Shown one piece after another: positions 1 to 64,000 of a stretch of DNA of 64,000 nucleotides. Location: positions 496,001 to 560,000 of the forward strand of contig NZ_FPAJ01000001.1 of assembly GCF_900116285.1 (NCBI RefSeq). The letters run 5' to 3'. A model generated the notes under the pieces. It had not been told where the DNA came from. It saw only the letters and a program-made list of their open reading frames with translations, and ran no database searches. Origin of the DNA: Sulfitobacter marinus. GTDB lineage: Bacteria > Pseudomonadota > Alphaproteobacteria > Rhodobacterales > Rhodobacteraceae. Position numbers and translations under genes: made by a program. Position 1 is the stretch's first letter, and each line of letters begins with the position of its first letter.

Positions 1-509
1 GGCAGGGCGTCTGCCATCTTGCGGAACCCTTTACCGATGCGCGCGAGGGTGCCCAGCGTGGTGGGCAGGCGTTCCTCAAGATCGGCCTTGATTGCGCGTG
101 CCAGCACGGGGGCTGCCCCTTCGGTGCCGATGGCGATGGTCACCGGATCACGGTCAACGATGGCGGGCGTGATAAAGGCGCTGTCGTGTAGGTTATCAAC
201 GATATTAACCAACGCGCCCTCGGCCCGCGCGATGGTGGCTGTGCGGGCGTCTTCGACATCATCTTCGTCAGCGGCATAGAACAGTTTTGCGCACAGCACA
301 TCACCAAGTTGAAGCGCACGGGTATGCAGCGTCAGGCGATCCGCATCGGCCCATTGCACCAGCTCTGGCGCGGGGGCAGGCGCATAGACGCTGATCTTGG
401 CCTCGGACTTCATCAAAAGGCGCAGCTTGGCCAATGCCGCGTCACCGCCGCCCGACAACACAATGCGTTGCCCTTTGGTTGAAAGGAAAATTGGGAAATG
501 ATCCATCAT
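1..509 (-). CDS. cysG: Siroheme synthase N-terminal part (precorrin-2 dehydrogenase/ferrochelatase domain), cut by window edge
   Basis: The minus-strand reading frame begins with two ATG codons (509 and 506) and stays open to the edge of the window, giving 169 residues. The product starts MMDHFPIFL and has a Rossmann-type stretch with GGGDAALAKLRLL, then NIVDN and TIAIGTEGAAPVLAR, all typical of the NAD-dependent precorrin-2 dehydrogenase domain of CysG/Met8. This domain oxidises precorrin-2 to sirohydrochlorin and inserts iron, making siroheme for sulfite and nitrite reductases. Whether a C-terminal uroporphyrinogen methyltransferase domain follows cannot be seen. The gene is divergent from an Lrp-type regulator, an arrangement that suggests control by that protein. 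Confidence 0.88.
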   Translation of the reverse strand, partial: MMDHFPIFLSTKGQRIVLSGGGDAALAKLRLLMKSEAKISVYAPAPAPELVQWADADRLTLHTRALQLGDVLCAKLFYAADEDDVEDARTATIARAEGALVNIVDNLHDSAFITPAIVDRDPVTIAIGTEGAAPVLARAIKADLEERLPTTLGTLARIGKGFRKMADAL

Positions 510-541
510 GCTGTCCTTGCGCTTGCCTTAGAGTGAATATA

Positions 542-595
542 GGAAATAATTCCAACACAGCGCTAGACGTCTGGACACATAAGAACATACGTTCT
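542..595. promoter_or_regulatory. Three short palindromes in the cysG / Lrp-regulator divergent gap
   Basis: Three inverted repeats are packed in 54 bases: GGAA-N4-TTCC (542-553), AGACGTCT (565-572) and AGAAC-ATAC-GTTCT (582-595). They lie between the two divergent starts at 509 and 646, where an autoregulatory Lrp/AsnC protein would be expected to bind. No sequence-specific match to a known box is claimed. Confidence 0.4.
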
Positions 596-645
596 AATTC
601 ACCAAGTAGTTGGAACAGAAGACCACTAACCGAAGGATACGCAGA

Positions 646-1107
646 ATGGACGTTCGTATAGACGAGGTAGATCGGAAGATTTTGTCGCAGCTTCAGCGTG
701 ATGCGAGCCAATCTTTGGACGATATTGCCCGTGAAGTGGGGTCTTCCAAGACGCCTGTGTGGAACCGGATTCGCAAATTACGCGAGGCAGGCGTGATCGG
801 GCAGCACACTGTTGTGCTGGATGCAGATGCGTTGGGGTTCGAGGCGTGCTTCTTTGTTCTGATCCGCACGTCAGAGCACGAGGCCGAGTGGCAGGCGGCA
901 TTCCTCAAGGCGCTGCAAGACCGCGCCGAAGTGCAAGAAGCACACCGTTTGGCAGGCGATATCGACTATATCCTGAAGGTTCGGGTCAAAAACGCGCGCG
1001 CCTATGACGCGTTCTATCAGGCGCTGATCTCAGAGGTGCGGGTGCATAACGTCACGGCGCTTTTGTCGATGGAGCAGATTAAATCGACGACAATGCTACC
1101 GCTTTAG
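646..1107 (+). CDS. Lrp/AsnC family transcriptional regulator
   Basis: A 154-residue protein. The N-terminal part has a winged helix-turn-helix typical of Lrp (DEVDRKILSQLQRDA, then LDDIAREVGSSKTPVWNRI), followed by a RAM-type ligand/oligomerisation domain. The frame is open further upstream to 610, but the ATG at 646 has AAGGA eight bases before it and gives the usual family length, so I use it. It is divergent from the siroheme synthase gene; Lrp-type regulators are often found next to cysG in this group. This suggests a role in sulfur or amino-acid responsive control, but no effector can be read from the sequence. Confidence 0.85.
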   Translation: MDVRIDEVDRKILSQLQRDASQSLDDIAREVGSSKTPVWNRIRKLREAGVIGQHTVVLDADALGFEACFFVLIRTSEHEAEWQAAFLKALQDRAEVQEAHRLAGDIDYILKVRVKNARAYDAFYQALISEVRVHNVTALLSMEQIKSTTMLPL

Positions 1108-1114
1108 GGCGCAG

Positions 1115-2296
1115 CTAAATCTCGACCATTAGACGTTCGAGTTTGTGGAAATGATAGGTTTCCGCATAGCGCGGCGATTCCGCCAGCCGTAGCTTAGGCG
1201 CGTGGTCAAAGAGCGCGCGCAGCCCGATCTGCATCTCGAGGCGGGCCAAGGGGGCCCCAACGCAGAAATGCAACCCGCCGCCAAAGGCCGCATGTGGTTT
1301 CACGGGGCGCGTCGGATCAAAGCGGTCTGGGTCGGGATATATGGCAGGATCACGCCCCGCAGCCCCCAACACCAGTGCGATTTTCTTACCTTTTTCCAAG
1401 GTGATACCGTCCAGGTCAATGTCCTCGTAGGCAAAGCGTTCGAACACATGCAGCGGCGGATCATAGCGCAAGATTTCTTCGGTGGTGGCGGCGATGGTAT
1501 CGGGCTGAAAGGCGTCCAAAGGTGTTTCATTTATCAGTGCGCAGGCGACCCCGTTGCCAAGCGCATGCACCGTCGCCTCGTGCCCCGCGTTCAACAGCAA
1601 AATGCAGGTCCCGATCAGTACATCAGTGCTTAGGCGTTCGCCGTCTTGTTCGGCGGCAATCAGCTGCGTGATCAGATCATCGCGCGGGTCCGTGCGGCGC
1701 TGATCAACATAACCGCGCAAAAACGCGGTGAAATCGGCAGCGGCGCTGTTGGCTGCATCCTCAACCGCGCGGGTGCGGCCGGTTTGGTAGATCGCGACCA
1801 TGGCGTTGGACCAGCGCAACAGATCGGGCCACATCTCCTCGGGGACGCCCAACAGGCGCGCGATGATGCGTACGGGCAATTGCGTGCAAAAGGCCGGGAT
1901 CAAATCAAACGGGCCTTGGGGCAGGGCCGTCTGCAACTCAGCGGCTATCATTTCAATCTCGGGCGCAAGGCCGGCAATCCGGCGCGAGGTAAACGCCCGC
2001 AACACAAGACCGCGAAGGCGTGTGTGCGTGGGCGGTTCCAGTTCGAGCATCGAATGTTGGTCGACGGCATGGAAATCCGCCAGATGTACCGGAACAGGCT
2101 GCTGCTGATCGGCGGGAACTTCGCGCCCCAAACGTCTGTCGCGCAATAGCGCCTGCACGGTGGCGGCATCAAAGGCGGCTAACATCCCGTAATCCTCCCA
2201 AAACTGTACCGGGCCATCGGCGCGCGCACGGGCATAGGCCTGATAGGGATTTTGCACGAAATCAGGGTCTTGCGGGGATTGGAGAAAGGTTTTCAT
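1115..2296 (-). CDS. Cytochrome P450
   Basis: A soluble class I bacterial P450 of 393 residues. The I-helix oxygen-activation motif AGHEAT is at about residues 237-242, the K-helix ExxR motif (EEILR) at about 273-277, and the haem-binding loop FGGGLHFCVGAPLAR has its thiolate cysteine near residue 345. The frame extends to 2347 upstream, but the Met at 2296 (MKTFLQSPQDPDF) gives the normal P450 start. No ferredoxin or ferredoxin reductase partner lies nearby, so electron supply must come from elsewhere. The substrate is unknown. It is divergent from dctB with 60 bases between the two starts. Confidence 0.9.
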   Translation of the reverse strand: MKTFLQSPQDPDFVQNPYQAYARARADGPVQFWEDYGMLAAFDAATVQALLRDRRLGREVPADQQQPVPVHLADFHAVDQHSMLELEPPTHTRLRGLVLRAFTSRRIAGLAPEIEMIAAELQTALPQGPFDLIPAFCTQLPVRIIARLLGVPEEMWPDLLRWSNAMVAIYQTGRTRAVEDAANSAAADFTAFLRGYVDQRRTDPRDDLITQLIAAEQDGERLSTDVLIGTCILLLNAGHEATVHALGNGVACALINETPLDAFQPDTIAATTEEILRYDPPLHVFERFAYEDIDLDGITLEKGKKIALVLGAAGRDPAIYPDPDRFDPTRPVKPHAAFGGGLHFCVGAPLARLEMQIGLRALFDHAPKLRLAESPRYAETYHFHKLERLMVEI

Positions 2297-2356
2297 AGCC
2301 CGCAGCAATACCGCGCCCTCTGGTCTTTGCAAGCCGGTCTGTGCCAAATTGTGAAA

Positions 2357-4117
2357 ATGAACATTGGGTTTGGTCGCCGTATCGCGACATGGTTGATATT
2401 TTTGATGGTTGTCGCCGCCCTGTCAGCAGGGGTCTGGCGCTATGCCTATTGGCAGGGGCTGGACCAGATCAGCGCACGGGGCAAGGCGGATCTGTCCGTG
2501 GCCAGCGACCGTTTGGTGGCGCAGATACAGCGTTATCGTGATCTGGCGGTGTTTCTGTCCGATCATCCGCAGATCAGTGATGTGTTGCAGGGCAGGGCAC
2601 CGGGCACCGCGCGGGATTTCTTACAAGATGTGGCGGATAAATCAGCGGCCTTGGATGTGCGTGTGGTCGATGCGACGGGCCGTGTTCTGGCCTCGCCGCA
2701 AAGCGCGCCGGGTGAGCTGTTGATTGATCTGCCGTTCGTGCGTCGCGCGCTTCGGGGGGCGCTTGGCTGGGGGCATGGGCCAAGCTTGCCGCTGACGGAT
2801 CGTGCCTATTTTCATGCGGCCCCCGTGTTTGATGCTGCAGGTGAGGTGAGAGGTGCCGTGGTGGTCACGACCGACTTGAACGGTATCGATTACGGCTGGC
2901 GCGGCAGCACTCCGGCAGCGTTTTTCACGGATGATGCAGGGGTGGTGCAAATCGCCAACCGGTCGGAAATGCTGTTTTGGCAGCGGCCCGAAGGCACCTC
3001 TGGGCTGATCCCGCCCGACGGTGCGGTCCGCCGGTTCGCAGCCAGATCGGTCAACGGGCACGAGATTTGGCAGATGGGCTGGGGGCCATATCTGCCGGAT
3101 GAGGCGCTGCATCTGACCACGCCGCTGCCCATCGTTGGTTTCATTGGCGAGGTGTTGCTTGACGTGGCACCCGCACGCCGTTTGGCCCTGTCGCAAGCGG
3201 CGGCGGTGGCGGCATTGTGTCTGGCTTTTGGCGCGTTGCTGTTTCTGGCAACCGAACGCCGCCGCGCCTTGTCGCAGGCGAACGTCCGATTGGAACGTCG
3301 TGTCGCCAAACGCACCGCCGCGCTGAACGCCAGCAACACCGAACTGCGCCGCGAGGCCGCCGAGCGTGAAGAGGCCCAAACCGCCTTGCGCCGCGCGCAG
3401 GCCGATCTGGTGCAGGCGGGCAAACTGTCGGCATTGGGGCAGATGTCGGCGGGCATCAGTCACGAGCTGAACCAACCGCTGATGGCGATCCGGTCCTTTG
3501 CGGAAAACGCAGGTCAGTTCATGGCCCGCGACAAGCCCGAGCGGGTGACTGAAAACCTGTCGCGGATTTCACAAATGGCCGACCGCATGGCGCGGATTAT
3601 CCAAAACCTGCGCGCCTTTGCCCGTCAGGAAAGCGTGCCGCAGACCCAAGTTGACGTGACGCGCGTTGTCTCAAGCGCGATTGAGTTGACGCAAAGCTAT
3701 CTCGCCAAGGCCGGTGTGACGCTGGAATATACGCCGCCGGATGCTCCCGTTTGGGTGCGCGGTGGAGAGGTGCGGCTAAGTCAGGTGTTCGTGAACCTGA
3801 TCACCAATGCCGCAGATGCCATGGCGGATGCGCAGACGCGCAAGCTGACGATCCATATTGGCGGGGAAGACGCGGTATTGGTGCATTTTATGGACACAGG
3901 GCCGGGGATTGAAATGCCCGACAAGGTCTTCGATCCGTTCTACACCACAAAATCCGTGGGGGGTAACGACAGCAGCGGCATGGGGCTGGGCCTGTCGATC
4001 AGCTATGGCATCGTGCAAAGTCTGGGCGGGCAAATTCGCGGCAGGAACCTTGACGGCGGCGGGGCAATGTTTTCTGTCCGGCTGGAACGCGCACAGATGA
4101 CCGAGGCCGCCGCATGA
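2357..4117 (+). CDS. dctB: C4-dicarboxylate-type sensor histidine kinase DctB
   Basis: A 586-residue membrane sensor kinase. A first membrane helix lies near residues 8-27, followed by a periplasmic PDC/CACHE-like sensing region, a second membrane helix at about residues 275-297, a coiled coil, a HisKA domain with the phospho-acceptor in GISHELNQPLMAIRSF, and an ATPase domain with N, G1 (DTGPGIEMPDKVFDPF) and G2 (GMGLGLSI) boxes. The start at 2357 (MNIGFGRR) is preferred over in-frame codons upstream to 2252, which would run into the P450 gene. The stop overlaps the start of dctD by four bases, so the two are translationally coupled. The substrate sensed is probably the organic acid imported by DctPQM. 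Confidence 0.88.
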   Translation: MNIGFGRRIATWLIFLMVVAALSAGVWRYAYWQGLDQISARGKADLSVASDRLVAQIQRYRDLAVFLSDHPQISDVLQGRAPGTARDFLQDVADKSAALDVRVVDATGRVLASPQSAPGELLIDLPFVRRALRGALGWGHGPSLPLTDRAYFHAAPVFDAAGEVRGAVVVTTDLNGIDYGWRGSTPAAFFTDDAGVVQIANRSEMLFWQRPEGTSGLIPPDGAVRRFAARSVNGHEIWQMGWGPYLPDEALHLTTPLPIVGFIGEVLLDVAPARRLALSQAAAVAALCLAFGALLFLATERRRALSQANVRLERRVAKRTAALNASNTELRREAAEREEAQTALRRAQADLVQAGKLSALGQMSAGISHELNQPLMAIRSFAENAGQFMARDKPERVTENLSRISQMADRMARIIQNLRAFARQESVPQTQVDVTRVVSSAIELTQSYLAKAGVTLEYTPPDAPVWVRGGEVRLSQVFVNLITNAADAMADAQTRKLTIHIGGEDAVLVHFMDTGPGIEMPDKVFDPFYTTKSVGGNDSSGMGLGLSISYGIVQSLGGQIRGRNLDGGGAMFSVRLERAQMTEAAA

Positions 4118-5343
4118 GCAGAACCGTTTTGCTGGTAGATGATGACGCCCATGTGCGCGAGGCCTTGGCCCAAACGCTGGAACTGGCCGATATAGATGTG
4201 ATTGCGGCGGGGTCATTTGTGGCGTCGAAAGACCGGATAACACCCGAATTTGACGGTATTATCCTGTCTGACATGCGCATGCCGGGGCGTGACGGGTTTC
4301 ACCTGCTGCAATACGCCCATGACCAAGACCCCGATCTGCCGGTGATCTTGCTGACGGGGGAGGGCGACATCCCCATGGCCGTCCGCGCGATGGAGGCAGG
4401 GGCCTTTGATTTCCTGGAAAAACCCTGTGCGCCTGCGGCCTTGTTGGCGGTGGTTGAACGGGCGTTGAAAACCCGGGCGCTGGTGCTGGAAAACCGCCGC
4501 TTGTTGCAGATGGTCGAAAGCGGCGATCCGGCGGCACGGTTGATTTTTGGCAGCTCTGCCCTGTCCGAAGCCTTGCGCAGCAAGGTCCGGCGCGCCGCGA
4601 CCACCGATGCCGAGGTGCTGGTCACCGGCCCGTATGGATCGGGGATTTCCAAGGTAGCAGAGGTGATCCATTTGTCCTCGCCCCGCTCAAAAGCGCCGTT
4701 TGTGAAACGCGCGGGCGAGGGGCTGTCGCCGTCTGATCTAAGCGACGCGTTGGCCACGGCGGGCGGGGGCAGTCTGTTTCTGGACGAGGTCACGCATCTG
4801 CCTGCGCAAACCCAGCTGACCCTGATCGAAGCCTTGGAAAACACCGCCGAGGTGCGCCTGATCGCGGGCAGCACCCATGATCTGTCTGCGATGGTCGGCG
4901 AGGGGCGTTTTCACGCCGATCTTTATTACCGGCTTGAGGTGATGCCTGTGCGCATCCCGTCATTGGCCGAACGGCCCGAGGATATTCCGATCCTGTTTCG
5001 GCGCTATGTTGATCAGGCGGCAGAACAATCGGGCCTTGCTGTGCCGCCAATCTCGCCTCAGGTGATTGCCGGGTTGATGGCGCGTGATTGGCCGGGAAAT
5101 GCGCGCGCGTTGATGTCTGCCGCGATGCGGTTCGTGATGGGGGTCGCGGACGATGTAGCCCCGGATGCGGATCTGGGGCTTGCCGAACAAATGGCGCAAG
5201 TGGAACAGTCATTGCTGCGCGCCGCACTCAAGCGGGCAGGCGGGCAGGCCAGTGCCGCCGCATCGGCGCTGAAACTGCCGCGCAAGACGTTTTACGACAA
5301 GCTGACCCGCTACGGGATTCGGGCCGAAGACTACCGCAGTTGA
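4114..5343 (+). CDS. dctD: DctD-family response regulator with a degenerate AAA+ domain
   Basis: A 409-residue protein in the order receiver (phosphorylatable Asp53 in LSDMRMPG, Lys in FLEKP), AAA+ domain, and C-terminal Fis-type helix-turn-helix (ASALKLPRKTFYDKLTRYG). The AAA+ domain is damaged compared with NtrC-class activators. The Walker A site reads GPYGSGIS instead of GETGTGKE. The stretch that should contain ELFGHEKGAFTGA is absent, with FVKRAGEGL running directly to LATAGGGSLFLDE. The first arginine of the FREDLYYRL motif is a histidine. Walker B (LFLDE) remains. It probably controls dctPQM, but not by the usual sigma-54 mechanism. Confidence 0.87.
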   Translation: MSRTVLLVDDDAHVREALAQTLELADIDVIAAGSFVASKDRITPEFDGIILSDMRMPGRDGFHLLQYAHDQDPDLPVILLTGEGDIPMAVRAMEAGAFDFLEKPCAPAALLAVVERALKTRALVLENRRLLQMVESGDPAARLIFGSSALSEALRSKVRRAATTDAEVLVTGPYGSGISKVAEVIHLSSPRSKAPFVKRAGEGLSPSDLSDALATAGGGSLFLDEVTHLPAQTQLTLIEALENTAEVRLIAGSTHDLSAMVGEGRFHADLYYRLEVMPVRIPSLAERPEDIPILFRRYVDQAAEQSGLAVPPISPQVIAGLMARDWPGNARALMSAAMRFVMGVADDVAPDADLGLAEQMAQVEQSLLRAALKRAGGQASAAASALKLPRKTFYDKLTRYGIRAEDYRS

Positions 5344-5346
5344 ACC

Positions 5347-5396
5347 TGTGCGGTTTTCCGCACAACGGCCCGTGCGCGCGTGCGGGTTTTCGCACA
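5347..5396. promoter_or_regulatory. Twin DctD-like upstream activating sites before dctP
   Basis: Two copies of an 18-bp dyad: TGTGCGGTTTTCCGCACA (5347-5364, perfect) and CGTGCGGGTTTTCGCACA (5379-5396), identical at 15 of 18 positions. Their centres are 32 bp apart, three helical turns, which fits cooperative binding of dimers on one face of DNA. They resemble the tandem DctD sites described upstream of rhizobial dctA. I see no GG-N10-GC sigma-54 promoter between them and dctP. Confidence 0.65.
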
Positions 5397-5590
5397 GGGC
5401 ATTGCGAGTGGTGTTTTTGTAGGCCTCGAAAAATCCTATAGGTAACTGAATTTATTATTATTTATCCAGAAATCCGACCTCCCTTGTAACAGGCTTGTGA
5501 GGTGGTGAATTTAACGATCTAATTTCGCCACCGCAGTCGGACCCCCGATTGCCGAGACATTAAAATCAGTTCTCTGGGAGGAGACACCAC

Positions 5591-6592
5591 ATGAAATTCC
5601 TGACAACAGCCGCAGTCGCGCTGACCCTTTCCGTGAGCGCAGGTGCCGTATCTGCCGCATGTGATGACGGTGAAATTCTGATCAAGTTCAGCCACGTTAC
5701 AAACACGGACAAGCACCCGAAAGGCATCGCGGCGACCCTGCTTGCCGAGCGTGTAAACGCCGAGATGAACGGCAAAGCCTGCATGGAAGTGTTCCCGAAC
5801 TCGACCCTGTACAACGATGACCAAGTTCTAGAAGCAATGCTGCAAGGCGACGTTCAAATGGCGGCCCCGTCGCTGTCGAAATTCGAACAGTTCACCAAGC
5901 AATTCCGCATCTTCGATCTGCCGTTCATGTTCAAAAACATCAACGCTGTTGACGAATTCCAAAGCTCGGAAACGGGTCAGGCGATGAAAGCATCGATGGA
6001 ACGTCGCGGCCTGTCCGGTCTGCAGTTCTGGCACAATGGCATGAAACAAATGTCGGCCAACAAGCCGCTGAACCTGCCATCCGATGCAGACGGTCTGAAA
6101 TTCCGCGTTCAGGCGTCCGACGTGATCAAGGCCCAAATGGAAGCCATCGGCGTTTCCCCACAGCCAATGGCGTTCTCTGAGGTCTACGGCGCGCTGCAAA
6201 CCGGCGTTGTGGACGGCCAAGAAAACACATGGTCCAACATCTATGGCCAAAAGTTTTTCGAAGTGCAGGACGGTATCACCGAAACCAACCACGGTGTTTT
6301 GGACTATATGGTCGTGACATCCACAGACTGGTGGAACAGCCTGCCAGACGACGTGCGCACGCAGCTTGCGACCATACTCGAAGAGGTCACAACCACACGT
6401 AACGCCGCCGTTGGCGAAGTGGATGCGGAAGCCCGCCAAGCGATCCTGGATGCAGGTTCGAACATCATCGAGCTGGACGCTGCAACGCGCCAGATCTGGG
6501 TTGATGCAATGATGCCCGTCTGGGCCGAGTTTACCGGCGATGTTGGTCAGGAAAACATCGACGCGGCGCAAGCGATCAACGCCAAGCACTAA
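5591..6592 (+). CDS. dctP: TRAP transporter solute-binding protein DctP
   Basis: A 333-residue periplasmic binding protein with a clear Sec signal peptide (charged MK, hydrophobic core, cleavage after AVSA near residue 21). The body has the DctP-family features: ILIKFSHVTNTDKHPKG at the front, the substrate-carboxylate region LKFRVQASDVIKAQMEAIG, and GALQTGVVDGQENTWSN. A strong ribosome site (GGGAGGAG) lies upstream of the ATG. It captures an organic acid, probably a C4-dicarboxylate given the DctBD system beside it, and hands it to DctQM. Confidence 0.92.
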   Translation: MKFLTTAAVALTLSVSAGAVSAACDDGEILIKFSHVTNTDKHPKGIAATLLAERVNAEMNGKACMEVFPNSTLYNDDQVLEAMLQGDVQMAAPSLSKFEQFTKQFRIFDLPFMFKNINAVDEFQSSETGQAMKASMERRGLSGLQFWHNGMKQMSANKPLNLPSDADGLKFRVQASDVIKAQMEAIGVSPQPMAFSEVYGALQTGVVDGQENTWSNIYGQKFFEVQDGITETNHGVLDYMVVTSTDWWNSLPDDVRTQLATILEEVTTTRNAAVGEVDAEARQAILDAGSNIIELDAATRQIWVDAMMPVWAEFTGDVGQENIDAAQAINAKH

Positions 6593-6606
6593 ACAAATCT
6601 GATCAA

Positions 6607-6637
6607 TGCCCCGCCCGATCCGGGTGGGGCATTTTTT
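6607..6637 (+). terminator. Intrinsic terminator/attenuator between dctP and dctQ
   Basis: A ten-pair stem (TGCCCCGCCC pairing with GGGTGGGGCA, one G-U) is followed by six T. Partial termination here would give more binding protein than membrane subunits, as is common in TRAP operons. Confidence 0.82.
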
Positions 6638-6704
6638 GCATCTGGTAATCGGGGGCGTCCCGCTTCTTTTGTGCCAGTTTTCTGCATTCAAGCGGAGTTT
6701 TCTT

Positions 6705-7385
6705 ATGTCATCAGGATACCAACCCACATCGGCCCTGGGCCGGATCGTGCACGAGTTCGAGGAAACGGCGATCGCCGTGATCTTGGGCCTGATGACGATC
6801 ATCACCTTTATCAACGTCGTCTTGCGCTATGGCTTTAACACAGGCCTGATCTGGGGCCTTGAGGCGGTGACCTTTCTGTTCGCATGGTTGGTCCTTTTCG
6901 GGATGAGCTATGCGGTCAAAGTGACGGCACATCTGGGCGTTGACGCGGTGATTAACCTGTTTTCATCCCCCGTGCGTCGGGTGATCGCGCTGGTCGCATC
7001 GGTGATTTGCATCGTCTATGCGATGCTTTTGCTGAAAGGCGCATGGGATTACTGGGCCCCTTTTGCCGGGCTTGATGCCACGTCGGGCCGCTGGTTCCCC
7101 ACCGGGTTTGAAAACAGCCGCGATCAGGCGTGGTATTCGACCGTGGATATCCCCATGCCGGAATGGCTGCGCTTTATCGAGGCGTCGATGAACCAAGGCG
7201 AGGCCTATGAAAAGCTGCCGCGCTTTATTCCTTATGTGATGCTGCCCATCGGTATGGCATTGCTTTTGTTCCGCTTTATCCAAGCAGCGGTACGGATTTT
7301 CACAGGTGTTTCGACCAGCCTGATCGTCAGCCACGAGGCCGAAGACGACATCGAGGCCGTCAAACATATGAACGCGGGAGACTGA
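6705..7385 (+). CDS. dctQ: TRAP transporter small permease DctQ
   Basis: A 226-residue membrane protein with four main hydrophobic segments, including AVILGLMTIITFINVVLRY and the DctQ-typical AVTFLFAWLVLFGMSYAV. The start is set at 6705 (MSSGYQPTS), where AGCGGAG lies seven bases upstream; the frame is open further up but runs through the terminator hairpin. It joins the large subunit DctM to form the sodium-coupled secondary transporter served by DctP. There is a longer than usual loop around DYWAPFAGLDATSGRW, as in the large-DctQ subtype of marine bacteria. Confidence 0.87.
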   Translation: MSSGYQPTSALGRIVHEFEETAIAVILGLMTIITFINVVLRYGFNTGLIWGLEAVTFLFAWLVLFGMSYAVKVTAHLGVDAVINLFSSPVRRVIALVASVICIVYAMLLLKGAWDYWAPFAGLDATSGRWFPTGFENSRDQAWYSTVDIPMPEWLRFIEASMNQGEAYEKLPRFIPYVMLPIGMALLLFRFIQAAVRIFTGVSTSLIVSHEAEDDIEAVKHMNAGD

Positions 7386-7389
7386 GCGG

Positions 7390-8766
7390 ATGGAAGTCCT
7401 TATTCTATTTCTGATGATCGTCGGGCTGATGCTGTTGGGCCTGCCCATCGCGGTCAGCCTTGGCTTTTCGTCCATCGTATTCCTGCTGGTCTTGTCGGAT
7501 TCGTCGCTGGCGTCGATTGCGCAGACATTTTTTCAGGCGATGGCCGGGCATTATACCCTGCTGGCGATCCCGTTCTTTGTCTTGGCGTCCTCGTTCATGT
7601 CGACGGGCGGTGTGGCGAAACGGATCATCCGTTTCTCAATCGCGCTGGTCGGGCATTTTCCGGGCGGTCTGGCGATTGCGGGTGTCTTTGCCTGTATGAT
7701 GTTCGCAGCCCTTTCGGGATCGTCGCCAGCCACTGTTGTGGCTATCGGGTCCATCGTGATCGCGGGCATGCGCGAAACCGGCTATACCAAAGAATTCGCG
7801 GCCGGCGTGATCGCCAACGCGGGCACCTTGGGCATCCTGATCCCGCCGTCCATCGTCATGGTGGTCTATGCATCGGCCACAGACGTATCCGTGGGCCGGA
7901 TGTTTCTGGCAGGGGTGATCCCGGGCTTGCTTGCCGGTTTCATGCTGATGCTGACGATCTATATCATGGCGCGGGTTAAAAACCTGCCGCGTGGCGAATG
8001 GCGCGGCTGGGCCGAGGTCTTTGCCTCGGGGCGTGAGGCGGGCTGGGGCCTGATGCTGATCGTGATCATTCTGGGCGGCATCTACGGCGGTATCTTTACC
8101 CCGACCGAGGCCGCCGCTGTGGCCGCTGTCTATGCCTTCTTTATCGCGTGTTTCGTCTATCGCGACATGGGGCCGCTGCATGTGAAGGGCGAAGGGCGCA
8201 ACCTGTCGCTGCTGCGCAAGCCTGCCGCATTGGTATCGGTGTTCTTTCACCGCGACGTGCGCGATACCTTGTTCGAGGCGGGCAAGCTGACGGTGACGCT
8301 GATGTTCATCATCGCCAACGCGCTGATCCTGAAGCATGTTCTGACCGACGAACAAATCCCGCAGCAAATCTCGGCCGCGATGCTAAGTGCTGGCTTTGGG
8401 CCGATCATGTTCCTGATCATCGTCAACGTGATCTTGTTGATCGGTGGCCAGTTTATGGAACCATCGGGGCTGTTGATCATCGTTGCACCGCTGGTGTTCC
8501 CCATCGCGATGGAACTGGGTATCGACCCGATCCATCTGGGTATCATCATGGTTGTGAATATGGAGATCGGGATGATTACGCCGCCGGTGGGTCTGAACCT
8601 GTTCGTGACCTCGGGCGTGGCGAACATGCCGATGATGAAAGTGGTAAAAGCCGCATTGCCCTTCACCGCCGTATTGTTCGTGTTCCTGATCATGGTCACC
8701 TACATACCGATTATCTCGACTTGGTTGCCGACCCTTATGATGGGACCTGAGGTTCTGGTGCGTTAG
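7390..8766 (+). CDS. dctM: TRAP transporter large permease DctM
   Basis: A 458-residue, very hydrophobic protein with about 12 membrane segments, beginning MEVLILFLMIVGLMLLGLPIA. It contains DctM hallmarks such as FAALSGSSPATVVAIGSI, GILIPPSIVMVVY, GGIYGGIFTPTEAAAVA and the C-terminal GMITPPVGLNLF. It starts four bases after the dctQ stop. This is the transport-catalysing subunit that couples substrate entry to a sodium gradient. A proper terminator follows, so dctPQM ends here. Confidence 0.92.
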   Translation: MEVLILFLMIVGLMLLGLPIAVSLGFSSIVFLLVLSDSSLASIAQTFFQAMAGHYTLLAIPFFVLASSFMSTGGVAKRIIRFSIALVGHFPGGLAIAGVFACMMFAALSGSSPATVVAIGSIVIAGMRETGYTKEFAAGVIANAGTLGILIPPSIVMVVYASATDVSVGRMFLAGVIPGLLAGFMLMLTIYIMARVKNLPRGEWRGWAEVFASGREAGWGLMLIVIILGGIYGGIFTPTEAAAVAAVYAFFIACFVYRDMGPLHVKGEGRNLSLLRKPAALVSVFFHRDVRDTLFEAGKLTVTLMFIIANALILKHVLTDEQIPQQISAAMLSAGFGPIMFLIIVNVILLIGGQFMEPSGLLIIVAPLVFPIAMELGIDPIHLGIIMVVNMEIGMITPPVGLNLFVTSGVANMPMMKVVKAALPFTAVLFVFLIMVTYIPIISTWLPTLMMGPEVLVR

Positions 8767-8791
8767 CCGATCTGGGGATAGGAAATAGTTG

Positions 8792-8826
8792 AAGGGCGGC
8801 ATGTCAGATCGACGTGCCGCCCTTTT
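8792..8826 (+). terminator. Intrinsic terminator after dctPQM
   Basis: AAGGGCGGCA pairs with TGCCGCCCTT around a 13-base loop, followed by a short T run (CTTTTG). It lies between the convergent dctM and tpiA genes. Confidence 0.8.
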
Positions 8827-8877
8827 GCGTCTGTGGTGCAGTGAGTTTATTTTGCAAAATGAAGATCAGGCCAAAAG

Positions 8878-9627
8878 TCAGGACTGTGACAGGGCCTTGA
8901 TGATGGGGGTAAAGTCAGCGGCCTTGAGGCTGGCACCGCCGACAAGGGCACCGTCAACATTTTCAGCGGTAAAGATTTCGGCGGCGTTGCTGGGTTTGAC
9001 CGACCCGCCATACAGTAGGCGGATTGCAGTGCCTTGGGGGGCACCAAAACGGGTGATCAGGCTGTTGCGGATGAAGTCATGCACCTCGATGATCTGATCG
9101 AGGCTTGGGACCTTGCCCGTTCCAATCGCCCAGATCGGCTCATAGGCGATGACGGTGTTTTCGCCGGTTGCGGTATCGGGCACTGAACCTGCCAGTTGAT
9201 CCGCAATGATATCGAGGGTTTTATCTGCTGCGCGGTCGTCGCCGCTTTCGCCAATGCAGATGATTGCCGTCAGGCCGGCCCGCCAAGCTGCGCGGGTTTT
9301 GGCGGCCACGGTGGCGTCGGTTTCGCCATAGCCCTCGCGACGTTCGGAATGGCCGACGATGACATAGCTGGCACCGCTATCTGCAATCATTGGCGCGGAG
9401 ATATCGCCAGTGAAGGCACCTGCGTCTTCGCTATTGCAATCTTGGGCACCGATGACGATGGGGGTACCGCGCATTCGCTCACAGGCGGGAAACAGCAAAG
9501 TCGCAGGCGGGCAAATCAGGGTTTCGGCATCACCGGGGCTGACCTGTTGGGCCAGTTCAGCCAGTTCGGACAGGGCGTTGCCCGTGCCGTTCATCTTCCA
9601 GTTTCCAGCGGCAAGTTTGCGGCGCAT
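8878..9627 (-). CDS. tpiA: Triosephosphate isomerase
   Basis: A 249-residue TIM barrel enzyme of glycolysis and gluconeogenesis that interconverts dihydroxyacetone phosphate and glyceraldehyde 3-phosphate. All catalytic elements are present: Asn and Lys in AAGNWKMNG, the histidine in VGHSERR, the catalytic glutamate with flexible lid in AYEPIWAIGTG, and the phosphate-binding LLYGGSVKPSNA near the end. Length and start (MRRKLAAGNWK) are normal. It stands alone on the minus strand, convergent with the TRAP operon. Confidence 0.96.
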   Translation of the reverse strand: MRRKLAAGNWKMNGTGNALSELAELAQQVSPGDAETLICPPATLLFPACERMRGTPIVIGAQDCNSEDAGAFTGDISAPMIADSGASYVIVGHSERREGYGETDATVAAKTRAAWRAGLTAIICIGESGDDRAADKTLDIIADQLAGSVPDTATGENTVIAYEPIWAIGTGKVPSLDQIIEVHDFIRNSLITRFGAPQGTAIRLLYGGSVKPSNAAEIFTAENVDGALVGGASLKAADFTPIIKALSQS

Positions 9628-9733
9628 AGTGGTATCCCTCGTGTTTTTTGCACTGGGATAGCAGGGGGCGCGAAACGGGGCAACGGCTAGGGGCGCGCGA
9701 CAGCGCGATATTGCGCGTCACCTGCGCGGAGGC

Positions 9734-10081
9734 TTAGCCGAATTTAATCGATTCACCGCAGCCGCAGGCCTCGGTTACGTTGGGATTGCGGAATTTGAAA
9801 CCGGATTCCAGCAGCGAGGTTTCATAGTCAATTTCGGTGCCGAACAGGAACATTTGCGCCATCGGGGCAATCAACACCCGCGCGCCGTCTTGTTCAACGA
9901 CCTCGTCATTTGCATCGGGTTCATTGACGTATTCCATGGTGTATTCCATGCCCGCGCAACCGCCCTTTTTGATACCAATGCGCAACCCTGCATGGCCCGC
10001 TTGCGTCATCAGCTTGCTGATTTGCGAGGCGGCTTTGGGGGTGATTGTGACTGCTTGTTTGCCGGGAATTGCGAACATCAT
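9734..10081 (-). CDS. IscA/ErpA-like iron-sulfur cluster assembly protein
   Basis: A 115-residue A-type carrier. The three conserved cysteines are present: one in GGCAGMEY and two in the C-terminal ACGCGES. Such proteins receive clusters from the SUF scaffold and pass them to target enzymes. I start it at 10081 (MMFAIPGKQ), with AGGAG five bases upstream; the second ATG at 10078 is equally placed, and the longer open frame up to 10129 lacks a ribosome site. It is apart from the suf operon at 55-64 kb, which carries no A-type carrier itself in the part visible. Confidence 0.9.
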   Translation of the reverse strand: MMFAIPGKQAVTITPKAASQISKLMTQAGHAGLRIGIKKGGCAGMEYTMEYVNEPDANDEVVEQDGARVLIAPMAQMFLFGTEIDYETSLLESGFKFRNPNVTEACGCGESIKFG

Positions 10082-10205
10082 GGATACTCCTGTTACGGCA
10101 AAGATAAGAGGTTCGCGGCGCATTCTCAAGCGGTAGCGTGCAAAATGACAAAGGTCGCCCCGAAATACGGAACGGCCCCTGATTTTTTGTCAACGCTCGG
10201 CGGGA

Positions 10206-11417
10206 TCAGAGACCCATGCAGTTGGCGTAGTAGGTCACGGTCGCGGGCCAGTCCGAGAACACGCCCTCTACGCCTGCATCCTGGGCCAGCACATCAAGCG
10301 CCACCAGATAATCGCTGTCATCGCTGATGATGTCGCCCACAGAGCGGAAGTACCAGCCGCCGCCCGACGCCAGCGGACCAGAGCGTTCAAGCGTCCATGC
10401 GATCAGTTTCATATCCGCAGCTTTGGCCGCCTTTGCATAGGCCGATGCTGCCAGTTTGCCATCTTCGTTGGTCAGCAGCATATTCAGCGACGCGCCGATA
10501 TACTCGACGCCTTGCGCCTTGAGCTGTGCAAAATCTTGCGACCAGGTTGATTGGTCCTGTTCGTCAAACCCGTCGGACCACTCAACCAGATAAACGGCTT
10601 GTTTGCCGAACTCGGGCTCTGCCTTGATCCAGTAGAGCACGTCATCAAGATTGAACGATTGCGCCCATACGTCGGAGGCAGGGACACCGGCCGCTTTGTA
10701 TTCTTCGATCATCTTTTGCGCATAGTCTTCTTGGCTAAAGCCGTTATGCGGCATCTCGACCGAAGGGGATTTTAGCTCGGGTGTGAATTTCGCACCCAAA
10801 GATTTGAACAATGCGATGGATTCCGCGTGGGTCATCAAATGCGCACCATCGGAATAAAGTTGGGTGCGGAAAGGGGCCACGCCGCCCTGGTACTCTTCGG
10901 CCGTGGTTGCGGTTTTATCGGCGCTGTCCATTTTCGGGGTCAACGTCTGGAATTCGGCCAGTGTCAGGTCGGATGTGCGGCATTCGGCGCTTGCAGCACT
11001 GTCTTCCGCAGCAGGGGTAAAGTCCGCGGTACATTTGTCGGCCAGATCGGACACGAGGATATTGGTGGTGGTGTGCAGATCATTTTGCGCGTGACGGCAG
11101 ACCAGTTCGTGATCGGCGGTAAAGGTCACGTCGCATTCCAGGATGCCCGCACCCATCCGCGCCGCAGCAACGTTTGATTCAACGGTATGTTCAGGAAACA
11201 ACAGCGGCGCACCACGGTGACCGATTGAAAACGCGGTCTGCTGTGGGGTTTGACCCATGCAGGACGCCAGCTTGTCCTTCAGCGCACCCTCGGGCAGCTT
11301 GTCGACCAGATAGGCCGGACGCGGGCCATATTCGACGGGGGTTTGCAGGGCGTGGTTGCCAGCCAAAAGGGCGGTCGGCAGCAGGGTCAAAGCGGTTAGG
11401 GCAGTTGTGATACGCAT
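10206..11417 (-). CDS. Periplasmic glycerophosphodiester phosphodiesterase
   Basis: A 403-residue secreted enzyme with a Sec signal peptide ([20 protein letters not shown]). The GDPD fold shows in the [12 protein letters not shown] motif (catalytic His-Arg and Glu), in [19 protein letters not shown] and in the late SDWPATV. It hydrolyses glycerophosphodiesters from phospholipids to glycerol 3-phosphate and an alcohol. The length and the insert after the first strands match the long eukaryote-like periplasmic GDPD group rather than the short cytosolic UgpQ type. GGAGAG precedes the start. It follows the terminator of the SufT gene and so has its own promoter. Confidence 0.88.
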
Positions 11418-11430
11418 GATCTCTCCAGAT

Positions 11431-11467
11431 AAAAAAACATCTGGCGCGTATGTCGCGGCCAGATGTT
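11431..11467 (-). terminator. Intrinsic terminator after the SufT/DUF59 gene
   Basis: On the minus strand AACATCTGGC pairs perfectly with GCCAGATGTT, followed by seven T. It separates the SufT gene from the downstream GDPD gene. Confidence 0.85.
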
Positions 11468-11515
11468 ACATTTCTACGATGGTTTCATGATGGTCTCGTG
11501 AAGTATGACTGACAT

Positions 11516-11878
11516 CTACATGAACCCCAGTTCAAGCCGGGCCTCGTCCGACATCATATCCATGCCCCATGGTGGCTCCCAGACCAGTTCGACATCGACG
11601 GTTTTGACGCCGGGTAGCGGTTCGACCGCGTCGGCCACCCAGCCGGGCATTTCACCCGCAACAGGACAACCGGGGGCGGTTAGCGACATCTTGATGTTCA
11701 CTTCGCTTTCGGGGTTGATATCGATGGTGTAGATTAGGCCAAGTTCATAAATATTGACTGGAATCTCAGGGTCATAGACGGTGCGGCATGCTTCAACGAT
11801 CTGCTCATACAGCGGATGGTCGGTGGTAGAGGGTGCAATCAGTGGTGTACCTTCTAGGGGTTGGGTGCTGTCGTTCAT
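11516..11878 (-). CDS. SufT / DUF59 (MIP18-type) iron-sulfur assembly protein
   Basis: A 120-residue protein of the MIP18/DUF59 family. It shows VYDPEIPVNIYELGLIY, LTAPGCPVAGEMPGWV with the conserved cysteine, and the C-terminal ELVWEPPWGMDMMSDEARLELGF seen in SufT. SufT proteins help mature Fe-S enzymes, mainly by delivery from the SUF system. An in-frame GTG at 11905 would add nine residues; the ATG at 11878 with GAGG six bases upstream is preferred. It lies on the minus strand between rimK and the GDPD gene, and not in the suf operon of this window. Confidence 0.85.
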   Translation of the reverse strand: MNDSTQPLEGTPLIAPSTTDHPLYEQIVEACRTVYDPEIPVNIYELGLIYTIDINPESEVNIKMSLTAPGCPVAGEMPGWVADAVEPLPGVKTVDVELVWEPPWGMDMMSDEARLELGFM

Positions 11879-11966
11879 CGGGTGCCTCACTTCTTTTTCT
11901 GACACTTTATATAGGGATCAGTGCGCCCAGCGTCTAGTGGTGCGGCGCTGCGTTGGCCCTTCGGGT

Positions 11967-13349
11967 TTATCCCTTGCGTTTGCGTACGGGCTGCGGTTTT
12001 ACCCGCGCCTCGACCATATCATAGAGCATGCCAACGATATCCTTGTTGGTCGCCTTCTCGATCCCCTCAAAACCGGGGGAGGAATTGACCTCCAACACTT
12101 TGGGCCCGCTTTCGGATCGCAATAGGTCAACGCCGGCTTTGCCCAAGCCAAAGGCACGCGCCGCGCGCAGGGCTGTCTCACGCTCCTGTTTGGTGATCCG
12201 CACCACCTTGGCCGACCCGCCACGGTGCAGGTTCGACCTGAAATCGCCATCCGCGCCGGTGCGTTTCATGGCGGCCACGACCTTGCCATCAATCACCAGG
12301 CAGCGAATGTCTTCTCCGGCGGCTTCCTTGACGAAATCCTGCACCAGAAAATTCGCCTTAAGCCCGCGAAAGGCGTCGATCACGGATTCCGCGGCCTTTT
12401 TGGTTTCGGCCAGAACGACCCCCTTGCCTTGGGTGGATTCCAGTAGTTTCACAATCAAGGGTGCGGTGCCCACAAGCGCCATCAGGTTCGACGTGTCCTT
12501 GGGCGACGCGGCAAAGGCGGTGGTCGGCATGCCGATCTTCTTTGAGGCCAACACCTGATGCGCATGCAGCTTGTCGCGACTGGCCAGAATACCGGCAGAT
12601 CCGTTCACACAATAGGTGCCGATGGTTTCAAACTGCCGGATCACCGCACAGCCGTAGGGCGTGATCGACGCGCCAATGCGCGGGATCACAGCGTCATAAC
12701 GCGGTAGACGTTTGCCGTCATAATGTACTTCGGGGGCCATCGCGTTGATCGCCATATAACAACGTGTGGTGTCGATAACTTCAACCGTATGGCCACGTGC
12801 CTCGCCGACCTCGACCAGACGCTGTGTGGAGTAATTCTCGGCCTCACGGCTCAGCACCGCAATGCGCAACGCCCGTTTCGGGGCGGTGTGGCGCACGGCG
12901 GCTGAATGATAGACGTCATAGCTCAGCTCGGGTTGCAGGCGCTTTTCCGTGGCCGAAATCGTGATGTGGTCGGTCAGCGCTTGCCGCCCCAGCAGCATCC
13001 GGCTGGCCATGCCCGCCCGGTTGGTCAGGGTGATGTCGATGGGCCAACTCTGCCCGTTCACGTCCAATGTGGTCGAAATCACATAACGCAATTCGGATTC
13101 GCCGTTCGATGATGTCACCTCGCGGCGGTCAATAATCGGAGCCGAGCAGGTGATGACAATATCGTCGTTGCCCGCCACCGGATAGACGTTGAACCGCACC
13201 TTTGGTTTGGCGTCGGGCCCAAAAACCTCGATGTCATGGGCGTGCAGCGATGATGTCTTGGCGCCTGTGTCAATCTTGGCTTTGATCGACGGCAACCCCA
13301 AGCCGGGCAGGGCGATCCATTCTTCCCAACCGAAATTCAATTCTTCCAT
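11967..13349 (-). CDS. Fusion of RimB-like retropepsin-type protease and RimK ATP-grasp ligase
   Basis: A 460-residue two-domain protein. Residues about 1-150 form a retropepsin-like domain of the 'ATP-dependent zinc protease' (RimB) family with the catalytic IDTGAKTSSLHA motif and LLGRQALTD. Residues about 160-450 form RimK, the ATP-grasp ligase that adds glutamates to the C-terminus of ribosomal protein S6, with IPRIGASITPYG, PLIVKLLESTQGKGVVLAE and the metal-binding VLEVNSSPGFEGIE. The start at 13349 (MEELNFGWEEW) has GGAG upstream and avoids a non-homologous extension to 13406. Having a ligase and a peptidase of the same pathway in one chain suggests a bifunctional writer and eraser; that is inference. 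Confidence 0.88.
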   Translation of the reverse strand: MEELNFGWEEWIALPGLGLPSIKAKIDTGAKTSSLHAHDIEVFGPDAKPKVRFNVYPVAGNDDIVITCSAPIIDRREVTSSNGESELRYVISTTLDVNGQSWPIDITLTNRAGMASRMLLGRQALTDHITISATEKRLQPELSYDVYHSAAVRHTAPKRALRIAVLSREAENYSTQRLVEVGEARGHTVEVIDTTRCYMAINAMAPEVHYDGKRLPRYDAVIPRIGASITPYGCAVIRQFETIGTYCVNGSAGILASRDKLHAHQVLASKKIGMPTTAFAASPKDTSNLMALVGTAPLIVKLLESTQGKGVVLAETKKAAESVIDAFRGLKANFLVQDFVKEAAGEDIRCLVIDGKVVAAMKRTGADGDFRSNLHRGGSAKVVRITKQERETALRAARAFGLGKAGVDLLRSESGPKVLEVNSSPGFEGIEKATNKDIVGMLYDMVEARVKPQPVRKRKG

Positions 13350-13428
13350 ATCACAAGGCTCCAAGACCGCTGCATTGATGCCGCCGACTAACAGGTCGCA
13401 TGACACCTCTCAAGGCGTCACAGATGTT

Positions 13429-13469
13429 TCCAAATGGTAAATCATCCCGGGGTTCGGGGCAGAGCCCCG
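13429..13469 (-). repeat. Dispersed hairpin-tail repeat, copy A
   Basis: Read on the minus strand this is a GC hairpin (CGGGGC-TCT-GCCCCG) followed by AACCCCGGGATGATTTACCATTTGGA. It is one of four related intergenic elements in this window (others near 37.9, 49.2 and 55.6 kb). It sits just upstream of the rimB-rimK fusion gene and in the same orientation. Confidence 0.65.
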
Positions 13470-13581
13470 AGGCGGTTGCGGCAATGCGCCTCGCTTGCCC
13501 ATATCGGCTGTGCGCCGCTTTTTTTGCCTAATTCCCAGGGCGCTTAGATTATGCCACAGCAAAAGCAATATGTCATGGTGA

Positions 13582-13610
13582 TTGCACGCGATTGCACGAC
13601 CTCTTATAGG
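13582..13610 (+). promoter_or_regulatory. Probable sigma-70 promoter of tgt (near-leaderless)
   Basis: TTGCAC (13582-13587) and TATAGG (13605-13610) are separated by exactly 17 bases. Transcription would begin about base 13617, next to the ATG at 13618, and no ribosome site precedes that ATG. Confidence 0.5.
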
Positions 13611-13617
13611 CGCTGTC

Positions 13618-14745
13618 ATGGAAAAATTCTCATTCGATCTTCAGGCGCGTGACGGGTCTGCCCGCACCGGCGTCATCTCGACCCCTCGGGGTGACATTCG
13701 CACACCTGCGTTTATGCCCGTGGGCACTGCCGCCACCGTCAAGGCGATGATGCCCGAAAGCGTCGTGGCCACGGGTGCCGATATTTTGCTGGGCAATACC
13801 TATCACCTGATGCTGCGCCCCACCGCCGAGCGGATCGACCGGCTGGGTGGTCTGCACAAGTTCATGAACTGGGACAAACCGATCCTGACCGATTCAGGCG
13901 GCTTTCAGGTGATGAGCCTTGCCGACCTGCGCAAGCTGACCGAAAAGGGTGTGACCTTCAAAAGCCACATCGACGGGTCCAAGCACGAACTGACACCAGA
14001 GCGGTCGATGGAAATCCAAAAGCTGCTCGGTTCTGACATCGTCATGTGTTTTGACGAATGCCCCGCCTTGCCCGCAGACCGCGACCGCATCGCGGAATCC
14101 ATGCGCCTGTCGATGCGGTGGGCCGCGCGCAGCCGCGACGCCTTTGGTGACCGTCCCGGCCATGCGCTCTTTGGCATCCAGCAAGGCGGGCTTGAGCAGG
14201 ATTTCCGCGAGGAAAGCGCCAAGGCGCTGATTGACGTGGGCTTTGACGGTTATGCTGTCGGCGGTCTGGCCGTGGGCGAGGGGCAAGAGGCGATGTTTGG
14301 CTGTCTTGATTTCGCCACCGACATGCTGCCCGTGGACCGTCCGCGCTATCTGATGGGGGTGGGCAAGCCCGACGACATCGTCGGCGCTGTGGCCCGTGGC
14401 ATCGACATGATGGACTGTGTGTTGCCGTCACGCTCGGGCCGCACGGGGCAGGTGTTCACCCGCCACGGTGTTGTGAACATCAAAAACGCCCGCCACGCCG
14501 ATGATCCGCGCCCGTTGGATGAAGACTGCACATGCCCGGCCTGCTCAAACTACAGCCGCGCCTATCTGCACCATGTCTTTCGCAGTCAGGAAATGATCTC
14601 GGGCATGCTGCTCACGTGGCACAACCTACATTACTTCCAGGAAATCATGGCCGGTATGCGTGGGGCGATTGCCGCAGGTACGTTTGACACGTGGCAGGCT
14701 GATTTTCATGCCCAAAGGGCGCAGGGGGATATAGAGCCGCTGTAG
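13618..14745 (+). CDS. tgt: Queuine (preQ1) tRNA-ribosyltransferase
   Basis: A 375-residue TIM barrel enzyme that exchanges the wobble guanine of tRNAs with GUN anticodons for preQ1, a step in queuosine synthesis. The signature pieces are [23 protein letters not shown] (catalytic Asp), [20 protein letters not shown] and the zinc site [16 protein letters not shown]. The start at 13618 (MEKFSFDL) is preferred to upstream codons at 13582. There is no Shine-Dalgarno sequence; a well-spaced promoter ends a few bases upstream, so the mRNA may be leaderless. No queA is adjacent. Confidence 0.95.
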
Positions 14746-14852
14746 CTTTTCAACCGGCGGCGTGAAAAATAAACTTGTGAACCGATCCTTGTCGTCGCGC
14801 GTCTTTTGGTTAGGTGATGAAGACAAGAAATAATTAGGACGGGACGTACCCC

Positions 14853-15950
14853 ATGACACAAGAATTATTCACACCGCTGAAGGTTGGCGCGATCGAGGCC
14901 AAGAACCGTATCGTAATGGCCCCGCTGACCCGCAGCCGCGCCGATAACGACACCGGTGAAGTCAACGATTTGCACGTTGAATATTATGCCCAACGCGCCG
15001 GTGCTGGCATTATCATCACCGAAGCTGCGCAAATCAGTCCCGAGGGCAAAGGCTATATCAAAACCCCCGGTATCTATACCGAAGGGCAGGTTGCGGCGTG
15101 GAAGAAGGTCACGGATGCCGTGCACAAGGCGGGCGGCAAGATCGTCATCCAACTTTGGCATGTGGGCCGGATCAGCCATGTAGACATCCAGCCAAACGGC
15201 CAAAAACCTGTGGCACCTTCCGCGATTGCCGCGAATATGAAAACCTTTACCGGCGACGGTATGGTCCCCACATCCGAGCCACGCGCGTTGGAGCTGGAAG
15301 AGATGCCCCGCATCGTTGCCGATTATGTCCACGCGACCAAGATGGCCAAGAAAGCCGGCTTTGACGGGGTCGAGGTGCACGGTGCTAACGGTTATCTTCT
15401 GGATCAGTTCATGAAGACCTCAAGCAATAAACGTGAGGATGCCTATGGTGGGTCCGTTGAGAACCGCGCGCGTCTGCTGCTTGAGGTTATGGAAGGCGTC
15501 ACCAATGCGTGGGATGGTGATCATGTTGGCCTGCGTTTGTCGCCGTTCTCTCCGGCCAATGATATTGCCGACGACAACCCCCAAGAGACGTTTGAATATG
15601 TTGTCCGCGAATTGAATAAATTCGGGTTGGCCTATCTGCACATTGTCGAAGGATCGACCGGCCAATCACGCGATCTTAAGGAAGGCGAGGATCTGGCCAA
15701 GCTGCGCCAGCTGTTTGACGGGATCTATATGGCTAACAATCTTTATGACCGCGAGATGGCGATCAAAGCGGTTGCGGGTGGCACGGCCGATCTGGTCGCC
15801 TTTGGCCGGCCTTATATTTCAAATCCGGATCTGGCCAAACGCCTTGAGCTTGATGCACCGCTGAACGAAAACGACCCCAAGACGGTCTATGCGGGCGGCA
15901 AGGAAGGCTATATCGATTATCCTTTCATGGAAGAAATCGCGGCGGAATAA
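14853..15950 (+). CDS. Old Yellow Enzyme family alkene/ester reductase (NemA-like)
   Basis: A 365-residue FMN-dependent TIM barrel reductase of the OYE family. Visible are the start TPLKVGAIEAKNRIVMAPLTRSR, QLWHVGRISH, the substrate-binding His/Asn pair in VEVHGANGYLLDQF, the TSSNKREDAYGGSVENR stretch and the C-terminal FMN phosphate site LVAFGRPYISNPDLA. Such enzymes reduce activated C=C bonds of enones, maleimides or nitro esters using NAD(P)H. The gene appears to be a single transcription unit; a GC-rich hairpin follows. Confidence 0.9.
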   Translation: MTQELFTPLKVGAIEAKNRIVMAPLTRSRADNDTGEVNDLHVEYYAQRAGAGIIITEAAQISPEGKGYIKTPGIYTEGQVAAWKKVTDAVHKAGGKIVIQLWHVGRISHVDIQPNGQKPVAPSAIAANMKTFTGDGMVPTSEPRALELEEMPRIVADYVHATKMAKKAGFDGVEVHGANGYLLDQFMKTSSNKREDAYGGSVENRARLLLEVMEGVTNAWDGDHVGLRLSPFSPANDIADDNPQETFEYVVRELNKFGLAYLHIVEGSTGQSRDLKEGEDLAKLRQLFDGIYMANNLYDREMAIKAVAGGTADLVAFGRPYISNPDLAKRLELDAPLNENDPKTVYAGGKEGYIDYPFMEEIAAE

Positions 15951-15959
15951 GCCTGCATT

Positions 15960-15989
15960 TTCCGGCCTGTCCCTTGGGATGGGCCGGAA
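15960..15989 (+). terminator. Hairpin after the OYE gene, no clear T run
   Basis: TTCCGGCC pairs with GGCCGGAA with further pairing inside (TCCC-TT-GGGA). It is followed by CCTTCCGG rather than by T residues, so it may act as an RNA 3' end structure. A second inverted repeat, GGTCAAATCC with GGATTTTTGACC, lies at about 15998-16031. Confidence 0.4.
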
Positions 15990-16132
15990 CCTTCCGGGTC
16001 AAATCCGTTTTGAATGGGATTTTTGACCGGAAATTAATCGATCCGTGCTTGTCTGTCCGCTGATAGCGGTTCATTCTGGCATAAACCCCAAATCAGGTGG
16101 CCAAGCCTTGTAAGGCGGTAGCGCCAAGGGGA

Positions 16133-16169
16133 TTGAAACAGGCGGGTAGGGTTCCCAAATACCCTATCT
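16133..16169 (+). promoter_or_regulatory. Possible heat-shock (sigma-32-like) promoter of lon
   Basis: TTGAAA (16133-16138) is followed after 15 bases by CCCAAATA, and CCTATCT lies at 16163-16169. These resemble sigma-32 elements, and lon is a heat-shock gene in many bacteria. The match is partial. Confidence 0.3.
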
Positions 16170-16239
16170 AGAACAGGAGATGACCGATCGGCTGCCTAGA
16201 ATAGGGGCCAGTGTCATCTTGCAGAATAAGGAAAAGAGC

Positions 16240-18648
16240 ATGTTAGAGCCTCTGAACGCATCCTACCCCGTGTTGCCCCTGCGCGACATCGTGGTGTTCC
16301 CCCATATGATCGTCCCGCTTTTCGTGGGTCGCGAAAAATCCGTGCGTGCCTTGGAAGAAGTGATGGCTGACGATAAGCAGATCCTGCTGTCCAGCCAGAT
16401 TGACCCCGGCATGGATGACCCAGACGCAGATGGTATTTTCCAGACAGGTGTGCTGGCGAATGTGTTGCAACTGCTGAAACTGCCCGATGGCACCGTCAAG
16501 GTGCTTGTCGAAGGGCAATCACGTGTGCGCATCACTGAATACCTTGAAAACGATAGCTTTTTCGAAGCTACGGCAGAGTATCTGAGCGAGATTCCCGGTG
16601 ATGAAACCACTACGCGGGCGCTGATCAAGACGGTTGCCGAAGAGTTCGAGCGTTATTCCAAAGTCAAAAAGAACGTACCCGAAGAGGCGCTGACAGCTGT
16701 GTTGGAAGCGACCGAACCTGCACGTCTTGCTGATTTGGTGGCGGGGCATTTAGGGATCGAGGTCGAGCAAAAGCAAGATTTGCTTGAAACGCTTTCCGTG
16801 TCTGAACGTCTTGAGAAAGTTTACGGGCTGATGCAGGGCGAAATGTCCGTGTTGCAGGTCGAGAAAAAGATCAAGACCCGCGTAAAAAGCCAAATGGAAA
16901 AAACACAGCGCGAATATTACCTGAATGAGCAAATGAAAGCCATTCAGACCGAGCTGGGTGACGGCGAGGAAGGCAAAGGCGAGTTGGCCGAACTTGAGGC
17001 GCGTGTCGCTGAAACCAAGCTGAGCAAAGAGGCAAAGGAAAAGGTCGACAGCGAGCTGAAAAAGCTCAAGAATATGTCGCCCATGTCTGCCGAGGCCACA
17101 GTTGTGCGCAACTATCTTGACTGGATCCTGTCGATCCCGTGGAATGTCAAATCACGCACCAAAAAGGACTTGGTCAAAGCGCAGCAAGTACTGGACGATG
17201 ATCACTATGGCCTTGAAAAGGTTAAAGAACGCATCGTGGAATACCTTGCTGTGCAGCAGCGGTCTTCCAAGCTGAAAGGTCCGATCATGTGCCTTGTCGG
17301 CCCTCCTGGTGTGGGTAAAACGTCGCTTGGTAAATCAGTGGCCAAGGCCACAGGGCGCGAATTCATTCGCATCAGCCTTGGTGGCGTGCGTGACGAATCC
17401 GAAATTCGTGGTCACCGCCGGACGTATATCGGCTCCATGCCGGGTAAGATCATTCAGGCGCTCAAAAAAGCTAAGACGAATAACCCGCTGATCTTGCTCG
17501 ATGAAATCGACAAGATGGGGCAGGATTTCCGCGGCGATCCCGCGTCGGCGATGCTCGAGGTGCTTGATCCGGAACAGAACTCCACCTTCGTGGATCACTA
17601 TCTTGAGGTCGAATATGACCTATCGAACGTGATGTTCCTGACAACGTCGAACAGCTATAACATGCCGGGCCCGCTTCTTGACCGGATGGAGATTATCCCG
17701 CTGTCGGGCTATACCGAGGATGAAAAGCGCGAGATTGCCAAACAGCATCTTGTCGCCAAACAAGTCAAGAATCACGGTCTGAAGGCAAAGGAATTTGCCA
17801 TTGAAGACAGTGCCTTGACCAGCATGATCCGGTATTACACCCGCGAGGCCGGCGTGCGTAATCTTGAGCGTGAAATCGCGAAAGTGGCGCGCAAGTCGCT
17901 GACCAAAATCGTCAAGAAAGAGGCCGAAAGCATCACGGTGAATGCTGACAACATCGAGGATTTCCTTGGCGTTAAGAAGTATCGCTATGGTCTGGCCGAG
18001 CTTGAAGATCAGATCGGTGTGGTGACCGGCTTGGCCTATACGTCGGTCGGGGGTGAATTGCTCCAGATTGAGGCATTGCGCCTGCCGGGTAAGGGCCGGA
18101 TGAAGACCACGGGTAAGCTGGGCGATGTGATGAAGGAATCCATCGACGCCGCAAGCAGTTATGTACGGTCGATCAGCCCGCAGATCGGGGTCAAGCCGCC
18201 CAAGTTCGACACGCTCGATATCCACGTGCACGTGCCCGATGGTGCCACACCCAAGGACGGCCCCTCGGCTGGTTTGGCGATGGTGACGTCGATCGTATCG
18301 GTGCTGACGCAAATCCCCGTCCGGCGTGATATCGCCATGACGGGCGAGGTGTCGCTGCGCGGGAATGCGATGCCGATTGGTGGGCTCAAGGAAAAGCTGC
18401 TTGCCGCCTTGCGCGGTGGAATTACCACGGTTTTGATCCCCAAAGAGAACGAAAAGGATCTGCCGGATATCCCCGACAACGTGAAGGAAGGGCTGAAAAT
18501 CATCCCGGTCGAACATGTGTCCGAAGTCTTGCAGCATGCTCTTGTGCGGCAGCCTGATCCAATTGAGTGGGATCAAGAAGCCGAAGATGCGGCGGCAGCT
18601 GCGCTGGCTAAAAAATCCCCAAGCGCGGACAATGCTACTGCGCATTGA
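16240..18648 (+). CDS. lon: ATP-dependent Lon protease
   Basis: An 802-residue LonA protease. The N-terminal substrate-binding domain (YPVLPLRDIVVFPHMIVPLFVGR) and a coiled-coil region are followed by the AAA+ module with Walker A GPPGVGKT at about residues 354-361 and Walker B LILLDEIDKM. The C-terminal protease domain has the Ser-Lys dyad, Ser676 in PKDGPSAGLAMVTS and Lys719 in GGLKEKLLAAL. It degrades misfolded and short-lived regulatory proteins, including cell-cycle factors in alphaproteobacteria. The start at 16240 has AAGGAA six bases upstream; the frame is open to 16180. Confidence 0.97.
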   Translation: MLEPLNASYPVLPLRDIVVFPHMIVPLFVGREKSVRALEEVMADDKQILLSSQIDPGMDDPDADGIFQTGVLANVLQLLKLPDGTVKVLVEGQSRVRITEYLENDSFFEATAEYLSEIPGDETTTRALIKTVAEEFERYSKVKKNVPEEALTAVLEATEPARLADLVAGHLGIEVEQKQDLLETLSVSERLEKVYGLMQGEMSVLQVEKKIKTRVKSQMEKTQREYYLNEQMKAIQTELGDGEEGKGELAELEARVAETKLSKEAKEKVDSELKKLKNMSPMSAEATVVRNYLDWILSIPWNVKSRTKKDLVKAQQVLDDDHYGLEKVKERIVEYLAVQQRSSKLKGPIMCLVGPPGVGKTSLGKSVAKATGREFIRISLGGVRDESEIRGHRRTYIGSMPGKIIQALKKAKTNNPLILLDEIDKMGQDFRGDPASAMLEVLDPEQNSTFVDHYLEVEYDLSNVMFLTTSNSYNMPGPLLDRMEIIPLSGYTEDEKREIAKQHLVAKQVKNHGLKAKEFAIEDSALTSMIRYYTREAGVRNLEREIAKVARKSLTKIVKKEAESITVNADNIEDFLGVKKYRYGLAELEDQIGVVTGLAYTSVGGELLQIEALRLPGKGRMKTTGKLGDVMKESIDAASSYVRSISPQIGVKPPKFDTLDIHVHVPDGATPKDGPSAGLAMVTSIVSVLTQIPVRRDIAMTGEVSLRGNAMPIGGLKEKLLAALRGGITTVLIPKENEKDLPDIPDNVKEGLKIIPVEHVSEVLQHALVRQPDPIEWDQEAEDAAAAALAKKSPSADNATAH

Positions 18649-18671
18649 TCCCGCTGATACGCAAAAACATG

Positions 18672-18697
18672 GCCGCCCTGGAAACGGGGCGGCTTTT
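18672..18697 (+). terminator. Intrinsic terminator after lon
   Basis: GCCGCCC pairs with GGGCGGC around an eight-base loop, followed by TTTT. Confidence 0.8.
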
Positions 18698-18817
18698 GCA
18701 GTTCAGGACACTGCGCCTAAATAAGAACCACTTGAACAGTACTGCGACCGCAATGCTGGTGTTCACTAAATTCTCACGCTATAAAGTTGTGTAGCGGCAA
18801 ATCGGCGGGAGCGTCTC

Positions 18818-19255
18818 ATGAGCAGTCCAACAAAACCGAGAAAATCGACAGCAGACCGGTCGAAATTGCCCGCCGCCATGAGAAGCAAATCCATACAAAC
18901 CGTCACGCCACCTGCCTCTCGCAGGGCGCAGGCAACCAAAGCGGCTACACCAAACCCCGACGCACCGCGCCCGGTGATTATTGGCCCGGTCATGCGCAAG
19001 AAAGAGCTAATCGATCTGGTCGTCGAGCGGTCAGGCATCAAGAAAAAGGATGCCAAGCCCGTCGTCGAAGCCATGCTTTCAGTACTGGGGGAGGCATTGG
19101 GCGACAGCCGCGAATTAAACCTCCTGCCGATGGGGAAATTCAAAGTCTTGAACGAGAAAGATCTGGCAAACGGCAAAATGATGCGTGTGAAAGTGCGTCA
19201 AGTGAAAACCGCAGCTGCGCCGCGCAGGAACGCCGAGATCAAAGCAGACGGCTAA
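18818..19255 (+). CDS. HU family DNA-binding protein with long basic N-terminal tail
   Basis: A 145-residue protein whose last 87 residues form a HU/IHF-like domain (MRKKELIDLVVERSGIKKKDAKPVVEAMLSVLGEAL, then LNLLPMGKFKVLNEKDLANG). The first 58 residues are low-complexity and rich in Ala, Pro, Ser, Arg and Lys. The ATG at 18818 has GGGAG six bases upstream, whereas the internal Met59 has none, so the long form is favoured. Such tailed HU proteins occur in Rhodobacterales next to lon and tRNA genes. It probably bends and compacts DNA; the tail may add non-specific contacts. Confidence 0.8.
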   Translation: MSSPTKPRKSTADRSKLPAAMRSKSIQTVTPPASRRAQATKAATPNPDAPRPVIIGPVMRKKELIDLVVERSGIKKKDAKPVVEAMLSVLGEALGDSRELNLLPMGKFKVLNEKDLANGKMMRVKVRQVKTAAAPRRNAEIKADG

Positions 19256-19359
19256 GACACACAAGCGCCGCCGCGCTATGGTAAAAGCCGTGAGCATATC
19301 AGGACTGCAGATAAATATCCCATTATCTCAGGATATTAGGCTGTGTTTTGAATGGGGGA

Positions 19360-19435
<76 letters not shown>

Positions 19436-19562
19436 GTGAGCGTTCTACTATCCAAGCCCCACGGGTGTTTCAACCCCATTAATGCGCTGACTTCAAATTT
19501 TCTGCAAAAGTTTTGAGATAGGCGGCTGCAGGGGCCTATGGCGGGGCCGTCAGGGTCCTAAC

Positions 19563-19595
19563 TTTCCTATGCATTATTCAAAGATGCGCAGGAAA
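19563..19595. promoter_or_regulatory. Imperfect hairpin/dyad upstream of tupB
   Basis: TTTCCT-A-TGCAT and ATGC-GC-AGGAAA form an inverted repeat around a nine-base loop, in the 280-base gap between tRNA-Val and the tungstate transporter. No ModE/TupR box or molybdenum-cofactor riboswitch is recognisable here, so its role is open. The rest of this gap shows nothing clear apart from a GGGAAAACCC stretch near the start of tupB. Confidence 0.25.
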
Positions 19596-19718
19596 TACCC
19601 CAATCATTTTAAAGGGCTGGACCTTCTTGAGGGGTGATCTCAGCACTTTCTACTTGCCATTCCTAGGGGAAAACCCGACCGTAAATTCCGTAGGGCGGGA
19701 AACGGGATCGCGCGGCAT

Positions 19719-20423
19719 ATGGTTGATATTTGGGAGGGATTGAGCGCGGCATTCTGGCTGATCGTGCAGTTCGATACCGAGCTTTGGGAAATTAGCCTAA
19801 GATCGTTGCGTGTGACCCTGACCGCCTTGGTGATCGCATCCGTAATTGCCATCCCCTTGGGGACATATCTGGCGGTGCAGCGGTTTCGCTATCGGCGTTT
19901 TACGATATCGCTGATCAATGCGTTGATGGGCTTGCCGCCGGTCGTTGTGGGGTTGGTCGTGTATATTTTACTGTCCCGCTCTGGCCCTTTTGGCGTATTG
20001 AATCTGCTGTTTACACCGACGGCGATGATCATCGCGCAGGTGATCATTATCACGCCCGTTATCGCGTCCATTGCCCACCAGTCGATGCGCGAATTATGGG
20101 CTGAATATCATGATTTGCTAATCTCGCTGAACACATCGAAATGGCAGCGGATCACGACCTTGGTCCGGGATGGACGGCGTAATTTGCTGACCGCAGCGCT
20201 GGCGGGTTTTGGCCGCGCCATAGGCGAGGTGGGCGCAATCATGATCGTCGGCGGCAATATTGACCATGTGACCCGTGTGCTGACCACCGCCATCGCGCTT
20301 GAGACGGGAAAGGGCGATTTTGCGCTGGCCTTGGGGCTGGGCTTTGTCCTTATCGGCTTGGCGATTGTGGTGAATTTGGCGATCCACACCCTGTCGCGCA
20401 CAGAACGGGAGGGCCAATGGTGA
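19719..20423 (+). CDS. tupB: Tungstate ABC transporter permease
   Basis: A 234-residue inner membrane permease with about five to six helices. The binding-protein-dependent transport signature (EAA loop) is in LVRDGRRNLLTAALAGFGRAIGEVGAIMIVGGN, and NALMGLPPVVVGLVVYILLSRSGPFG is typical of TupB. The protein differs from molybdate ModB in this last motif and in operon order. It overlaps the ATPase gene by seven bases. With TupA and TupC it imports tungstate, which fits the molybdenum/tungsten formate dehydrogenase encoded 9 kb downstream. Confidence 0.88.
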   Translation: MVDIWEGLSAAFWLIVQFDTELWEISLRSLRVTLTALVIASVIAIPLGTYLAVQRFRYRRFTISLINALMGLPPVVVGLVVYILLSRSGPFGVLNLLFTPTAMIIAQVIIITPVIASIAHQSMRELWAEYHDLLISLNTSKWQRITTLVRDGRRNLLTAALAGFGRAIGEVGAIMIVGGNIDHVTRVLTTAIALETGKGDFALALGLGFVLIGLAIVVNLAIHTLSRTEREGQW

Positions 20424-21124
20424 GCCGTCTCTTTCCCCTGACATTACAAGATGTTGCCGTCCGCAGACAGGGTAAGCGGATCATTGGTCCCATTGATATG
20501 GTGCTGGATCCGTCGGGTCCGACGATGGTGATCGGGCCGAACGGATCGGGCAAAACCACATTGCTGCGCGTCATGCACGGGATTGAACGGATCAGTGCCG
20601 GTTCTGCCACTTGGGCCGCGCCGGACAGCTCAAAACACGCGTTTGTATTTCAGTCGCCTATTGTCATGCGCCGGTCGGTGGTTGAAAATCTGGCCTATCC
20701 GCTGCGGCTGGTGAAAACCCCCGCGGCGCAGATCAAGGAAACGGTGGATTATTGGCTGGACCGGATCGGGCTCACGCCGGTGCAAAACAGCCCTGCAACG
20801 CGTCTGTCGGGCGGCGAGCGGCAGAAACTGGCCATTGCCCGCGCCTTGGTCCGCAAACCTGATGTGCTGTTTCTGGATGAACCTTGCGCCAATCTGGACG
20901 GCCGCGCCACCCACGAGATCGAGACTCTGCTGCAAGAGATTGCAGAGGCGGGCACGCATCTGGTGATGGCCACCCACGACATGGGGCAGGCACGGCGGTT
21001 GGCCCATGATCTGGTGTTTATGCTGGACGGAAAAATTCACGAAACGGGGCCGGCGGCTACCAAGTTTTCGACCCCCGAAACCCAAGCACTTGCTGCTTTT
21101 TTAAGAGGAGACATTGTAACATGA
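20417..21124 (+). CDS. tupC: Tungstate ABC transporter ATP-binding protein
   Basis: A 235-residue ABC ATPase with Walker A GPNGSGKTT, Q-loop VFQSP, signature LSGGERQKLAIARAL and Walker B VLFLDEPCANLD, followed by the switch histidine in ATHD. It overlaps its neighbours on both sides (tupB by seven, tupA by four bases), so the three genes form one translationally coupled unit. It powers uptake through TupB. Confidence 0.88.
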   Translation: MVSRLFPLTLQDVAVRRQGKRIIGPIDMVLDPSGPTMVIGPNGSGKTTLLRVMHGIERISAGSATWAAPDSSKHAFVFQSPIVMRRSVVENLAYPLRLVKTPAAQIKETVDYWLDRIGLTPVQNSPATRLSGGERQKLAIARALVRKPDVLFLDEPCANLDGRATHEIETLLQEIAEAGTHLVMATHDMGQARRLAHDLVFMLDGKIHETGPAATKFSTPETQALAAFLRGDIVT

Positions 21125-21921
21125 AACGACTTTTAACTGCTGTCACACTGCTGCTATGGGCACAGACGGCCAGCGCCGATGAAATGCGTATGGCGGTGAC
21201 CACATCCTTTGATAACTCGGGTTTGGCCGATGTCTTGCTGCCGGCGATCAAGGCTGATGTTGATCTGGATGTAAGGCTTTTGGTGGTGGGCACCGGTCAG
21301 GCATTGCGCTTGGGCGAGGCGGGGGATGTCGATGCCGTATTGGTTCATTCCAAAGCGGCAGAGGAAAAATTCGTTGCCGAGGGTCACGGCACGCACCGCC
21401 GCGAGATCATGTATAATGATTTCGTTTTTGTCGGCCCCAACGCTGACCCCGCAGAGATTGCAGGTGCGACCAGTGCGGCGGATGCGGTGCAGCGGATCGA
21501 GGGTGTCAAAGCCTCGTTCGTCAGCCGTGGTGACGACAGCGGCACCCATAAGGCCGAGAAAAAGATCTGGGCCGGTGCGGGGCTGGACAGTGCTGCCTTC
21601 GGCGATTGGTACCGTCCGGTCGGGGCAGGGATGGGGGCCGCATTGAACACGGCTGCTGGCATGAATGCCTATATTCTGGCCGACCGCGCCAGCTGGCTGA
21701 ACTTTGGCAACAAAGCCGATCTGGCGCTGCTGTATTCCGGCGATCCGGCCCTGTTTAATCAATACGCACTGCTGCCGGTGAACCCCGATAAAAATGCCAA
21801 CATTCGCAACGACTTGGCGATGAAGCTTGAAGGCTGGTTGACCAGCCCGCGCGCCGCTGAATTGATCAATGGCTACAAGATCAACGGCCAACCGTTGTTC
21901 GTGTTTAACGCGACACCTTAA
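21121..21921 (+). CDS. tupA: Tungstate-binding periplasmic protein
   Basis: A 266-residue periplasmic protein with a signal peptide (MKRLLTAVTLLLWAQTASA). The mature start MAVTTSFDNSGL corresponds to the oxyanion-binding TTTS region of TupA, and VGTGQALRLGEAGDVDAVLVHS, FVSRGDDSGTHKAEKKIW and AAGMNAYILADRASW are conserved in the family. TupA selects tungstate over molybdate with high affinity. Its stop overlaps by four bases the stop of the convergent DUF6505 gene at a TTAA palindrome. Confidence 0.88.
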   Translation: MKRLLTAVTLLLWAQTASADEMRMAVTTSFDNSGLADVLLPAIKADVDLDVRLLVVGTGQALRLGEAGDVDAVLVHSKAAEEKFVAEGHGTHRREIMYNDFVFVGPNADPAEIAGATSAADAVQRIEGVKASFVSRGDDSGTHKAEKKIWAGAGLDSAAFGDWYRPVGAGMGAALNTAAGMNAYILADRASWLNFGNKADLALLYSGDPALFNQYALLPVNPDKNANIRNDLAMKLEGWLTSPRAAELINGYKINGQPLFVFNATP

Positions 21922-22439
21922 GGGTCGTGATGATGCCCATGATTATGGTCATGGGCATCATCCTCGTCCAGTGATCCATGCACGGCGAATTGCATAATGT
22001 CGGCATCCTGCGCTTCGATCACGCGGTAGGCTTCTTTAACCCCTGCGGGGGTCAATTCGCGCGACACGGTCAGCAGGGTGTTCGGCCCGTGATCTTCGCA
22101 CAGCTCGGCCATCTGGGCGATTTCCTCTTTGGCGACGGCAATCGCGGCCTCAAGATCTGGCGCGCCATAGATGTCGACGAAATGCTGGGCCAGCAGACCT
22201 GCCAGCACATCATGTTCATGCGGCTCAATCTGCGTCACCGCGACAAAACTGACCCTGCCAAAGGTCTCCATCCCCATCCATCCGTTGGCGAACGCTTGCC
22301 GCGCCTTGCCGACCAAATCACCTTCGCTCCAGTTTGAAAACTCGAACCCGCCGGAAATACACCATTCACCGGTGCGCGCAGGGTTGTGAAAAACGCGGGT
22401 GTCGCTTTCGTCAAAATGGATGGCGCGGGCTAGGTTCAT
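21918..22439 (-). CDS. DUF6505-type protein with histidine-rich tail (FDH accessory locus)
   Basis: A 173-residue soluble protein starting MNLARAIHFDESDTRVFHNPA. I recognise it from memory as the small DUF6505 type that accompanies formate dehydrogenase accessory genes in alphaproteobacteria; its function is unknown. The C-terminus is acidic and histidine-rich (DEDDAHDHNHGHHHDP), a likely metal-binding tail. Its start overlaps the stop of the preceding ligase-like gene by four bases, so it is the last gene of the minus-strand accessory operon. A role in metal handling for the FDH is inference only. Confidence 0.65.
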   Translation of the reverse strand: MNLARAIHFDESDTRVFHNPARTGEWCISGGFEFSNWSEGDLVGKARQAFANGWMGMETFGRVSFVAVTQIEPHEHDVLAGLLAQHFVDIYGAPDLEAAIAVAKEEIAQMAELCEDHGPNTLLTVSRELTPAGVKEAYRVIEAQDADIMQFAVHGSLDEDDAHDHNHGHHHDP

Positions 22440-23140
22440 ACGGGCCTCGTGAGGGTTGCGGTCAGCGGTATCAATACGGTTTCTTGGTTGATCTTCAACA
22501 ACAACCCCAGCTTTTCATCAAGCCCGACGTAGCCACCGGTCTGCCCGGCCACCGTGATTTCGCCGTCAAGGCCATGGGCAAGGCCAGCCCATTCTGTATG
22601 CAGTTTGGCCATGCCGCCGTCGGCCCAATTGTTGATCCCGACGAGGGTATGGCGTACCCAAGCTTCAAGCATTTGATCAGGGGCCAGATCGGCGCAACCT
22701 TCGGCGTAGAGCGCTGTTTGATCCGGGGTCAGGCCGGTGTCATCTTGATCGGGCCACATCGACAAGTTCAGCGCAACGACCAGCCAATCGGGCACAGCAT
22801 CAGGGTCGACATCTGATGCGGCCATTTTCAACTGCCCCGCACGCCCGCCATTGATATAAAGACCGCCATCCCAGCCCAGATGCACGCCCACCTCGGGCGG
22901 GGCCAAGGCCCCAAGCGCGTTCTGAAATCCGACGCCGGACACCGGCAGCATCGCCACAGCATCGGCAAGCGGCACATCGGGGGCAAAGACGATGGCCGCG
23001 CGCAAATTACTGGACCCTAGATCGTAGATCACCAACCCTGCATCACAGCCCGCTTCTGCAGCTGCGCAAGCCAAGACAAAGGGATCATCGCCCTTGGCGT
23101 CCTGGCCGGAAAACAGCGGTGGAAACGCGGGCTTTGTCAT
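22436..23140 (-). CDS. Biotin/lipoate-protein-ligase-like protein (DUF4444 type)
   Basis: A 234-residue protein whose first 180 residues resemble the biotin/lipoate A/B ligase fold (FSGQDAKGDDPFVLACAAAEAGCDAGLVIYDLGSSNLRAAIVFAPD, then GVHLGWDGGLYINGGRAGQLKMA). The C-terminal 50 residues look like the small DUF4444 tail. The expected active-site lysine after the 'NG' turn is replaced by arginine-alanine (GGRAGQLK), so it may no longer make acyl-adenylate. It is coupled by four-base overlaps with the genes on both sides, within the FDH accessory operon. Confidence 0.7.
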   Translation of the reverse strand: MTKPAFPPLFSGQDAKGDDPFVLACAAAEAGCDAGLVIYDLGSSNLRAAIVFAPDVPLADAVAMLPVSGVGFQNALGALAPPEVGVHLGWDGGLYINGGRAGQLKMAASDVDPDAVPDWLVVALNLSMWPDQDDTGLTPDQTALYAEGCADLAPDQMLEAWVRHTLVGINNWADGGMAKLHTEWAGLAHGLDGEITVAGQTGGYVGLDEKLGLLLKINQETVLIPLTATLTRPV

Positions 23141-24204
23141 GCATGCCCTTGGGATATCAGGTCTTTTGCCACTTTGCGGAAAGCCAAGGCTTGGGCGCTT
23201 TCGGGTTTGGACACCACAATCGGCGCACCGCCATCTGCCGCCAGACGAATGTCGATATGTAGCGGGATTTCTGCCAGCAACGGCACGTCCAGCTTCTGCG
23301 CTTCCGCAGCGACACCGCCATGGCCGAACAGATGTTCCTCGTGACCGCAGGCCGAACAGATATGCGTGGACATGTTTTCGATCATGCCGATCAGGGGCGT
23401 GCCAAGCTGGTTGAACATGTCGATCCCCTTGCGGGCGTCCAGCAGGGCGATGTCTTGCGGGGTCGACACGATGATTGCGCCGTTGAGTTCGGCCTTTTGC
23501 GCAAGTGTCATCTGCACATCACCGGTGCCGGGCGGCAGATCAACGATCAGAACATCCAGCGCGCCCCATTGCACCTGAGACAGCATTTGTTGCAACGCGC
23601 CCATAAGCATCGGGCCGCGCCAGACAACGGCCTGATCCTCGTTGGTCATCAGGCCCAGCGACATCATGGTTACGCCGTAGTTACGCATCGGCAGGATCGT
23701 TTTTCCATCGGGTGACGCGGGCCGCCCCGACACCCCCAACATGCGCGGTTGCGAGGGCCCGTAAACATCCGCATCCAGCAAGCCGACGCGGCGGCCTTCG
23801 GCGGCCAGCGCGCAGGCCAGATTGGCAGCAACGGTTGATTTACCCACTCCGCCCTTGCCGGATGCCACGGCGATAATCCGGTCGATGCCGGGCACTTTTT
23901 GCGGGCCTGCGGGCGCAGAGCTGCGTGATCCTTTCAGATCAGGTGGCGGTTTGGGGGCGCTATGGGCCGTCAACACGATCGAGACGGATTTGACCCCGTC
24001 CAGCGCTTTGATCTGCGACTCGCCGGTGTCTTTGAGGGTCGTGTAGGCCGCCGCGTGATCGCCGCTGACTTCCATCACGAAACGTACAACACTATCCTCG
24101 ACGGTCAAAGCCTTGACGATGCCTGCCTCGACGATAGATGTGCCGCTGATCGGGTCCTTTAGGTCTGCCAGAACGGCTAGAACGGTTTCTCTGGTGACGC
24201 TCAC
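23137..24204 (-). CDS. apbC: Mrp/NBP35 family iron-sulfur carrier ATPase
   Basis: A 355-residue P-loop protein. An N-terminal MIP18-like domain (about residues 1-80) is followed by the ATPase domain with the deviant Walker A SGKGGVGKST, DADVYGPSQPRMLG, DLPPGTGDVQ and the CxxC pair HICSACGHEEHLFGHGG that holds a bridging cluster in the dimer. It carries and delivers Fe-S clusters. The GTG at 24204 lies one base after the DUF6494 stop and gives the family's usual start (SVTRETVLAVL); an ATG at 24240 would overlap the upstream gene by 35 bases. Its position in this operon suggests it serves formate dehydrogenase maturation. Confidence 0.88.
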   Translation of the reverse strand: MSVTRETVLAVLADLKDPISGTSIVEAGIVKALTVEDSVVRFVMEVSGDHAAAYTTLKDTGESQIKALDGVKSVSIVLTAHSAPKPPPDLKGSRSSAPAGPQKVPGIDRIIAVASGKGGVGKSTVAANLACALAAEGRRVGLLDADVYGPSQPRMLGVSGRPASPDGKTILPMRNYGVTMMSLGLMTNEDQAVVWRGPMLMGALQQMLSQVQWGALDVLIVDLPPGTGDVQMTLAQKAELNGAIIVSTPQDIALLDARKGIDMFNQLGTPLIGMIENMSTHICSACGHEEHLFGHGGVAAEAQKLDVPLLAEIPLHIDIRLAADGGAPIVVSKPESAQALAFRKVAKDLISQGHA

Positions 24205-24205
24205 C

Positions 24206-24400
24206 TTAGGATTGCCCCTCGATTTTGCCGGTAACGACATGTTCCATGTCCAGCCCGTCGATGGTCAACACCATCTTGGCGTCAAAGCTTTTGCCCGTGG
24301 TGTCGCCGGCGTTGCGCAGCGCCTCTTCGATGGCTTGTTGTGATGTCACGCCAACCTGTTTCAGGAACTTGCGCATCGACATGTTGAAATCTTCGCTCAT
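24206..24400 (-). CDS. Small DUF6494-type protein
   Basis: A 64-residue protein (MSEDFNMSMRKFLKQVGVTSQQAIEEAL...) with a helical, partly amphipathic first half and IDGLDMEHVVTGKIEG at the end. From memory it matches the small DUF6494 family found between mrp and the polyferredoxin gene in alphaproteobacterial formate dehydrogenase loci. No function is known. It is directly upstream of, and probably coupled to, the Mrp gene. Confidence 0.65.
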   Translation of the reverse strand: MSEDFNMSMRKFLKQVGVTSQQAIEEALRNAGDTTGKSFDAKMVLTIDGLDMEHVVTGKIEGQS

Positions 24401-24520
24401 TTTCGGGTCTCCGATGTCTGGGGCCGCTGTGCGGTCAACCTTGTGGGCTGGTGCGGTGGCGGCAATGGGAAAGGGGTATGTGTTTTTGTAACTGGCGGAT
24501 CGGGGCGCTGGCTTGCAAAA

Positions 24521-26470
24521 TCAGTGATCCTTGCGCTTTGACAGATAATCATCGGTGGTGCGCGGGCGGGGGCGTTCGGCACCTGAAAACGGGTTGTTCT
24601 GGGAATGATACTGCGCATTGATGCGGCAGCCGTCACACATCTGGATCATCCGCGCCGTGTCGGAATTGGCGAACATCGAATGCTTTCCGGCCAGTTTCTC
24701 GACGATCTTTTCAACGGTGGATTTAACCCCGAACAGCGTCCCACATTCCACGCAGGCAAAGGGTTCTTCTTCGTTCAAGACCACCTGTTGCAGGGCGGTT
24801 TCGGTCAGGTTGAGCTGCGGCTCTAGCGTGATGGCGTTTTCGGGGCAGACATTGGCGCAAAGCCCGCATTGCAGACACGCGTCTTCCTGAAAACGTAGTT
24901 GCGGCATGTCAGGATTATCGCCAAGGGCACCTGACGGGCACAAAGACACGCAGGCCAGACATAAGGTGCAAGCGTCTGTATCGACCAGAACCGCGCCATA
25001 GGGGGCATCGATGGGCAGCGGTAGAACCTTTTGATCTGGGTTCAACGCCTTAGCCGCCAAACGCGCGACCTGCCGACGGCTGCCGATGGGTAGGATCGGC
25101 TCGACCGTGGGGGGGATGGGCGCGCGGTCAAACAGATGGTCTGACAGCGCATCAGGGTCAGCGATGTCCAGTAACATGGATTGACCCGGCGCAATCGCAT
25201 CCGCCAGCGCAAGCTGCGGGTCAAGGGCGTCGCGTTCGGTTTTCGGCCCCAACAGGATATCGACGTGGCTGAAGCCACTGGATAGCGCCGCGAGCATCTC
25301 GGAATGGCCAAAGCCGGACAGGGCGCTGACCTCCATCGGGATCACATGGGCGGGCAGGCCACGCCCAAAGCGGGCAGCCAGCTCGATCATTTCAGCGCCG
25401 TGATCATCATGGACCAACAGGGCCGCGTTCTCTCCTCCCGACATGCGATAGTTGCGTGCCAGCGTGCTGATCCGGCGGAACATGTGGTCAGGGCCGGGCA
25501 CGTCATAGCTGATGGCACCAGAGGGGCAGACGGCACTACAGGCACCGCATCCAGCGCAAATCATCGGGTCAATGCTGACGGTTTCGCCTGCAGACAGGAT
25601 GGCACCCGTGGGGCAGACGTTCAGGCAATTCGAACAGGCGGGTTGTTCGGCACGGGAATGGGCACAGAGCGTCGGCTCCATGCGGATATAAAGTGGTTTT
25701 TCAAAGGTGCCGACAATCTGGCTGGCGGCCAGAACAGCATCGGCGACGGCAGTCTGGCTACCCGGGTCGGCGCGCAGATAGCCGTCGCGTTTTTCGGGCG
25801 CGGGGAACAGCGGCTGGCCACCGGTCAGATCAAGGATCACATCGCATTGCGACACAGCACCGTCTTGCGGATCGGTCAGGGCAGGGGTGCCACGGCCACC
25901 GGCAAGGCTTTGTTGAAACTGATCAATGCGAATGTCGAACTGCCCCAAGGTGCCGCTGGCACCGCGTAGGGTGCCAATCACGATATCATAGGCGGGTGTG
26001 GGCAAAAATGCGCTGCCCGGTGCCAGCAGCACGGTTACGGCCAGCGCGTCAGATAATTTTTCAGCCGCTGCGATGGCGGCGTCTTCACCACCGATGATCA
26101 GGCAGGTGCCTTCGCTGATGATATCGATTGATTTTGGCGACGGCGGGGCCAGCATTGCGTCGGCAATCAGCGCGGCCATCTTGGGTGTGGTATCATCGCC
26201 ATCGGCGGTCCAGCCCGCGCGGTCGCGAATATCGACACATAGGGGTTCATCGGCGTTCAGCTCTTCGGCCAATGCGGCAAAACGGGGGGCTTCTTGGGCG
26301 CAGGCAATGACCACATCACCGGCCGAGATCGCCTTAGCCGCGGTTTCGATCTGCGTGGTGCACAGGCTTGTGTGGCATCCCGAACAGCTCAATCCGGTTG
26401 CTTCGCCCAAGGCTTTGAAATCGACCTGCTGTGAGCCGAGACAATCACAAACCAACAACGTTTTCGTCAT
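24521..26470 (-). CDS. Multi-cluster 4Fe-4S ferredoxin-like protein (FDH accessory)
   Basis: A 649-residue cytosolic protein. The N-terminal ~240 residues start MTKTLLVCDCLGSQ and contain CSGCHTSLC; two pairs of ferredoxin motifs follow (CSNCLNVCPTGA, CAGCGACSAVCPSGA; then CTLCLACVSLCPSGA and CLQCGLCANVCPENA). The C-terminal region has CVECGTLFG and MCDGCRINAQYH, which may bind another metal. No signal peptide or membrane segment is visible. AAGGGG lies six bases before the ATG at 26470. It is the first gene of the minus-strand accessory operon and probably moves electrons or clusters during assembly of formate dehydrogenase. Confidence 0.82.
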   Translation of the reverse strand: MTKTLLVCDCLGSQQVDFKALGEATGLSCSGCHTSLCTTQIETAAKAISAGDVVIACAQEAPRFAALAEELNADEPLCVDIRDRAGWTADGDDTTPKMAALIADAMLAPPSPKSIDIISEGTCLIIGGEDAAIAAAEKLSDALAVTVLLAPGSAFLPTPAYDIVIGTLRGASGTLGQFDIRIDQFQQSLAGGRGTPALTDPQDGAVSQCDVILDLTGGQPLFPAPEKRDGYLRADPGSQTAVADAVLAASQIVGTFEKPLYIRMEPTLCAHSRAEQPACSNCLNVCPTGAILSAGETVSIDPMICAGCGACSAVCPSGAISYDVPGPDHMFRRISTLARNYRMSGGENAALLVHDDHGAEMIELAARFGRGLPAHVIPMEVSALSGFGHSEMLAALSSGFSHVDILLGPKTERDALDPQLALADAIAPGQSMLLDIADPDALSDHLFDRAPIPPTVEPILPIGSRRQVARLAAKALNPDQKVLPLPIDAPYGAVLVDTDACTLCLACVSLCPSGALGDNPDMPQLRFQEDACLQCGLCANVCPENAITLEPQLNLTETALQQVVLNEEEPFACVECGTLFGVKSTVEKIVEKLAGKHSMFANSDTARMIQMCDGCRINAQYHSQNNPFSGAERPRPRTTDDYLSKRKDH

Positions 26471-26651
26471 GATATCCCCTTGTGCCGATTGTGGATCGTG
26501 CTTCAGGTAGTCAGGAAATGGGCCCACAGTAAACCGCAAATCTGGTTTCTGTGTGGGTCGGGGCCTAATGCAGGTGCAGCATCACCCGAGCTGAATAATA
26601 TTTATGTGCAATCACTTAACCGCATTAACCAGTAATCATTGATGTCTGTGG

Positions 26652-26668
26652 ATGCCGCGTCGCGGCAT
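26652..26668. promoter_or_regulatory. 17-bp perfect palindrome in the divergent FDH control region
   Basis: ATGCCGCG-T-CGCGGCAT is a perfect dyad with eight-base arms, in the 287-base gap between the divergent polyferredoxin and DUF3305-FDH operons. A weaker AAACCTTTG...CAAAGTTT repeat lies at about 26698-26720. Both are candidate operators. Confidence 0.45.
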
Positions 26669-26757
26669 AACAACCGCGTGAAGGGAAATATCAAAAAAAC
26701 CTTTGTCGTTTTCAAAGTTTTGCGTCACCATAAGGGCAGCCAAACGAGGGGATTTAA

Positions 26758-27324
26758 TTGCCGCGTAGCCATCCAAATTCAGTGACCATTCCGGTTGGTG
26801 TCGTTGTTCGACGCACGCCTGGGGTTACGCGTTGGGCAAAATATGCCTGGACGGTCACAGATATTTTGCCGGGCGCAGCACCTGCTGATTGGAAGGTTCT
26901 AAGGTCTGAAGGCGACGTTACCGAATACCACGCGGCGACCCTGCCACTTACGTTATATGTCCCTGATGCCGAGGCCTACGCGCATGAATTGCAGGCCCGC
27001 ATCCCGTCGATCTATACGGTGCTACGCCCCAATGCAGAAAGCGGCGGCGTGCCGTGGTCTGTCGCCCTTGTGACGGCATCCCCCTACGAGGCACAGGATT
27101 ACTGCGATTCTGCCGAAGAGTTGGTCGAAAAGCTGCCAATGCCGCATGGGTTGCACGCATTGATCGTTGAATTCGTGGATAAACACTACGAGGAAGAGGC
27201 CTTTGTGAAGCGTCGCCGTAAAAACGCGCGGGTGGATCAGACCGATGATGGTATAGGCGATGCCCGTATCCGCCAGACCACCGATGTGTACCGCGCCCCG
27301 CGCCGCCGCGAGGTGGCCAATTGA
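26758..27324 (+). CDS. DUF3305 protein (FDH accessory), TTG start
   Basis: A 188-residue soluble protein with IPVGVVVRRTPGVTRWAKYAWTV and the rest of the DUF3305 pattern (VTEYHAATLPLTLYVPDAEAYAHELQ, VALVTASPYEAQDY). The C-terminus is strongly basic (VKRRRKNAR, APRRREVAN). The start is TTG, set six bases after a clear GAGGGG; no ATG occurs earlier in the frame. DUF3305 genes sit upstream of FDH alpha in alphaproteobacteria; their role is not established. It is first in the plus-strand FDH operon. Confidence 0.75.
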   Translation: MPRSHPNSVTIPVGVVVRRTPGVTRWAKYAWTVTDILPGAAPADWKVLRSEGDVTEYHAATLPLTLYVPDAEAYAHELQARIPSIYTVLRPNAESGGVPWSVALVTASPYEAQDYCDSAEELVEKLPMPHGLHALIVEFVDKHYEEEAFVKRRRKNARVDQTDDGIGDARIRQTTDVYRAPRRREVAN

Positions 27325-27926
27325 CCTCAACGCTTTCATCATGGTCCCGCAGACGTGCCGCCGTCGCCGCCGAAGAGGCCGCGCTGAAGCGCGAAGCCGA
27401 TGATGCCATTGTTGCAGAGCAGCAGGCGGAGCTGGCCGAGAAAACCGATGCCGAGATTTTAGAGGAGCTGGGCCTGCCGGATCCTGATGCGCTGGTTCTG
27501 GGTGATAACGTTAAGGCATTCATGGTTAAGACCGTCCCGCAACACCTGCGCAACCGGGCGCTGCGATCCCTATGGCGGAGCAATCCCGTTCTGGCCTGCG
27601 TTGACGGGTTGAATGACTATGACGATGATTACCTGACCGGCAGCACGGGGCAGGGGCCGATCAAGACCGGTTATCAAGTTGGCAAAGGCATGTTGGCGCA
27701 TCTGCTCGAGATGGAGCGCCAAGCGGCCGCGCCTGCCGAGGCCGCGTTGGTGGATGCTGACGGCACCGATGAAGACGAAGAGGTGCTGGTGGTGGAGGGT
27801 GAGGTGATCGCCGCCACGGACGAGGTATCGGTTGATGACGCCCAAGTCGAAGAGGCCGAAGACATCGAACAAACCGCGCCGACCCGCCGCCGTATGCAAT
27901 TTCGTTTCGAAGGGCAAAGCACATGA
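27321..27926 (+). CDS. DUF3306 protein (FDH accessory), TTG start
   Basis: A 201-residue protein: a helical, Ala/Glu-rich N-terminus (SSWSRRRAAVAAEEAALKREADDA), a core with LPDPDALVLGDNVKAFMVKTVPQHLRNRALRSLWRSNPVLACVDGLNDYDDDY, then a long acidic tail ending TRRRMQFRFEG. The core is the DUF3306 signature. The TTG start overlaps the DUF3305 stop (TTGA) and follows GAGGTGG, so the two are translationally coupled. Function unknown; the constant linkage with DUF3305 and TorD suggests a shared role in FDH maturation. Confidence 0.73.
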   Translation: MTSTLSSWSRRRAAVAAEEAALKREADDAIVAEQQAELAEKTDAEILEELGLPDPDALVLGDNVKAFMVKTVPQHLRNRALRSLWRSNPVLACVDGLNDYDDDYLTGSTGQGPIKTGYQVGKGMLAHLLEMERQAAAPAEAALVDADGTDEDEEVLVVEGEVIAATDEVSVDDAQVEEAEDIEQTAPTRRRMQFRFEGQST

Positions 27927-28537
27927 ATGTGGCCGCAACATTGCCTGAAGTCACCCAAGAGGACCGCCTGCGCGCCGATCTGTACAACTATCTTGGGGTG
28001 ATGCTGTCCGGGCCGCCCGATCAGATGTTGCTGGATCAAACCGCAAACCTTGAGGGCGACGAGACTCCATTGGGCCAAGCGATCCAAGGGCTGGCGCGCG
28101 TGGCCAAGGTATCGCGGCCAAAATCGGTGCGCACAGAGTTCAACGCTTTGTTTATCGGGCTAGGGCGTGGCGAATTGCTGCCCTATGCCAGCTATTATCT
28201 GACCGGGTTTTTGAACGAAAAACCGCTGGCGAATTTGCGCAAGACCATGGCCAGCCTCGGGATGACCCGCGCCCAAGATGTGTTCGAACCCGAAGACAAC
28301 ATCGCATCCTTGATGGAGATGATGGCCGGCATGATCGTCGGGCGGTTTGGTCGCGTGGCCACAATCAGCGAACAACAACAGTTTTTTAACGCACATATCG
28401 GCAGTTGGGCAGCGCATTATTTTGCCGATCTGCAAGCTGCCAAATCATCAGTTCTATACGCGTCTGTGGGGGCCGTTGGCGCGGCCTTTATGGATATCGA
28501 ACGCGAAGCATTCCGCATGACCAAAGCTGAACGGTAA
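27923..28537 (+). CDS. TorD/DmsD-family molybdoenzyme chaperone
   Basis: A 204-residue all-helical protein of the TorD superfamily, with DRLRADLYNYLGVMLSGPPD at the front, then RTEFNALFIGLGRGELLPYASYYLTGFLNEKPL, which holds the E-F-x-x-L-F-x-x-P/L region of the family. Such chaperones bind the Tat leader of molybdenum or tungsten enzymes and hold the apoprotein for cofactor insertion before export. The ATG overlaps the DUF3306 stop. The likely client is the Tat-exported FDH alpha subunit 350 bases downstream. Confidence 0.85.
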   Translation: MNVAATLPEVTQEDRLRADLYNYLGVMLSGPPDQMLLDQTANLEGDETPLGQAIQGLARVAKVSRPKSVRTEFNALFIGLGRGELLPYASYYLTGFLNEKPLANLRKTMASLGMTRAQDVFEPEDNIASLMEMMAGMIVGRFGRVATISEQQQFFNAHIGSWAAHYFADLQAAKSSVLYASVGAVGAAFMDIEREAFRMTKAER

Positions 28538-28591
28538 TGCGTAACATGTCGGTGGGGACGCCCGCCGGTTAACTTGAAGGGAAGGTACCAA

Positions 28592-28783
28592 ATGACCGAC
28601 AAGACAAAAGGCGCAAGCCGCCGCGACTTTCTGAAATTTGCAGGCACAGCTGCACCCGCGGCCGCCGCCGCAATTGTTGCCGGCGGGGCAACGGGGGCCG
28701 AAGCACAACCGGCAGACCTGTCATCCGAGACCATGCAGGATACCGCGCACACCCGCGCCTATCTGGAAAGCACACGTTTCTAG
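28592..28783 (+). CDS. Small Tat-signal peptide protein of formate dehydrogenase region
   Basis: Only 63 residues: a twin-arginine motif (SRRDFLKFAG), an Ala-rich hydrophobic stretch (APAAAAAIVAGGATGAEA) and about 20 mature residues ending AYLESTRF. It matches the 'formate dehydrogenase region TAT target' type of small protein that precedes FDH alpha genes in many proteobacteria. The ATG at 28592 follows AAGGGAAGG. Its function is unknown; a periplasmic peptide or Tat-pathway partner of the FDH are both possible. Confidence 0.78.
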   Translation: MTDKTKGASRRDFLKFAGTAAPAAAAAIVAGGATGAEAQPADLSSETMQDTAHTRAYLESTRF

Positions 28784-28883
28784 TTTCTAATAGCCAACTC
28801 AACACCGGTGACGGGCCTGACATGCCAACGCGGTGAGCGACGTAGAATTCTCCGGCTGATGCTGGAAAAAGGGGAGAAATACC

Positions 28884-31883
28884 ATGCTGAGGAAAAAGAC
28901 CAACGGGTATACACGCAGATCAGGCCGCGCGCCGATCGTCGTGAACAACGGCAATAGTACGATTGACCGACGCGGGTTTCTGCGCGGATCGGGCCTTGCC
29001 ATTGGCGGGCTAACGGCCATCGCCGCCACGGGTGGTTCCGTTACCAAAGCGACTGCCCAAACCGCTGCGACCCGCGCGGTTGAGACGGTTAAATCGGTAT
29101 GTACCCACTGTTCCGTCGGTTGCACCGTGATTGCCGAGGTCGATAATGGCGTCTGGACGGGGCAGGAACCCGGCTGGGACAGCCCGTTCAACCTAGGTGC
29201 GCATTGTGCCAAAGGGGCATCGGTACGTGAACATGCCCATGGCGAACGTCGCCTGAAATATCCGATGAAAAAAGAAGGCGGCGAATGGGTTCGCATCAGC
29301 TGGGAGCAGGCGATCAACGAGATCGGCGACGGCATGATGAAAATCCGCGACGAAAGCGGGCCGGATTCGGTGTACTGGCTGGGCAGCGCCAAGCATAACA
29401 ACGAACAGGCCTACCTGTTCCGCAAGTTTGCGGCCTATTGGGGCACCAACAACGTCGACCATCAGGCGCGTATCTGCCATTCAACCACGGTTGCGGGTGT
29501 TGCGAACACCTGGGGCTACGGTGCCATGACCAACAGCTATAATGACATCCACAACAGCAAGGCGATTTTTGTCATCGGGGGCAACCCGGCGGAGGCACAC
29601 CCGGTATCGCTGCTGCATCTGCTGAAGGCCAAGGAACAAAACAACGCGCCGCTGATCGTATGCGACCCGCGCTTCACCCGCACGGCGGCCCATGCTGACG
29701 AATATGTGCGCTTCCGGCCCGGATCGGACGTGGCGCTTGTCTGGGGTATCCTGTGGCACATCTTTGAAAACGGATGGGAAGACAAAGAATTCATCCGCAC
29801 CCGTGTCTGGGGCATGGACGAGATCAAGACCGAAGTGGCCAAATGGACGCCGGACGAGGTTGAGCGTGTCACAGGTACACCCGGTGTCCAGCTTGAGCGT
29901 GTGGCGCGGACCTTGGTTAACAACCGCCCGGGCACCGTGATCTGGTGTATGGGTGGCACGCAGCACACCAATGGTAACAACAACACGCGCGCCTACTGCA
30001 TCTTGCAGCTTGCACTTGGCAACATGGGCACCGCAGGCGGCGGCACCAATATTTTCCGCGGCCACGACAACGTACAGGGTGCGACTGACCTTGGCGTTCT
30101 GGCTGATACATTGCCGGGGTATTACGGTCTTTCCGCCGGTGCCTGGGCCCACTGGGCGCGGGTGTGGGAAGAAGACCTAGATTACCTCAAAGGACGGTTC
30201 AGCAGTGAGACCGTTGGCGATACGCCAATGATGAACCTGACCGGTATCCCCGTAAGTCGTTGGATTGACGGCGTTTTGGAAGAGGCCGAAGACCTCGACC
30301 AGCCCGATAGCACACGGGCGATGGTTTTGTGGGGCCATGCGCCGAACTCTCAGACCCGTCAAAAAGAAATGAAAACGGCGATGGAAAAGCTCGACATGCT
30401 GGTCGTGGTCGATCCCTATCCGACAGTGTCCGCCGTGCTGCAAGACCGCAGCGACGGGGTGTACCTGCTGCCGGCCTGTACGCAGTTTGAAACGCGCGGT
30501 TCTGTGACGGCGTCCAACCGGTCGCTGCAATGGCGCGACAAGGTGGTTGATCCGCTGTTTGAATCGCTGCCCGATCACACGATCATCGCAATGTTTGCCG
30601 AAAAATTCGGTTTCCACGACAAAATCTTCCGCAACATCGCAATCGATGAAGGTGGTGAGCCAAACGTCGAGGACATCACCCGCGAGTTTAACCGTGGTAT
30701 GTGGACCATCGGCTATACGGGCCAAAGCCCCGAGCGGATGAAGATGCACATGGCCAATCAACACACCTTCGATCGCACAACCTTGCGGGCGAATGGCGGG
30801 CCGGCCGATGGCGATTTTTACGGGATGCCATGGCCGTCTTGGGGCACAGCCGAGATGAACCACCCCGGCACGGCGAACCTATATGATATGTCGCTGCCGG
30901 TGGCCAAGGGCGGGCTGACCTTCCGCGCCCGTTTCGGTGTGGAACGCGACGGCGATAACCTGCTGGCCGAGGGTGTATTCTCGGCTGGGTCCGAGATCGA
31001 GGACGGCTACCCCGAGTTCACCATGCAAATGCTGCGTGATCTGGGTTGGGACGGTGACCTGACCGACGAAGAACGCGCATCGATCAATTTTGTTGCGGGC
31101 TTCCCTGATGGCGATCCGAATATGGGCAACGCATCGGATGACGGTGGTGCCAATGAAGAAGTCGGTGAAACCTCGCAGACTGGTGAAATTCCATCAGATT
31201 ACGTCAAAAAGACGGGCGGCGTGAACTGGAAGACCGACCTTTCCGGCGGTATTCAGCGGGTCGCAATTGCCCATGGCTGTGCGCCCTTTGGCAACGCCAA
31301 GGCCCGCGCCGTGGTCTGGACTTTCCCCGATCCGGTGCCAATCCACCGCGAGCCGCTGTATTCGAACCGGCGCGATCTGGTGGCCGATTACCCGACTTAT
31401 GAGGATAAAAAATTCTGGCGGGTCCCCACCATGTATGCCTCGATCCAGGAGAAGGATTTCTCGGGGGATTATCCGATCATCCTGACCTCTGGTCGTTTGG
31501 TTGAATACGAGGGGGGCGGCGACGAGAGCCGTTCAAACCCGTGGCTGGCCGAACTCCAACAAGACATGTTTGTCGAAATTAACACACGGGATGCCAACAA
31601 TCTGGGCGTCCGTGACGGGCAGCAAGTCTGGGTCGAAGGCCCCGAAGGTGGCAAGGTCAAAGTGATGGCCATGGTCACCGAGCGGGTCGGCGAAGGTGTG
31701 GCGTTCATGCCGTTCCACTTTGGCGGACATCTGGAAGGTGTTGATCTGAGGGATAAATATCCCGAAGGGGCCGATCCATATGTCTTGGGCGAAAGCTCCA
31801 ACACCGCGCAAACCTATGGCTATGACAGTGTAACCCAGATGCAAGAGACCAAGGCTACTCTTTGCAAAATCTGGACAGCGTAA
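28884..31883 (+). CDS. Formate dehydrogenase catalytic (alpha) subunit, Cys type, Tat-exported
   Basis: A 999-residue molybdopterin oxidoreductase. The leader carries the Tat motif DRRGFLRGSG (Arg29-Arg30). A 4Fe-4S site uses Cys73, Cys76, Cys80 and Cys108. The metal ligand is Cys198 followed by His199 (RICHSTTV), where some enzymes have selenocysteine. The later DVALVWGILWHIFENGW and the C-terminal molydopterin-binding beta-barrel (YPIILTSGRLVEY, GQQVWVEGPEGGKVKV) complete the fold. It oxidises formate to CO2 in the periplasm and passes electrons through the beta and gamma subunits to the quinone pool. The tungstate importer nearby suggests tungsten may be the metal; sequence alone cannot tell. 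GGGGAG precedes the ATG. Confidence 0.93.
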   Translation: MLRKKTNGYTRRSGRAPIVVNNGNSTIDRRGFLRGSGLAIGGLTAIAATGGSVTKATAQTAATRAVETVKSVCTHCSVGCTVIAEVDNGVWTGQEPGWDSPFNLGAHCAKGASVREHAHGERRLKYPMKKEGGEWVRISWEQAINEIGDGMMKIRDESGPDSVYWLGSAKHNNEQAYLFRKFAAYWGTNNVDHQARICHSTTVAGVANTWGYGAMTNSYNDIHNSKAIFVIGGNPAEAHPVSLLHLLKAKEQNNAPLIVCDPRFTRTAAHADEYVRFRPGSDVALVWGILWHIFENGWEDKEFIRTRVWGMDEIKTEVAKWTPDEVERVTGTPGVQLERVARTLVNNRPGTVIWCMGGTQHTNGNNNTRAYCILQLALGNMGTAGGGTNIFRGHDNVQGATDLGVLADTLPGYYGLSAGAWAHWARVWEEDLDYLKGRFSSETVGDTPMMNLTGIPVSRWIDGVLEEAEDLDQPDSTRAMVLWGHAPNSQTRQKEMKTAMEKLDMLVVVDPYPTVSAVLQDRSDGVYLLPACTQFETRGSVTASNRSLQWRDKVVDPLFESLPDHTIIAMFAEKFGFHDKIFRNIAIDEGGEPNVEDITREFNRGMWTIGYTGQSPERMKMHMANQHTFDRTTLRANGGPADGDFYGMPWPSWGTAEMNHPGTANLYDMSLPVAKGGLTFRARFGVERDGDNLLAEGVFSAGSEIEDGYPEFTMQMLRDLGWDGDLTDEERASINFVAGFPDGDPNMGNASDDGGANEEVGETSQTGEIPSDYVKKTGGVNWKTDLSGGIQRVAIAHGCAPFGNAKARAVVWTFPDPVPIHREPLYSNRRDLVADYPTYEDKKFWRVPTMYASIQEKDFSGDYPIILTSGRLVEYEGGGDESRSNPWLAELQQDMFVEINTRDANNLGVRDGQQVWVEGPEGGKVKVMAMVTERVGEGVAFMPFHFGGHLEGVDLRDKYPEGADPYVLGESSNTAQTYGYDSVTQMQETKATLCKIWTA

Positions 31884-31895
31884 GGGAGAGATAAG

Positions 31896-32489
31896 ATGGC
31901 TAGAGCAAAATTCCTCTGCGACGCTGAACGCTGCATCGAATGCAACGCCTGCGTTACCGCCTGTAAAAACGAACATGAAGTGCCATGGGGCATCAACCGC
32001 CGTAAGGTTGTCACGATCAACGATGGCAAACCCGGCGAACGGTCGATCTCGGTCGCCTGTATGCACTGCTCGGACGCACCTTGTATGGCGGTTTGTCCCA
32101 CCGACTGTTTCTATCAAACAGACGACGGTGTGGTGCTGCACTCAAAAGACCTGTGCATCGGCTGCGGCTACTGCTTTTACGCATGCCCCTTTGGTGCGCC
32201 GCAGTACCCCCAAGCGGGCAACTTCGGGTCGCGCGGGAAAATGGACAAATGTACCTTCTGTGCCGGTGGCCCCGAAGAAAACAACTCCACCGCCGAATTC
32301 CAGAAATACGGGCGCAACCGCATCGCCGAAGGCAAACTGCCGATCTGCGCCGAGATGTGTTCAACCAAGGCGTTGCTTGCCGGTGACGGCGATGTCGTCT
32401 CGGGCATCTACCGCGAACGGGTTGTGGCACGGGGCTTTGGCTCCGGCGCATGGGGCTGGGGCACCGCCTATGAACAAAAGGGCGGCTAA
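31896..32489 (+). CDS. Formate dehydrogenase iron-sulfur (beta) subunit
   Basis: A 197-residue four-cluster ferredoxin of the FDH3/DMSO-reductase beta type. Cysteine groups: CIECNACVTACKNEH, CMHCSDAPCMAVCPTDC, CIGCGYCFYACPFGA and CTFCAG...CAEMC, i.e. four 4Fe-4S sites. It has no signal of its own, so it is probably exported together with the Tat-bearing alpha subunit. It links the alpha subunit to the membrane cytochrome. It starts 12 bases after the alpha stop. Confidence 0.92.
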   Translation: MARAKFLCDAERCIECNACVTACKNEHEVPWGINRRKVVTINDGKPGERSISVACMHCSDAPCMAVCPTDCFYQTDDGVVLHSKDLCIGCGYCFYACPFGAPQYPQAGNFGSRGKMDKCTFCAGGPEENNSTAEFQKYGRNRIAEGKLPICAEMCSTKALLAGDGDVVSGIYRERVVARGFGSGAWGWGTAYEQKGG

Positions 32490-32515
32490 CTGCCCGTTAT
32501 GATATGACAATCATA

Positions 32516-32543
32516 GGGGCGGCCTGTTACGGGACCGCCCTTA
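32516..32543 (+). terminator. Hairpin between FDH beta and gamma genes
   Basis: GGGGCGG pairs with CCGCCCT over a 12-base loop, followed by TTATTT. It may lower expression of the gamma subunit or protect the upstream mRNA. Confidence 0.5.
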
Positions 32544-32569
32544 TTTGATCCGCCAAAAGGGATATAACG

Positions 32570-33784
32570 ATGTCGCGCTTCATTGCCGTTTTCTTGATTT
32601 GCCTGCCCGTTTTGCTGGGTCTGTCCGCTGGGTCGGAGGCCGACGCGCAAACCAATGTACCGCCTCAAACCAGCACGGTTGATAGCAACCCTGCCGTGTC
32701 CAAGCTGGATGACATCTTGCGGCGGCAAGAGGGGCTGAAAACCGCAGACGATGTGATCCGCGCGAATGAAACGGGCGATCCGGATGCCGCCATGCCCACC
32801 ACCGACCAATTGGGCACCCTTGGCGGGGCGTCTGACGCCGATCTGTGGCGCGCCTTCCGCTTTGGCAAGGCTGACATCACCACCCAGGCGCGCGTGCCTG
32901 CGGCCACGACCCTGATTCAAGACGGCGGCATGTGGTGGCTCGACTTTCGTCGTGGCCCCCTGCAAACGATTGCGATTTACCTGCTGGGCGGCACCTTGCT
33001 GGCGCTGGCACTGTTCTATCTGATCCGGGGCCGTATCCGCATCGAGGGCGAAAAAACCGGGCGGACGCTGCTGCGGTTTCAGGCCTTTGAACGCTTTGGC
33101 CACTGGATGCTGGCATCGTCCTTTGTGCTGCTCGGGGTGACGGGCCTGATTTCCTTGTTTGGCCGCACCGTGCTGATCCCCGCCTTTGGTCACGAGGCGT
33201 TTTCATCCGTCGCGATTGTCTGCAAATGGGTGCATAACAACGTGTCATGGGCCTTTATGATCGCGCTGATATTCGTGTTCATCATATGGGTCGTCCACAA
33301 TATCCCCGACCGCACAGACCTGCGCTGGCTGGCAAAGGGTGGCGGGTTGATCGGGGGCGGCCACCCGCCTGCGAAAAAGTTCAACGCGGGCCAAAAGCTG
33401 ATTTTCTGGGCGGTGATCCTGCTGGGCGGGTCGATTTCTCTCTTCGGTTTATCCTTGCTTTTCCCGTTTGAATTCAACCTCTTCGGTCATACGTTTTCGT
33501 GGCTGAACGGCTTGGGCGCGCCGGGATGGTTCGGATTTGCCGATCTGCCATACCCGCTCGCTCCGCAAGAGGAAATGCAATACGCCCAACTGTGGCACGC
33601 GCTGATCAGCCTGATCCTGACCGCGATTATTTTCGCACATATCTATCTAGGCTCCATCGGCATGGAAGGCGCGTTTGATGCCATGGGCAAGGGCGAAGTC
33701 GAAGAACAATGGGCCCGCGAACATCACAGCATCTGGGCCGAAGAAGTCGCCGGACCAAAACCCGCAGCACGCAAGGAGCCATAA
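32570..33784 (+). CDS. Formate dehydrogenase cytochrome b (gamma) subunit
   Basis: A 404-residue membrane subunit. A signal peptide (cleavage near ADA, residue 25) leads to a ~110-residue periplasmic domain, which is an extension relative to E. coli FdnI. Four to five membrane helices follow, with haem-b histidines in FERFGHWMLAS, CKWVHNNVSWAF, LWHALISL and FAHIYLG. It carries electrons from the beta subunit to ubiquinone. AAGGG precedes the ATG. Confidence 0.9.
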   Translation: MSRFIAVFLICLPVLLGLSAGSEADAQTNVPPQTSTVDSNPAVSKLDDILRRQEGLKTADDVIRANETGDPDAAMPTTDQLGTLGGASDADLWRAFRFGKADITTQARVPAATTLIQDGGMWWLDFRRGPLQTIAIYLLGGTLLALALFYLIRGRIRIEGEKTGRTLLRFQAFERFGHWMLASSFVLLGVTGLISLFGRTVLIPAFGHEAFSSVAIVCKWVHNNVSWAFMIALIFVFIIWVVHNIPDRTDLRWLAKGGGLIGGGHPPAKKFNAGQKLIFWAVILLGGSISLFGLSLLFPFEFNLFGHTFSWLNGLGAPGWFGFADLPYPLAPQEEMQYAQLWHALISLILTAIIFAHIYLGSIGMEGAFDAMGKGEVEEQWAREHHSIWAEEVAGPKPAARKEP

Positions 33785-33785
33785 C

Positions 33786-33917
33786 ATGAAAGCGTTTCTA
33801 ACCGCCGTCGTCGCCATGGTTGTCATTGCTGCGGGGGCCTATCAGATTTTAGAGGTTATCAACGTGTCCACGGCCAAAGCGGGCACGTCGTCAGAGAACG
33901 TGCGCCTGTCCGATTAG
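33786..33917 (+). CDS. Small single-pass membrane peptide at end of FDH operon
   Basis: A 43-residue peptide (MKAFLTAVVAMVVIAAGAYQ...) with one hydrophobic helix and a short polar tail ending ENVRLSD. The ATG follows AAGGAG and begins one base after the gamma stop, so it belongs to the operon. It could be a small FDH subunit or assembly factor; I do not recognise a named family. Confidence 0.6.
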   Translation: MKAFLTAVVAMVVIAAGAYQILEVINVSTAKAGTSSENVRLSD

Positions 33918-33961
33918 GGGGCTGTAATGCCCTAGAACGTCAGAAAATTATGTATACCCTA

Positions 33962-33987
33962 GCAATCAAAGTGATCACTTTGATTGC
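33962..33987. promoter_or_regulatory. 26-bp perfect palindrome before the BKACE-family gene
   Basis: The half GCAATCAAAGTGA is followed directly by its exact reverse complement, giving a 26-bp dyad without spacer. It is flanked by ATACCC...GGGTAT, making a second, interrupted dyad from about 33953 to 34016. No T run follows, so an operator is more likely than a terminator. No regulator gene is adjacent. Confidence 0.6.
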
Positions 33988-34019
33988 AGATGAAGTTCGC
34001 GTTCTATTGAGGGTATAAA

Positions 34020-34730
34020 ATGATCATACAGGCATGTTTGAACGGGGCACGTCCAAAGGAATACCATCCGGCGCTACCGCTTACGATAGAGGCTATGATA
34101 CGGGATGCGGCGGAGTGCGTTGCCGCAGGCGCGAACGAGCTGCACATTCACCCTCGCGGGCTCGACGAACGCGAAAGCCTTGCTGATGTGGACCCACTTA
34201 TGCGCGGTATCCGTCAGGCCTGTCCGGGTACTCTGGTAGGGGTTTCGACTGGGGCTTGGATTGAGGATGACATTGAACTGACACGAGAACGGATCGCGGC
34301 GTGGTCGGTGCTTCCCGACTATGCATCCGTCAACCTTTCAGAAGCCGACGCACCAGCCATCTTTTCACTGCTTTCAAAGAAAGGCGTCGGTATCGAAGCC
34401 GGTCTCGCCACAGTCGCAGATGCGAAGCGGTTTGTGACCTTACCCGAGTGCCACAAGGTGTTTCGGGTATTGTTCGAAATCGAAGAGCAGGACTTGGACC
34501 GCGCCGAAGCCATCCTAGCTGGCATTGTCGCAGTATTGGAGGACGCGGGGATACACCGTTCTATCCTGCTACACGGTTTCGACGCCACAGTTTGGCATTT
34601 CGTGCGCAAGGCGCGCGTAAGAGGGTGGTCAACTCGTGTCGGGCTTGAAGATGGACGTTTGTTACAAGACCAATCAGTGGCACCTTCCAACGCAAGCCTT
34701 GTCGCCGAAGCGGTAGCACTGTGGAACTGA
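34020..34730 (+). CDS. BKACE-family (3-keto-5-aminohexanoate cleavage-type, DUF849) enzyme
   Basis: A 236-residue TIM barrel protein with the family's metal-binding HIHPRG motif, STGAWIEDD, and the late RVGLEDGRLL motif. BKACE enzymes condense a beta-keto acid with acetyl-CoA to give acetoacetate and a CoA ester. It is shorter than the usual 270-310 residues. Codon use differs from neighbours: several ATA and TTA codons, rare elsewhere here, suggest transfer. It stands alone between the FDH operon and tRNA-Gly. GAGGG lies seven bases before the ATG. The substrate is not predictable. Confidence 0.72.
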   Translation: MIIQACLNGARPKEYHPALPLTIEAMIRDAAECVAAGANELHIHPRGLDERESLADVDPLMRGIRQACPGTLVGVSTGAWIEDDIELTRERIAAWSVLPDYASVNLSEADAPAIFSLLSKKGVGIEAGLATVADAKRFVTLPECHKVFRVLFEIEEQDLDRAEAILAGIVAVLEDAGIHRSILLHGFDATVWHFVRKARVRGWSTRVGLEDGRLLQDQSVAPSNASLVAEAVALWN

Positions 34731-34744
34731 CCTTGATTTCGGCT

Positions 34745-34818
34745 TGGAGCGGGTAACGAGAATCGAACTCGTAACTAAAGCTTGGGAAGCTGCCGTGATA
34801 CCTTTTCACCATACCCGC
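34745..34818 (-). tRNA. tRNA-Gly (anticodon CCC)
   Basis: Minus-strand cloverleaf: acceptor GCGGGTA with TACCCGC, D arm GTGA...TCAC, anticodon loop TTCCCAA giving CCC, T loop TTCGATT and an encoded CCA (34745-34747). The anticodon stem GCAGC/GCTTT has one C-U mismatch. Length 74 bases. Confidence 0.92.
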
Positions 34819-34861
34819 GCGCCGTGGACCTGATTTAGGTCGTGGCGCACAAGGCGTCAAG

Positions 34862-35698
34862 TCAGGACTTGCGGGCGGTGAAAAAGTTAATCTCGGCGGG
34901 GATGGCGTGGTTGTCAAATTGCCCAAAGGCATCGGTCATTGTGGCCTGAATGCGGGCTTGGGCGGGCAGGTCTGCGTCGAAATGTTTGATTGTCCCTGCG
35001 GCAGGGCCGACATGCATGGACAGCGCAGCGACGTCGGCTGCACCGCCGGGCAGGGTGAATTGCATGCTCTCGGCCGAACCGTCGATATCCGTGAACCCCG
35101 CGCGGTCCAGCATCGCGCATGTTTTGGTTAGATCACGCAGGGCAAAGGGGCCGGGGGCGTCCGGGTCGGTCTTCGGCGGCGCGCCCAGTTCGGCCTTGGC
35201 AATCTGGGCGGCCAGCGTGAACCACGGGTTCGCAGGGATTTGCCCCCATGTGGCAAAGCTAAGCGTGGCACCGGGTTTCATCGCCCGGCCAATGTTTTCA
35301 AACGCGGCCTGCGTATCGGCAAAAAACATCACCCCGAACCGCGAGATGACATAATCGAAATGCGCCGCCTTTAACGGGCTATCGGCGGCATCGGCCAATT
35401 CAATCTGGGTCCATGGCATTTGCGCCGTCCGTTCGCGCGCCCGTGCCACCATGGTGGCCGATATATCGACGGCAAGCACGTGGCCGTCCGGTCCGACGGC
35501 GCGCCCGGCCTGCACCGCTGACCCGCCCGTGCCGCAGCCGATGTCCAGAACACTTTGATTTGGCTGCAATCCTGCGCGGGCAATGACCCCGTCCAACACG
35601 GGGGCCAAGAATGCGTCCAGCGGTCCCTCATAGGTGACCCAGGTTGGCCCAGCGTTATTGGTCCAGAATTCCTCTTGGTCGTGGTTGGCAAGCGACAT
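34862..35698 (-). CDS. Class I SAM-dependent methyltransferase (UbiE-like)
   Basis: A 278-residue Rossmann methyltransferase with motif I VLDIGCGTGGSAVQAG, motif II LAVDISATMVARARER, acidic post-I ELADAADSPL and GRAMKPGATLSFATWG. It is closest in style to the small UbiE/COQ5-like group that methylates small molecules. It lies just downstream of, and in the same direction as, the ASKHA ferredoxin gene, so both may be co-transcribed, but the substrate cannot be told. Confidence 0.78.
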   Translation of the reverse strand: MSLANHDQEEFWTNNAGPTWVTYEGPLDAFLAPVLDGVIARAGLQPNQSVLDIGCGTGGSAVQAGRAVGPDGHVLAVDISATMVARARERTAQMPWTQIELADAADSPLKAAHFDYVISRFGVMFFADTQAAFENIGRAMKPGATLSFATWGQIPANPWFTLAAQIAKAELGAPPKTDPDAPGPFALRDLTKTCAMLDRAGFTDIDGSAESMQFTLPGGAADVAALSMHVGPAAGTIKHFDADLPAQARIQATMTDAFGQFDNHAIPAEINFFTARKS

Positions 35699-35720
35699 GG
35701 GTATTTATCCTTGGGCTTTG

Positions 35721-37760
35721 TTAACCGCGCCGACGGCGACGGCCACCCCCCGCACCATCGCCACCACCTGTGTTAAAGGTCGCGGTGGGCAGGGTGACAA
35801 TACTGTTCAGGATCGGGAACGGTTCAACGGCATTGGGGATGGCCGAGGCGTTTACAAAATGCTCTTGAAAGCGTGGCTCGATCGCGGTCTCGATCTTGTG
35901 GATATTGCGCACGGTTTCTTCGATCTCCGCACGGCTGGCGCTGTTCAGCAGGGCAATCCGCGCGCCGGTGCCTGCGGCGTTCCCGGCTGATGTGACCTTG
36001 TCCAGCGGGGCGTCGGGGATCATCCCCAAAACCATCGCGTGCTTGGTGCTGATATGTGCGCCAAAGGCACCGGCCAGAACGACGCGGTCCACCTTATCGA
36101 CGCCGAATTTATCCATCAGCAGGCGCGCACCTGAATACAGCGCGGCCTTGGCCATCTGGATTTCGCGGATATCGCGGTTGGTCACGGTGATCTTGGGACC
36201 ACCATTGGCGGTGCCGTCATAGACCAGATAGGAATTGGTGCGTCCGTCGGCAAAAACCATAGGCGATCCGGTTTGCTCGGCAGTGCCGATCAGGCCGGGG
36301 GCGTCCACGATACCGTGAATGCGCATCTCGGCGACCATCTCGATAATGCCCGACCCGCAGATACCGGTCACACCGCTTGCGCCGATCTCGGCCTCGAACG
36401 CCGGATCATCCGACCACAGATCGCTGCCGATCACCTTGAAGCGCGCGATCTTGGTCACGGGGTCAATTTCGACCCGCTCAATCGCGCCGGGGGCGGCGCG
36501 TTGCCCGCTGCTGATCTGTGCGCCCTCGAATGCGGGGCCGGTGGGCGAGGAACAAGCCAGCACCTTCTCGCGGTTGCCCAGCAGGATTTCAGCGTTGGTG
36601 CCGACATCGACGACCAATACCAGATCGTCGGATTTATCCGGTGCCTCTGACAGCGCGACGGCGGCGGCATCGGCCCCCACATGGCCCGCAATACAAGGCA
36701 GGAAATAGATCCGCGCGGACGGATGAATGGTCAGGTCCAGCTCAACCGCGCGCATACGCAGCGCGTTGGATGTGGCCAAGGCGAAGGGGGCTTGCCCCAG
36801 CTCGAACGGATCAATGCCCAAAAACAGGTGGTGCATGACGGGGTTGCAGACGAAAACAGCATCCACGATCAGGCCCTTATCTACGCCACCCTCGGCGCAA
36901 ATCTCGTCGAACAGGGTGTTCATGCCAGCACGCACCGCGCGGGTCATTTCATCCGCACCACCCTCGTTCATCATGGAATAGCTGACCCTGCTCATCAAAT
37001 CCTCACCAAAGCGGATTTGCGGGTTCATCACACCTGAGGACGCGACAACCTCTCCGGTCTGCAAGTCGCACAGATGCGCGGCAATGGTGGTGGAGCCCAG
37101 ATCGACGGCCAGCCCGTAAACCGTGCCCTCGTAAAACCCCGGCCACAGATGCATGATGCGGGGCGGGTTTTCATCATCGCCCAGATGCACGGCCACGGTG
37201 ACTTTCCAATCGCCCTTGCGCAAAATCTTTTGCATCACCTGCAATATCTGCAAATCGGCCTTAACGTTCTCAAGCTCCCATTGATCCTTTAGTGCGGCGC
37301 ATAGACGCTCCAGATCGCCAGAGGGATCATGCATGTCAGGTTCCTGCACCTCGACATAAAACAGCTTGGTTGACGGGTTCAGCACAATGTCGCGTGCCTC
37401 GGCCCGCTTGCGGACGACTTGTTTGTGCACCTGGCTTTCGGCGGGGACGTCAATCACCACATCGCCCATCACCTGCGCCTGACACCCCAGCCGTCGCCCG
37501 TCGATCAGGCCGCGCTTGTCCTGATACCGCTGCTCAACGCTGTTCCAGTCGCTTAGCGCGTCATCTTTTACCGTCACGCCATGTTTGGGAAATTGACCGT
37601 AGCCCGGGGTCACCTGACATTTTGAACATATCCCGCGCCCGCCACAGACCGAATCCAGATCCACGCCCAATTGACGTGCCGCTGTCAGAATGGGGGTGCC
37701 TTTCGCAAAATGGCCGCGCTTGCCCGAAGGCGTGAATACCACCAGTGGATCGTTGCTCAT
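35721..37760 (-). CDS. ASKHA-domain ferredoxin (RamA-like corrinoid-protein activase)
   Basis: A 679-residue protein. An N-terminal 2Fe-2S ferredoxin domain (CGGRGICSKCQV, then the fourth Cys in RRLGCQAQV) is followed by a linker and a large ASKHA ATPase region with VYGLAVDLGSTTIAAHL, VDVGTNAEILLGN and GSGIIEMVAE. This architecture belongs to proteins that use ATP and an electron to reactivate corrinoid methyltransferases. The C-terminal tail is Gly/Arg-rich (GGGDGAGGGRRRRR). The start at 37760 (MSNDPLVV) has GAGGA upstream; the frame is open to 37832. No corrinoid protein or methyltransferase partner lies beside it. Confidence 0.82.
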   Translation of the reverse strand: MSNDPLVVFTPSGKRGHFAKGTPILTAARQLGVDLDSVCGGRGICSKCQVTPGYGQFPKHGVTVKDDALSDWNSVEQRYQDKRGLIDGRRLGCQAQVMGDVVIDVPAESQVHKQVVRKRAEARDIVLNPSTKLFYVEVQEPDMHDPSGDLERLCAALKDQWELENVKADLQILQVMQKILRKGDWKVTVAVHLGDDENPPRIMHLWPGFYEGTVYGLAVDLGSTTIAAHLCDLQTGEVVASSGVMNPQIRFGEDLMSRVSYSMMNEGGADEMTRAVRAGMNTLFDEICAEGGVDKGLIVDAVFVCNPVMHHLFLGIDPFELGQAPFALATSNALRMRAVELDLTIHPSARIYFLPCIAGHVGADAAAVALSEAPDKSDDLVLVVDVGTNAEILLGNREKVLACSSPTGPAFEGAQISSGQRAAPGAIERVEIDPVTKIARFKVIGSDLWSDDPAFEAEIGASGVTGICGSGIIEMVAEMRIHGIVDAPGLIGTAEQTGSPMVFADGRTNSYLVYDGTANGGPKITVTNRDIREIQMAKAALYSGARLLMDKFGVDKVDRVVLAGAFGAHISTKHAMVLGMIPDAPLDKVTSAGNAAGTGARIALLNSASRAEIEETVRNIHKIETAIEPRFQEHFVNASAIPNAVEPFPILNSIVTLPTATFNTGGGDGAGGGRRRRRG

Positions 37761-37853
37761 CAAATCAGTCCTCAAAACCTTTGCCGCAACATAGCGAAGG
37801 CTGCGCGAGACGAAAGCCAAGATACGTCGCAAAATGCCGCATCCGCGCCCTCG

Positions 37854-37897
37854 CTTCTCTGGCTTTCAAATATTCTGGGGTTCGGGGCAACGCCCCG
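37854..37897 (-). repeat. Dispersed hairpin-tail repeat, copy B
   Basis: Read on the minus strand: hairpin CGGGGC-GTT-GCCCCG, then AACCCCAGAATATTTGAAAGCC and AGAGAAG. It is the most diverged of the four copies and lies between the agmatinase-like gene and the ASKHA ferredoxin gene, in their orientation. Confidence 0.55.
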
Positions 37898-37930
37898 TTC
37901 CACGCAAAGCCAAATAGAAACGCATAAACC

Positions 37931-38887
37931 TCAAGCCCCACGCGCATAAAAGATGAAGCCCAGAAAGTTCAACAACAGTTGCGCGGCCAGAATGGATGTC
38001 GATCCCGTGGGGTCATAATCCGGCGCGACCTCAACCAGATCAATTCCCACAATCTCGTGGCGTTTGGCGGCGGCTTGCAGCAGCTCCAAAACCTCGTAGT
38101 ACAAGAACCCACCATGTGACGGCGTTCCAGTCCCCGGTGCAATCGACGGGCAAAACGCATCAATATCGATCGTCACATACAGCCGCGCACCCTCGGGCAC
38201 ATGAGCCAAGACGCCCATTGTCCCCATCTTGCGCGCTTGCCGGACCGAGATGATGTCAGACCCCATCGCGCGGGCATCGTCATAGCCTTCACGCGCGGTG
38301 GAGCTGACATTGCGGATGCCGACCTGCGTCAACCCGGTGACATAATCCTGCTCTGCTGCGCGGTGCATGGGGTTGCCGTGGCCATGGCGCACGCCGTGGC
38401 GTTCATCGACAAAATCCAGATGCGCATCGATCTGGAGAACATGAATGTCGCCTTGACCATCGAACGCGCGGATACAGGGGATGTTGATCGAATGATCGCC
38501 ACCAATCACGACGGGCAGGGCACCGGCATCCAAAATCGCCCGCACGCCGGTTTCAATATTGGCATGGCTTTGTTCGGTGTCGGTATGCACGATGTCGGCA
38601 TCGCCAATATCGACGATGTTCACGTCACCCGGCAGGTATACCGCATCATCTTCGTGGTCATAGGCCCCCGCGTGGCCAAAGCTGAACAGGGTCGATGCCT
38701 CGCGTACGCCGCGCGGGCCGAACCGTGCCCCTGCGCGCCATTGCGTGCCTGCATCAAAGGGGGCACCCAGAATGGCGACATCGGCGTCCAGCGCGGCCCA
38801 ATCTGGCTGATAGGGGCGTTTACCAAAGGTCGAAATGCCCACAAAAGGCAGATCCAGCCTGCCGCCGTCATATCCGTGATTGGCCAT
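37931..38887 (-). CDS. speB: Agmatinase-like ureohydrolase
   Basis: A 318-residue manganese ureohydrolase of the arginase/agmatinase family. Metal-binding pieces are VVIGGDHSI, IDAHLDFVDE and the third motif VTIDIDAFCPSIAPGTGTP. The usual Asp-Pro of the third motif is Cys-Pro here; the two metal-binding aspartates of DID remain. It hydrolyses a guanidino compound, agmatine or a relative, releasing urea. Substrate choice within the family is hard to read, so the name is provisional. No polyamine genes are adjacent. Confidence 0.78.
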   Translation of the reverse strand: MANHGYDGGRLDLPFVGISTFGKRPYQPDWAALDADVAILGAPFDAGTQWRAGARFGPRGVREASTLFSFGHAGAYDHEDDAVYLPGDVNIVDIGDADIVHTDTEQSHANIETGVRAILDAGALPVVIGGDHSINIPCIRAFDGQGDIHVLQIDAHLDFVDERHGVRHGHGNPMHRAAEQDYVTGLTQVGIRNVSSTAREGYDDARAMGSDIISVRQARKMGTMGVLAHVPEGARLYVTIDIDAFCPSIAPGTGTPSHGGFLYYEVLELLQAAAKRHEIVGIDLVEVAPDYDPTGSTSILAAQLLLNFLGFIFYARGA

Positions 38888-38903
38888 AGTAACGCTCCGT
38901 TAA

Positions 38904-40484
<1,581 letters not shown>

Positions 40485-40530
40485 CGCTGATAAGGCACTG
40501 CTTTGAAAGGCAAATGAACGTGGCACTTAC

Positions 40531-41688
40531 ATGACCCCCGGCGCACGCGTCGCAGCGGCGATCGAGATTTTGAACACGATGTCTGACGGGCTTCCTGCTG
40601 AGCAGGCCCTGACACGTTGGGGGCGGGGGAACCGCTTTGCCGGATCCAAGGATCGCGCCGCAATACGCGATCATGTGTTTGACGTGCTGCGCCAGCGCCG
40701 GACTGCTGCGCATCTTGGCGGGGGCGAGACCGGGCGCGCTTTGATGATCGGGATATTGCGTGCACAACACGCTGATATCAATGGGCTTTTAAACGGGGTA
40801 GGGCATGCGCCTCAGCCTCTGACCGAGGCAGAGCAACCGCTGTCGGTCGCAGCTGAGGAGGCGGTGCATTGGAACCTGCCGGACTGGATTATTCCTCAGT
40901 TCAAAGCATCGCTTCAAGACCGGGTTGAAGCCGTTGCCCTTGCTCTTCAGGCGCGTGCGCCGATCACATTGCGGGTCAATATGGCCAAGACGACACCACA
41001 GGCCGCAGCGGTGGCCTTGGCCGAGCAGGGCATTGAAACACGGGCTAATCCACTGGCAGACACGGCGCTGACGGTAACCGCAGGAGAGCGTAAAATTCGC
41101 AATTCTGACAGCTACTTACAGGGAATGGTTGAACTGCAGGACGCGTCGAGCCAAGCAGTTGTTGCCGCCATACCACCTGCGGGCCGCGTTCTGGATTACT
41201 GTGCGGGCGGCGGTGGTAAATCACTGGCGCTGGCGGCGGGTCCGGCGACAGAAACCGCCGCGCATGATATTGACCCGCGGCGCATGCAGGATCTGCCAAC
41301 CCGCGCTGCCCGTGCAGGCAGCTCTATTCGTCAGATCGAGACAGATAATTTGCGGAATGAAGCTCCCTTTGATGTGGTTTTATGCGATGCGCCGTGTTCA
41401 GGCAGCGGGGCATGGCGCCGCTCCCCCGAAGGAAAGTGGACGCTCTCAGCCACCCGACTGGAAGAGTTAACGCAGGTGCAGGACAGTATTTTGGACGCGG
41501 CAATACCGTTGACCGCCGCGAATGGATGTTTGGTGTACGCCACATGTTCGATACTTGCGTGTGAAAATGAAGATCGAATTAACGCCTTCTTACAGCGGCA
41601 TCCTGATTGGTCGGTCGGGTTTCAAAAGCGGTTTGACACAAACGACGATGGCGACGGATTTTTCACAGCACACTTGAGGCGAAATTAG
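40531..41688 (+). CDS. RsmB/NOP-family RNA cytosine-5 methyltransferase
   Basis: A 385-residue protein. A helical NusB-like N-terminal part is followed by a catalytic domain with VLDYCAGGGGKSLALAA (SAM site), DAPCSGSGAWRRSPEGKW (motif IV, catalytic-pair Cys) and VYATCSILACENED (motif VI, nucleophilic Cys). This is the pattern of 16S rRNA m5C methyltransferases. It follows guaB by 46 bases in the same direction. GTG at 40519 or the ATG at 40531 could start it; the ATG is used, with a weak ribosome site. Confidence 0.86.
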   Translation: MTPGARVAAAIEILNTMSDGLPAEQALTRWGRGNRFAGSKDRAAIRDHVFDVLRQRRTAAHLGGGETGRALMIGILRAQHADINGLLNGVGHAPQPLTEAEQPLSVAAEEAVHWNLPDWIIPQFKASLQDRVEAVALALQARAPITLRVNMAKTTPQAAAVALAEQGIETRANPLADTALTVTAGERKIRNSDSYLQGMVELQDASSQAVVAAIPPAGRVLDYCAGGGGKSLALAAGPATETAAHDIDPRRMQDLPTRAARAGSSIRQIETDNLRNEAPFDVVLCDAPCSGSGAWRRSPEGKWTLSATRLEELTQVQDSILDAAIPLTAANGCLVYATCSILACENEDRINAFLQRHPDWSVGFQKRFDTNDDGDGFFTAHLRRN

Positions 41689-41802
41689 AACTGTGTATTG
41701 TCAACCTATACGTGTTTTTTGGGTTGTGCTGAGCTATTTCATCTTCCCTTAACCTTACTTCACGTAGATCGATGGTAAGTTCTATGTGCAGGAGGGTCGT
41801 TT

Positions 41803-44085
41803 TTGTCAAAGCCGAACAACGAAGCACTGGTTAGGCGCAAGCGGTTGCTTATCGTTGTTTTCGCGGCCGTCGTTGCGGCTATTGCAGCGGTTGTTTCGCA
41901 AAATCATCCCCTTACCATCGTGTTTATGGCGGCAGCAGGCGCTTTTTTAAGCGTTGCGGCCCTCGGGTTTGTCGCAGATGTCATTTCGGTTAACCGGCGC
42001 GGCAAGGACCGACAGGCCATTGTCGATTTTATCGCCAATGACGCCAGCCCTAGTGTCTTTGCCACCGAAGATGGGGTGGTCACTGCGCAAAACTTGGCCG
42101 CAGCAGCATTGTGCAAGGTCAACCCGGCAGAGTCCGTGACGGCGTTTTTATCCAGCCAGTTCGCTAATCCTTCGGCCATTGTTTTCCGGTTGCAAGATCG
42201 CGCGGAAAAAACCGGTGCCGCGCGCGAGGATATCGTCACACGGTCGGGTCATGTGCGTCTTTCCCTGCACCGGGTTACGGATGGATTTCTGTGGCGTGTG
42301 GAAACCATCCAGGAAAAGGGCCCCGCGCGGTCGCGTGATTTTGAACAGTCTTTGCCCATGATGATGGTGGGCCGATCCGGTGCCGTCTTGTTCATGAACG
42401 AGGCGTCGCGCGGGTTGATTGGCAGCCGGGTCAAAACGCTGGACCGCGTCTTTAAGGCATTGCCTGTTACTCATGGCGATCTGGCCGAGGTCATGACCGT
42501 CGAGGGCGAAGAAACCATGCTGGTCGGAGAGCTTGAGGCCGGTGCGGGTCGTAAGGCATTGTATTTATTGCCCGCCTACGCGCCACGATCGCAGGATGCG
42601 GAATGGCGCGGGTTTCAGGAATTACCGATTCCTTTAATCAAGATCGCCCCGAATGGCGCAGTGATGTCGTATAATCAGATGGCGGAAAATCTGGTTGGCC
42701 CCCAGCTACAGCCCGGAGCGCCCTTGGCGTCTCTGATGGAAGGTTTGGGGCGGTCGATCAATGACTGGCTGACGGAAACGCTTGACGGCAAATTGATGCA
42801 GAAATCCGAGTTTTTGCGCTTGAAACGCGATGACCGCGAGGCGTTTGTCCAAGTGACGTTAAGCCTTGTGACCGATCAGGGGGAGCCTGCATTAATCGCG
42901 GTGCTGAACGATGCGACACAGCTAAAAACCCTTGAGGCGCAGTTTGTGCAAAGCCAGAAGATGCAGGCAATCGGGCAATTAGCTGGGGGGGTTGCACATG
43001 ATTTCAATAACCTGCTGACTGCGATCTCCGGCCATTGTGATCTTTTGCTTTTGCGCCATGATCAGGGGGATTCTGATTACAGTGACCTGATCCAAATTAA
43101 CCAAAATACCAACCGTGCCGCTGCATTGGTAGGGCAGTTGCTGGCGTTTTCCCGCAAACAGACATTGCAACCGGAAACGCTGGATCTGCGCGATACGCTG
43201 GCCGATCTGACGCATCTGTTGAATAGGCTTGTGGGTGAAAAAGTGACCCTGACCCTACGCCATGATCCGGTGCTTAAACCGATACGCGCTGACAAAAGGC
43301 AATTAGAACAGGTTCTTATGAACCTTGTCGTGAACGCCCGCGATGCAATGCAGGACGGCGGAGAGATCAAGATCACCACCGAATGCTTGGACTTGCAAGA
43401 ACCGCTGTCCCGCGACCGCGTGAGCGTACCGCCGGGCCAATATGTAACGTTGCAGGTCGCGGACGAAGGCACTGGGATAGCTGAGGATAAGCTGCAAAAG
43501 GTGTTTGAGCCGTTCTACACGACCAAGCGTACAGGCGAGGGGACCGGCTTGGGGCTGTCGACGGCCTATGGGATTATCAAGCAATCGGGCGGTTTCATCT
43601 TTGCGGATAGCACCGTCGGCGTCGGAACCGTCTTTACCCTTTATTTTCCTGTGTTAACAAGAGCCATGACACAAAAACCAGACAAGGCGGCCGCGCCAGC
43701 AGCAGCGGCCACAAATTTCGACGATGGCATCATTCTACTGGTAGAGGATGAAGCACCGGTGCGCGCCTTTGCCAGCCGTGCCTTGCGGATGCGGGGCTAT
43801 ACCGTGCTAGAGGCCGAATCTGCCGAGATGGCGCTGAAAACCCTTGAGGATGAGACATTGAACGTCGATGTCTTCGTCACAGATGTGATTATGCCGGGGA
43901 TGGACGGGCCAAGTTGGGTGCGTGAGGCGCTGAAAGACCGGCCAGGCGTGCCCGTCGTATTCGTGTCAGGTTATGCAGAGGATAGTTTTGGCGCGGAGCA
44001 AACGGCCATTCCAAACTCTGTTTTCTTGCCAAAACCATTCTCGCTTACTGATTTGACGAACACGGTCCATAGCCAAATGCGCTGA
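41803..44085 (+). CDS. cckA: CckA hybrid histidine kinase (cell-cycle/CtrA phosphorelay), TTG start
   Basis: A 760-residue hybrid kinase. Two membrane helices (about residues 13-60) are followed by PAS-like regions, a HisKA domain with GGVAHDFNNLLTAISGHCDLL, an ATPase domain (VNARDAM, DEGTGI, FEPFYTTK, GTGLGLS) and a C-terminal receiver with the phospho-acceptor in VFVTDVIMPGMDGP. The order and sequence match CckA, which feeds ChpT and CtrA; in roseobacters this pathway controls motility and gene transfer agent release. It starts at TTG 41803, six bases after GGAGGG; no ATG is better placed. Its stop abuts the stop of the convergent gene with no base between. Confidence 0.9.
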   Translation: MSKPNNEALVRRKRLLIVVFAAVVAAIAAVVSQNHPLTIVFMAAAGAFLSVAALGFVADVISVNRRGKDRQAIVDFIANDASPSVFATEDGVVTAQNLAAAALCKVNPAESVTAFLSSQFANPSAIVFRLQDRAEKTGAAREDIVTRSGHVRLSLHRVTDGFLWRVETIQEKGPARSRDFEQSLPMMMVGRSGAVLFMNEASRGLIGSRVKTLDRVFKALPVTHGDLAEVMTVEGEETMLVGELEAGAGRKALYLLPAYAPRSQDAEWRGFQELPIPLIKIAPNGAVMSYNQMAENLVGPQLQPGAPLASLMEGLGRSINDWLTETLDGKLMQKSEFLRLKRDDREAFVQVTLSLVTDQGEPALIAVLNDATQLKTLEAQFVQSQKMQAIGQLAGGVAHDFNNLLTAISGHCDLLLLRHDQGDSDYSDLIQINQNTNRAAALVGQLLAFSRKQTLQPETLDLRDTLADLTHLLNRLVGEKVTLTLRHDPVLKPIRADKRQLEQVLMNLVVNARDAMQDGGEIKITTECLDLQEPLSRDRVSVPPGQYVTLQVADEGTGIAEDKLQKVFEPFYTTKRTGEGTGLGLSTAYGIIKQSGGFIFADSTVGVGTVFTLYFPVLTRAMTQKPDKAAAPAAAATNFDDGIILLVEDEAPVRAFASRALRMRGYTVLEAESAEMALKTLEDETLNVDVFVTDVIMPGMDGPSWVREALKDRPGVPVVFVSGYAEDSFGAEQTAIPNSVFLPKPFSLTDLTNTVHSQMR

Positions 44086-44679
44086 TCATGGGATGGAAGC
44101 GTACAGTGCAAACTCCTCGTGAAACTTGCGCCGAAACCGTTGCTCCACGTCGGGGGACAAGGTTAATTCCATCTGCGGGGACACATTTTCCCGTTTAAGA
44201 TCAAATGTTACCCCCAGCCTGTCAGATAGAAACGACTGCAACCTAGGTTGATCTTCATATCTGAAATAATGAGTAATGCTCGTGCCATTGGGCTGCGCCG
44301 CCATAAAGTTCAGCTGGCTCCCCACATCTGCGAACCCCGGTTTTTTGCCTTTCATGTAAGCCAGGATAAAGTCATCAAAACTAATGTCGAAAGTGGCGTT
44401 CGGTTTGCCTCGCATAAAGGGCCGCTGGCGGTAGCGATACCAACTACCAAGCCAGCTGATGGGTTCGCGCATCACGGCCATAAGCTCCATTTCCGCGTCG
44501 CACACTTTCAAGAACATCGGCCTGATGAATCGGTTGTATCGATAGACCGGCGCATGTTTGAGCATGGGGGGCTCCGAGATCACCAAATCTGCCCGTGGGG
44601 CCAATGCGGTCTCGTAGGCGGTTGTTCCCGTCTTGGGGACCGACAAAAAAGCAAGCCGTTCTTTAAAGAAAACAAGCAT
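44086..44679 (-). CDS. Sulfotransferase-like protein
   Basis: A 197-residue protein with an N-terminal LAFLSVPKTGTTAYETAL, matching the 5'-phosphosulfate loop of PAPS-dependent sulfotransferases, and MREPISWLGSWYRYRQ like the 3'-phosphate site. It is small for the family and no sulfate-activation genes are near. The target, perhaps a surface polysaccharide or lipid, is unknown. Confidence 0.65.
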   Translation of the reverse strand: MLVFFKERLAFLSVPKTGTTAYETALAPRADLVISEPPMLKHAPVYRYNRFIRPMFLKVCDAEMELMAVMREPISWLGSWYRYRQRPFMRGKPNATFDISFDDFILAYMKGKKPGFADVGSQLNFMAAQPNGTSITHYFRYEDQPRLQSFLSDRLGVTFDLKRENVSPQMELTLSPDVEQRFRRKFHEEFALYASIP

Positions 44680-44802
44680 ATAGACGATTTTCCAAGTTTA
44701 ATTCTTACGGCCTATCCGTTGTAAATCTGATGTTAATCACTTCGGCTAAAAGATGGAACATGAAACAAATTGATTGAAATGTTCTGCATTTGGTCTCATA
44801 TG

Positions 44803-44817
44803 GAACATATAAGGAAC
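44803..44817 (-). promoter_or_regulatory. LexA (SOS) box upstream of recA
   Basis: GAAC-N7-GAAC on the plus strand reads GTTC-N7-GTTC on the minus strand, the alphaproteobacterial LexA motif. It is 69 bases before the recA start. A second, one-mismatch copy (GTTC-N7-GGTC) lies at 44781-44795. Confidence 0.75.
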
Positions 44818-44885
44818 AAAACCCGAGTGGCGCATGCAGCGATTGCGGCTTGGACACCACTGTGACAGTAAAGGGATACCCTCAA

Positions 44886-45956
44886 ATGGCAACGGCAGAT
44901 CTTTTGACAATGGACAACAAGAAACAAGCTGAAAAGCAAAAAGCCCTTGATAGCGCGCTGGCACAGATTGAACGCCAGTTCGGCAAGGGGTCGATCATGA
45001 AACTGGGTGCCGAAGGTGCCATACAAGACATCAAACACAGCTCGACCGGCTCGCTTGGCTTGGACATCGCGCTTGGCATTGGTGGCTTGCCAATGGGCCG
45101 TATCGTCGAGATTTATGGCCCGGAAAGCTCGGGCAAGACCACACTGACCCTACATTGTGTTGCTGAGCAGCAAAAGCAGGGCGGCGTTTGTGCATTCGTT
45201 GATGCCGAGCACGCGCTTGACCCGCAATACGCGAAAAAACTTGGCGTCGACATCGACGAATTGCTGATTTCGCAGCCGGACACGGGCGAGCAAGCTCTTG
45301 AAATTGTGGATACTTTGGTGCGTTCAGGCGCTGTTAACATGGTTGTTGTCGATTCGGTTGCGGCGCTGACACCAAAATCCGAACTCGAAGGCGATATGGG
45401 TGACAGCTCTGTCGGTGTTCAGGCGCGGCTGATGTCGCAAGCGATGCGGAAACTGACGGGGTCTATCTCGCGGTCGAACTGCATGGTGATCTTTATTAAC
45501 CAAATCCGGATGAAAATTGGCGTGATGTTCGGCTCCCCCGAGACGACATCAGGCGGCAACGCGCTGAAATTCTATTCGTCTGTGCGGCTTGATATCCGCC
45601 GGATCGGCGCGCTTAAGGATCGTGACGAAGTGGTCGGAAACGCCACCCGCGTTAAGATCGTTAAGAACAAGGTTGCCGCGCCATTCAAACAGGTTGAATT
45701 CGACATCATGTATGGCGAAGGTATCTCGAAGATGGGCGAGCTGTTGGATCTGGGCGTCAAGGCAGGCGTGGTCGATAAATCGGGATCATGGTTCAGCTAT
45801 GGTGACGAACGGATCGGGCAGGGGCGTGAGAATGCCAAGACCTTCCTGAAAGAAAACGAAGCCATGGCGCTGGAGATCGAAGACAAAATTCGCGCCGCCC
45901 ATGGGCTTGATTTCGACGGGTCCGAAAAAGACGATATCGACATTCTCGAGGCATAA
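44886..45956 (+). CDS. recA: Recombinase A
   Basis: A 356-residue RecA with the P-loop GPESSGKTT, the [14 protein letters not shown] region, the L2 loop [21 protein letters not shown] and an acidic C-terminus. It pairs DNA strands in recombination and activates LexA self-cleavage. The start at 44886 ([11 protein letters not shown]) fits roseobacter RecA; the frame is open to 44790, but that would place the LexA box inside the gene. A strong terminator follows. Confidence 0.97.
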
Positions 45957-45979
45957 TCCGCCTTTAGCGAAAAGTTTAA

Positions 45980-46007
45980 GGGGCGTGCCAATGGGCGCGC
46001 CCTTTTT
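45980..46007 (+). terminator. Intrinsic terminator after recA
   Basis: GGGGCGTGCC pairs with GGGCGCGCCC (one mismatch region) around a short loop, followed by TTTTT. Confidence 0.85.
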
Positions 46008-46088
46008 CGTTTGGGGGAACTGTGGACAGTGCCCCGTCGCAAGGCTATTTGAGTGCAACACTTTTTTGCCCCTCGAAAGGCCCCGCAT

Positions 46089-48746
46089 ATGAAGACGCTA
46101 AACGATATCCGATCCACTTTTTTGGGATATTTCGAAAAGAACGGCCATTCGGTGCAGCCATCCAGCCCGCTGGTGCCGCGCAATGATCCCACATTGATGT
46201 TTGCCAACTCGGGCATGGTGCAGTTTAAAAACCTGTTCACCGGCGTCGAAACCCGTGATTACAAACGCGCGACGACGGCGCAGAAATGCGTGCGGGCAGG
46301 CGGCAAACATAACGATCTGGATAATGTCGGCTATACGGCGCGCCACCATACGTTCTTTGAAATGTTGGGAAATTTCAGCTTTGGCGACTATTTCAAAGCC
46401 GAAGCAATTGCATTTTCATGGGAGCTGATCACCAAGGAATTGGGCATTGACCCCAAGCGGCTTTATGTCACCGTTTACCATACCGATGACGAGGCTGCGG
46501 ATATCTGGAAAAAGGTCGCAGGACTGCCCGATGACCGCATCATTCGCATCGCGACCGATGATAACTTTTGGATGATGGGGCCGACTGGTCCTTGCGGTCC
46601 ATGCTCCGAGATTTTCTATGACCACGGCGATCACATCTGGGGTGGCCCTCCCGGATCTCCGGAGGAGGACGGCGACAGGTTTGTCGAGATCTGGAACCTC
46701 GTTTTCATGCAATATGAACAATTCGAGGATGGCTCCCGCAAGCCGTTGCCGAACCAGTCGATTGATACGGGCATGGGCATCGAACGGGTCGCAGCTTTGC
46801 TGCAGGGCACCAACGATAACTATGCCACGGATTTGATGCGCAACCTGATTATCGCCAGCGCCAATGCGTCAAATACCGATCCTGACGGGCCGGGTAAAAC
46901 CCATCATCGTGTGATCGCCGACCACCTGCGGTCGACGTCTTTCCTTATCGCTGATGGTGTGATGCCTTCAAATGACGGGCGCGGCTACGTTTTGCGCCGG
47001 ATCATGCGCCGCGCCATGCGCCACGCGCATTTGCTGGGTATCCAAGACCCGCTGATGCACCGTCTGGTGCCTGAACTCGTTCGCCAAATGGGCGGGGCCT
47101 ATCCCGAATTGAGCCAGGCGCAGTCGCTGATCACTGAAACGCTCTTGCTCGAAGAGACCCGTTTCAAGAAAACGCTCGACCGTGGGCTCAAGCTGCTGGA
47201 CGACGAATTGCGCGATCTGCCTGCCGGTGAAAACCTGTCTGGCGAGGCTGCGTTCAAGCTTTATGACACCTATGGTTTCCCCGTCGATTTGACCCAGGAT
47301 GCCCTGCGTGAAAAAGACCGCGGCGTGGATCTGGATGGCTTTAACGCTGCCATGGACAAGCAAAAAGCACAGGCCCGTGCGGCGTGGTCCGGTTCGGGCG
47401 AAGCGGCGGATGCGACCGTTTGGTTCGACGTGGCAGAGGCTGGCGGCACCACTGATTTCCTGGGCTATGATACAGAAACTGCCGAGGGTCAGATTGTTGC
47501 ATTGGTCCAAGATGGTGACCAAGTTCAGACGGCCAAGGCCGGCGATAAGGTGCAGATTGCCCTTAACCAAACCCCGTTTTATGCCGAAAGCGGCGGGCAG
47601 GTAGGCGACACTGGGATCATCAAAACCGATACGGGCAGCGTCTCAGTCACCGATACGCGCAAAACGGCTGGCGTCTTTATCCATTTTGGCGATGTGGTCG
47701 AGGGCACTGTGACCCCCGGGCAGGCCGCTGTGTTAGACGTGGATCACACCCGCCGCACCGCCATTCGTGCCAATCACTCGGCCACCCACCTGTTGCACGA
47801 GGCCTTGCGCAACGCGCTTGGTGATAAGGTTGCGCAGCGCGGGTCATTGAATGCGGCGGACCGTCTGCGCTTTGACTACAGCCATAATCACGCGATGACG
47901 CCGGATGAAATTTCGCAGGTCGAACAGGAAGTAAACGCCTATATCCGCCAGAATGCGCCCGTTGATACCCGGATTATGACGCCCGATGATGCCCGCGCTT
48001 TGGGCGCACAGGCGCTGTTCAGCGAAAAATACGGTGACGAGGTCCGCGTGGTGTCGATGGGCCGCGAGGTCGGGTCAGGCAAGGGCGCGGATAAAGAAAC
48101 CTATTCGCTCGAACTTTGTGGCGGTACCCATGTGCGGCAGACCGGCGATATCGGCGCATTTGTGATCCTTGGCGACAGCTCCAGCAGCTCCGGCATCCGC
48201 CGGATCGAAGCCTTGACCGGTGACGAGGCACTTGGCTGGTTGCGTACGCAGGAATGCACCTTGTCCCGTGTGGCATCGGAATTGAAAACATCGACCGCCG
48301 ATGTGCCGGACCGCGTGCGTGCCTTGATGGATGAACGCAAACAACTCGCCAACGAGGTCGCGCAATTGCGCCGCGAACTTGCGATGTCCGGGGGCGGGTC
48401 CACAGCCCCCGAGGCGCGCGATATCGGCGGGATTCAGTTTATCTCGCAGGTGTTGTCTGGCGTGACGGGCAAGGATCTCCCGGCGCTGGTGGATGAATAT
48501 AAGTCCAAGCTGGGCAGCGGTGCCGTGCTACTGATCGCTGATGCCGATGGCAAAGCGGCAGTGGCTGCCGGTGTGACCTCTGATCTGACCGCTAACACAT
48601 CTGCCGTTGATATCGTCAAGGCCGTGGTCGCCGAACTGGGCGGCAAAGGCGGCGGTGGCCGTCCGGATATGGCCCAAGGCGGCGCAAAAGGCGTTGCAAA
48701 TGCTGACGCGGCTATCGCGGCTGCCGAAGCCATCTTGAAAGGATAA
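46089..48746 (+). CDS. alaS: Alanyl-tRNA synthetase
   Basis: An 885-residue class II synthetase that charges tRNA-Ala. It shows the catalytic start [39 protein letters not shown], the editing domain zinc site [11 protein letters not shown] with [14 protein letters not shown], and the C-Ala oligomerisation/tRNA-binding domain ending [12 protein letters not shown]. The start at 46089 is the family start; an upstream ATG at 46053 is in frame but lacks homology. Confidence 0.97.
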
Positions 48747-48750
48747 TACA

Positions 48751-49038
48751 ATGTCAGCTCTCTGGATCGCCCATGTCACCGTCACCGACGAAGACGCATA
48801 CGGCCAATACGCCAAACTCGCCGGCCCGGCGATTGCCGATCACGGCGGCAAGTTTCTGGCCCGTGGCGGCCGCTTTGTGCAGCTTGAAGGCAAAGAACGC
48901 CCGCGCAATGTCGTCGCCCGCTTCCCCTCGCTAGAAGAAGCCGTCGCCTGCTACAATTCGCCTGCCTATCAAGAGGCGCTAAGCCACGCCAAAGACGCGT
49001 CTGAACGCGAATTGATGGTTGTCGAGATCGAAGACTGA
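48751..49038 (+). CDS. DUF1330 family protein
   Basis: A 95-residue ferredoxin-like-fold protein (SALWIAHVTVTDEDAYGQYAKLAGPAIADHGGKFLARGG, FPSLEEAVACYNSPAYQEA). It is a DUF1330 member, a dimeric alpha-beta barrel family without a settled function. It begins four bases after alaS, so it is probably co-transcribed with it. Confidence 0.85.
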   Translation: MSALWIAHVTVTDEDAYGQYAKLAGPAIADHGGKFLARGGRFVQLEGKERPRNVVARFPSLEEAVACYNSPAYQEALSHAKDASERELMVVEIED

Positions 49039-49070
49039 TCCCCATCTAAACGCTTACCAGACATAGCATG

Positions 49071-49092
49071 GGCCCGCCTCGGCGGGCCTTTT
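49071..49092 (+). terminator. Intrinsic terminator after alaS-DUF1330
   Basis: GGCCCGCC-TC-GGCGGGCC, a perfect eight-pair stem with a two-base loop, followed by TTTT. Confidence 0.82.
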
Positions 49093-49134
49093 GCGTTTCC
49101 AACCCTCTGCAGATCACGCGGCTAAACGGCCAAC

Positions 49135-49165
49135 AAAAAAGAGGGGCCGCAAAGCCCCCCTTTTC
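49135..49165 (-). terminator. Intrinsic terminator of typA
   Basis: On the minus strand GGGGGC pairs with GCCCCT around TTTGCG and is followed by TTTTTT. It lies downstream of the repeat copy that follows typA; the stem could also act on the plus strand. Confidence 0.65.
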
Positions 49166-49212
49166 CAAATGGTCCTAAATCCCGGGGGGCCGGGGGCTGG
49201 CCCCCGGTCCGG
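49160..49212 (-). repeat. Dispersed hairpin-tail repeat, copy C
   Basis: Minus-strand reading: hairpin CCGGGGG-CCAG-CCCCCGG, then CCCCCCGGGATTTAGGACC and ATTTGGAAAAG. The 19 bases ggatttaggaccatttgga are identical to copy D at 55.6 kb. It begins eight bases after the typA stop. Confidence 0.65.
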
Positions 49213-49220
49213 TATTTAAA

Positions 49221-51041
49221 TCAGGCAGACTTCGACATCCGCTTGCGCTCATGCGGGTCAAGATAGCGCTTGCGCAGACGCACGGCGTTTGGCGTCACTT
49301 CCACCAATTCATCGTCGTCGATATAGGCGATCGCCTGTTCCAGCGTCAGCGTGACAGGCGTGGTCAGGCGCACTGCTTCATCCGTACCGGAGGCACGCAC
49401 GTTGGTCAGTTGCTTACCCTTCAACGGGTTCACTTCCAGGTCGTTCTCGCGGCTGTGTTCGCCGATGATCATGCCCTGATAGACAGCTTCCTGTGCGCCG
49501 ATAAAGAATTTGCCTCGGTCTTCCAGTTTCCACAGCGCGTAAGACACCGATGTACCGTTTTCCATCGAGATCAGAACACCAGCACGGCGGCCGGGGATCG
49601 CACCTTTGTGCGGGGCCCAGCCGTGGAACACGCGGTTCAAAACGCCTGTACCACGTGTATCGGTCAGGAATTCACCGTGATACCCGATCAGGCCACGCGA
49701 TGGTACCAATGCGATGATGCGGGTCTTACCGGCCCCTGCGGGTTTCATCTCGGACAGTTCACCCTTGCGTGGGCCGGTCAGCTTTTCAATCACGGCACCG
49801 GAATAGTCGTCATCCACATCGATGGTGACTTCTTCGATGGGCTCAAGACGCTCGCCATTCTCGCCTTCGCGGAACAGAACCTGAGGGCGCGATACCGACA
49901 GTTCAAACCCTTCACGGCGCATGTTCTCGATCAGAACACCCATCTGAAGTTCACCACGACCGGCAACTTCAAAGGATTCGCCGCCGGGGCTATCGGTGAC
50001 TTTGATCGCCACGTTTGATTCGGCTTCTTTCATCAGGCGGTCACGAATGACGCGGGACTGAACTTTCTTGCCGTCACGGCCAGCCAACGGGCTGTCGTTA
50101 ATGCCGAATGTGATGGTGATTGTGGGCGGATCGATCGGCTGCGCGGGCAGGGCGGTGTCAACCGTTGTGGCCACAATGGAATCTGCAACCGTCGCTTTGG
50201 CCATGCCTGCGATGGATACGATGTCGCCGGCTTCGGCCACGTCGATGGGTTGTTGCATCAGGCCACGGAACGCCATGATCTTGGTCACGCGGAAGTTTTC
50301 GATCAGCTTGCCATCACGCGACAGCGCCTTGACCTGCTCGCCTGTTTTCAACTGGCCTGTTTCTACGCGGCCGGTCAACATGCGGCCGATAAACGCGTCT
50401 GCACCAAGGGTGGTGGCCAGCATGGTAAACGGCTTGTCGATATCTTTCAGCTGCTTGGGTGCCGGTACGTGCTTGACGATCAGGTCGAACAGCGCAGACA
50501 GGTCCTTGCGCGGGCCGTCCAGCTCCATATCGGCCCAGCCGTTGCGGCCCGACGCATACATGTGCGGAAAGTCGAGCTGTTGGTCATTGGCACCAAGGCT
50601 GGCGAAGAGGTCGAAACATTCGTCCAGCGCGCGATCGGGTTCCGCATCGCCCTTGTCAACTTTGTTCAGCACAACGATGGGGTTCAGGCCCAGTGCCAGT
50701 GCTTTGGATGTCACGAATTTGGTCTGAGGCATCGGGCCTTCGGCCGCATCCACCAGCAGAACAACGCCATCAACCATCGACAGGATGCGTTCAACTTCGC
50801 CACCGAAATCGGCGTGGCCGGGGGTGTCAACGATGTTGATCCGCAGGCCTTTCCACTCGACCGATGTCGGTTTGGCAAAGATCGTGATGCCGCGCTCACG
50901 CTCAAGATCGTTGCTGTCCATGGCGCGTTCAGTGGTCGCCTGGTTTTCACGGTAGGTGCCGGATTGTTTCAGAAGTTCGTCGACCAGCGTCGTTTTGCCG
51001 TGGTCAACGTGAGCGATGATTGCGATGTTGCGCATGTCCAT
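49221..51041 (-). CDS. typA: Ribosome-associated GTPase TypA/BipA
   Basis: A 606-residue translational GTPase with G1 [10 protein letters not shown], switch [10 protein letters not shown]3 [10 protein letters not shown]4 [11 protein letters not shown], domain III/V regions like EF-G and the BipA-specific C-terminus ([37 protein letters not shown]). It helps large-subunit assembly and stress adaptation. The start at 51041 (MDMRNIAII) is used although the frame is open to 51095. Confidence 0.95.
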
Positions 51042-51169
51042 TGGGGTATGCCTTTGATAGGAAAGAGGGCCGCGCGCACTGTTGCACCGCAGCATTTGCG
51101 CCGCGCATATCGTGGTGCGCGCCAGAAAGCCAGCCCTAATCCCGATCCGGTACGGTGGTTGAGCAGGAT

Positions 51170-51499
51170 TTAGTGTGTTGTGGTATTTGAAAACAGATGG
51201 ATCACCAAAATACCCGCGACGATCATCATCAGGCCCATCACCGCGGCGAAATCAAGTTTTTGCCCAAAGATGAGATAGCCGAGCGCCGCGATGCACACGA
51301 TCCCGAGGCCGGACCAAATTGCATAGACGATTCCCACCGGCATCACCTTGAGCGCGAGCGCCATAAAATAGAACGAGATCACATAAAACACGACCGCCCC
51401 GACCGATGGCCATATCCGCGTGAACTGCTGCGACGCCTGAAGCGCCGTGGTGCCTAAAGTCTCGGATATAATCGCGATAAACAACCAAAAGTAATGCAT
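51170..51499 (-). CDS. Small multidrug resistance (SMR) family exporter
   Basis: A 109-residue protein with four membrane helices. The proton- and substrate-binding glutamate is in AIISETLGT near residue 13, and VVFYVISFYFMALALKVMPVGIVYAIWSGLGIV is typical of EmrE/SugE proteins. It works as an antiparallel dimer exporting cations or guanidinium. The 120 bases upstream show no guanidine riboswitch, so drug-type export is at least as likely. Confidence 0.88.
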   Translation of the reverse strand: MHYFWLFIAIISETLGTTALQASQQFTRIWPSVGAVVFYVISFYFMALALKVMPVGIVYAIWSGLGIVCIAALGYLIFGQKLDFAAVMGLMMIVAGILVIHLFSNTTTH

Positions 51500-51623
51500 T
51501 TTCGTACAATCCTTATCGCTTGGGGTGTCGGGCGGCGTTTGCTGATTTTCAAACTGTCGCTGGGCCGCCTCTCCAGTCCTGAAGAATTTTAATCAAAATG
51601 ACCAGAGCTTTGATGTCACAATT

Positions 51624-52232
51624 CTAGGCCGCGATATAGCGGTCCCTGCGGTGGTTGAAGGTGATAATCAGGTTTAGCACCACGGCCCCTAGCAGCGAAT
51701 AGATCACGACCGAGGCGGGGAACAGGAAAAGGGCCACCGCAAAGATCACAGCATCGGTGATCAACTGCACCCAGCCTGCTTTGAAACCGGTGGTGTCTTG
51801 CACCAGCAGTGCGATAACGCCCAGCCCGCCCAAGGACCCGTTGTGCCGGAACATCGCCAGCAGGCCGAGGCCGACCAAGGACCCGAAAATCACAGCGCCC
51901 AAGGCAGGATCAAGTTTTTCTATAGTAAAACCCAAGGGCAGTAACGTGGTAACGACGGATAAAAGCGTCACAGAGATCAGGGATTTGATGGTGAATTCAA
52001 TCCCAAGCCGTTTGTAGGCGATAAAGTAGAACGGCAGGTTGATCGCGAAAAACACCAGACTAAAGGAATAGCCGCTGAGATAGGCGATGATCACGGCCAA
52101 ACCGGCGGTCTGTCCGGTGATCAAACCGACCGAGGTCAGAACATGCATGCCCAACCCGCATAGAAACACCCCAAGGCTAAGGCCTTGGATATCATCGGTC
52201 AGATTATGGTCGGGGCTCAGCGGCTTTTTCAT
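51624..52232 (-). CDS. YitT-family membrane protein
   Basis: A 202-residue protein with five or six helices, with LSLGVFLCGLGMHVLTSVGLITGQTAGLAVIIAYLSGYS and NLPFYFIAYKRLGIEFTIKSLISV, which match the membrane part of YitT/DUF161 proteins; the C-terminal cytosolic domain of the long forms is missing. Function is unknown. Confidence 0.8.
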   Translation of the reverse strand: MKKPLSPDHNLTDDIQGLSLGVFLCGLGMHVLTSVGLITGQTAGLAVIIAYLSGYSFSLVFFAINLPFYFIAYKRLGIEFTIKSLISVTLLSVVTTLLPLGFTIEKLDPALGAVIFGSLVGLGLLAMFRHNGSLGGLGVIALLVQDTTGFKAGWVQLITDAVIFAVALFLFPASVVIYSLLGAVVLNLIITFNHRRDRYIAA

Positions 52233-52331
52233 GCTTCTGAGATAGGACAGGTCTATTGACCTGTCTAGGGGTGTGACCCAAGTTTATGCCGCGCTGCAGC
52301 GTTCCGCCGCGTAATTCTGCTTAACCGCACA

Positions 52332-52363
52332 AAAAAAGGGCCGCACTGATATGTGCGGCCCTT
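52332..52363 (-). terminator. Intrinsic terminator after icd
   Basis: On the minus strand AAGGGCCGCAC pairs with GTGCGGCCCTT around ATATCA, followed by seven T: a strong, textbook terminator. Confidence 0.92.
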
Positions 52364-52369
52364 GCCGGA

Positions 52370-53584
52370 TTAGCCTTTGAGGGCCTTGTTCAGGTTCTCG
52401 TCGACCTTCTCAAGGAAGCCCATTGTGGTCAACCAGCCCTGATCGGGGCCAACGAGCAAGGCCAGATCCTTCGTCATGAAGCCCGATTCTACCGTATCGA
52501 CGACCGTTTTTTCCAACGTCTCGGCAAAGCTTGTGAGGGCGGCGTTGCCATCCAGCTTGCCGCGATGCTTGAGCCCGCCGGTCCACGCGTAGATCGAGGC
52601 GATGGAGTTGGTCGATGTTTCCTCGCCCTTTTGATGTTGGCGGTAGTGGCGGGTCACGGTGCCGTGGGCGGCTTCGGCCTCGACCGTGTTGCCATCGGGG
52701 GTCATCAAAACGGATGTCATCAGCCCAAGCGAGCCAAAGCCCTGAGCCACGGTATCGGACTGCACATCGCCATCGTAGTTTTTGCACGCCCAGACGTAGC
52801 CACCGTTCCATTTCATCGCACAGGCCACCATGTCGTCGATCAAACGATGTTCATAGGTGATACCAGCTGCTTTGAATTTATCAGCAAATTCAGTCTCGTA
52901 GATGTGCTGGAACAGCTCAAGGAAGCGGCCGTCATATTGCTTGAGAATGGTGTTTTTGGTGCTCAGATACACCGGCCAGCCAAGGTTCAGGCCGTAGTTC
53001 ATCGAGGCGCGGGCGAAATCGATGATGGATTTATCAAGGTTGTACATCGCCATCACGACGCCTGCATCAGGCGCGTCAAAGACTTCACGCTCGATCTCGG
53101 TGCCGTCTTCACCGACGAATTTCAACGTCAGCTTGCCTTTGCCGGGGAATTTGAAATCGGTGGCTTTGTACTGGTCGCCAAAGGCATGACGGCCCACGAC
53201 AATCGGCTTGGTCCAGCCGGGCACAAGGCGGGGCACGTTTTTGCAAATGATGGGCTGGCGAAAGATCACCCCGCCCAGAATATTGCGGATCGTCCCGTTC
53301 GGGGAGCGCCACATCTCTTTCAGGCCGAATTCTTCAACGCGCGCCTCGTCCGGGGTGATGGTCGCGCATTTAACGCCGACGCCATATTCCTTGATCGCAT
53401 GGGCGGCATCGATGGTGATTTGATCGTTCGTCTCGTCGCGAACTTCCATTCTCAGATCATAATATTTCAGATCGATGTCGAGATAGGGCAGGATCAGCTT
53501 TTTCTTGATGAAATCCCAGATGATGCGGGTCATTTCATCGCCGTCGAGTTCGACAATCGGGTTGTCCACCTTGATCTTGGTCAT
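52370..53584 (-). CDS. icd: NADP-dependent isocitrate dehydrogenase
   Basis: A 404-residue homodimeric isocitrate dehydrogenase of the eukaryote-like subfamily II, starting [23 protein letters not shown]. It has [17 protein letters not shown] (substrate serine), the metal-binding [28 protein letters not shown] and the cofactor site [11 protein letters not shown]. It makes 2-oxoglutarate and NADPH in the citric acid cycle. It is monocistronic with a strong terminator. Confidence 0.96.
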
Positions 53585-53669
53585 GGGTGTTCGGTTCCTT
53601 TAAGGTTGGCTATCGAGGGCTGGTCTATCACTATTGTTGTGTGCAGCATCAGGGTAAATGTTAGGTAAA

Positions 53670-54257
53670 TCAGCTTTGTCTATGTGCGGCAAACCATGTG
53701 GAAACCCGGGCGCGGGCATAGTGCCAAAGCCCCGGCGCACCGGTATTGATCTTGGTGCCGACCTTTTTGATAAACTGGGGCTCGGTCACATTATATTCGA
53801 TCCAGCTGCCGCCGCCCGCAGCAAGATTTTGAATGGGCGGCTGAAAGCGATCAAGGGATTTGGCAAATTGCGCGGTCGGGGTCTGGTTGGCTTCGAACTC
53901 TTCCCAGGTGGCACGCAGATCGTCACGCAAGTCGCTGGGTAGAAGGCCGAATATACGATCTGCGGCGGCTTGTTCCTGCGCTTCCATATCGGTGATGTCA
54001 TGATCGCCGAATATCGGGTTATCGCCGGCGTCGATTTCGACGAGATCATGCAGGATCAGCATTTTGATCACGCGGGTGATGTCCACGTCGGGGCCGGCTT
54101 GATCGGCAAGCACCAACGCGTAAAGCGTTAGATGCCAGCTATGTTCGGCGGAATTCTCAGACCGCGACGCATCGCAAAGCAAGGTGCCGCGCATGACCGA
54201 CTTGAGCTTGTCCGCCTCGTTCAGAAAGGCGATCTGCTGCTCAAGTCGTTCAGTCAT
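53670..54257 (-). CDS. HD-domain hydrolase (YfbR/HDDC2-like)
   Basis: A 195-residue HD phosphohydrolase with SAEHSWHLTLYALVLAD, the central ILHDLVEIDAGD and further conserved metal-binding residues (SLDRFQPPIQN). It resembles the 5'-deoxynucleotidase group. Function in nucleotide turnover is likely; the exact substrate is not known. Confidence 0.85.
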   Translation of the reverse strand: MTERLEQQIAFLNEADKLKSVMRGTLLCDASRSENSAEHSWHLTLYALVLADQAGPDVDITRVIKMLILHDLVEIDAGDNPIFGDHDITDMEAQEQAAADRIFGLLPSDLRDDLRATWEEFEANQTPTAQFAKSLDRFQPPIQNLAAGGGSWIEYNVTEPQFIKKVGTKINTGAPGLWHYARARVSTWFAAHRQS

Positions 54258-54288
54258 GGTGAGTGGGTCCTTGCTGTGTTGTTGGCTA

Positions 54289-54942
54289 TCAGCGCGTTGT
54301 CTCGGTCAGGCGACGTTTGACGTAGTCAGTCGTCGACGTGATCAGCGTGTCCATATGCGGCTCTTCAAAGAAGTGGCCGGCACCCTCGATCTCTTGGTGG
54401 GTGATGGTGATGCCTTTTTGCTCGTGCAGCTTGTTTACCAGATTAACGGTATCAGCAGGCGGTGCAACGCGGTCAGCCGAGCCGTTGATGATCAGACCGG
54501 AGGCAGGGCAGGGCGCAAGGAAGCTGAAGTCATACATGTTGGCAGGTGGTGCGACCGAGATAAAACCTGTGATCTCGGGGCGGCGCATCAAAAGCTGCAT
54601 GCCGATCCAAGCCCCGAACGAGAAACCGGCAACCCAGCAATGCTTGGAGTTGTTGTTCATCGATTGCAGGTAATCCAGCGCAGATGCGGCATCGGACAAT
54701 TCGCCGATACCCTGATCATATTCGCCCTGGCTGCGGCCAACGCCACGGAAATTGAACCGAAGGACGGTAAAGCCCATGTTATAAAAGGCGTAGTGCAGAT
54801 TATACACGACCTTGTGGTTCATGTTGCCGCCGAACTGTGGGTGCGGGTGCAGCAGAATGGCGATCGGCGCGTCGCGCTCTTTTTGTGGGTGGTAGCGGCC
54901 TTCGAGGCGGCCTTCGGGTCCGGGAAAAATAACCTCGGGCAT
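54289..54942 (-). CDS. Alpha/beta hydrolase
   Basis: A 217-residue serine hydrolase-type protein with ILLHPHPQFGGNMNHKVVYNLHYAF, a nucleophile elbow in WVAGFSFGAWIGMQLL, and late FEEPHMD (His). It belongs to the small CocE/dienelactone-like family widespread in alphaproteobacteria. The start at 54942 (MPEVIFPG) is supported by AGGG six bases upstream; Met at 54948 is an alternative. It is divergent from iscR. Confidence 0.82.
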   Translation of the reverse strand: MPEVIFPGPEGRLEGRYHPQKERDAPIAILLHPHPQFGGNMNHKVVYNLHYAFYNMGFTVLRFNFRGVGRSQGEYDQGIGELSDAASALDYLQSMNNNSKHCWVAGFSFGAWIGMQLLMRRPEITGFISVAPPANMYDFSFLAPCPASGLIINGSADRVAPPADTVNLVNKLHEQKGITITHQEIEGAGHFFEEPHMDTLITSTTDYVKRRLTETTR

Positions 54943-55004
54943 GGGCATCCCTGCTTTGGGTCCTAAAGGTTCAGCGGAATAGTTGACGAATTCGCTAAGC
55001 CACC

Positions 55005-55019
55005 TTAGAACGGTTCTAA
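55005..55019. promoter_or_regulatory. Irr-type iron-control box (ICE) upstream of iscR-suf
   Basis: TTAGAA-CGG-TTCTAA is a perfect 15-bp dyad that equals the core of the alphaproteobacterial Irr iron-control element. It lies 101 bases before the iscR start, in the divergent gap with the hydrolase gene. Confidence 0.78.
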
Positions 55020-55119
55020 CTTGTTTGATCCCAGCGTTTCTGGGTGTCAGGCATTGCACTTAGGCATTTCAAGCGTCGCCGTCAATCAAACAGGCGATTT
55101 TGACAAAGGGATCATTGCG

Positions 55120-55581
55120 ATGAAGCTGTCAACCAAAGGACGTTATGCCATGGTGGCACTGACCGATATAGCGTTGCAACCCGGCGGGGCATTGGTGTCC
55201 TTGGGCGATATCGCCGAACGGCAGTCGATCTCTCTGCCCTATCTTGAGCAGCTATTTGTAAAGCTGCGCCGGGCCGGATTGGTGACATCGGTGCGGGGGC
55301 CCGGCGGCGGCTATCGCCTTGGGCGGCCAGCATCTGACATTCGTGTGGCGGATATTCTGGTGGCCGTCGATGAAAAGGTCGATGCCATGCATGTGGGCGC
55401 GGGCGCGTCGGGCGGATCGTCGGGCAGCCGCGCGCAATCGCTGACCAACCGCCTGTGGGAAGGCCTAAGCGCGCAAGTCTATGTTTTCTTGCACCAAACG
55501 CGTTTGTCCGACGTGGTGGCCAATGAGTTGGCCCCATGTCCGGCGGTGCCGAACCTGTTTGCCGTCGTGGATGAGGAATGA
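55120..55581 (+). CDS. iscR: Rrf2-family Fe-S cluster regulator IscR, atypical (one Cys)
   Basis: A 153-residue Rrf2 regulator with MKLSTKGRYAMVALTDIA and a full winged helix (QSISLPYLEQLFVKLRRAGLV, GPGGGYRLGR). The region that holds the three cluster cysteines in E. coli IscR reads DAMHVGAGASGGSSGSRAQSL and contains none; the only cysteine is Cys140. In Rhodobacter sphaeroides IscR is a known one-cysteine iron-sulfur regulator, so this is a lineage trait. The start at 55120 is used; the frame is open to 55021. It heads the suf operon and probably represses it when clusters are plentiful. Confidence 0.9.
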   Translation: MKLSTKGRYAMVALTDIALQPGGALVSLGDIAERQSISLPYLEQLFVKLRRAGLVTSVRGPGGGYRLGRPASDIRVADILVAVDEKVDAMHVGAGASGGSSGSRAQSLTNRLWEGLSAQVYVFLHQTRLSDVVANELAPCPAVPNLFAVVDEE

Positions 55582-55624
55582 AACTAAAGGCCGCGCAAGC
55601 GCGATTCCTTTTGTGATAGATGAT

Positions 55625-55672
55625 GAGGGACGCTGTCCCTCAAACTCCCTGGGATTTAGGACCATTTGGAAG
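55625..55672 (+). repeat. Dispersed hairpin-tail repeat, copy D
   Basis: Hairpin GAGGGA-CGCTG-TCCCTC, then AAACTCCCTGGGATTTAGG and ACCATTTGGAAG. It ends a few bases before the cysteine desulfurase start and its GGAAG tail serves as that gene's ribosome site. Confidence 0.65.
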
Positions 55673-55677
55673 CTGCT

Positions 55678-56745
55678 GTGAGAGTGTATCTGGATCATAA
55701 TGCGACCACGCCTTTGCGGGCCGAAGCGCGGGATGCGATGATTGCCGCGATGGATGTCGTGGGCAATCCGTCCAGTGTGCATTCCGAGGGACGCGCGGCC
55801 AAGATGCTGGTGGAGCGGGCTCGTGCGCAGGTGGCGCAATTGGTCGGGTGCAAAACCACGCAGGTGATCTTTACCAGCAGTGCGACCGAGGCCGCGGGTT
55901 TAGCTGTGGCGCAGAAGGGGCACCACGGCGGGGTATTTGGCGCGTTGGCGACCGAGCATGATTGCCTGGGGGTCTGGAGCGAGGTTGAGATTGACCTGGC
56001 GTCCGGGGATCTGGCAGGGGCCGACTTGGTCGCGATTTCAGCGGCAAATAGCGAAACAGGTATTTTGGGCGATGCGGGCCGTGTCATTGGCAGCACAGCG
56101 CAGTATTCGACTGTTTGTGACATCACGCAGTTGGCCGGAAAAATGGCCGTGCGCTATCAGGCTGAAACGCCATCCTATGCGATTTTATCGGCCCATAAGA
56201 TGGGCGGGCCAAAGGGTGTTGGTGCGTTGATCAACTTTACCGCGGATGATCCGGAACCGGTTTTGCGGGGTGGCGGGCAGGAAATGAATCGCCGGTCGGG
56301 GACCGAAAACGTTATCGGGATTGCGGGATTTGGGGCCGCGGCAGAGGCCTCAGGCCGTGATGTTGACGCTGGACGCTGGGAGGCGGTGGCGGAACTTAGA
56401 AATATTCTAGAACAGACTATTGCGACTGCGTCTGAACAGACTATTTTTGTAGGTGAAGACAAGCCGCGCTTGCCGAACACCACCTGCATGCTGACCCCCG
56501 GTTGGAAGGGCGAGACGCAGGTGATGCAAATGGATCTGGCGGGGTTTGCGGTTTCGGCAGGATCAGCTTGCTCGAGCGGCAAGGTAAAAGCCAGCAAGGT
56601 CTTGCAAGCCATGGGATATAATGACACCGACGCCGCAAGTGCGATCCGTGTGTCGTTGGGCCTGGAGACAACACAAGAAGATGTGCAGCGCTTTGCGAAA
56701 GCCTGGGCAATAAAATTCGAGAAACATCAGATGCGGGCGGCGTGA
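55678..56745 (+). CDS. NifS/IscS-like cysteine desulfurase
   Basis: A 355-residue class V PLP enzyme, starting (GTG) [13 protein letters not shown]. It has the PLP lysine in [15 protein letters not shown], the histidine in ATEHDCLGV, and the catalytic cysteine loop in [17 protein letters not shown]. It moves sulfur from cysteine to a persulfide for Fe-S clusters. GTG 55678 has GGAAG five bases upstream; a TTG at 55666 is inside the repeat. It is a second desulfurase in the suf operon besides sufS. Confidence 0.9.
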
Positions 56746-56764
56746 TGCCCGAAGCGAGAGGAAT

Positions 56765-58285
56765 ATGAGCTTGGACACGACAATTGTAAAAGAAGGCGTC
56801 GATCAAGAGACAGTTGATGCGGTACGCGAAGTTGGCGGTGCCTATAAGCATGGCTGGTCCACCGATATCGAAATGGAGTATGCCCCTCTGGGGTTGAACA
56901 CCGATATCGTCAAGCTGATCTCGGAGAAGAATGACGAGCCGGAGTGGATGACGCAGTGGCGCTTGGATGCCTATAATGTGTGGTTGACCAAGAAAGAGCC
57001 CGACTGGGCGATGGTTGATTATCCCGAGATCGATTTCCAGCAGCAGTATTACTATGCGCGGCCCAAATCGATGGCGGTCAAGCCCAAGTCACTGGATGAG
57101 GTCGACCCCAAACTGCTCGCGACTTATAATAAGCTGGGTATCCCCTTGAAAGAACAGGCGCTTTTGGCGGGTGTCGAAGGGGCTGAGGAGCTGACGGATG
57201 CGCCGCGCAAGGTGGCTGTGGACGCGGTATTTGACTCCGTTTCCGTCGGCACAACCTTTCAGAAAGAGCTGAAGGCCGCTGGCGTTATCTTTTGTTCGAT
57301 TTCCGAGGCGATCCGTGATCACCCCGAGCTTGTGAAAAAATACCTTGGCTCGGTCGTGCCGGTGAATGACAACTTTTATGCCACGTTGAATTCGGCAGTG
57401 TTTTCCGACGGATCGTTTGTGTACGTCCCGCCGGGCGTGCGCTGCCCGATGGAATTGTCCACCTATTTTCGCATCAATGCGGAGAATACCGGCCAGTTTG
57501 AACGCACGCTGATCATCGCCGATAAGGGGTCCTACGTGTCCTACCTTGAGGGCTGTACCGCGCCACAACGTGACGAAAGCCAGCTGCACGCTGCCGTGGT
57601 CGAGATCATCATCGAAGAAGACGCCGAGGTGAAATATTCCACCGTTCAGAACTGGTATCCCGGTGATGAAAACGGCAAGGGCGGGATTTATAACTTTGTC
57701 ACCAAGCGTGCCGATTGCCGTGGTGATCGGGCCAAGGTGATGTGGACGCAGGTCGAAACCGGGTCTGCTGTGACGTGGAAATACCCGTCTTGCATTCTGC
57801 GTGGTGACGATAGCCAAGGCGAGTTCTATTCCATCGCCATCGCCAACAACATGCAGCAGGCTGATACGGGCACCAAGATGATCCATCTGGGCAAACGCAC
57901 CAAGTCGCGCATTGTCTCCAAGGGGATTTCGGCCGGGAAGGCGCAAAACACCTATCGTGGGTTGGTGTCGATGCACCCCAAGGCCAAGGAATCACGCAAC
58001 TATACCCAATGTGACAGCTTGCTGATCGGCTCTGACTGTGGGGCGCACACTGTGCCCTATATCGAGGTCAAGAATAACAGCAGCCGGGTCGAGCACGAGG
58101 CCACCACATCCAAAGTGGACGACGATCAGCTGTTCTATTGCCGCTCGCGTGGGATGGACGAGGAAGAAGCCGTGGCGCTGGTGGTAAACGGGTTCTGTAA
58201 GGACGTGCTGCAAGCCCTGCCGATGGAATTCGCGATGGAAGCGCAAGCGCTTGTTGCGATCTCCCTCGAAGGATCGGTTGGGTAA
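56765..58285 (+). CDS. sufB: Fe-S cluster assembly scaffold SufB
   Basis: A 506-residue SufB, with [79 protein letters not shown] and the late [18 protein letters not shown]. With SufC and SufD it forms the scaffold where 4Fe-4S clusters are built. It starts 19 bases after the desulfurase stop, with GAGAGGA upstream. Full family length. Confidence 0.96.
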
Positions 58286-58290
58286 GCCAG

Positions 58291-58482
58291 ATGATGCGTA
58301 AACTGACATGGGACGTGGCCATTGCCGCTTTGGTATTCTGGGTGCTGATCACCTTTTTCCGGGTGGGTGGTATCTCGATCGAGGCATTTAAATCGACGCT
58401 TCCTTCGGTGCTGATCTTTGCGATGGTCTATGCCGCGATCCGTGTCGCTTTGGTGGTGTTGCGCAAGGGGAATGACGAATGA
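58291..58482 (+). CDS. Small two-helix membrane protein in suf operon
   Basis: A 63-residue protein with two hydrophobic segments ([21 protein letters not shown], and [19 protein letters not shown]). It begins five bases after sufB and overlaps the next gene by four bases, so it is a real member of the operon. No family is recognised. Confidence 0.65.
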
Positions 58483-58793
58483 TCCTGACCACAACACCCA
58501 CCATCGAAGGGCGCAACATCGCCGCCTATCACGGCATTGTCGTCGGCGAGACGATCATGGGGGCCAACATCGTGCGCGATATGTTCGCGCGGGTCACGGA
58601 TATCGTCGGGGGCCGGTCGGGGCAGTATGAAAATAAGCTGCGCCATGCCCGCGAGGCCGCGATGGCAGAGCTTGAGCAAGAGGCGCGCGCCAAAGGGGCC
58701 GATGCCGTTGTGGGCATAGACATCGATTATGAAATCATCGGCGATAGCATGATGATGGTTTCTGTCTCAGGTACGGCGGTGCGGCTGGTCTGA
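58479..58793 (+). CDS. YbjQ/UPF0145 family protein
   Basis: A 104-residue pentamer-type protein ([49 protein letters not shown]), typical of the UPF0145/heavy-metal-binding-like family, function unknown. It overlaps the genes on both sides (four bases before, one after), within the suf operon. Confidence 0.85.
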
Positions 58794-59599
58794 TGAACGC
58801 TGTGGTCGATACCAGCCCCTTGTCGCTGCATTGGTGGCAGGCGGTCCCGAATTTCGGGGACGCGATCAGCCCTGTGGTGCTGTCCCATGTGTCGGGCCGC
58901 AAGGTGGTGCATGCAGGTGTCAACAAGGCCGATATCTGGGGCATTGGATCGCTTTTGCAAGTGGTCAAGCGGGCCTATACCGCCAAGAAAGACCTGCGAC
59001 CGGTGGTGTGGGGTACGGGGCTTTTGCATGCGGTGAATGGCACGCAGTTTACCAAAAATGTGGATATTGCGCTGCTGCGCGGCCCGATTACCGCCGCCTT
59101 GCTGGATATTGAAATGTCACGCTTTGGCGATCCGGGGCTGTTGATCAGCGATGTCTGGCCGCACGACCGCACGCCTAATGGCAAGATCGGGATCGTGCCG
59201 CATCATTCGCTGATGGATGATCTGGTTTTGACTGCGTTGTTGGACAGCGATGCGAAATATCAACTGATCGATCCGCGTGACCCCGCCCAAGATGTCTGTG
59301 CCGCCATTGCCGCCTGCGACCATGTTTTTGCTTCGTCCTTGCATGGGTTGATCGTGGCCGATGCCTATGGGGTGCCGAACAGCTGGCTTGCCCCTATGGG
59401 CCAGTCGCGCCTGAAATATCTGGATTATGCGGCCGCCGTCGGGCGGGCCATGTCGGCCCCGATCATGGTCGAGGACATTCCGATGGTCGATCTGCCCAAA
59501 CCGGATGCAGAGCTGCCTTATCAAGCGGGCATTGATGCCTGCAAAGATGCCGTTTATGCAAGCTTCCCCAAGGCGTTACGCGCCGGAGGTGTTGCATGA
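58793..59599 (+). CDS. Polysaccharide pyruvyl transferase family protein in suf operon
   Basis: A 268-residue protein with LHWWQAVPNFGDAISPVVLSH, IWGIGSLLQVV, FGDPGLLISDVW and HVFASSLHGLIVADAYGVPN, the pattern of the polysaccharide pyruvyl transferase/CsaB family. The family normally adds pyruvate acetals to surface sugars. Its place between sufB and sufC is unexpected, and its start overlaps the YbjQ stop. Function here is unknown. Confidence 0.75.
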   Translation: MNAVVDTSPLSLHWWQAVPNFGDAISPVVLSHVSGRKVVHAGVNKADIWGIGSLLQVVKRAYTAKKDLRPVVWGTGLLHAVNGTQFTKNVDIALLRGPITAALLDIEMSRFGDPGLLISDVWPHDRTPNGKIGIVPHHSLMDDLVLTALLDSDAKYQLIDPRDPAQDVCAAIAACDHVFASSLHGLIVADAYGVPNSWLAPMGQSRLKYLDYAAAVGRAMSAPIMVEDIPMVDLPKPDAELPYQAGIDACKDAVYASFPKALRAGGVA

Positions 59600-59614
59600 T
59601 CCCCGCAAACGAAA

Positions 59615-59635
59615 GCACCGCGACCGCGGGCTTTT
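59615..59635 (+). terminator. Small attenuator-like hairpin before sufC
   Basis: CCGCG-AC-CGCGG, extended by GC/GC pairs, is followed by TTTT. It lies in the only real gap of the suf operon, 92 bases, just upstream of sufC. Confidence 0.4.
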
Positions 59636-59690
59636 CATTCACCCTATTCACTGTCATTGCAGCGCATAAGCGCAAGAAAAGGAGCCTCCC

Positions 59691-60446
59691 ATGCTGAGCA
59701 TCAAAGGCCTGAAGGTCAAACTCGAAGACGAAGACAAGCAAATCCTTAAAGGTGTCGATCTGGAGATCGAAGCTGGCAAGGTGCACGCGATTATGGGCCC
59801 CAACGGGTCGGGTAAATCGACGCTGTCTTATGTGCTGTCCGGCAAAGACGGCTACGAAGTGACAGGCGGCGAGGCCAGCCTAGAAGGTGTTGATCTGCTG
59901 GATATGGAACCCGAAGAACGCGCCGCTGCTGGTCTGTTCCTCGCGTTTCAATACCCTGTTGAAATTCCGGGTGTCGGCAACATGACGTTCCTGCGCACCG
60001 CAGTGAACGCACAGCGCAAGGCCCGCGGCGAAGAAGAAATGACCGCTGCCGAGTTCTTGAAAGTCGTGCGTGCCCGTGCGAAAGAACTAAAGATCGACGC
60101 AGATATGCTCAAGCGTCCGGTCAACGTTGGTTTCTCGGGCGGTGAGAAAAAGCGTAATGAAATCCTGCAGATGGCCATGCTTGAGCCAAAGATGTGCATT
60201 CTGGATGAAACCGATTCCGGTCTGGACGTCGACGCGATGAAGCTGGTGGCCGAAGGCGTGAATGCCCTTCGGACCGAAGGGCGCGGCTTTCTGGTGATCA
60301 CCCACTACCAACGTCTACTGGACCACATCAAACCTGATGTCGTACACATCATGGCGGATGGTCGTATCATCAAAACCGGTGGTCCTGAACTGGCGCTGGA
60401 AGTTGAAAACAACGGATATGCGGATATCCTTGCCGAGGTAGCGTAA
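59691..60446 (+). CDS. sufC: Fe-S cluster assembly ATPase SufC
   Basis: A 251-residue ABC ATPase with Walker A GPNGSGKST, signature FSGGEKKRNEILQMA and Walker B CILDETDSGLDVDA. It drives the SufBC2D scaffold. AGGAG lies six bases before the ATG; the stop overlaps sufD by one base. Confidence 0.96.
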   Translation: MLSIKGLKVKLEDEDKQILKGVDLEIEAGKVHAIMGPNGSGKSTLSYVLSGKDGYEVTGGEASLEGVDLLDMEPEERAAAGLFLAFQYPVEIPGVGNMTFLRTAVNAQRKARGEEEMTAAEFLKVVRARAKELKIDADMLKRPVNVGFSGGEKKRNEILQMAMLEPKMCILDETDSGLDVDAMKLVAEGVNALRTEGRGFLVITHYQRLLDHIKPDVVHIMADGRIIKTGGPELALEVENNGYADILAEVA

Positions 60447-61729
60447 TGGCCGAAGCAGCAGTAAAACAAACCCCGACCGACGCGATGATTGCGACGCTCG
60501 ACATGCCCCAAGGCGGGTGGTCGGATGCCGCACGTCGCGACGCGCTGGCGCGGGTGCAGGCCATGGGCTTGCCCGGACGCCGTGATGAATATTGGAAATA
60601 CACGCGGCCAGATACGCTTGTGCAGGCGCAGGCGGTTCCGGCTGCGTTGCGCGACGGCGACGACACCGTATTGTTCGACGCCGTTGACCGGCTAAAAATC
60701 GTCTTTGTCGATGGCGTTTTTGACGCTAACGCCTCAGATGATCTGACGCTTGAAGGGATCACGATTGAACGTCTTGCCGATGCGACATCTGATCTGCATT
60801 GGGGGCGTGACCTCTATGGCGTGTTGGAAAACAACGGTCAGAACCCGGTGCCGCGCCCCTTGGCCGCGCTGAACACGGCCTTTGCCGCTGATGGTGTGTT
60901 GATCCATGTGACCGGCAAGCCGTCCAAGCCAGTGAACATTATTTACCGTCGCACATCGACCACCGCCGACGCGATGCTGCACCACTGTATCAAACTGGAC
61001 GCCGGTGCCGAACTGACCTTGCTGGAGAATGGCCCGGTTGCCGCGCGCTTTAACGGTGTGCTTGAGGTTGAGGTTGCGGACAAAGCCGCATTCCACCACG
61101 TGCGCGCCCAAGGTCGTGACCATGAACAACGTGCGGCCACGCATATTTTTGCGCGTCTTGGTACGGAATCGACGTTCAAATCCTTTACCCTCACAGCCAA
61201 TGGCGTGATGACACGCAACGATTGCGTGATTGAATTGACCGGCGATGATGCCGCTGCCCATGTGGCGGGTGCCTGTGTCGGCGATGGCCGTGATTTCCAC
61301 CATGATGACACGGTATTCATCACCCATGACGCCGTGAATTGCGAAAGCCGTCAGGTGTTCAAAAAGGTGCTGCGCAACGGGGCCACTGGTGTGTTCCAAG
61401 GCAAGATTTTGGTCAAAGAGGGCGCGCAAAAAACCGATGGCTACCAGATCAGCCAGTCCCTGCTGCTGGATGATGACAGCCAGTTCCTCGCCAAGCCCGA
61501 GCTTGAGATTTACGCCGATGATGTGGCCTGTTCGCACGGCTCGACTTCGGGTGCGATTGACGAGGATGCATTGTTTTATCTGCGTTCGCGCGGTGTGCCG
61601 CATAGCACAGCGACCGATCTGCTGACCTTGGCATTTCTGGCCGAAGCGGTGTTGGAGGTCGAAGACGAAGACCTGCGCGAAGAAGTCACAGGCCGCCTTG
61701 CATCTTGGCTTGAGCGGCACGCGGCCTGA
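60446..61729 (+). CDS. sufD: Fe-S cluster assembly protein SufD
   Basis: A 427-residue SufD, homologous to SufB in its C-terminal beta-helix (NGPVAARFNGVLEVEVADKAAFHHVRAQGRD, FLAKPELEIYADDVACSHGSTSGAIDEDALFYLRSRG). It pairs with SufB in the scaffold and takes part in iron entry. It overlaps sufC by one base and the following gene by one base. Confidence 0.94.
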   Translation: MAEAAVKQTPTDAMIATLDMPQGGWSDAARRDALARVQAMGLPGRRDEYWKYTRPDTLVQAQAVPAALRDGDDTVLFDAVDRLKIVFVDGVFDANASDDLTLEGITIERLADATSDLHWGRDLYGVLENNGQNPVPRPLAALNTAFAADGVLIHVTGKPSKPVNIIYRRTSTTADAMLHHCIKLDAGAELTLLENGPVAARFNGVLEVEVADKAAFHHVRAQGRDHEQRAATHIFARLGTESTFKSFTLTANGVMTRNDCVIELTGDDAAAHVAGACVGDGRDFHHDDTVFITHDAVNCESRQVFKKVLRNGATGVFQGKILVKEGAQKTDGYQISQSLLLDDDSQFLAKPELEIYADDVACSHGSTSGAIDEDALFYLRSRGVPHSTATDLLTLAFLAEAVLEVEDEDLREEVTGRLASWLERHAA

Positions 61730-62214
61730 TGACAGCCACGCGCGACATCATTGCAAGTTATCGCAACCCGGTCGCCGTGGTTTCACGGCTGCTGGGGCAG
61801 GGCATCCGAGAGGATCGTAACCTGATCTATCTGATGGTGGCCTGCCTGATGTTCTTTGTCGCGCAGACACCGCGCCTTGCCCGCGAGGCATTTATCGAGG
61901 GCGCGGAACTGAATATGTTGCTGGGGGCCGCGCTGATGGCGTGGCTCTTTATCGCGCCGCTTTTGCTTTATGGCTTGGCGGCGGTGACATATCTGATTTT
62001 AAAGCTGTTGCGTGGCAATCCATCGGGCTATTCCACCCGTCTGGCGCTGTTCTGGGCACTGCTGGCGTCTAGCCCGCTGGTGCTGTTACATGGCCTGACG
62101 GCGGGGTTTATCGGGCCGGGGATTGAGTTGCAGATTGTTGGGCTTGTCTGGCTTTGTGTATTTTTATGGTTTTGGATCAGCGGCTTGCGCGTCGCTTATA
62201 GGCAGTTGAAATGA
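61729..62214 (+). CDS. Yip1-domain membrane protein, first copy
   Basis: A 161-residue protein with four hydrophobic segments (LIYLMVACLMFFVAQTPRLA, MLLGAALMAWLFIAPLLLYGLAAVTYLIL, etc.) of Yip1-like type. It lies between sufD and sufS, overlapping both its neighbours. Function in bacteria is not known. Confidence 0.7.
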   Translation: MTATRDIIASYRNPVAVVSRLLGQGIREDRNLIYLMVACLMFFVAQTPRLAREAFIEGAELNMLLGAALMAWLFIAPLLLYGLAAVTYLILKLLRGNPSGYSTRLALFWALLASSPLVLLHGLTAGFIGPGIELQIVGLVWLCVFLWFWISGLRVAYRQLK

Positions 62215-62789
62215 ATTTATCCGATCTGCGCCTATATCTGATCGAACTGGTCGTCCTGTCGCTACGTGATCCACGCAAAGCCGCCGAGCAAATCATCGGG
62301 TGGCAGTTGGATCGCGATGTTCTGTGGACCGGTCTTGCACTGGCCGCTGCGGCCAACACAATTGTCTTTTCTGTCAGTGTGCTTTTGCAGCCGTCGGCAG
62401 CGATGCCGCTGATCTTTACCAGCCCTCTGGCGATCTTCCTGTTGCTGGCCGGGGTGTTGGCCATCACGGTTCACGGGCTTTACTGGACCGGGCGCGCCAT
62501 TGGCGGGACGGGCAGTTTGGGCGATGTACTGTCGGTTATCCTATTCCTGCAAGTGCTTAGGGTCATGGCGCAAATTGTCATATTCCTTGTCATGTTCGTG
62601 GCCCCAACCCTGTCGTTTATCTTGTCACTGATCACCGGTATTTTGGGGGTGTGGATATTGGTTAATTTTATCGCCGCGGCCCATAGATTTGATAGTCTGG
62701 GTCGTGCGGTGGCGACATTGCTCATTTCCATGGCCGTGATCGTGCTGGGGCTTAGCTTTCTTTTGTCCATAATCGGCATCTTCGCCTGA
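62211..62789 (+). CDS. Yip1-domain membrane protein, second copy
   Basis: A 192-residue protein with five hydrophobic segments; AEQIIGWQLDRDVLWTGLALAAAANTIV at the front is typical of the bacterial Yip1 family. It overlaps the first Yip1 gene by four bases. The two look like products of an old duplication that have diverged. Confidence 0.72.
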   Translation: MNLSDLRLYLIELVVLSLRDPRKAAEQIIGWQLDRDVLWTGLALAAAANTIVFSVSVLLQPSAAMPLIFTSPLAIFLLLAGVLAITVHGLYWTGRAIGGTGSLGDVLSVILFLQVLRVMAQIVIFLVMFVAPTLSFILSLITGILGVWILVNFIAAAHRFDSLGRAVATLLISMAVIVLGLSFLLSIIGIFA

Positions 62790-62802
62790 GGAGTATCGCC
62801 AA

Positions 62803-64000
62803 ATGTATGACGTCAATAAAATCCGCAGCGACTTTCCGATCCTGTCACGTACGGTCAATGACAAGCCGTTGGTCTATCTTGATAACGGGGCCTCTGCGCA
62901 AAAGCCGCAGGTGGTAATTGACGCGATCAGTCACGCATATAGTCATGAATACTCTAATGTTCACAGGGGCTTGCATTACCTTTCTAATTTGGCGACCGAC
63001 AATTACGAATCTGTGCGCGGCATCATCGCCAAGTTTCTGAACGCGGGTGATGAGGACGAGATCGTGTTCACCTCGGGCACGACCGAGGGCATCAATCTGG
63101 TGGCTTACGGTTGGGCCATGCCCAACTTTGAGCCAGGCGACGAGATCATCCTGAGTGTGATGGAGCATCACGCGAATATCGTGCCCTGGCATTTCCTGCG
63201 TGAACGTCAGGGGGTGGTGATCAAATGGGTTGATGTGGATCCATCAGGTGCGCTTGATCCTCAGGCTGTATTGGATGCGATCACGCCCAAGACCCGGTTG
63301 ATTGCTGTGACCCACGTGTCAAACGTGCTGGGCACGGTTGTGGATGTAAAGGCGATCACCGCAGGGGCCCATGCCAAGGGGGTGCCGGTGCTGGTCGATG
63401 GGTCGCAGGCCGTCGTGCATATGCCTGTGGATGTCGCGGATATCGGCTGTGATTTCTATGCGATCACCGGGCACAAGCTCTATGGTCCGTCGGGGTCCGG
63501 TGCGATCTATATCAAGAAATCCCGCATGGCGCAGATGCGTCCGTTTCTGGGTGGCGGCGACATGATCCGCGAAGTCACCAAAGACAACGTGATTTATAAC
63601 GACGCTCCGATGAAGTTTGAGGCGGGCACACCCGGGATCGTCCAGACCATCGGCCTTGGCGTGGCGCTGAATTATATGATGGGCATCGGGATGGAGAACA
63701 TCGCCGCCCACGAGGCCAGCTTGCGCGATTATACTGTTGAGCGTCTGGCGGGCCTGAACTGGGTTCAGGTGCAGGGCACAACGCCCGACAAGGCCGCGAT
63801 ATTCAGCATTACGCTGGACGGGGCAGGGCATGCCCATGACATATCGACTATTCTGGATAAAAAGGGTGTAGCTGTGCGCGCTGGCCAGCATTGCTGTGGC
63901 CCGCTGATGCAACATCTCGGCCAGACCGCCACCTGCCGCGCGTCCTTTGGCATGTACAACACCAAGGCCGAGGTCGACACCCTGATCGAGGCGCTCGAGC
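62803..64000 (+). CDS. sufS: Cysteine desulfurase SufS, cut by window edge
   Basis: The open frame from ATG 62803 runs to the end of the window (399 codons of a usual ~406). It begins MYDVNKIRSDFPILSRTVNDKPLVYLDNGASAQKPQ, and has the PLP lysine in AITGHKLYGPSG, EHHANIVPW and the catalytic Cys region VRAGQHCCGPLMQHLG. It mobilises sulfur from cysteine to the SufBCD scaffold, usually with a SufE or SufU partner that is not visible here. GAGGAG lies nine bases before the ATG. Confidence 0.95.
   Translation, partial: MYDVNKIRSDFPILSRTVNDKPLVYLDNGASAQKPQVVIDAISHAYSHEYSNVHRGLHYLSNLATDNYESVRGIIAKFLNAGDEDEIVFTSGTTEGINLVAYGWAMPNFEPGDEIILSVMEHHANIVPWHFLRERQGVVIKWVDVDPSGALDPQAVLDAITPKTRLIAVTHVSNVLGTVVDVKAITAGAHAKGVPVLVDGSQAVVHMPVDVADIGCDFYAITGHKLYGPSGSGAIYIKKSRMAQMRPFLGGGDMIREVTKDNVIYNDAPMKFEAGTPGIVQTIGLGVALNYMMGIGMENIAAHEASLRDYTVERLAGLNWVQVQGTTPDKAAIFSITLDGAGHAHDISTILDKKGVAVRAGQHCCGPLMQHLGQTATCRASFGMYNTKAEVDTLIEALE

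Follow-up and report, generated by a model that had tools for sequence, protein, structure and literature searches.

A Sulfitobacter marinus locus that probably encodes a periplasmic tungsten formate dehydrogenase together with dedicated biogenesis factors

Positions 19719-33917 of the window (the whole 64,000-nt stretch of Sulfitobacter marinus DNA that was analysed) likely form a single cassette encoding a tungsten formate dehydrogenase (FDH) of the FDH3/SoFdhAB kind, which would be periplasmic, anchored to the membrane and Cys-ligated, accompanied by dedicated biogenesis factors. Its uncharacterised helper genes accompany this type of enzyme across genomes and probably take part in building it. 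The observations on which we build are the gene content, the enzyme class, the conserved gene order, strict co-occurrence across genomes, the linkage to tupA and the loss of ligase motifs.

The region contains 16 open reading frames (ORFs). The first-pass annotation had described tupBCA followed by two divergent operons, and all of the genes it named are present and in frame, with family names that hold by HMM. The features run in the following order.

19719..20423, plus strand: tupB, permease of a tungstate-type ABC importer (NF041773 TupB, 164.5 bits; curated cut-off 320)
20417..21124, plus strand: tupC, importer ATPase (ABC_tran, 84 bits; lies between tupB and tupA)
21121..21921, plus strand: tupA, importer substrate-binding protein (NF041772 TupA, 190.9 bits; curated cut-off 400; sole NCBIfam match)
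21918..22439, minus strand: DUF6505 protein with a His-rich tail (PF20115, 270 bits)
22436..23140, minus strand: predicted pseudo biotin/lipoate ligase with DUF4444 (PF16917, 242 bits; DUF4444, 37 bits)
23137..24240, minus strand: Mrp/ApbC-type Fe-S carrier ATPase (NUBPL/ParA; PF10609, 329 bits)
24206..24400, minus strand: DUF6494 small protein (PF20104, 104 bits)
24521..26470, minus strand: polyferredoxin (16 Cys columns, four [4Fe-4S] sites plus CxxC...CxxC)
26471..26757 (287 nt), no strand: inter-operon gap, probable promoter region predicted from the sequence
26758..27324, plus strand: DUF3305 protein (PF11749, 131 bits)
27321..27926, plus strand: DUF3306 protein, acidic (PF11748, 69 bits)
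27923..28537, plus strand: TorD/NarJ-family chaperone (Nitrate_red_del, PF02613, 99.3 bits; cut-off 22.2)
28592..28783, plus strand: 63-aa Tat peptide with RRDFLK (TIGR02811, 34.9 bits; curated cut-off 48.45)
28884..31883, plus strand: FDH alpha, twin-arginine signal, Cys ligand, FDH3/SoFdhA type (9vap_A, 1376.7 bits)
31896..32489, plus strand: FDH3 beta, Fe-S subunit (NF038355 FDH3_beta, 345 bits, above the curated cut-off of 240; 9vap_B, 338 bits)
32570..33784, plus strand: FDH gamma, cytochrome b561-type membrane subunit (TIGR01583, 139.7 bits; cut-off 115.85)
33786..33917, plus strand: 43-aa hydrophobic peptide (a relative follows gamma in locus L004, 56%)

The minus-strand and plus-strand operons diverge from the 287-nt gap, and the polyferredoxin most likely starts at 26470. 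Coupling through overlapping starts and stops, as suggested earlier, holds for several neighbouring pairs, which overlap by 4-35 nt: tupB/tupC by 7 nt; tupC/tupA, DUF6505/ligase-like, ligase-like/Mrp, DUF3305/DUF3306 and DUF3306/TorD by 4 nt each; and Mrp/DUF6494 by 35 nt when the longest Mrp start is used. It does not extend to polyferredoxin/DUF6494, which are separated by 120 nt, nor to the genes from TorD onward. The convergent tupA and DUF6505 also overlap by 4 nt. In 80 fetched loci the genes from FDH alpha through DUF6505 follow this same order (alpha is found in 74, and the other six reach the contig edge first), with the Tat peptide detected in 71 of the 80, and the order is also found on plasmid pDSM14862_c of S. 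indolifex DSM 14862.

Judged by its sequence, the FDH is of the FDH3/SoFdhAB kind. SoFdhAB of Shewanella oneidensis (PDB 9VAP; Cys-W, O2-tolerant) is a characterised FDH3 relative and a tungsten enzyme according to the available text of PMC13397495. Against solved structures, alpha scores 1376.7 bits to 9vap_A and 322.8 bits to the next. The Cys-type assignment made from the letters was right, the string ARICHSTTVAG aligning with an identical string in 9VAP chain A. Besides the ligand Cys, alpha keeps the four tunnel residues H653, V666, Y776 and T927, read off the 9VAP alignment and taken from the available part of PMC13397495. Unlike SoFdhAB, the window carries beside alpha-beta a cytochrome b561 gamma and a second arm made up of the pseudo-ligase and DUF6505. 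The Tat-exported alpha-beta-gamma layout is shared with E. coli FDH-N/FDH-O, as is FdhD, which is present in the window's genome. Those systems have both FdhD and FdhE; here a tblastn search with E. coli FdhE as query (E 0.1), which a distant FdhE could escape, gave no match in the window, in the 20 FDH3 loci or in 5 further loci. Methylorubrum extorquens FDH3 belongs to the same beta family by NCBIfam, and the family is presumably named after it.

In a sample of 180 genomes of the window's phylum, with FDH3 taken as the FDH, FDH3 beta, DUF3305, DUF3306 and polyferredoxin share one identical set of 21 genomes, and the 159 others have none of the four; related genomes in these counts are not independent (14 genera of 101). 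DUF6505 (15 genomes) and strong ligase-like matches (14 genomes) all fall within the 21, and DUF6505 adjoins the ligase-like gene in 13 of 14 genomes. No match to DUF3305 or DUF3306 was found in 14 control genomes. The first-pass annotation had proposed that the locus's proteins of no known function act together; across the 180 genomes, DUF3305, DUF3306, polyferredoxin, DUF6505 and strong ligase-like matches never appear without FDH3, but DUF6494 does. DUF6494 was rejected as an FDH-specific factor, since one of its eight genomes lacks FDH3 and two more carry it away from the FDH3 locus. Screening the 21 FDH3 genomes with a Tat-peptide pattern returned 16, of which the rows for the window, L008 and L014 were spurious by eye, leaving 14 of 21 credible with P0016 counted for the window. 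The window's own Tat peptide scores under the TIGR02811 cut-off; its length, RRDFLK motif and position fit formate_TAT.

The association of the core genes is already in print: in the available text of Bay et al., 2015 (PMC4464133), NarJ/TorD-fdhGHI operons bring DUF3305, DUF3306, fdh tat, fer4, TorD/DmsD and fdh genes together. That text gives DUF3305/DUF3306 as putative membrane proteins, whereas the window's proteins have no hydrophobic segment, and the words DUF6505, DUF6494 and DUF4444 are absent from it. Our literature search did not find the strict co-occurrence, the tungsten link or the pseudo-ligase/DUF6505 arm.

This second arm is present in all but one FDH3 genome of the window's class and in one genus outside it. 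G050, G066, G086 and G098 yielded no DUF6505 and no strong ligase-like match; their polyferredoxin-TorD-FDH order resembles SO_4506-4510 as given in the available text of PMC5826389, and the arm's absence is read from these four genomes. It is improbable that the pseudo-ligase, DUF6505, Mrp and DUF6494 are passengers, co-inherited on a mobile cassette and with no role in FDH. Such a history would suit the presence of the cassette or its genes on plasmids in relatives, the two tRNA genes that bracket it here (the only RNA signals in an Rfam search of 15000-40000), the promiscuity of DUF6494, and the 6 of 21 FDH3 genomes without DUF6505 and 7 of 21 without a strong ligase-like match. It sits poorly with the confinement of DUF6505 and strong ligase-like matches to FDH3 genomes, and with G016, in which the parts are scattered over the chromosome and DUF6505 and polyferredoxin are still kept.

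We next consider the metal. TupA and TupB miss their NCBIfam equivalog cut-offs, and no TupA of the 180 genomes reaches that of NF041772; the importer appears to be tungstate-type, with a putative preference for tungstate over molybdate. TupA is present in 21/21 FDH3 genomes and in 23/23 with FDH3 or FDH1, versus 3/157 others, and 14 of the 21 have tupA no more than 30 kb away from the FDH3 locus, where about 0.3 would be expected (70 kb of a 4.5-Mb genome counted as near). Because the tungsten enzyme FDH1 is present as well in 17 of the 21 FDH3 genomes, the window's among them (L110), tupA alone is no proof of tungsten in FDH3. The tup genes might instead supply the MeFDH1-type enzyme that is encoded at another site of this genome (its alpha lies at L110:5887-8655 and scores 1337.7 bits to 7vw6), their place beside FDH3 being incidental and FDH3 perhaps holding molybdenum. 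TupA does occur in 19/19 FDH1 genomes, and in G135, which lacks FDH3, tup joins FdhD-MobA-MobB-MoeA. We nevertheless consider this quite unlikely: in all four genomes with FDH3 and no FDH1 (G028, G151, G066 and G098) tupA lies 9-16 kb from the FDH3 locus, and the relative SoFdhAB is itself a tungsten enzyme (PMC13397495, available text).

FdhD is found in 21/21 FDH3 genomes, within 10 kb of the FDH3 locus in nine. Three loci of one genus (L019, L022 and L023) read tupBCA-FdhD-MobA-MobB-MoeA-DUF6505-ligase-Mrp-polyferredoxin next to DUF3305...FDH, while the window's genome has its FdhD-MobA-MobB-MoeA operon in trans (L111:5914-10317). The M. extorquens tungsten pathway (MoeA1-MobB-FdhD, tupBCA) is similar in that tup lies near MoeA/MobB genes in relatives and that the FdhD-MobA-MobB-MoeA operon exists here. 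It was defined for FDH1, not FDH3, and the available text of PMC13197769 names none of the locus's DUF proteins. With tupA in every FDH3 genome, SoFdhAB as the closest structure and FdhD-MobA-MobB-MoeA lying within the FDH cluster in three genomes of one genus, the tungsten link suggested earlier is stronger than could be seen from the letters, and the enzyme most likely uses tungsten to handle formate.

Among the core companions, TorD matches are found in the window and in all 20 fetched FDH3 loci, with the window's protein below the equivalog NF003442 (55.6 of 132 bits). DUF3305 partially matches NF011058, an NCBIfam model for MobA carrying a DUF3305 domain; the long DUF3305 frame of G151 was rejected as a MobA-DUF3305 fusion or a fusion of any other kind, the extra length being an upstream false frame. 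In a Foldseek search against the PDB, the predicted DUF3305 model matched no solved fold (best E 0.32). The strand/helix order in part of it is reminiscent of the ferredoxin-like NapD chaperone, a likeness unsupported by the search and not claimed. Across 21 aligned polyferredoxins, 15 Cys columns are invariant, one is kept in 17, and the CxxC...CxxC is invariant. Its four [4Fe-4S] sites and its HdrA/FwdF/polyferredoxin-like matches could suggest a module, made up of the polyferredoxin and its operon, that exchanges electrons with FDH or regulates it and has no part in building it. We regard this as unlikely: alpha has a Tat signal whereas neither a Tat nor a Sec signal is seen by eye in the polyferredoxin, so the mature FDH and the polyferredoxin should occupy different compartments; gamma already offers a membrane exit; and its companions, DUF3305 and DUF3306, lack any Cys-rich motif.

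The ligase-like protein meets its family profile, and its closest structure is PDB 3bfm, a biotin protein ligase-like protein whose entry name gives no function (the profile match spans 233 residues at E 6e-92); the present analysis locates such proteins in FDH3 genomes. The column of the BirA catalytic Lys, which we take to be K183, holds no Lys in 14/14 proteins and reads RRSRRLRLERLVVV. The GRGRRG loop, presumably the adenylate loop motif of biotin/lipoate protein ligases, was found by pattern in 0/14. On this alignment evidence the protein has lost its catalytic motifs and is read as a pseudo-ligase. The predicted DUF6505 model (pLDDT 85.2) gave nothing under E 0.1 in Foldseek against the PDB (best E 0.15). 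Mrp is a second copy in the genome (the other at G000:C3:520037, 59%) and narrowly misses the ApbC equivalog NF008669 (344.7 of 348 bits). In a tree, one clade dedicated to the FDH-locus Mrps found no support: they require two label changes rather than one, a single change being seen in 2% of bootstrap trees, with a long-branch warning on those rows.

For tungsten in this enzyme, every maturation step and the roles of the uncharacterised proteins, we infer the following scheme. TupBCA would import tungstate, and FdhD, MobA, MobB and MoeA, acting in trans, would make and sulfurate the W-bis-MGD cofactor. TorD would hold the Tat-signal-bearing alpha subunit while DUF3305, DUF3306 and polyferredoxin, dedicated to this enzyme class, would load cofactor and five [4Fe-4S] clusters while the enzyme is still cytoplasmic, ahead of its export by Tat. 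In many lineages the second arm, pseudo-ligase and DUF6505 with the second Mrp and DUF6494 here and DUF6352 elsewhere, may protect or deliver clusters or cofactor. The maturation system proposed in the first-pass annotation thus gains from the co-occurrence and the tungsten link; its maturation step stays conditional, two predicted folds matched nothing, and the 'ligase' is without catalytic motifs. We raise more tentatively, as a minority possibility, that a dedicated assembly line evolved to serve an O2-tolerant tungsten enzyme, and that DUF6505 and a biotin-ligase fold devoid of its former catalytic motifs were recruited to it as a new kind of cofactor or cluster chaperone alongside DUF3305/DUF3306 and polyferredoxin.

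Oxygen-tolerant tungsten FDHs are wanted for CO2-to-formate conversion. For the related FDH1, the title of a 2026 paper names alpha-subunit maturation as the major bottleneck of heterologous production (PMC13396061). If DUF3305, DUF3306 and polyferredoxin, with or without the pseudo-ligase and DUF6505, are the missing FDH3 factors, they could be co-expressed and tested singly. The strict co-occurrence also singles out a few candidates for the proteins that assemble W-bis-MGD and five Fe-S clusters in enzymes of this sort. As a counter-point, in the available text of PMC11540253, mutants of Cupriavidus necator fdh (a membrane FDH that may or may not be of the FDH3 kind) and mobB show no fitness effect.

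At the distal end of the locus, an 80-aa TTG frame at 33675 was replaced as last feature by the 43-aa peptide starting at 33786, whose place in S. indolifex is occupied by an unnamed 41-aa ORF.

Sequence reading and family profiles identified 16 open reading frames (ORFs) at 19719–33917 of the window, and these bear out the gene list of the first-pass annotation. They are arranged as follows:

tupBCA, plus strand, converging on the minus-strand set
DUF6505, ligase-like protein, Mrp, DUF6494 and polyferredoxin, minus strand, one set divergent from the FDH operon
formate dehydrogenase (FDH) operon, plus strand: DUF3305, DUF3306, TorD, Tat peptide, alpha, beta, gamma and a 43-aa peptide

The hydrophobic 43-aa peptide (33786–33917) directly follows FDH gamma; in L004, the FDH3 locus of genome G083, a related peptide occupies this position, and in S. 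indolifex an unnamed 41-aa ORF does. The cassette is bracketed by tRNA-Val (19360–19435) and tRNA-Gly (34745–34818), both on the minus strand, and a further ORF (34020–34730) lies inside the same bracket. Relatives have the cassette, or genes from it, on plasmids, which makes an insertion linked to the tRNA genes possible. By eye, 35721–37832 encodes a large protein whose N-terminus carries a 2Fe-2S domain, like activators of corrinoid proteins.

The window FDH belongs to the FDH3 class, of the SoFdhAB kind. Its alpha subunit scored 1376.7 bits against PDB 9VAP chain A (next solved structure, 322.8) and its beta subunit 338 bits against chain B; beta also matches FDH3_beta of NCBIfam at 345 bits, over a cut-off of 240. 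According to extracts of a 2026 review (PMC13397495), 9VAP is SoFdhAB of Shewanella oneidensis, an oxygen-tolerant enzyme with Cys-ligated tungsten, a terminal sulfur, one [4Fe-4S] cluster in A and four in B, and tunnel residues H653, V666, Y776 and T927. Counted by eye on the alignment to 9VAP, the window alpha keeps the ligand Cys, as expected from the earlier call of a Cys-type FDH, and all four tunnel residues. By eye, alpha carries a twin-arginine signal, and profile matches identify gamma as a cytochrome b561-type membrane subunit.

The genes without known function had been proposed to form a maturation system for this enzyme. Their co-occurrence with FDH3 was assessed in one sample of 180 genomes of the phylum (101 genera), searched one family at a time. 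FDH3_beta exceeds its cut-off in 21 genomes; matches under the cut-off, which were left out of the counts, bring some match to 172/180. DUF3305, DUF3306 and polyferredoxin (E ≤ 1e-15) are each found in 21/180 genomes, and these are the identical 21 genomes, from 14 of the 101 genera (Fisher p = 7.5e-28 each for DUF3305 and DUF3306 with FDH3, and 1.9e-17 by genus, relatedness being outside the model). DUF6505 occurs in 15 genomes, every one within the 21. None of these four families occurs without FDH3 in the sample; DUF6494 does, since one of its eight genomes, G107, has no FDH3. Strong ligase-like matches (E < 1e-45) are confined to 14 genomes of the DUF6505 set, with a weaker one in G016 (95.9 bits); some match exists in 111/180, the other weak ones being taken as ordinary ligases by score rather than by a tree. 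The ligase-like gene adjoins DUF6505 in 13 of the 14; the exception is G028, where about 1.1 kb and another frame lie between them. That frame (L010:7320–8606) matches a phosphate-selective porin. FdhD is found in 70/180 genomes, including all 21 with FDH3, and within 10 kb of the FDH3 locus in 9/21.

The arrangement of the cassette recurs in 80 DUF6505 loci, with FDH alpha, Tat, TorD, DUF3306 and DUF3305 on the minus strand and polyferredoxin, DUF6494, Mrp, ligase-like and DUF6505 on the plus strand. Alpha is present in 74/80, the other six stopping at a contig edge, and a tup-like gene in 33/80. As these are the best 80 of at least 565 relatives, from named genomes and nearly all Rhodobacterales by title, they show conservation rather than breadth. 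The closest DUF6505 among the matches listed is that of Sulfitobacter sp. CW3 (89%), and an S. indolifex plasmid has the same cassette, annotated as FDH3 with DUF names. Outside the window's class, three loci of one genus (L019, L022 and L023, in G070, G138 and G174) read tupBCA, FdhD, MobA, MobB, MoeA, DUF6505, ligase-like, Mrp, polyferredoxin, and then DUF3305, DUF3306, TorD, Tat, alpha, beta and gamma. The window's genome has its own FdhD-MobA-MobB-MoeA operon in trans (L111:5914–10317; 70, 58, 53 and 57% to L019). Within the window's class, DUF6352, a further unknown family, adjoins DUF6505 in the FDH3 clusters L008, L012 and L015. A bacterial WD40-repeat protein lies between FDH gamma and DUF6494 at L012:10892–12289, and in L024, L027 and L028 DUF6494 stands away from FDH genes, beside unrelated families.

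TupA was found in 26/180 genomes, all 21 FDH3 genomes among them; one match (G030) is a weak fragment. Since no TupA of the 180 genomes reaches the curated NCBIfam cut-off, family and context are what point to tungstate as the probable Tup substrate. The link with FDH3 is confounded by FDH1, the tungsten FDH of Methylorubrum: the window's genome encodes a second FDH alpha (L110:5887–8655) scoring 1337.7 bits against MeFDH1 (7vw6). FDH1 genomes were first chosen by score band, and 31 fetched alpha genes were then tested against this FDH1. Eighteen match it (54–86% identity, 1033–1700 bits), and the remaining 13 stay at or below 41% and 633 bits. FDH1 is thus assigned to 19 genomes including the window's own, 17 of them among the 21 with FDH3. 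TupA occurs in 23/23 genomes with FDH3 or FDH1 versus 3/157 others. In the four genomes with FDH3 and without FDH1 (G028, G151, G066 and G098; for genomes without a fetched alpha gene, G098 included, absence was taken from the score list), the distance of tupA from the FDH3 locus is 9–16 kb, and matches to MoeA and to MobB or MobA lie close to tup. Overall, tupA is within 30 kb of the FDH3 locus in 14/21 (random expectation about 0.3, assuming 1.6% per genome). In G083, tupB and tupC are at the FDH3 locus without a tupA match there, tupA being 2.6 Mb off.

Open-licence full text on DUF3305, DUF3306, DUF6494, DUF6505 and DUF4444 is sparse, the relevant paper being PMC4464133. Its extracts show that fdh operons accompanied by DUF3305, DUF3306, a Tat peptide, TorD/DmsD and a 4Fe-4S protein were already reported in 2015. 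The strict co-occurrence with FDH3, the FDH3/FDH1–tupA relation and an FDH link of DUF6505 or of the PDB 3bfm family were not found in open-licence papers.

What is established is the gene content, the class of the enzyme and the co-occurrence; the following scheme goes further. Tungstate would most likely be imported first, and MoeA, MobB, MobA and FdhD would assemble and sulfurate W-bis-MGD, roles established for FDH1 (extracts of PMC13197769). TorD would hold apo-alpha while DUF3305 and DUF3306, as a class-specific pair, load the cofactor; polyferredoxin, plus Mrp in the window's lineage, would supply clusters or electrons, and alpha would be exported together with beta by Tat. For DUF3305, DUF3306, DUF6494, DUF6505 and the pseudo-ligase, any role is a guess based on association. 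According to extracts of PMC11540253, mutating the membrane FDH or mobB in Cupriavidus necator had no fitness effect, which weighs against importance for growth on formate, though the class of that FDH may differ from FDH3.

The nearest structure to the ligase-like protein is PDB 3bfm (E = 6e-92), which is itself ligase-like and of unknown function; the match to BirA reaches 28 bits. Where BirA has its catalytic Lys, 14 such proteins have R,R,S,R,R,L,R,L,E,R,L,V,V,V, and 0/14 contain the GRGRRG loop, so the name ‘ligase’ is unwarranted. Polyferredoxin has 19 invariant Cys columns in 21 proteins, namely 15/16 of four [4Fe-4S] motifs plus a C-terminal CxxC...CxxC; of those from outside the window's class, the five other than the G070, G138 and G174 proteins are shorter or more diverged. 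The cassette Mrp is its genome's second copy (the other, at G000:C3:520037, is 59% identical), and the FDH type also occurs in G188, of the window's genus group. In the Mrp tree, the five trans copies of the genus separate from FDH-locus copies, but the copies of G070, G138 and G174 fall on long branches among the trans kind, so the tree does not support a single FDH-dedicated clade.

PMC4464133, in the extracts, calls DUF3305 and DUF3306 ‘putative membrane proteins’, but hydropathy of the window proteins speaks against this, with no membrane-like segment (top 19-residue values of 0.94 and 0.75). Predicted structures of DUF3305 (pLDDT 87.7) and DUF6505 (pLDDT 85.2) matched no solved fold, which does not prove that either predicted fold is new. 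The window DUF3305 fits the C-terminal part of an NCBIfam model for MobA with a DUF3305 domain (67.5 bits; whole-model cut-off 820). No such fusion protein occurs among the loci read; the model itself is a fusion-type hint that DUF3305 may act near bis-MGD.
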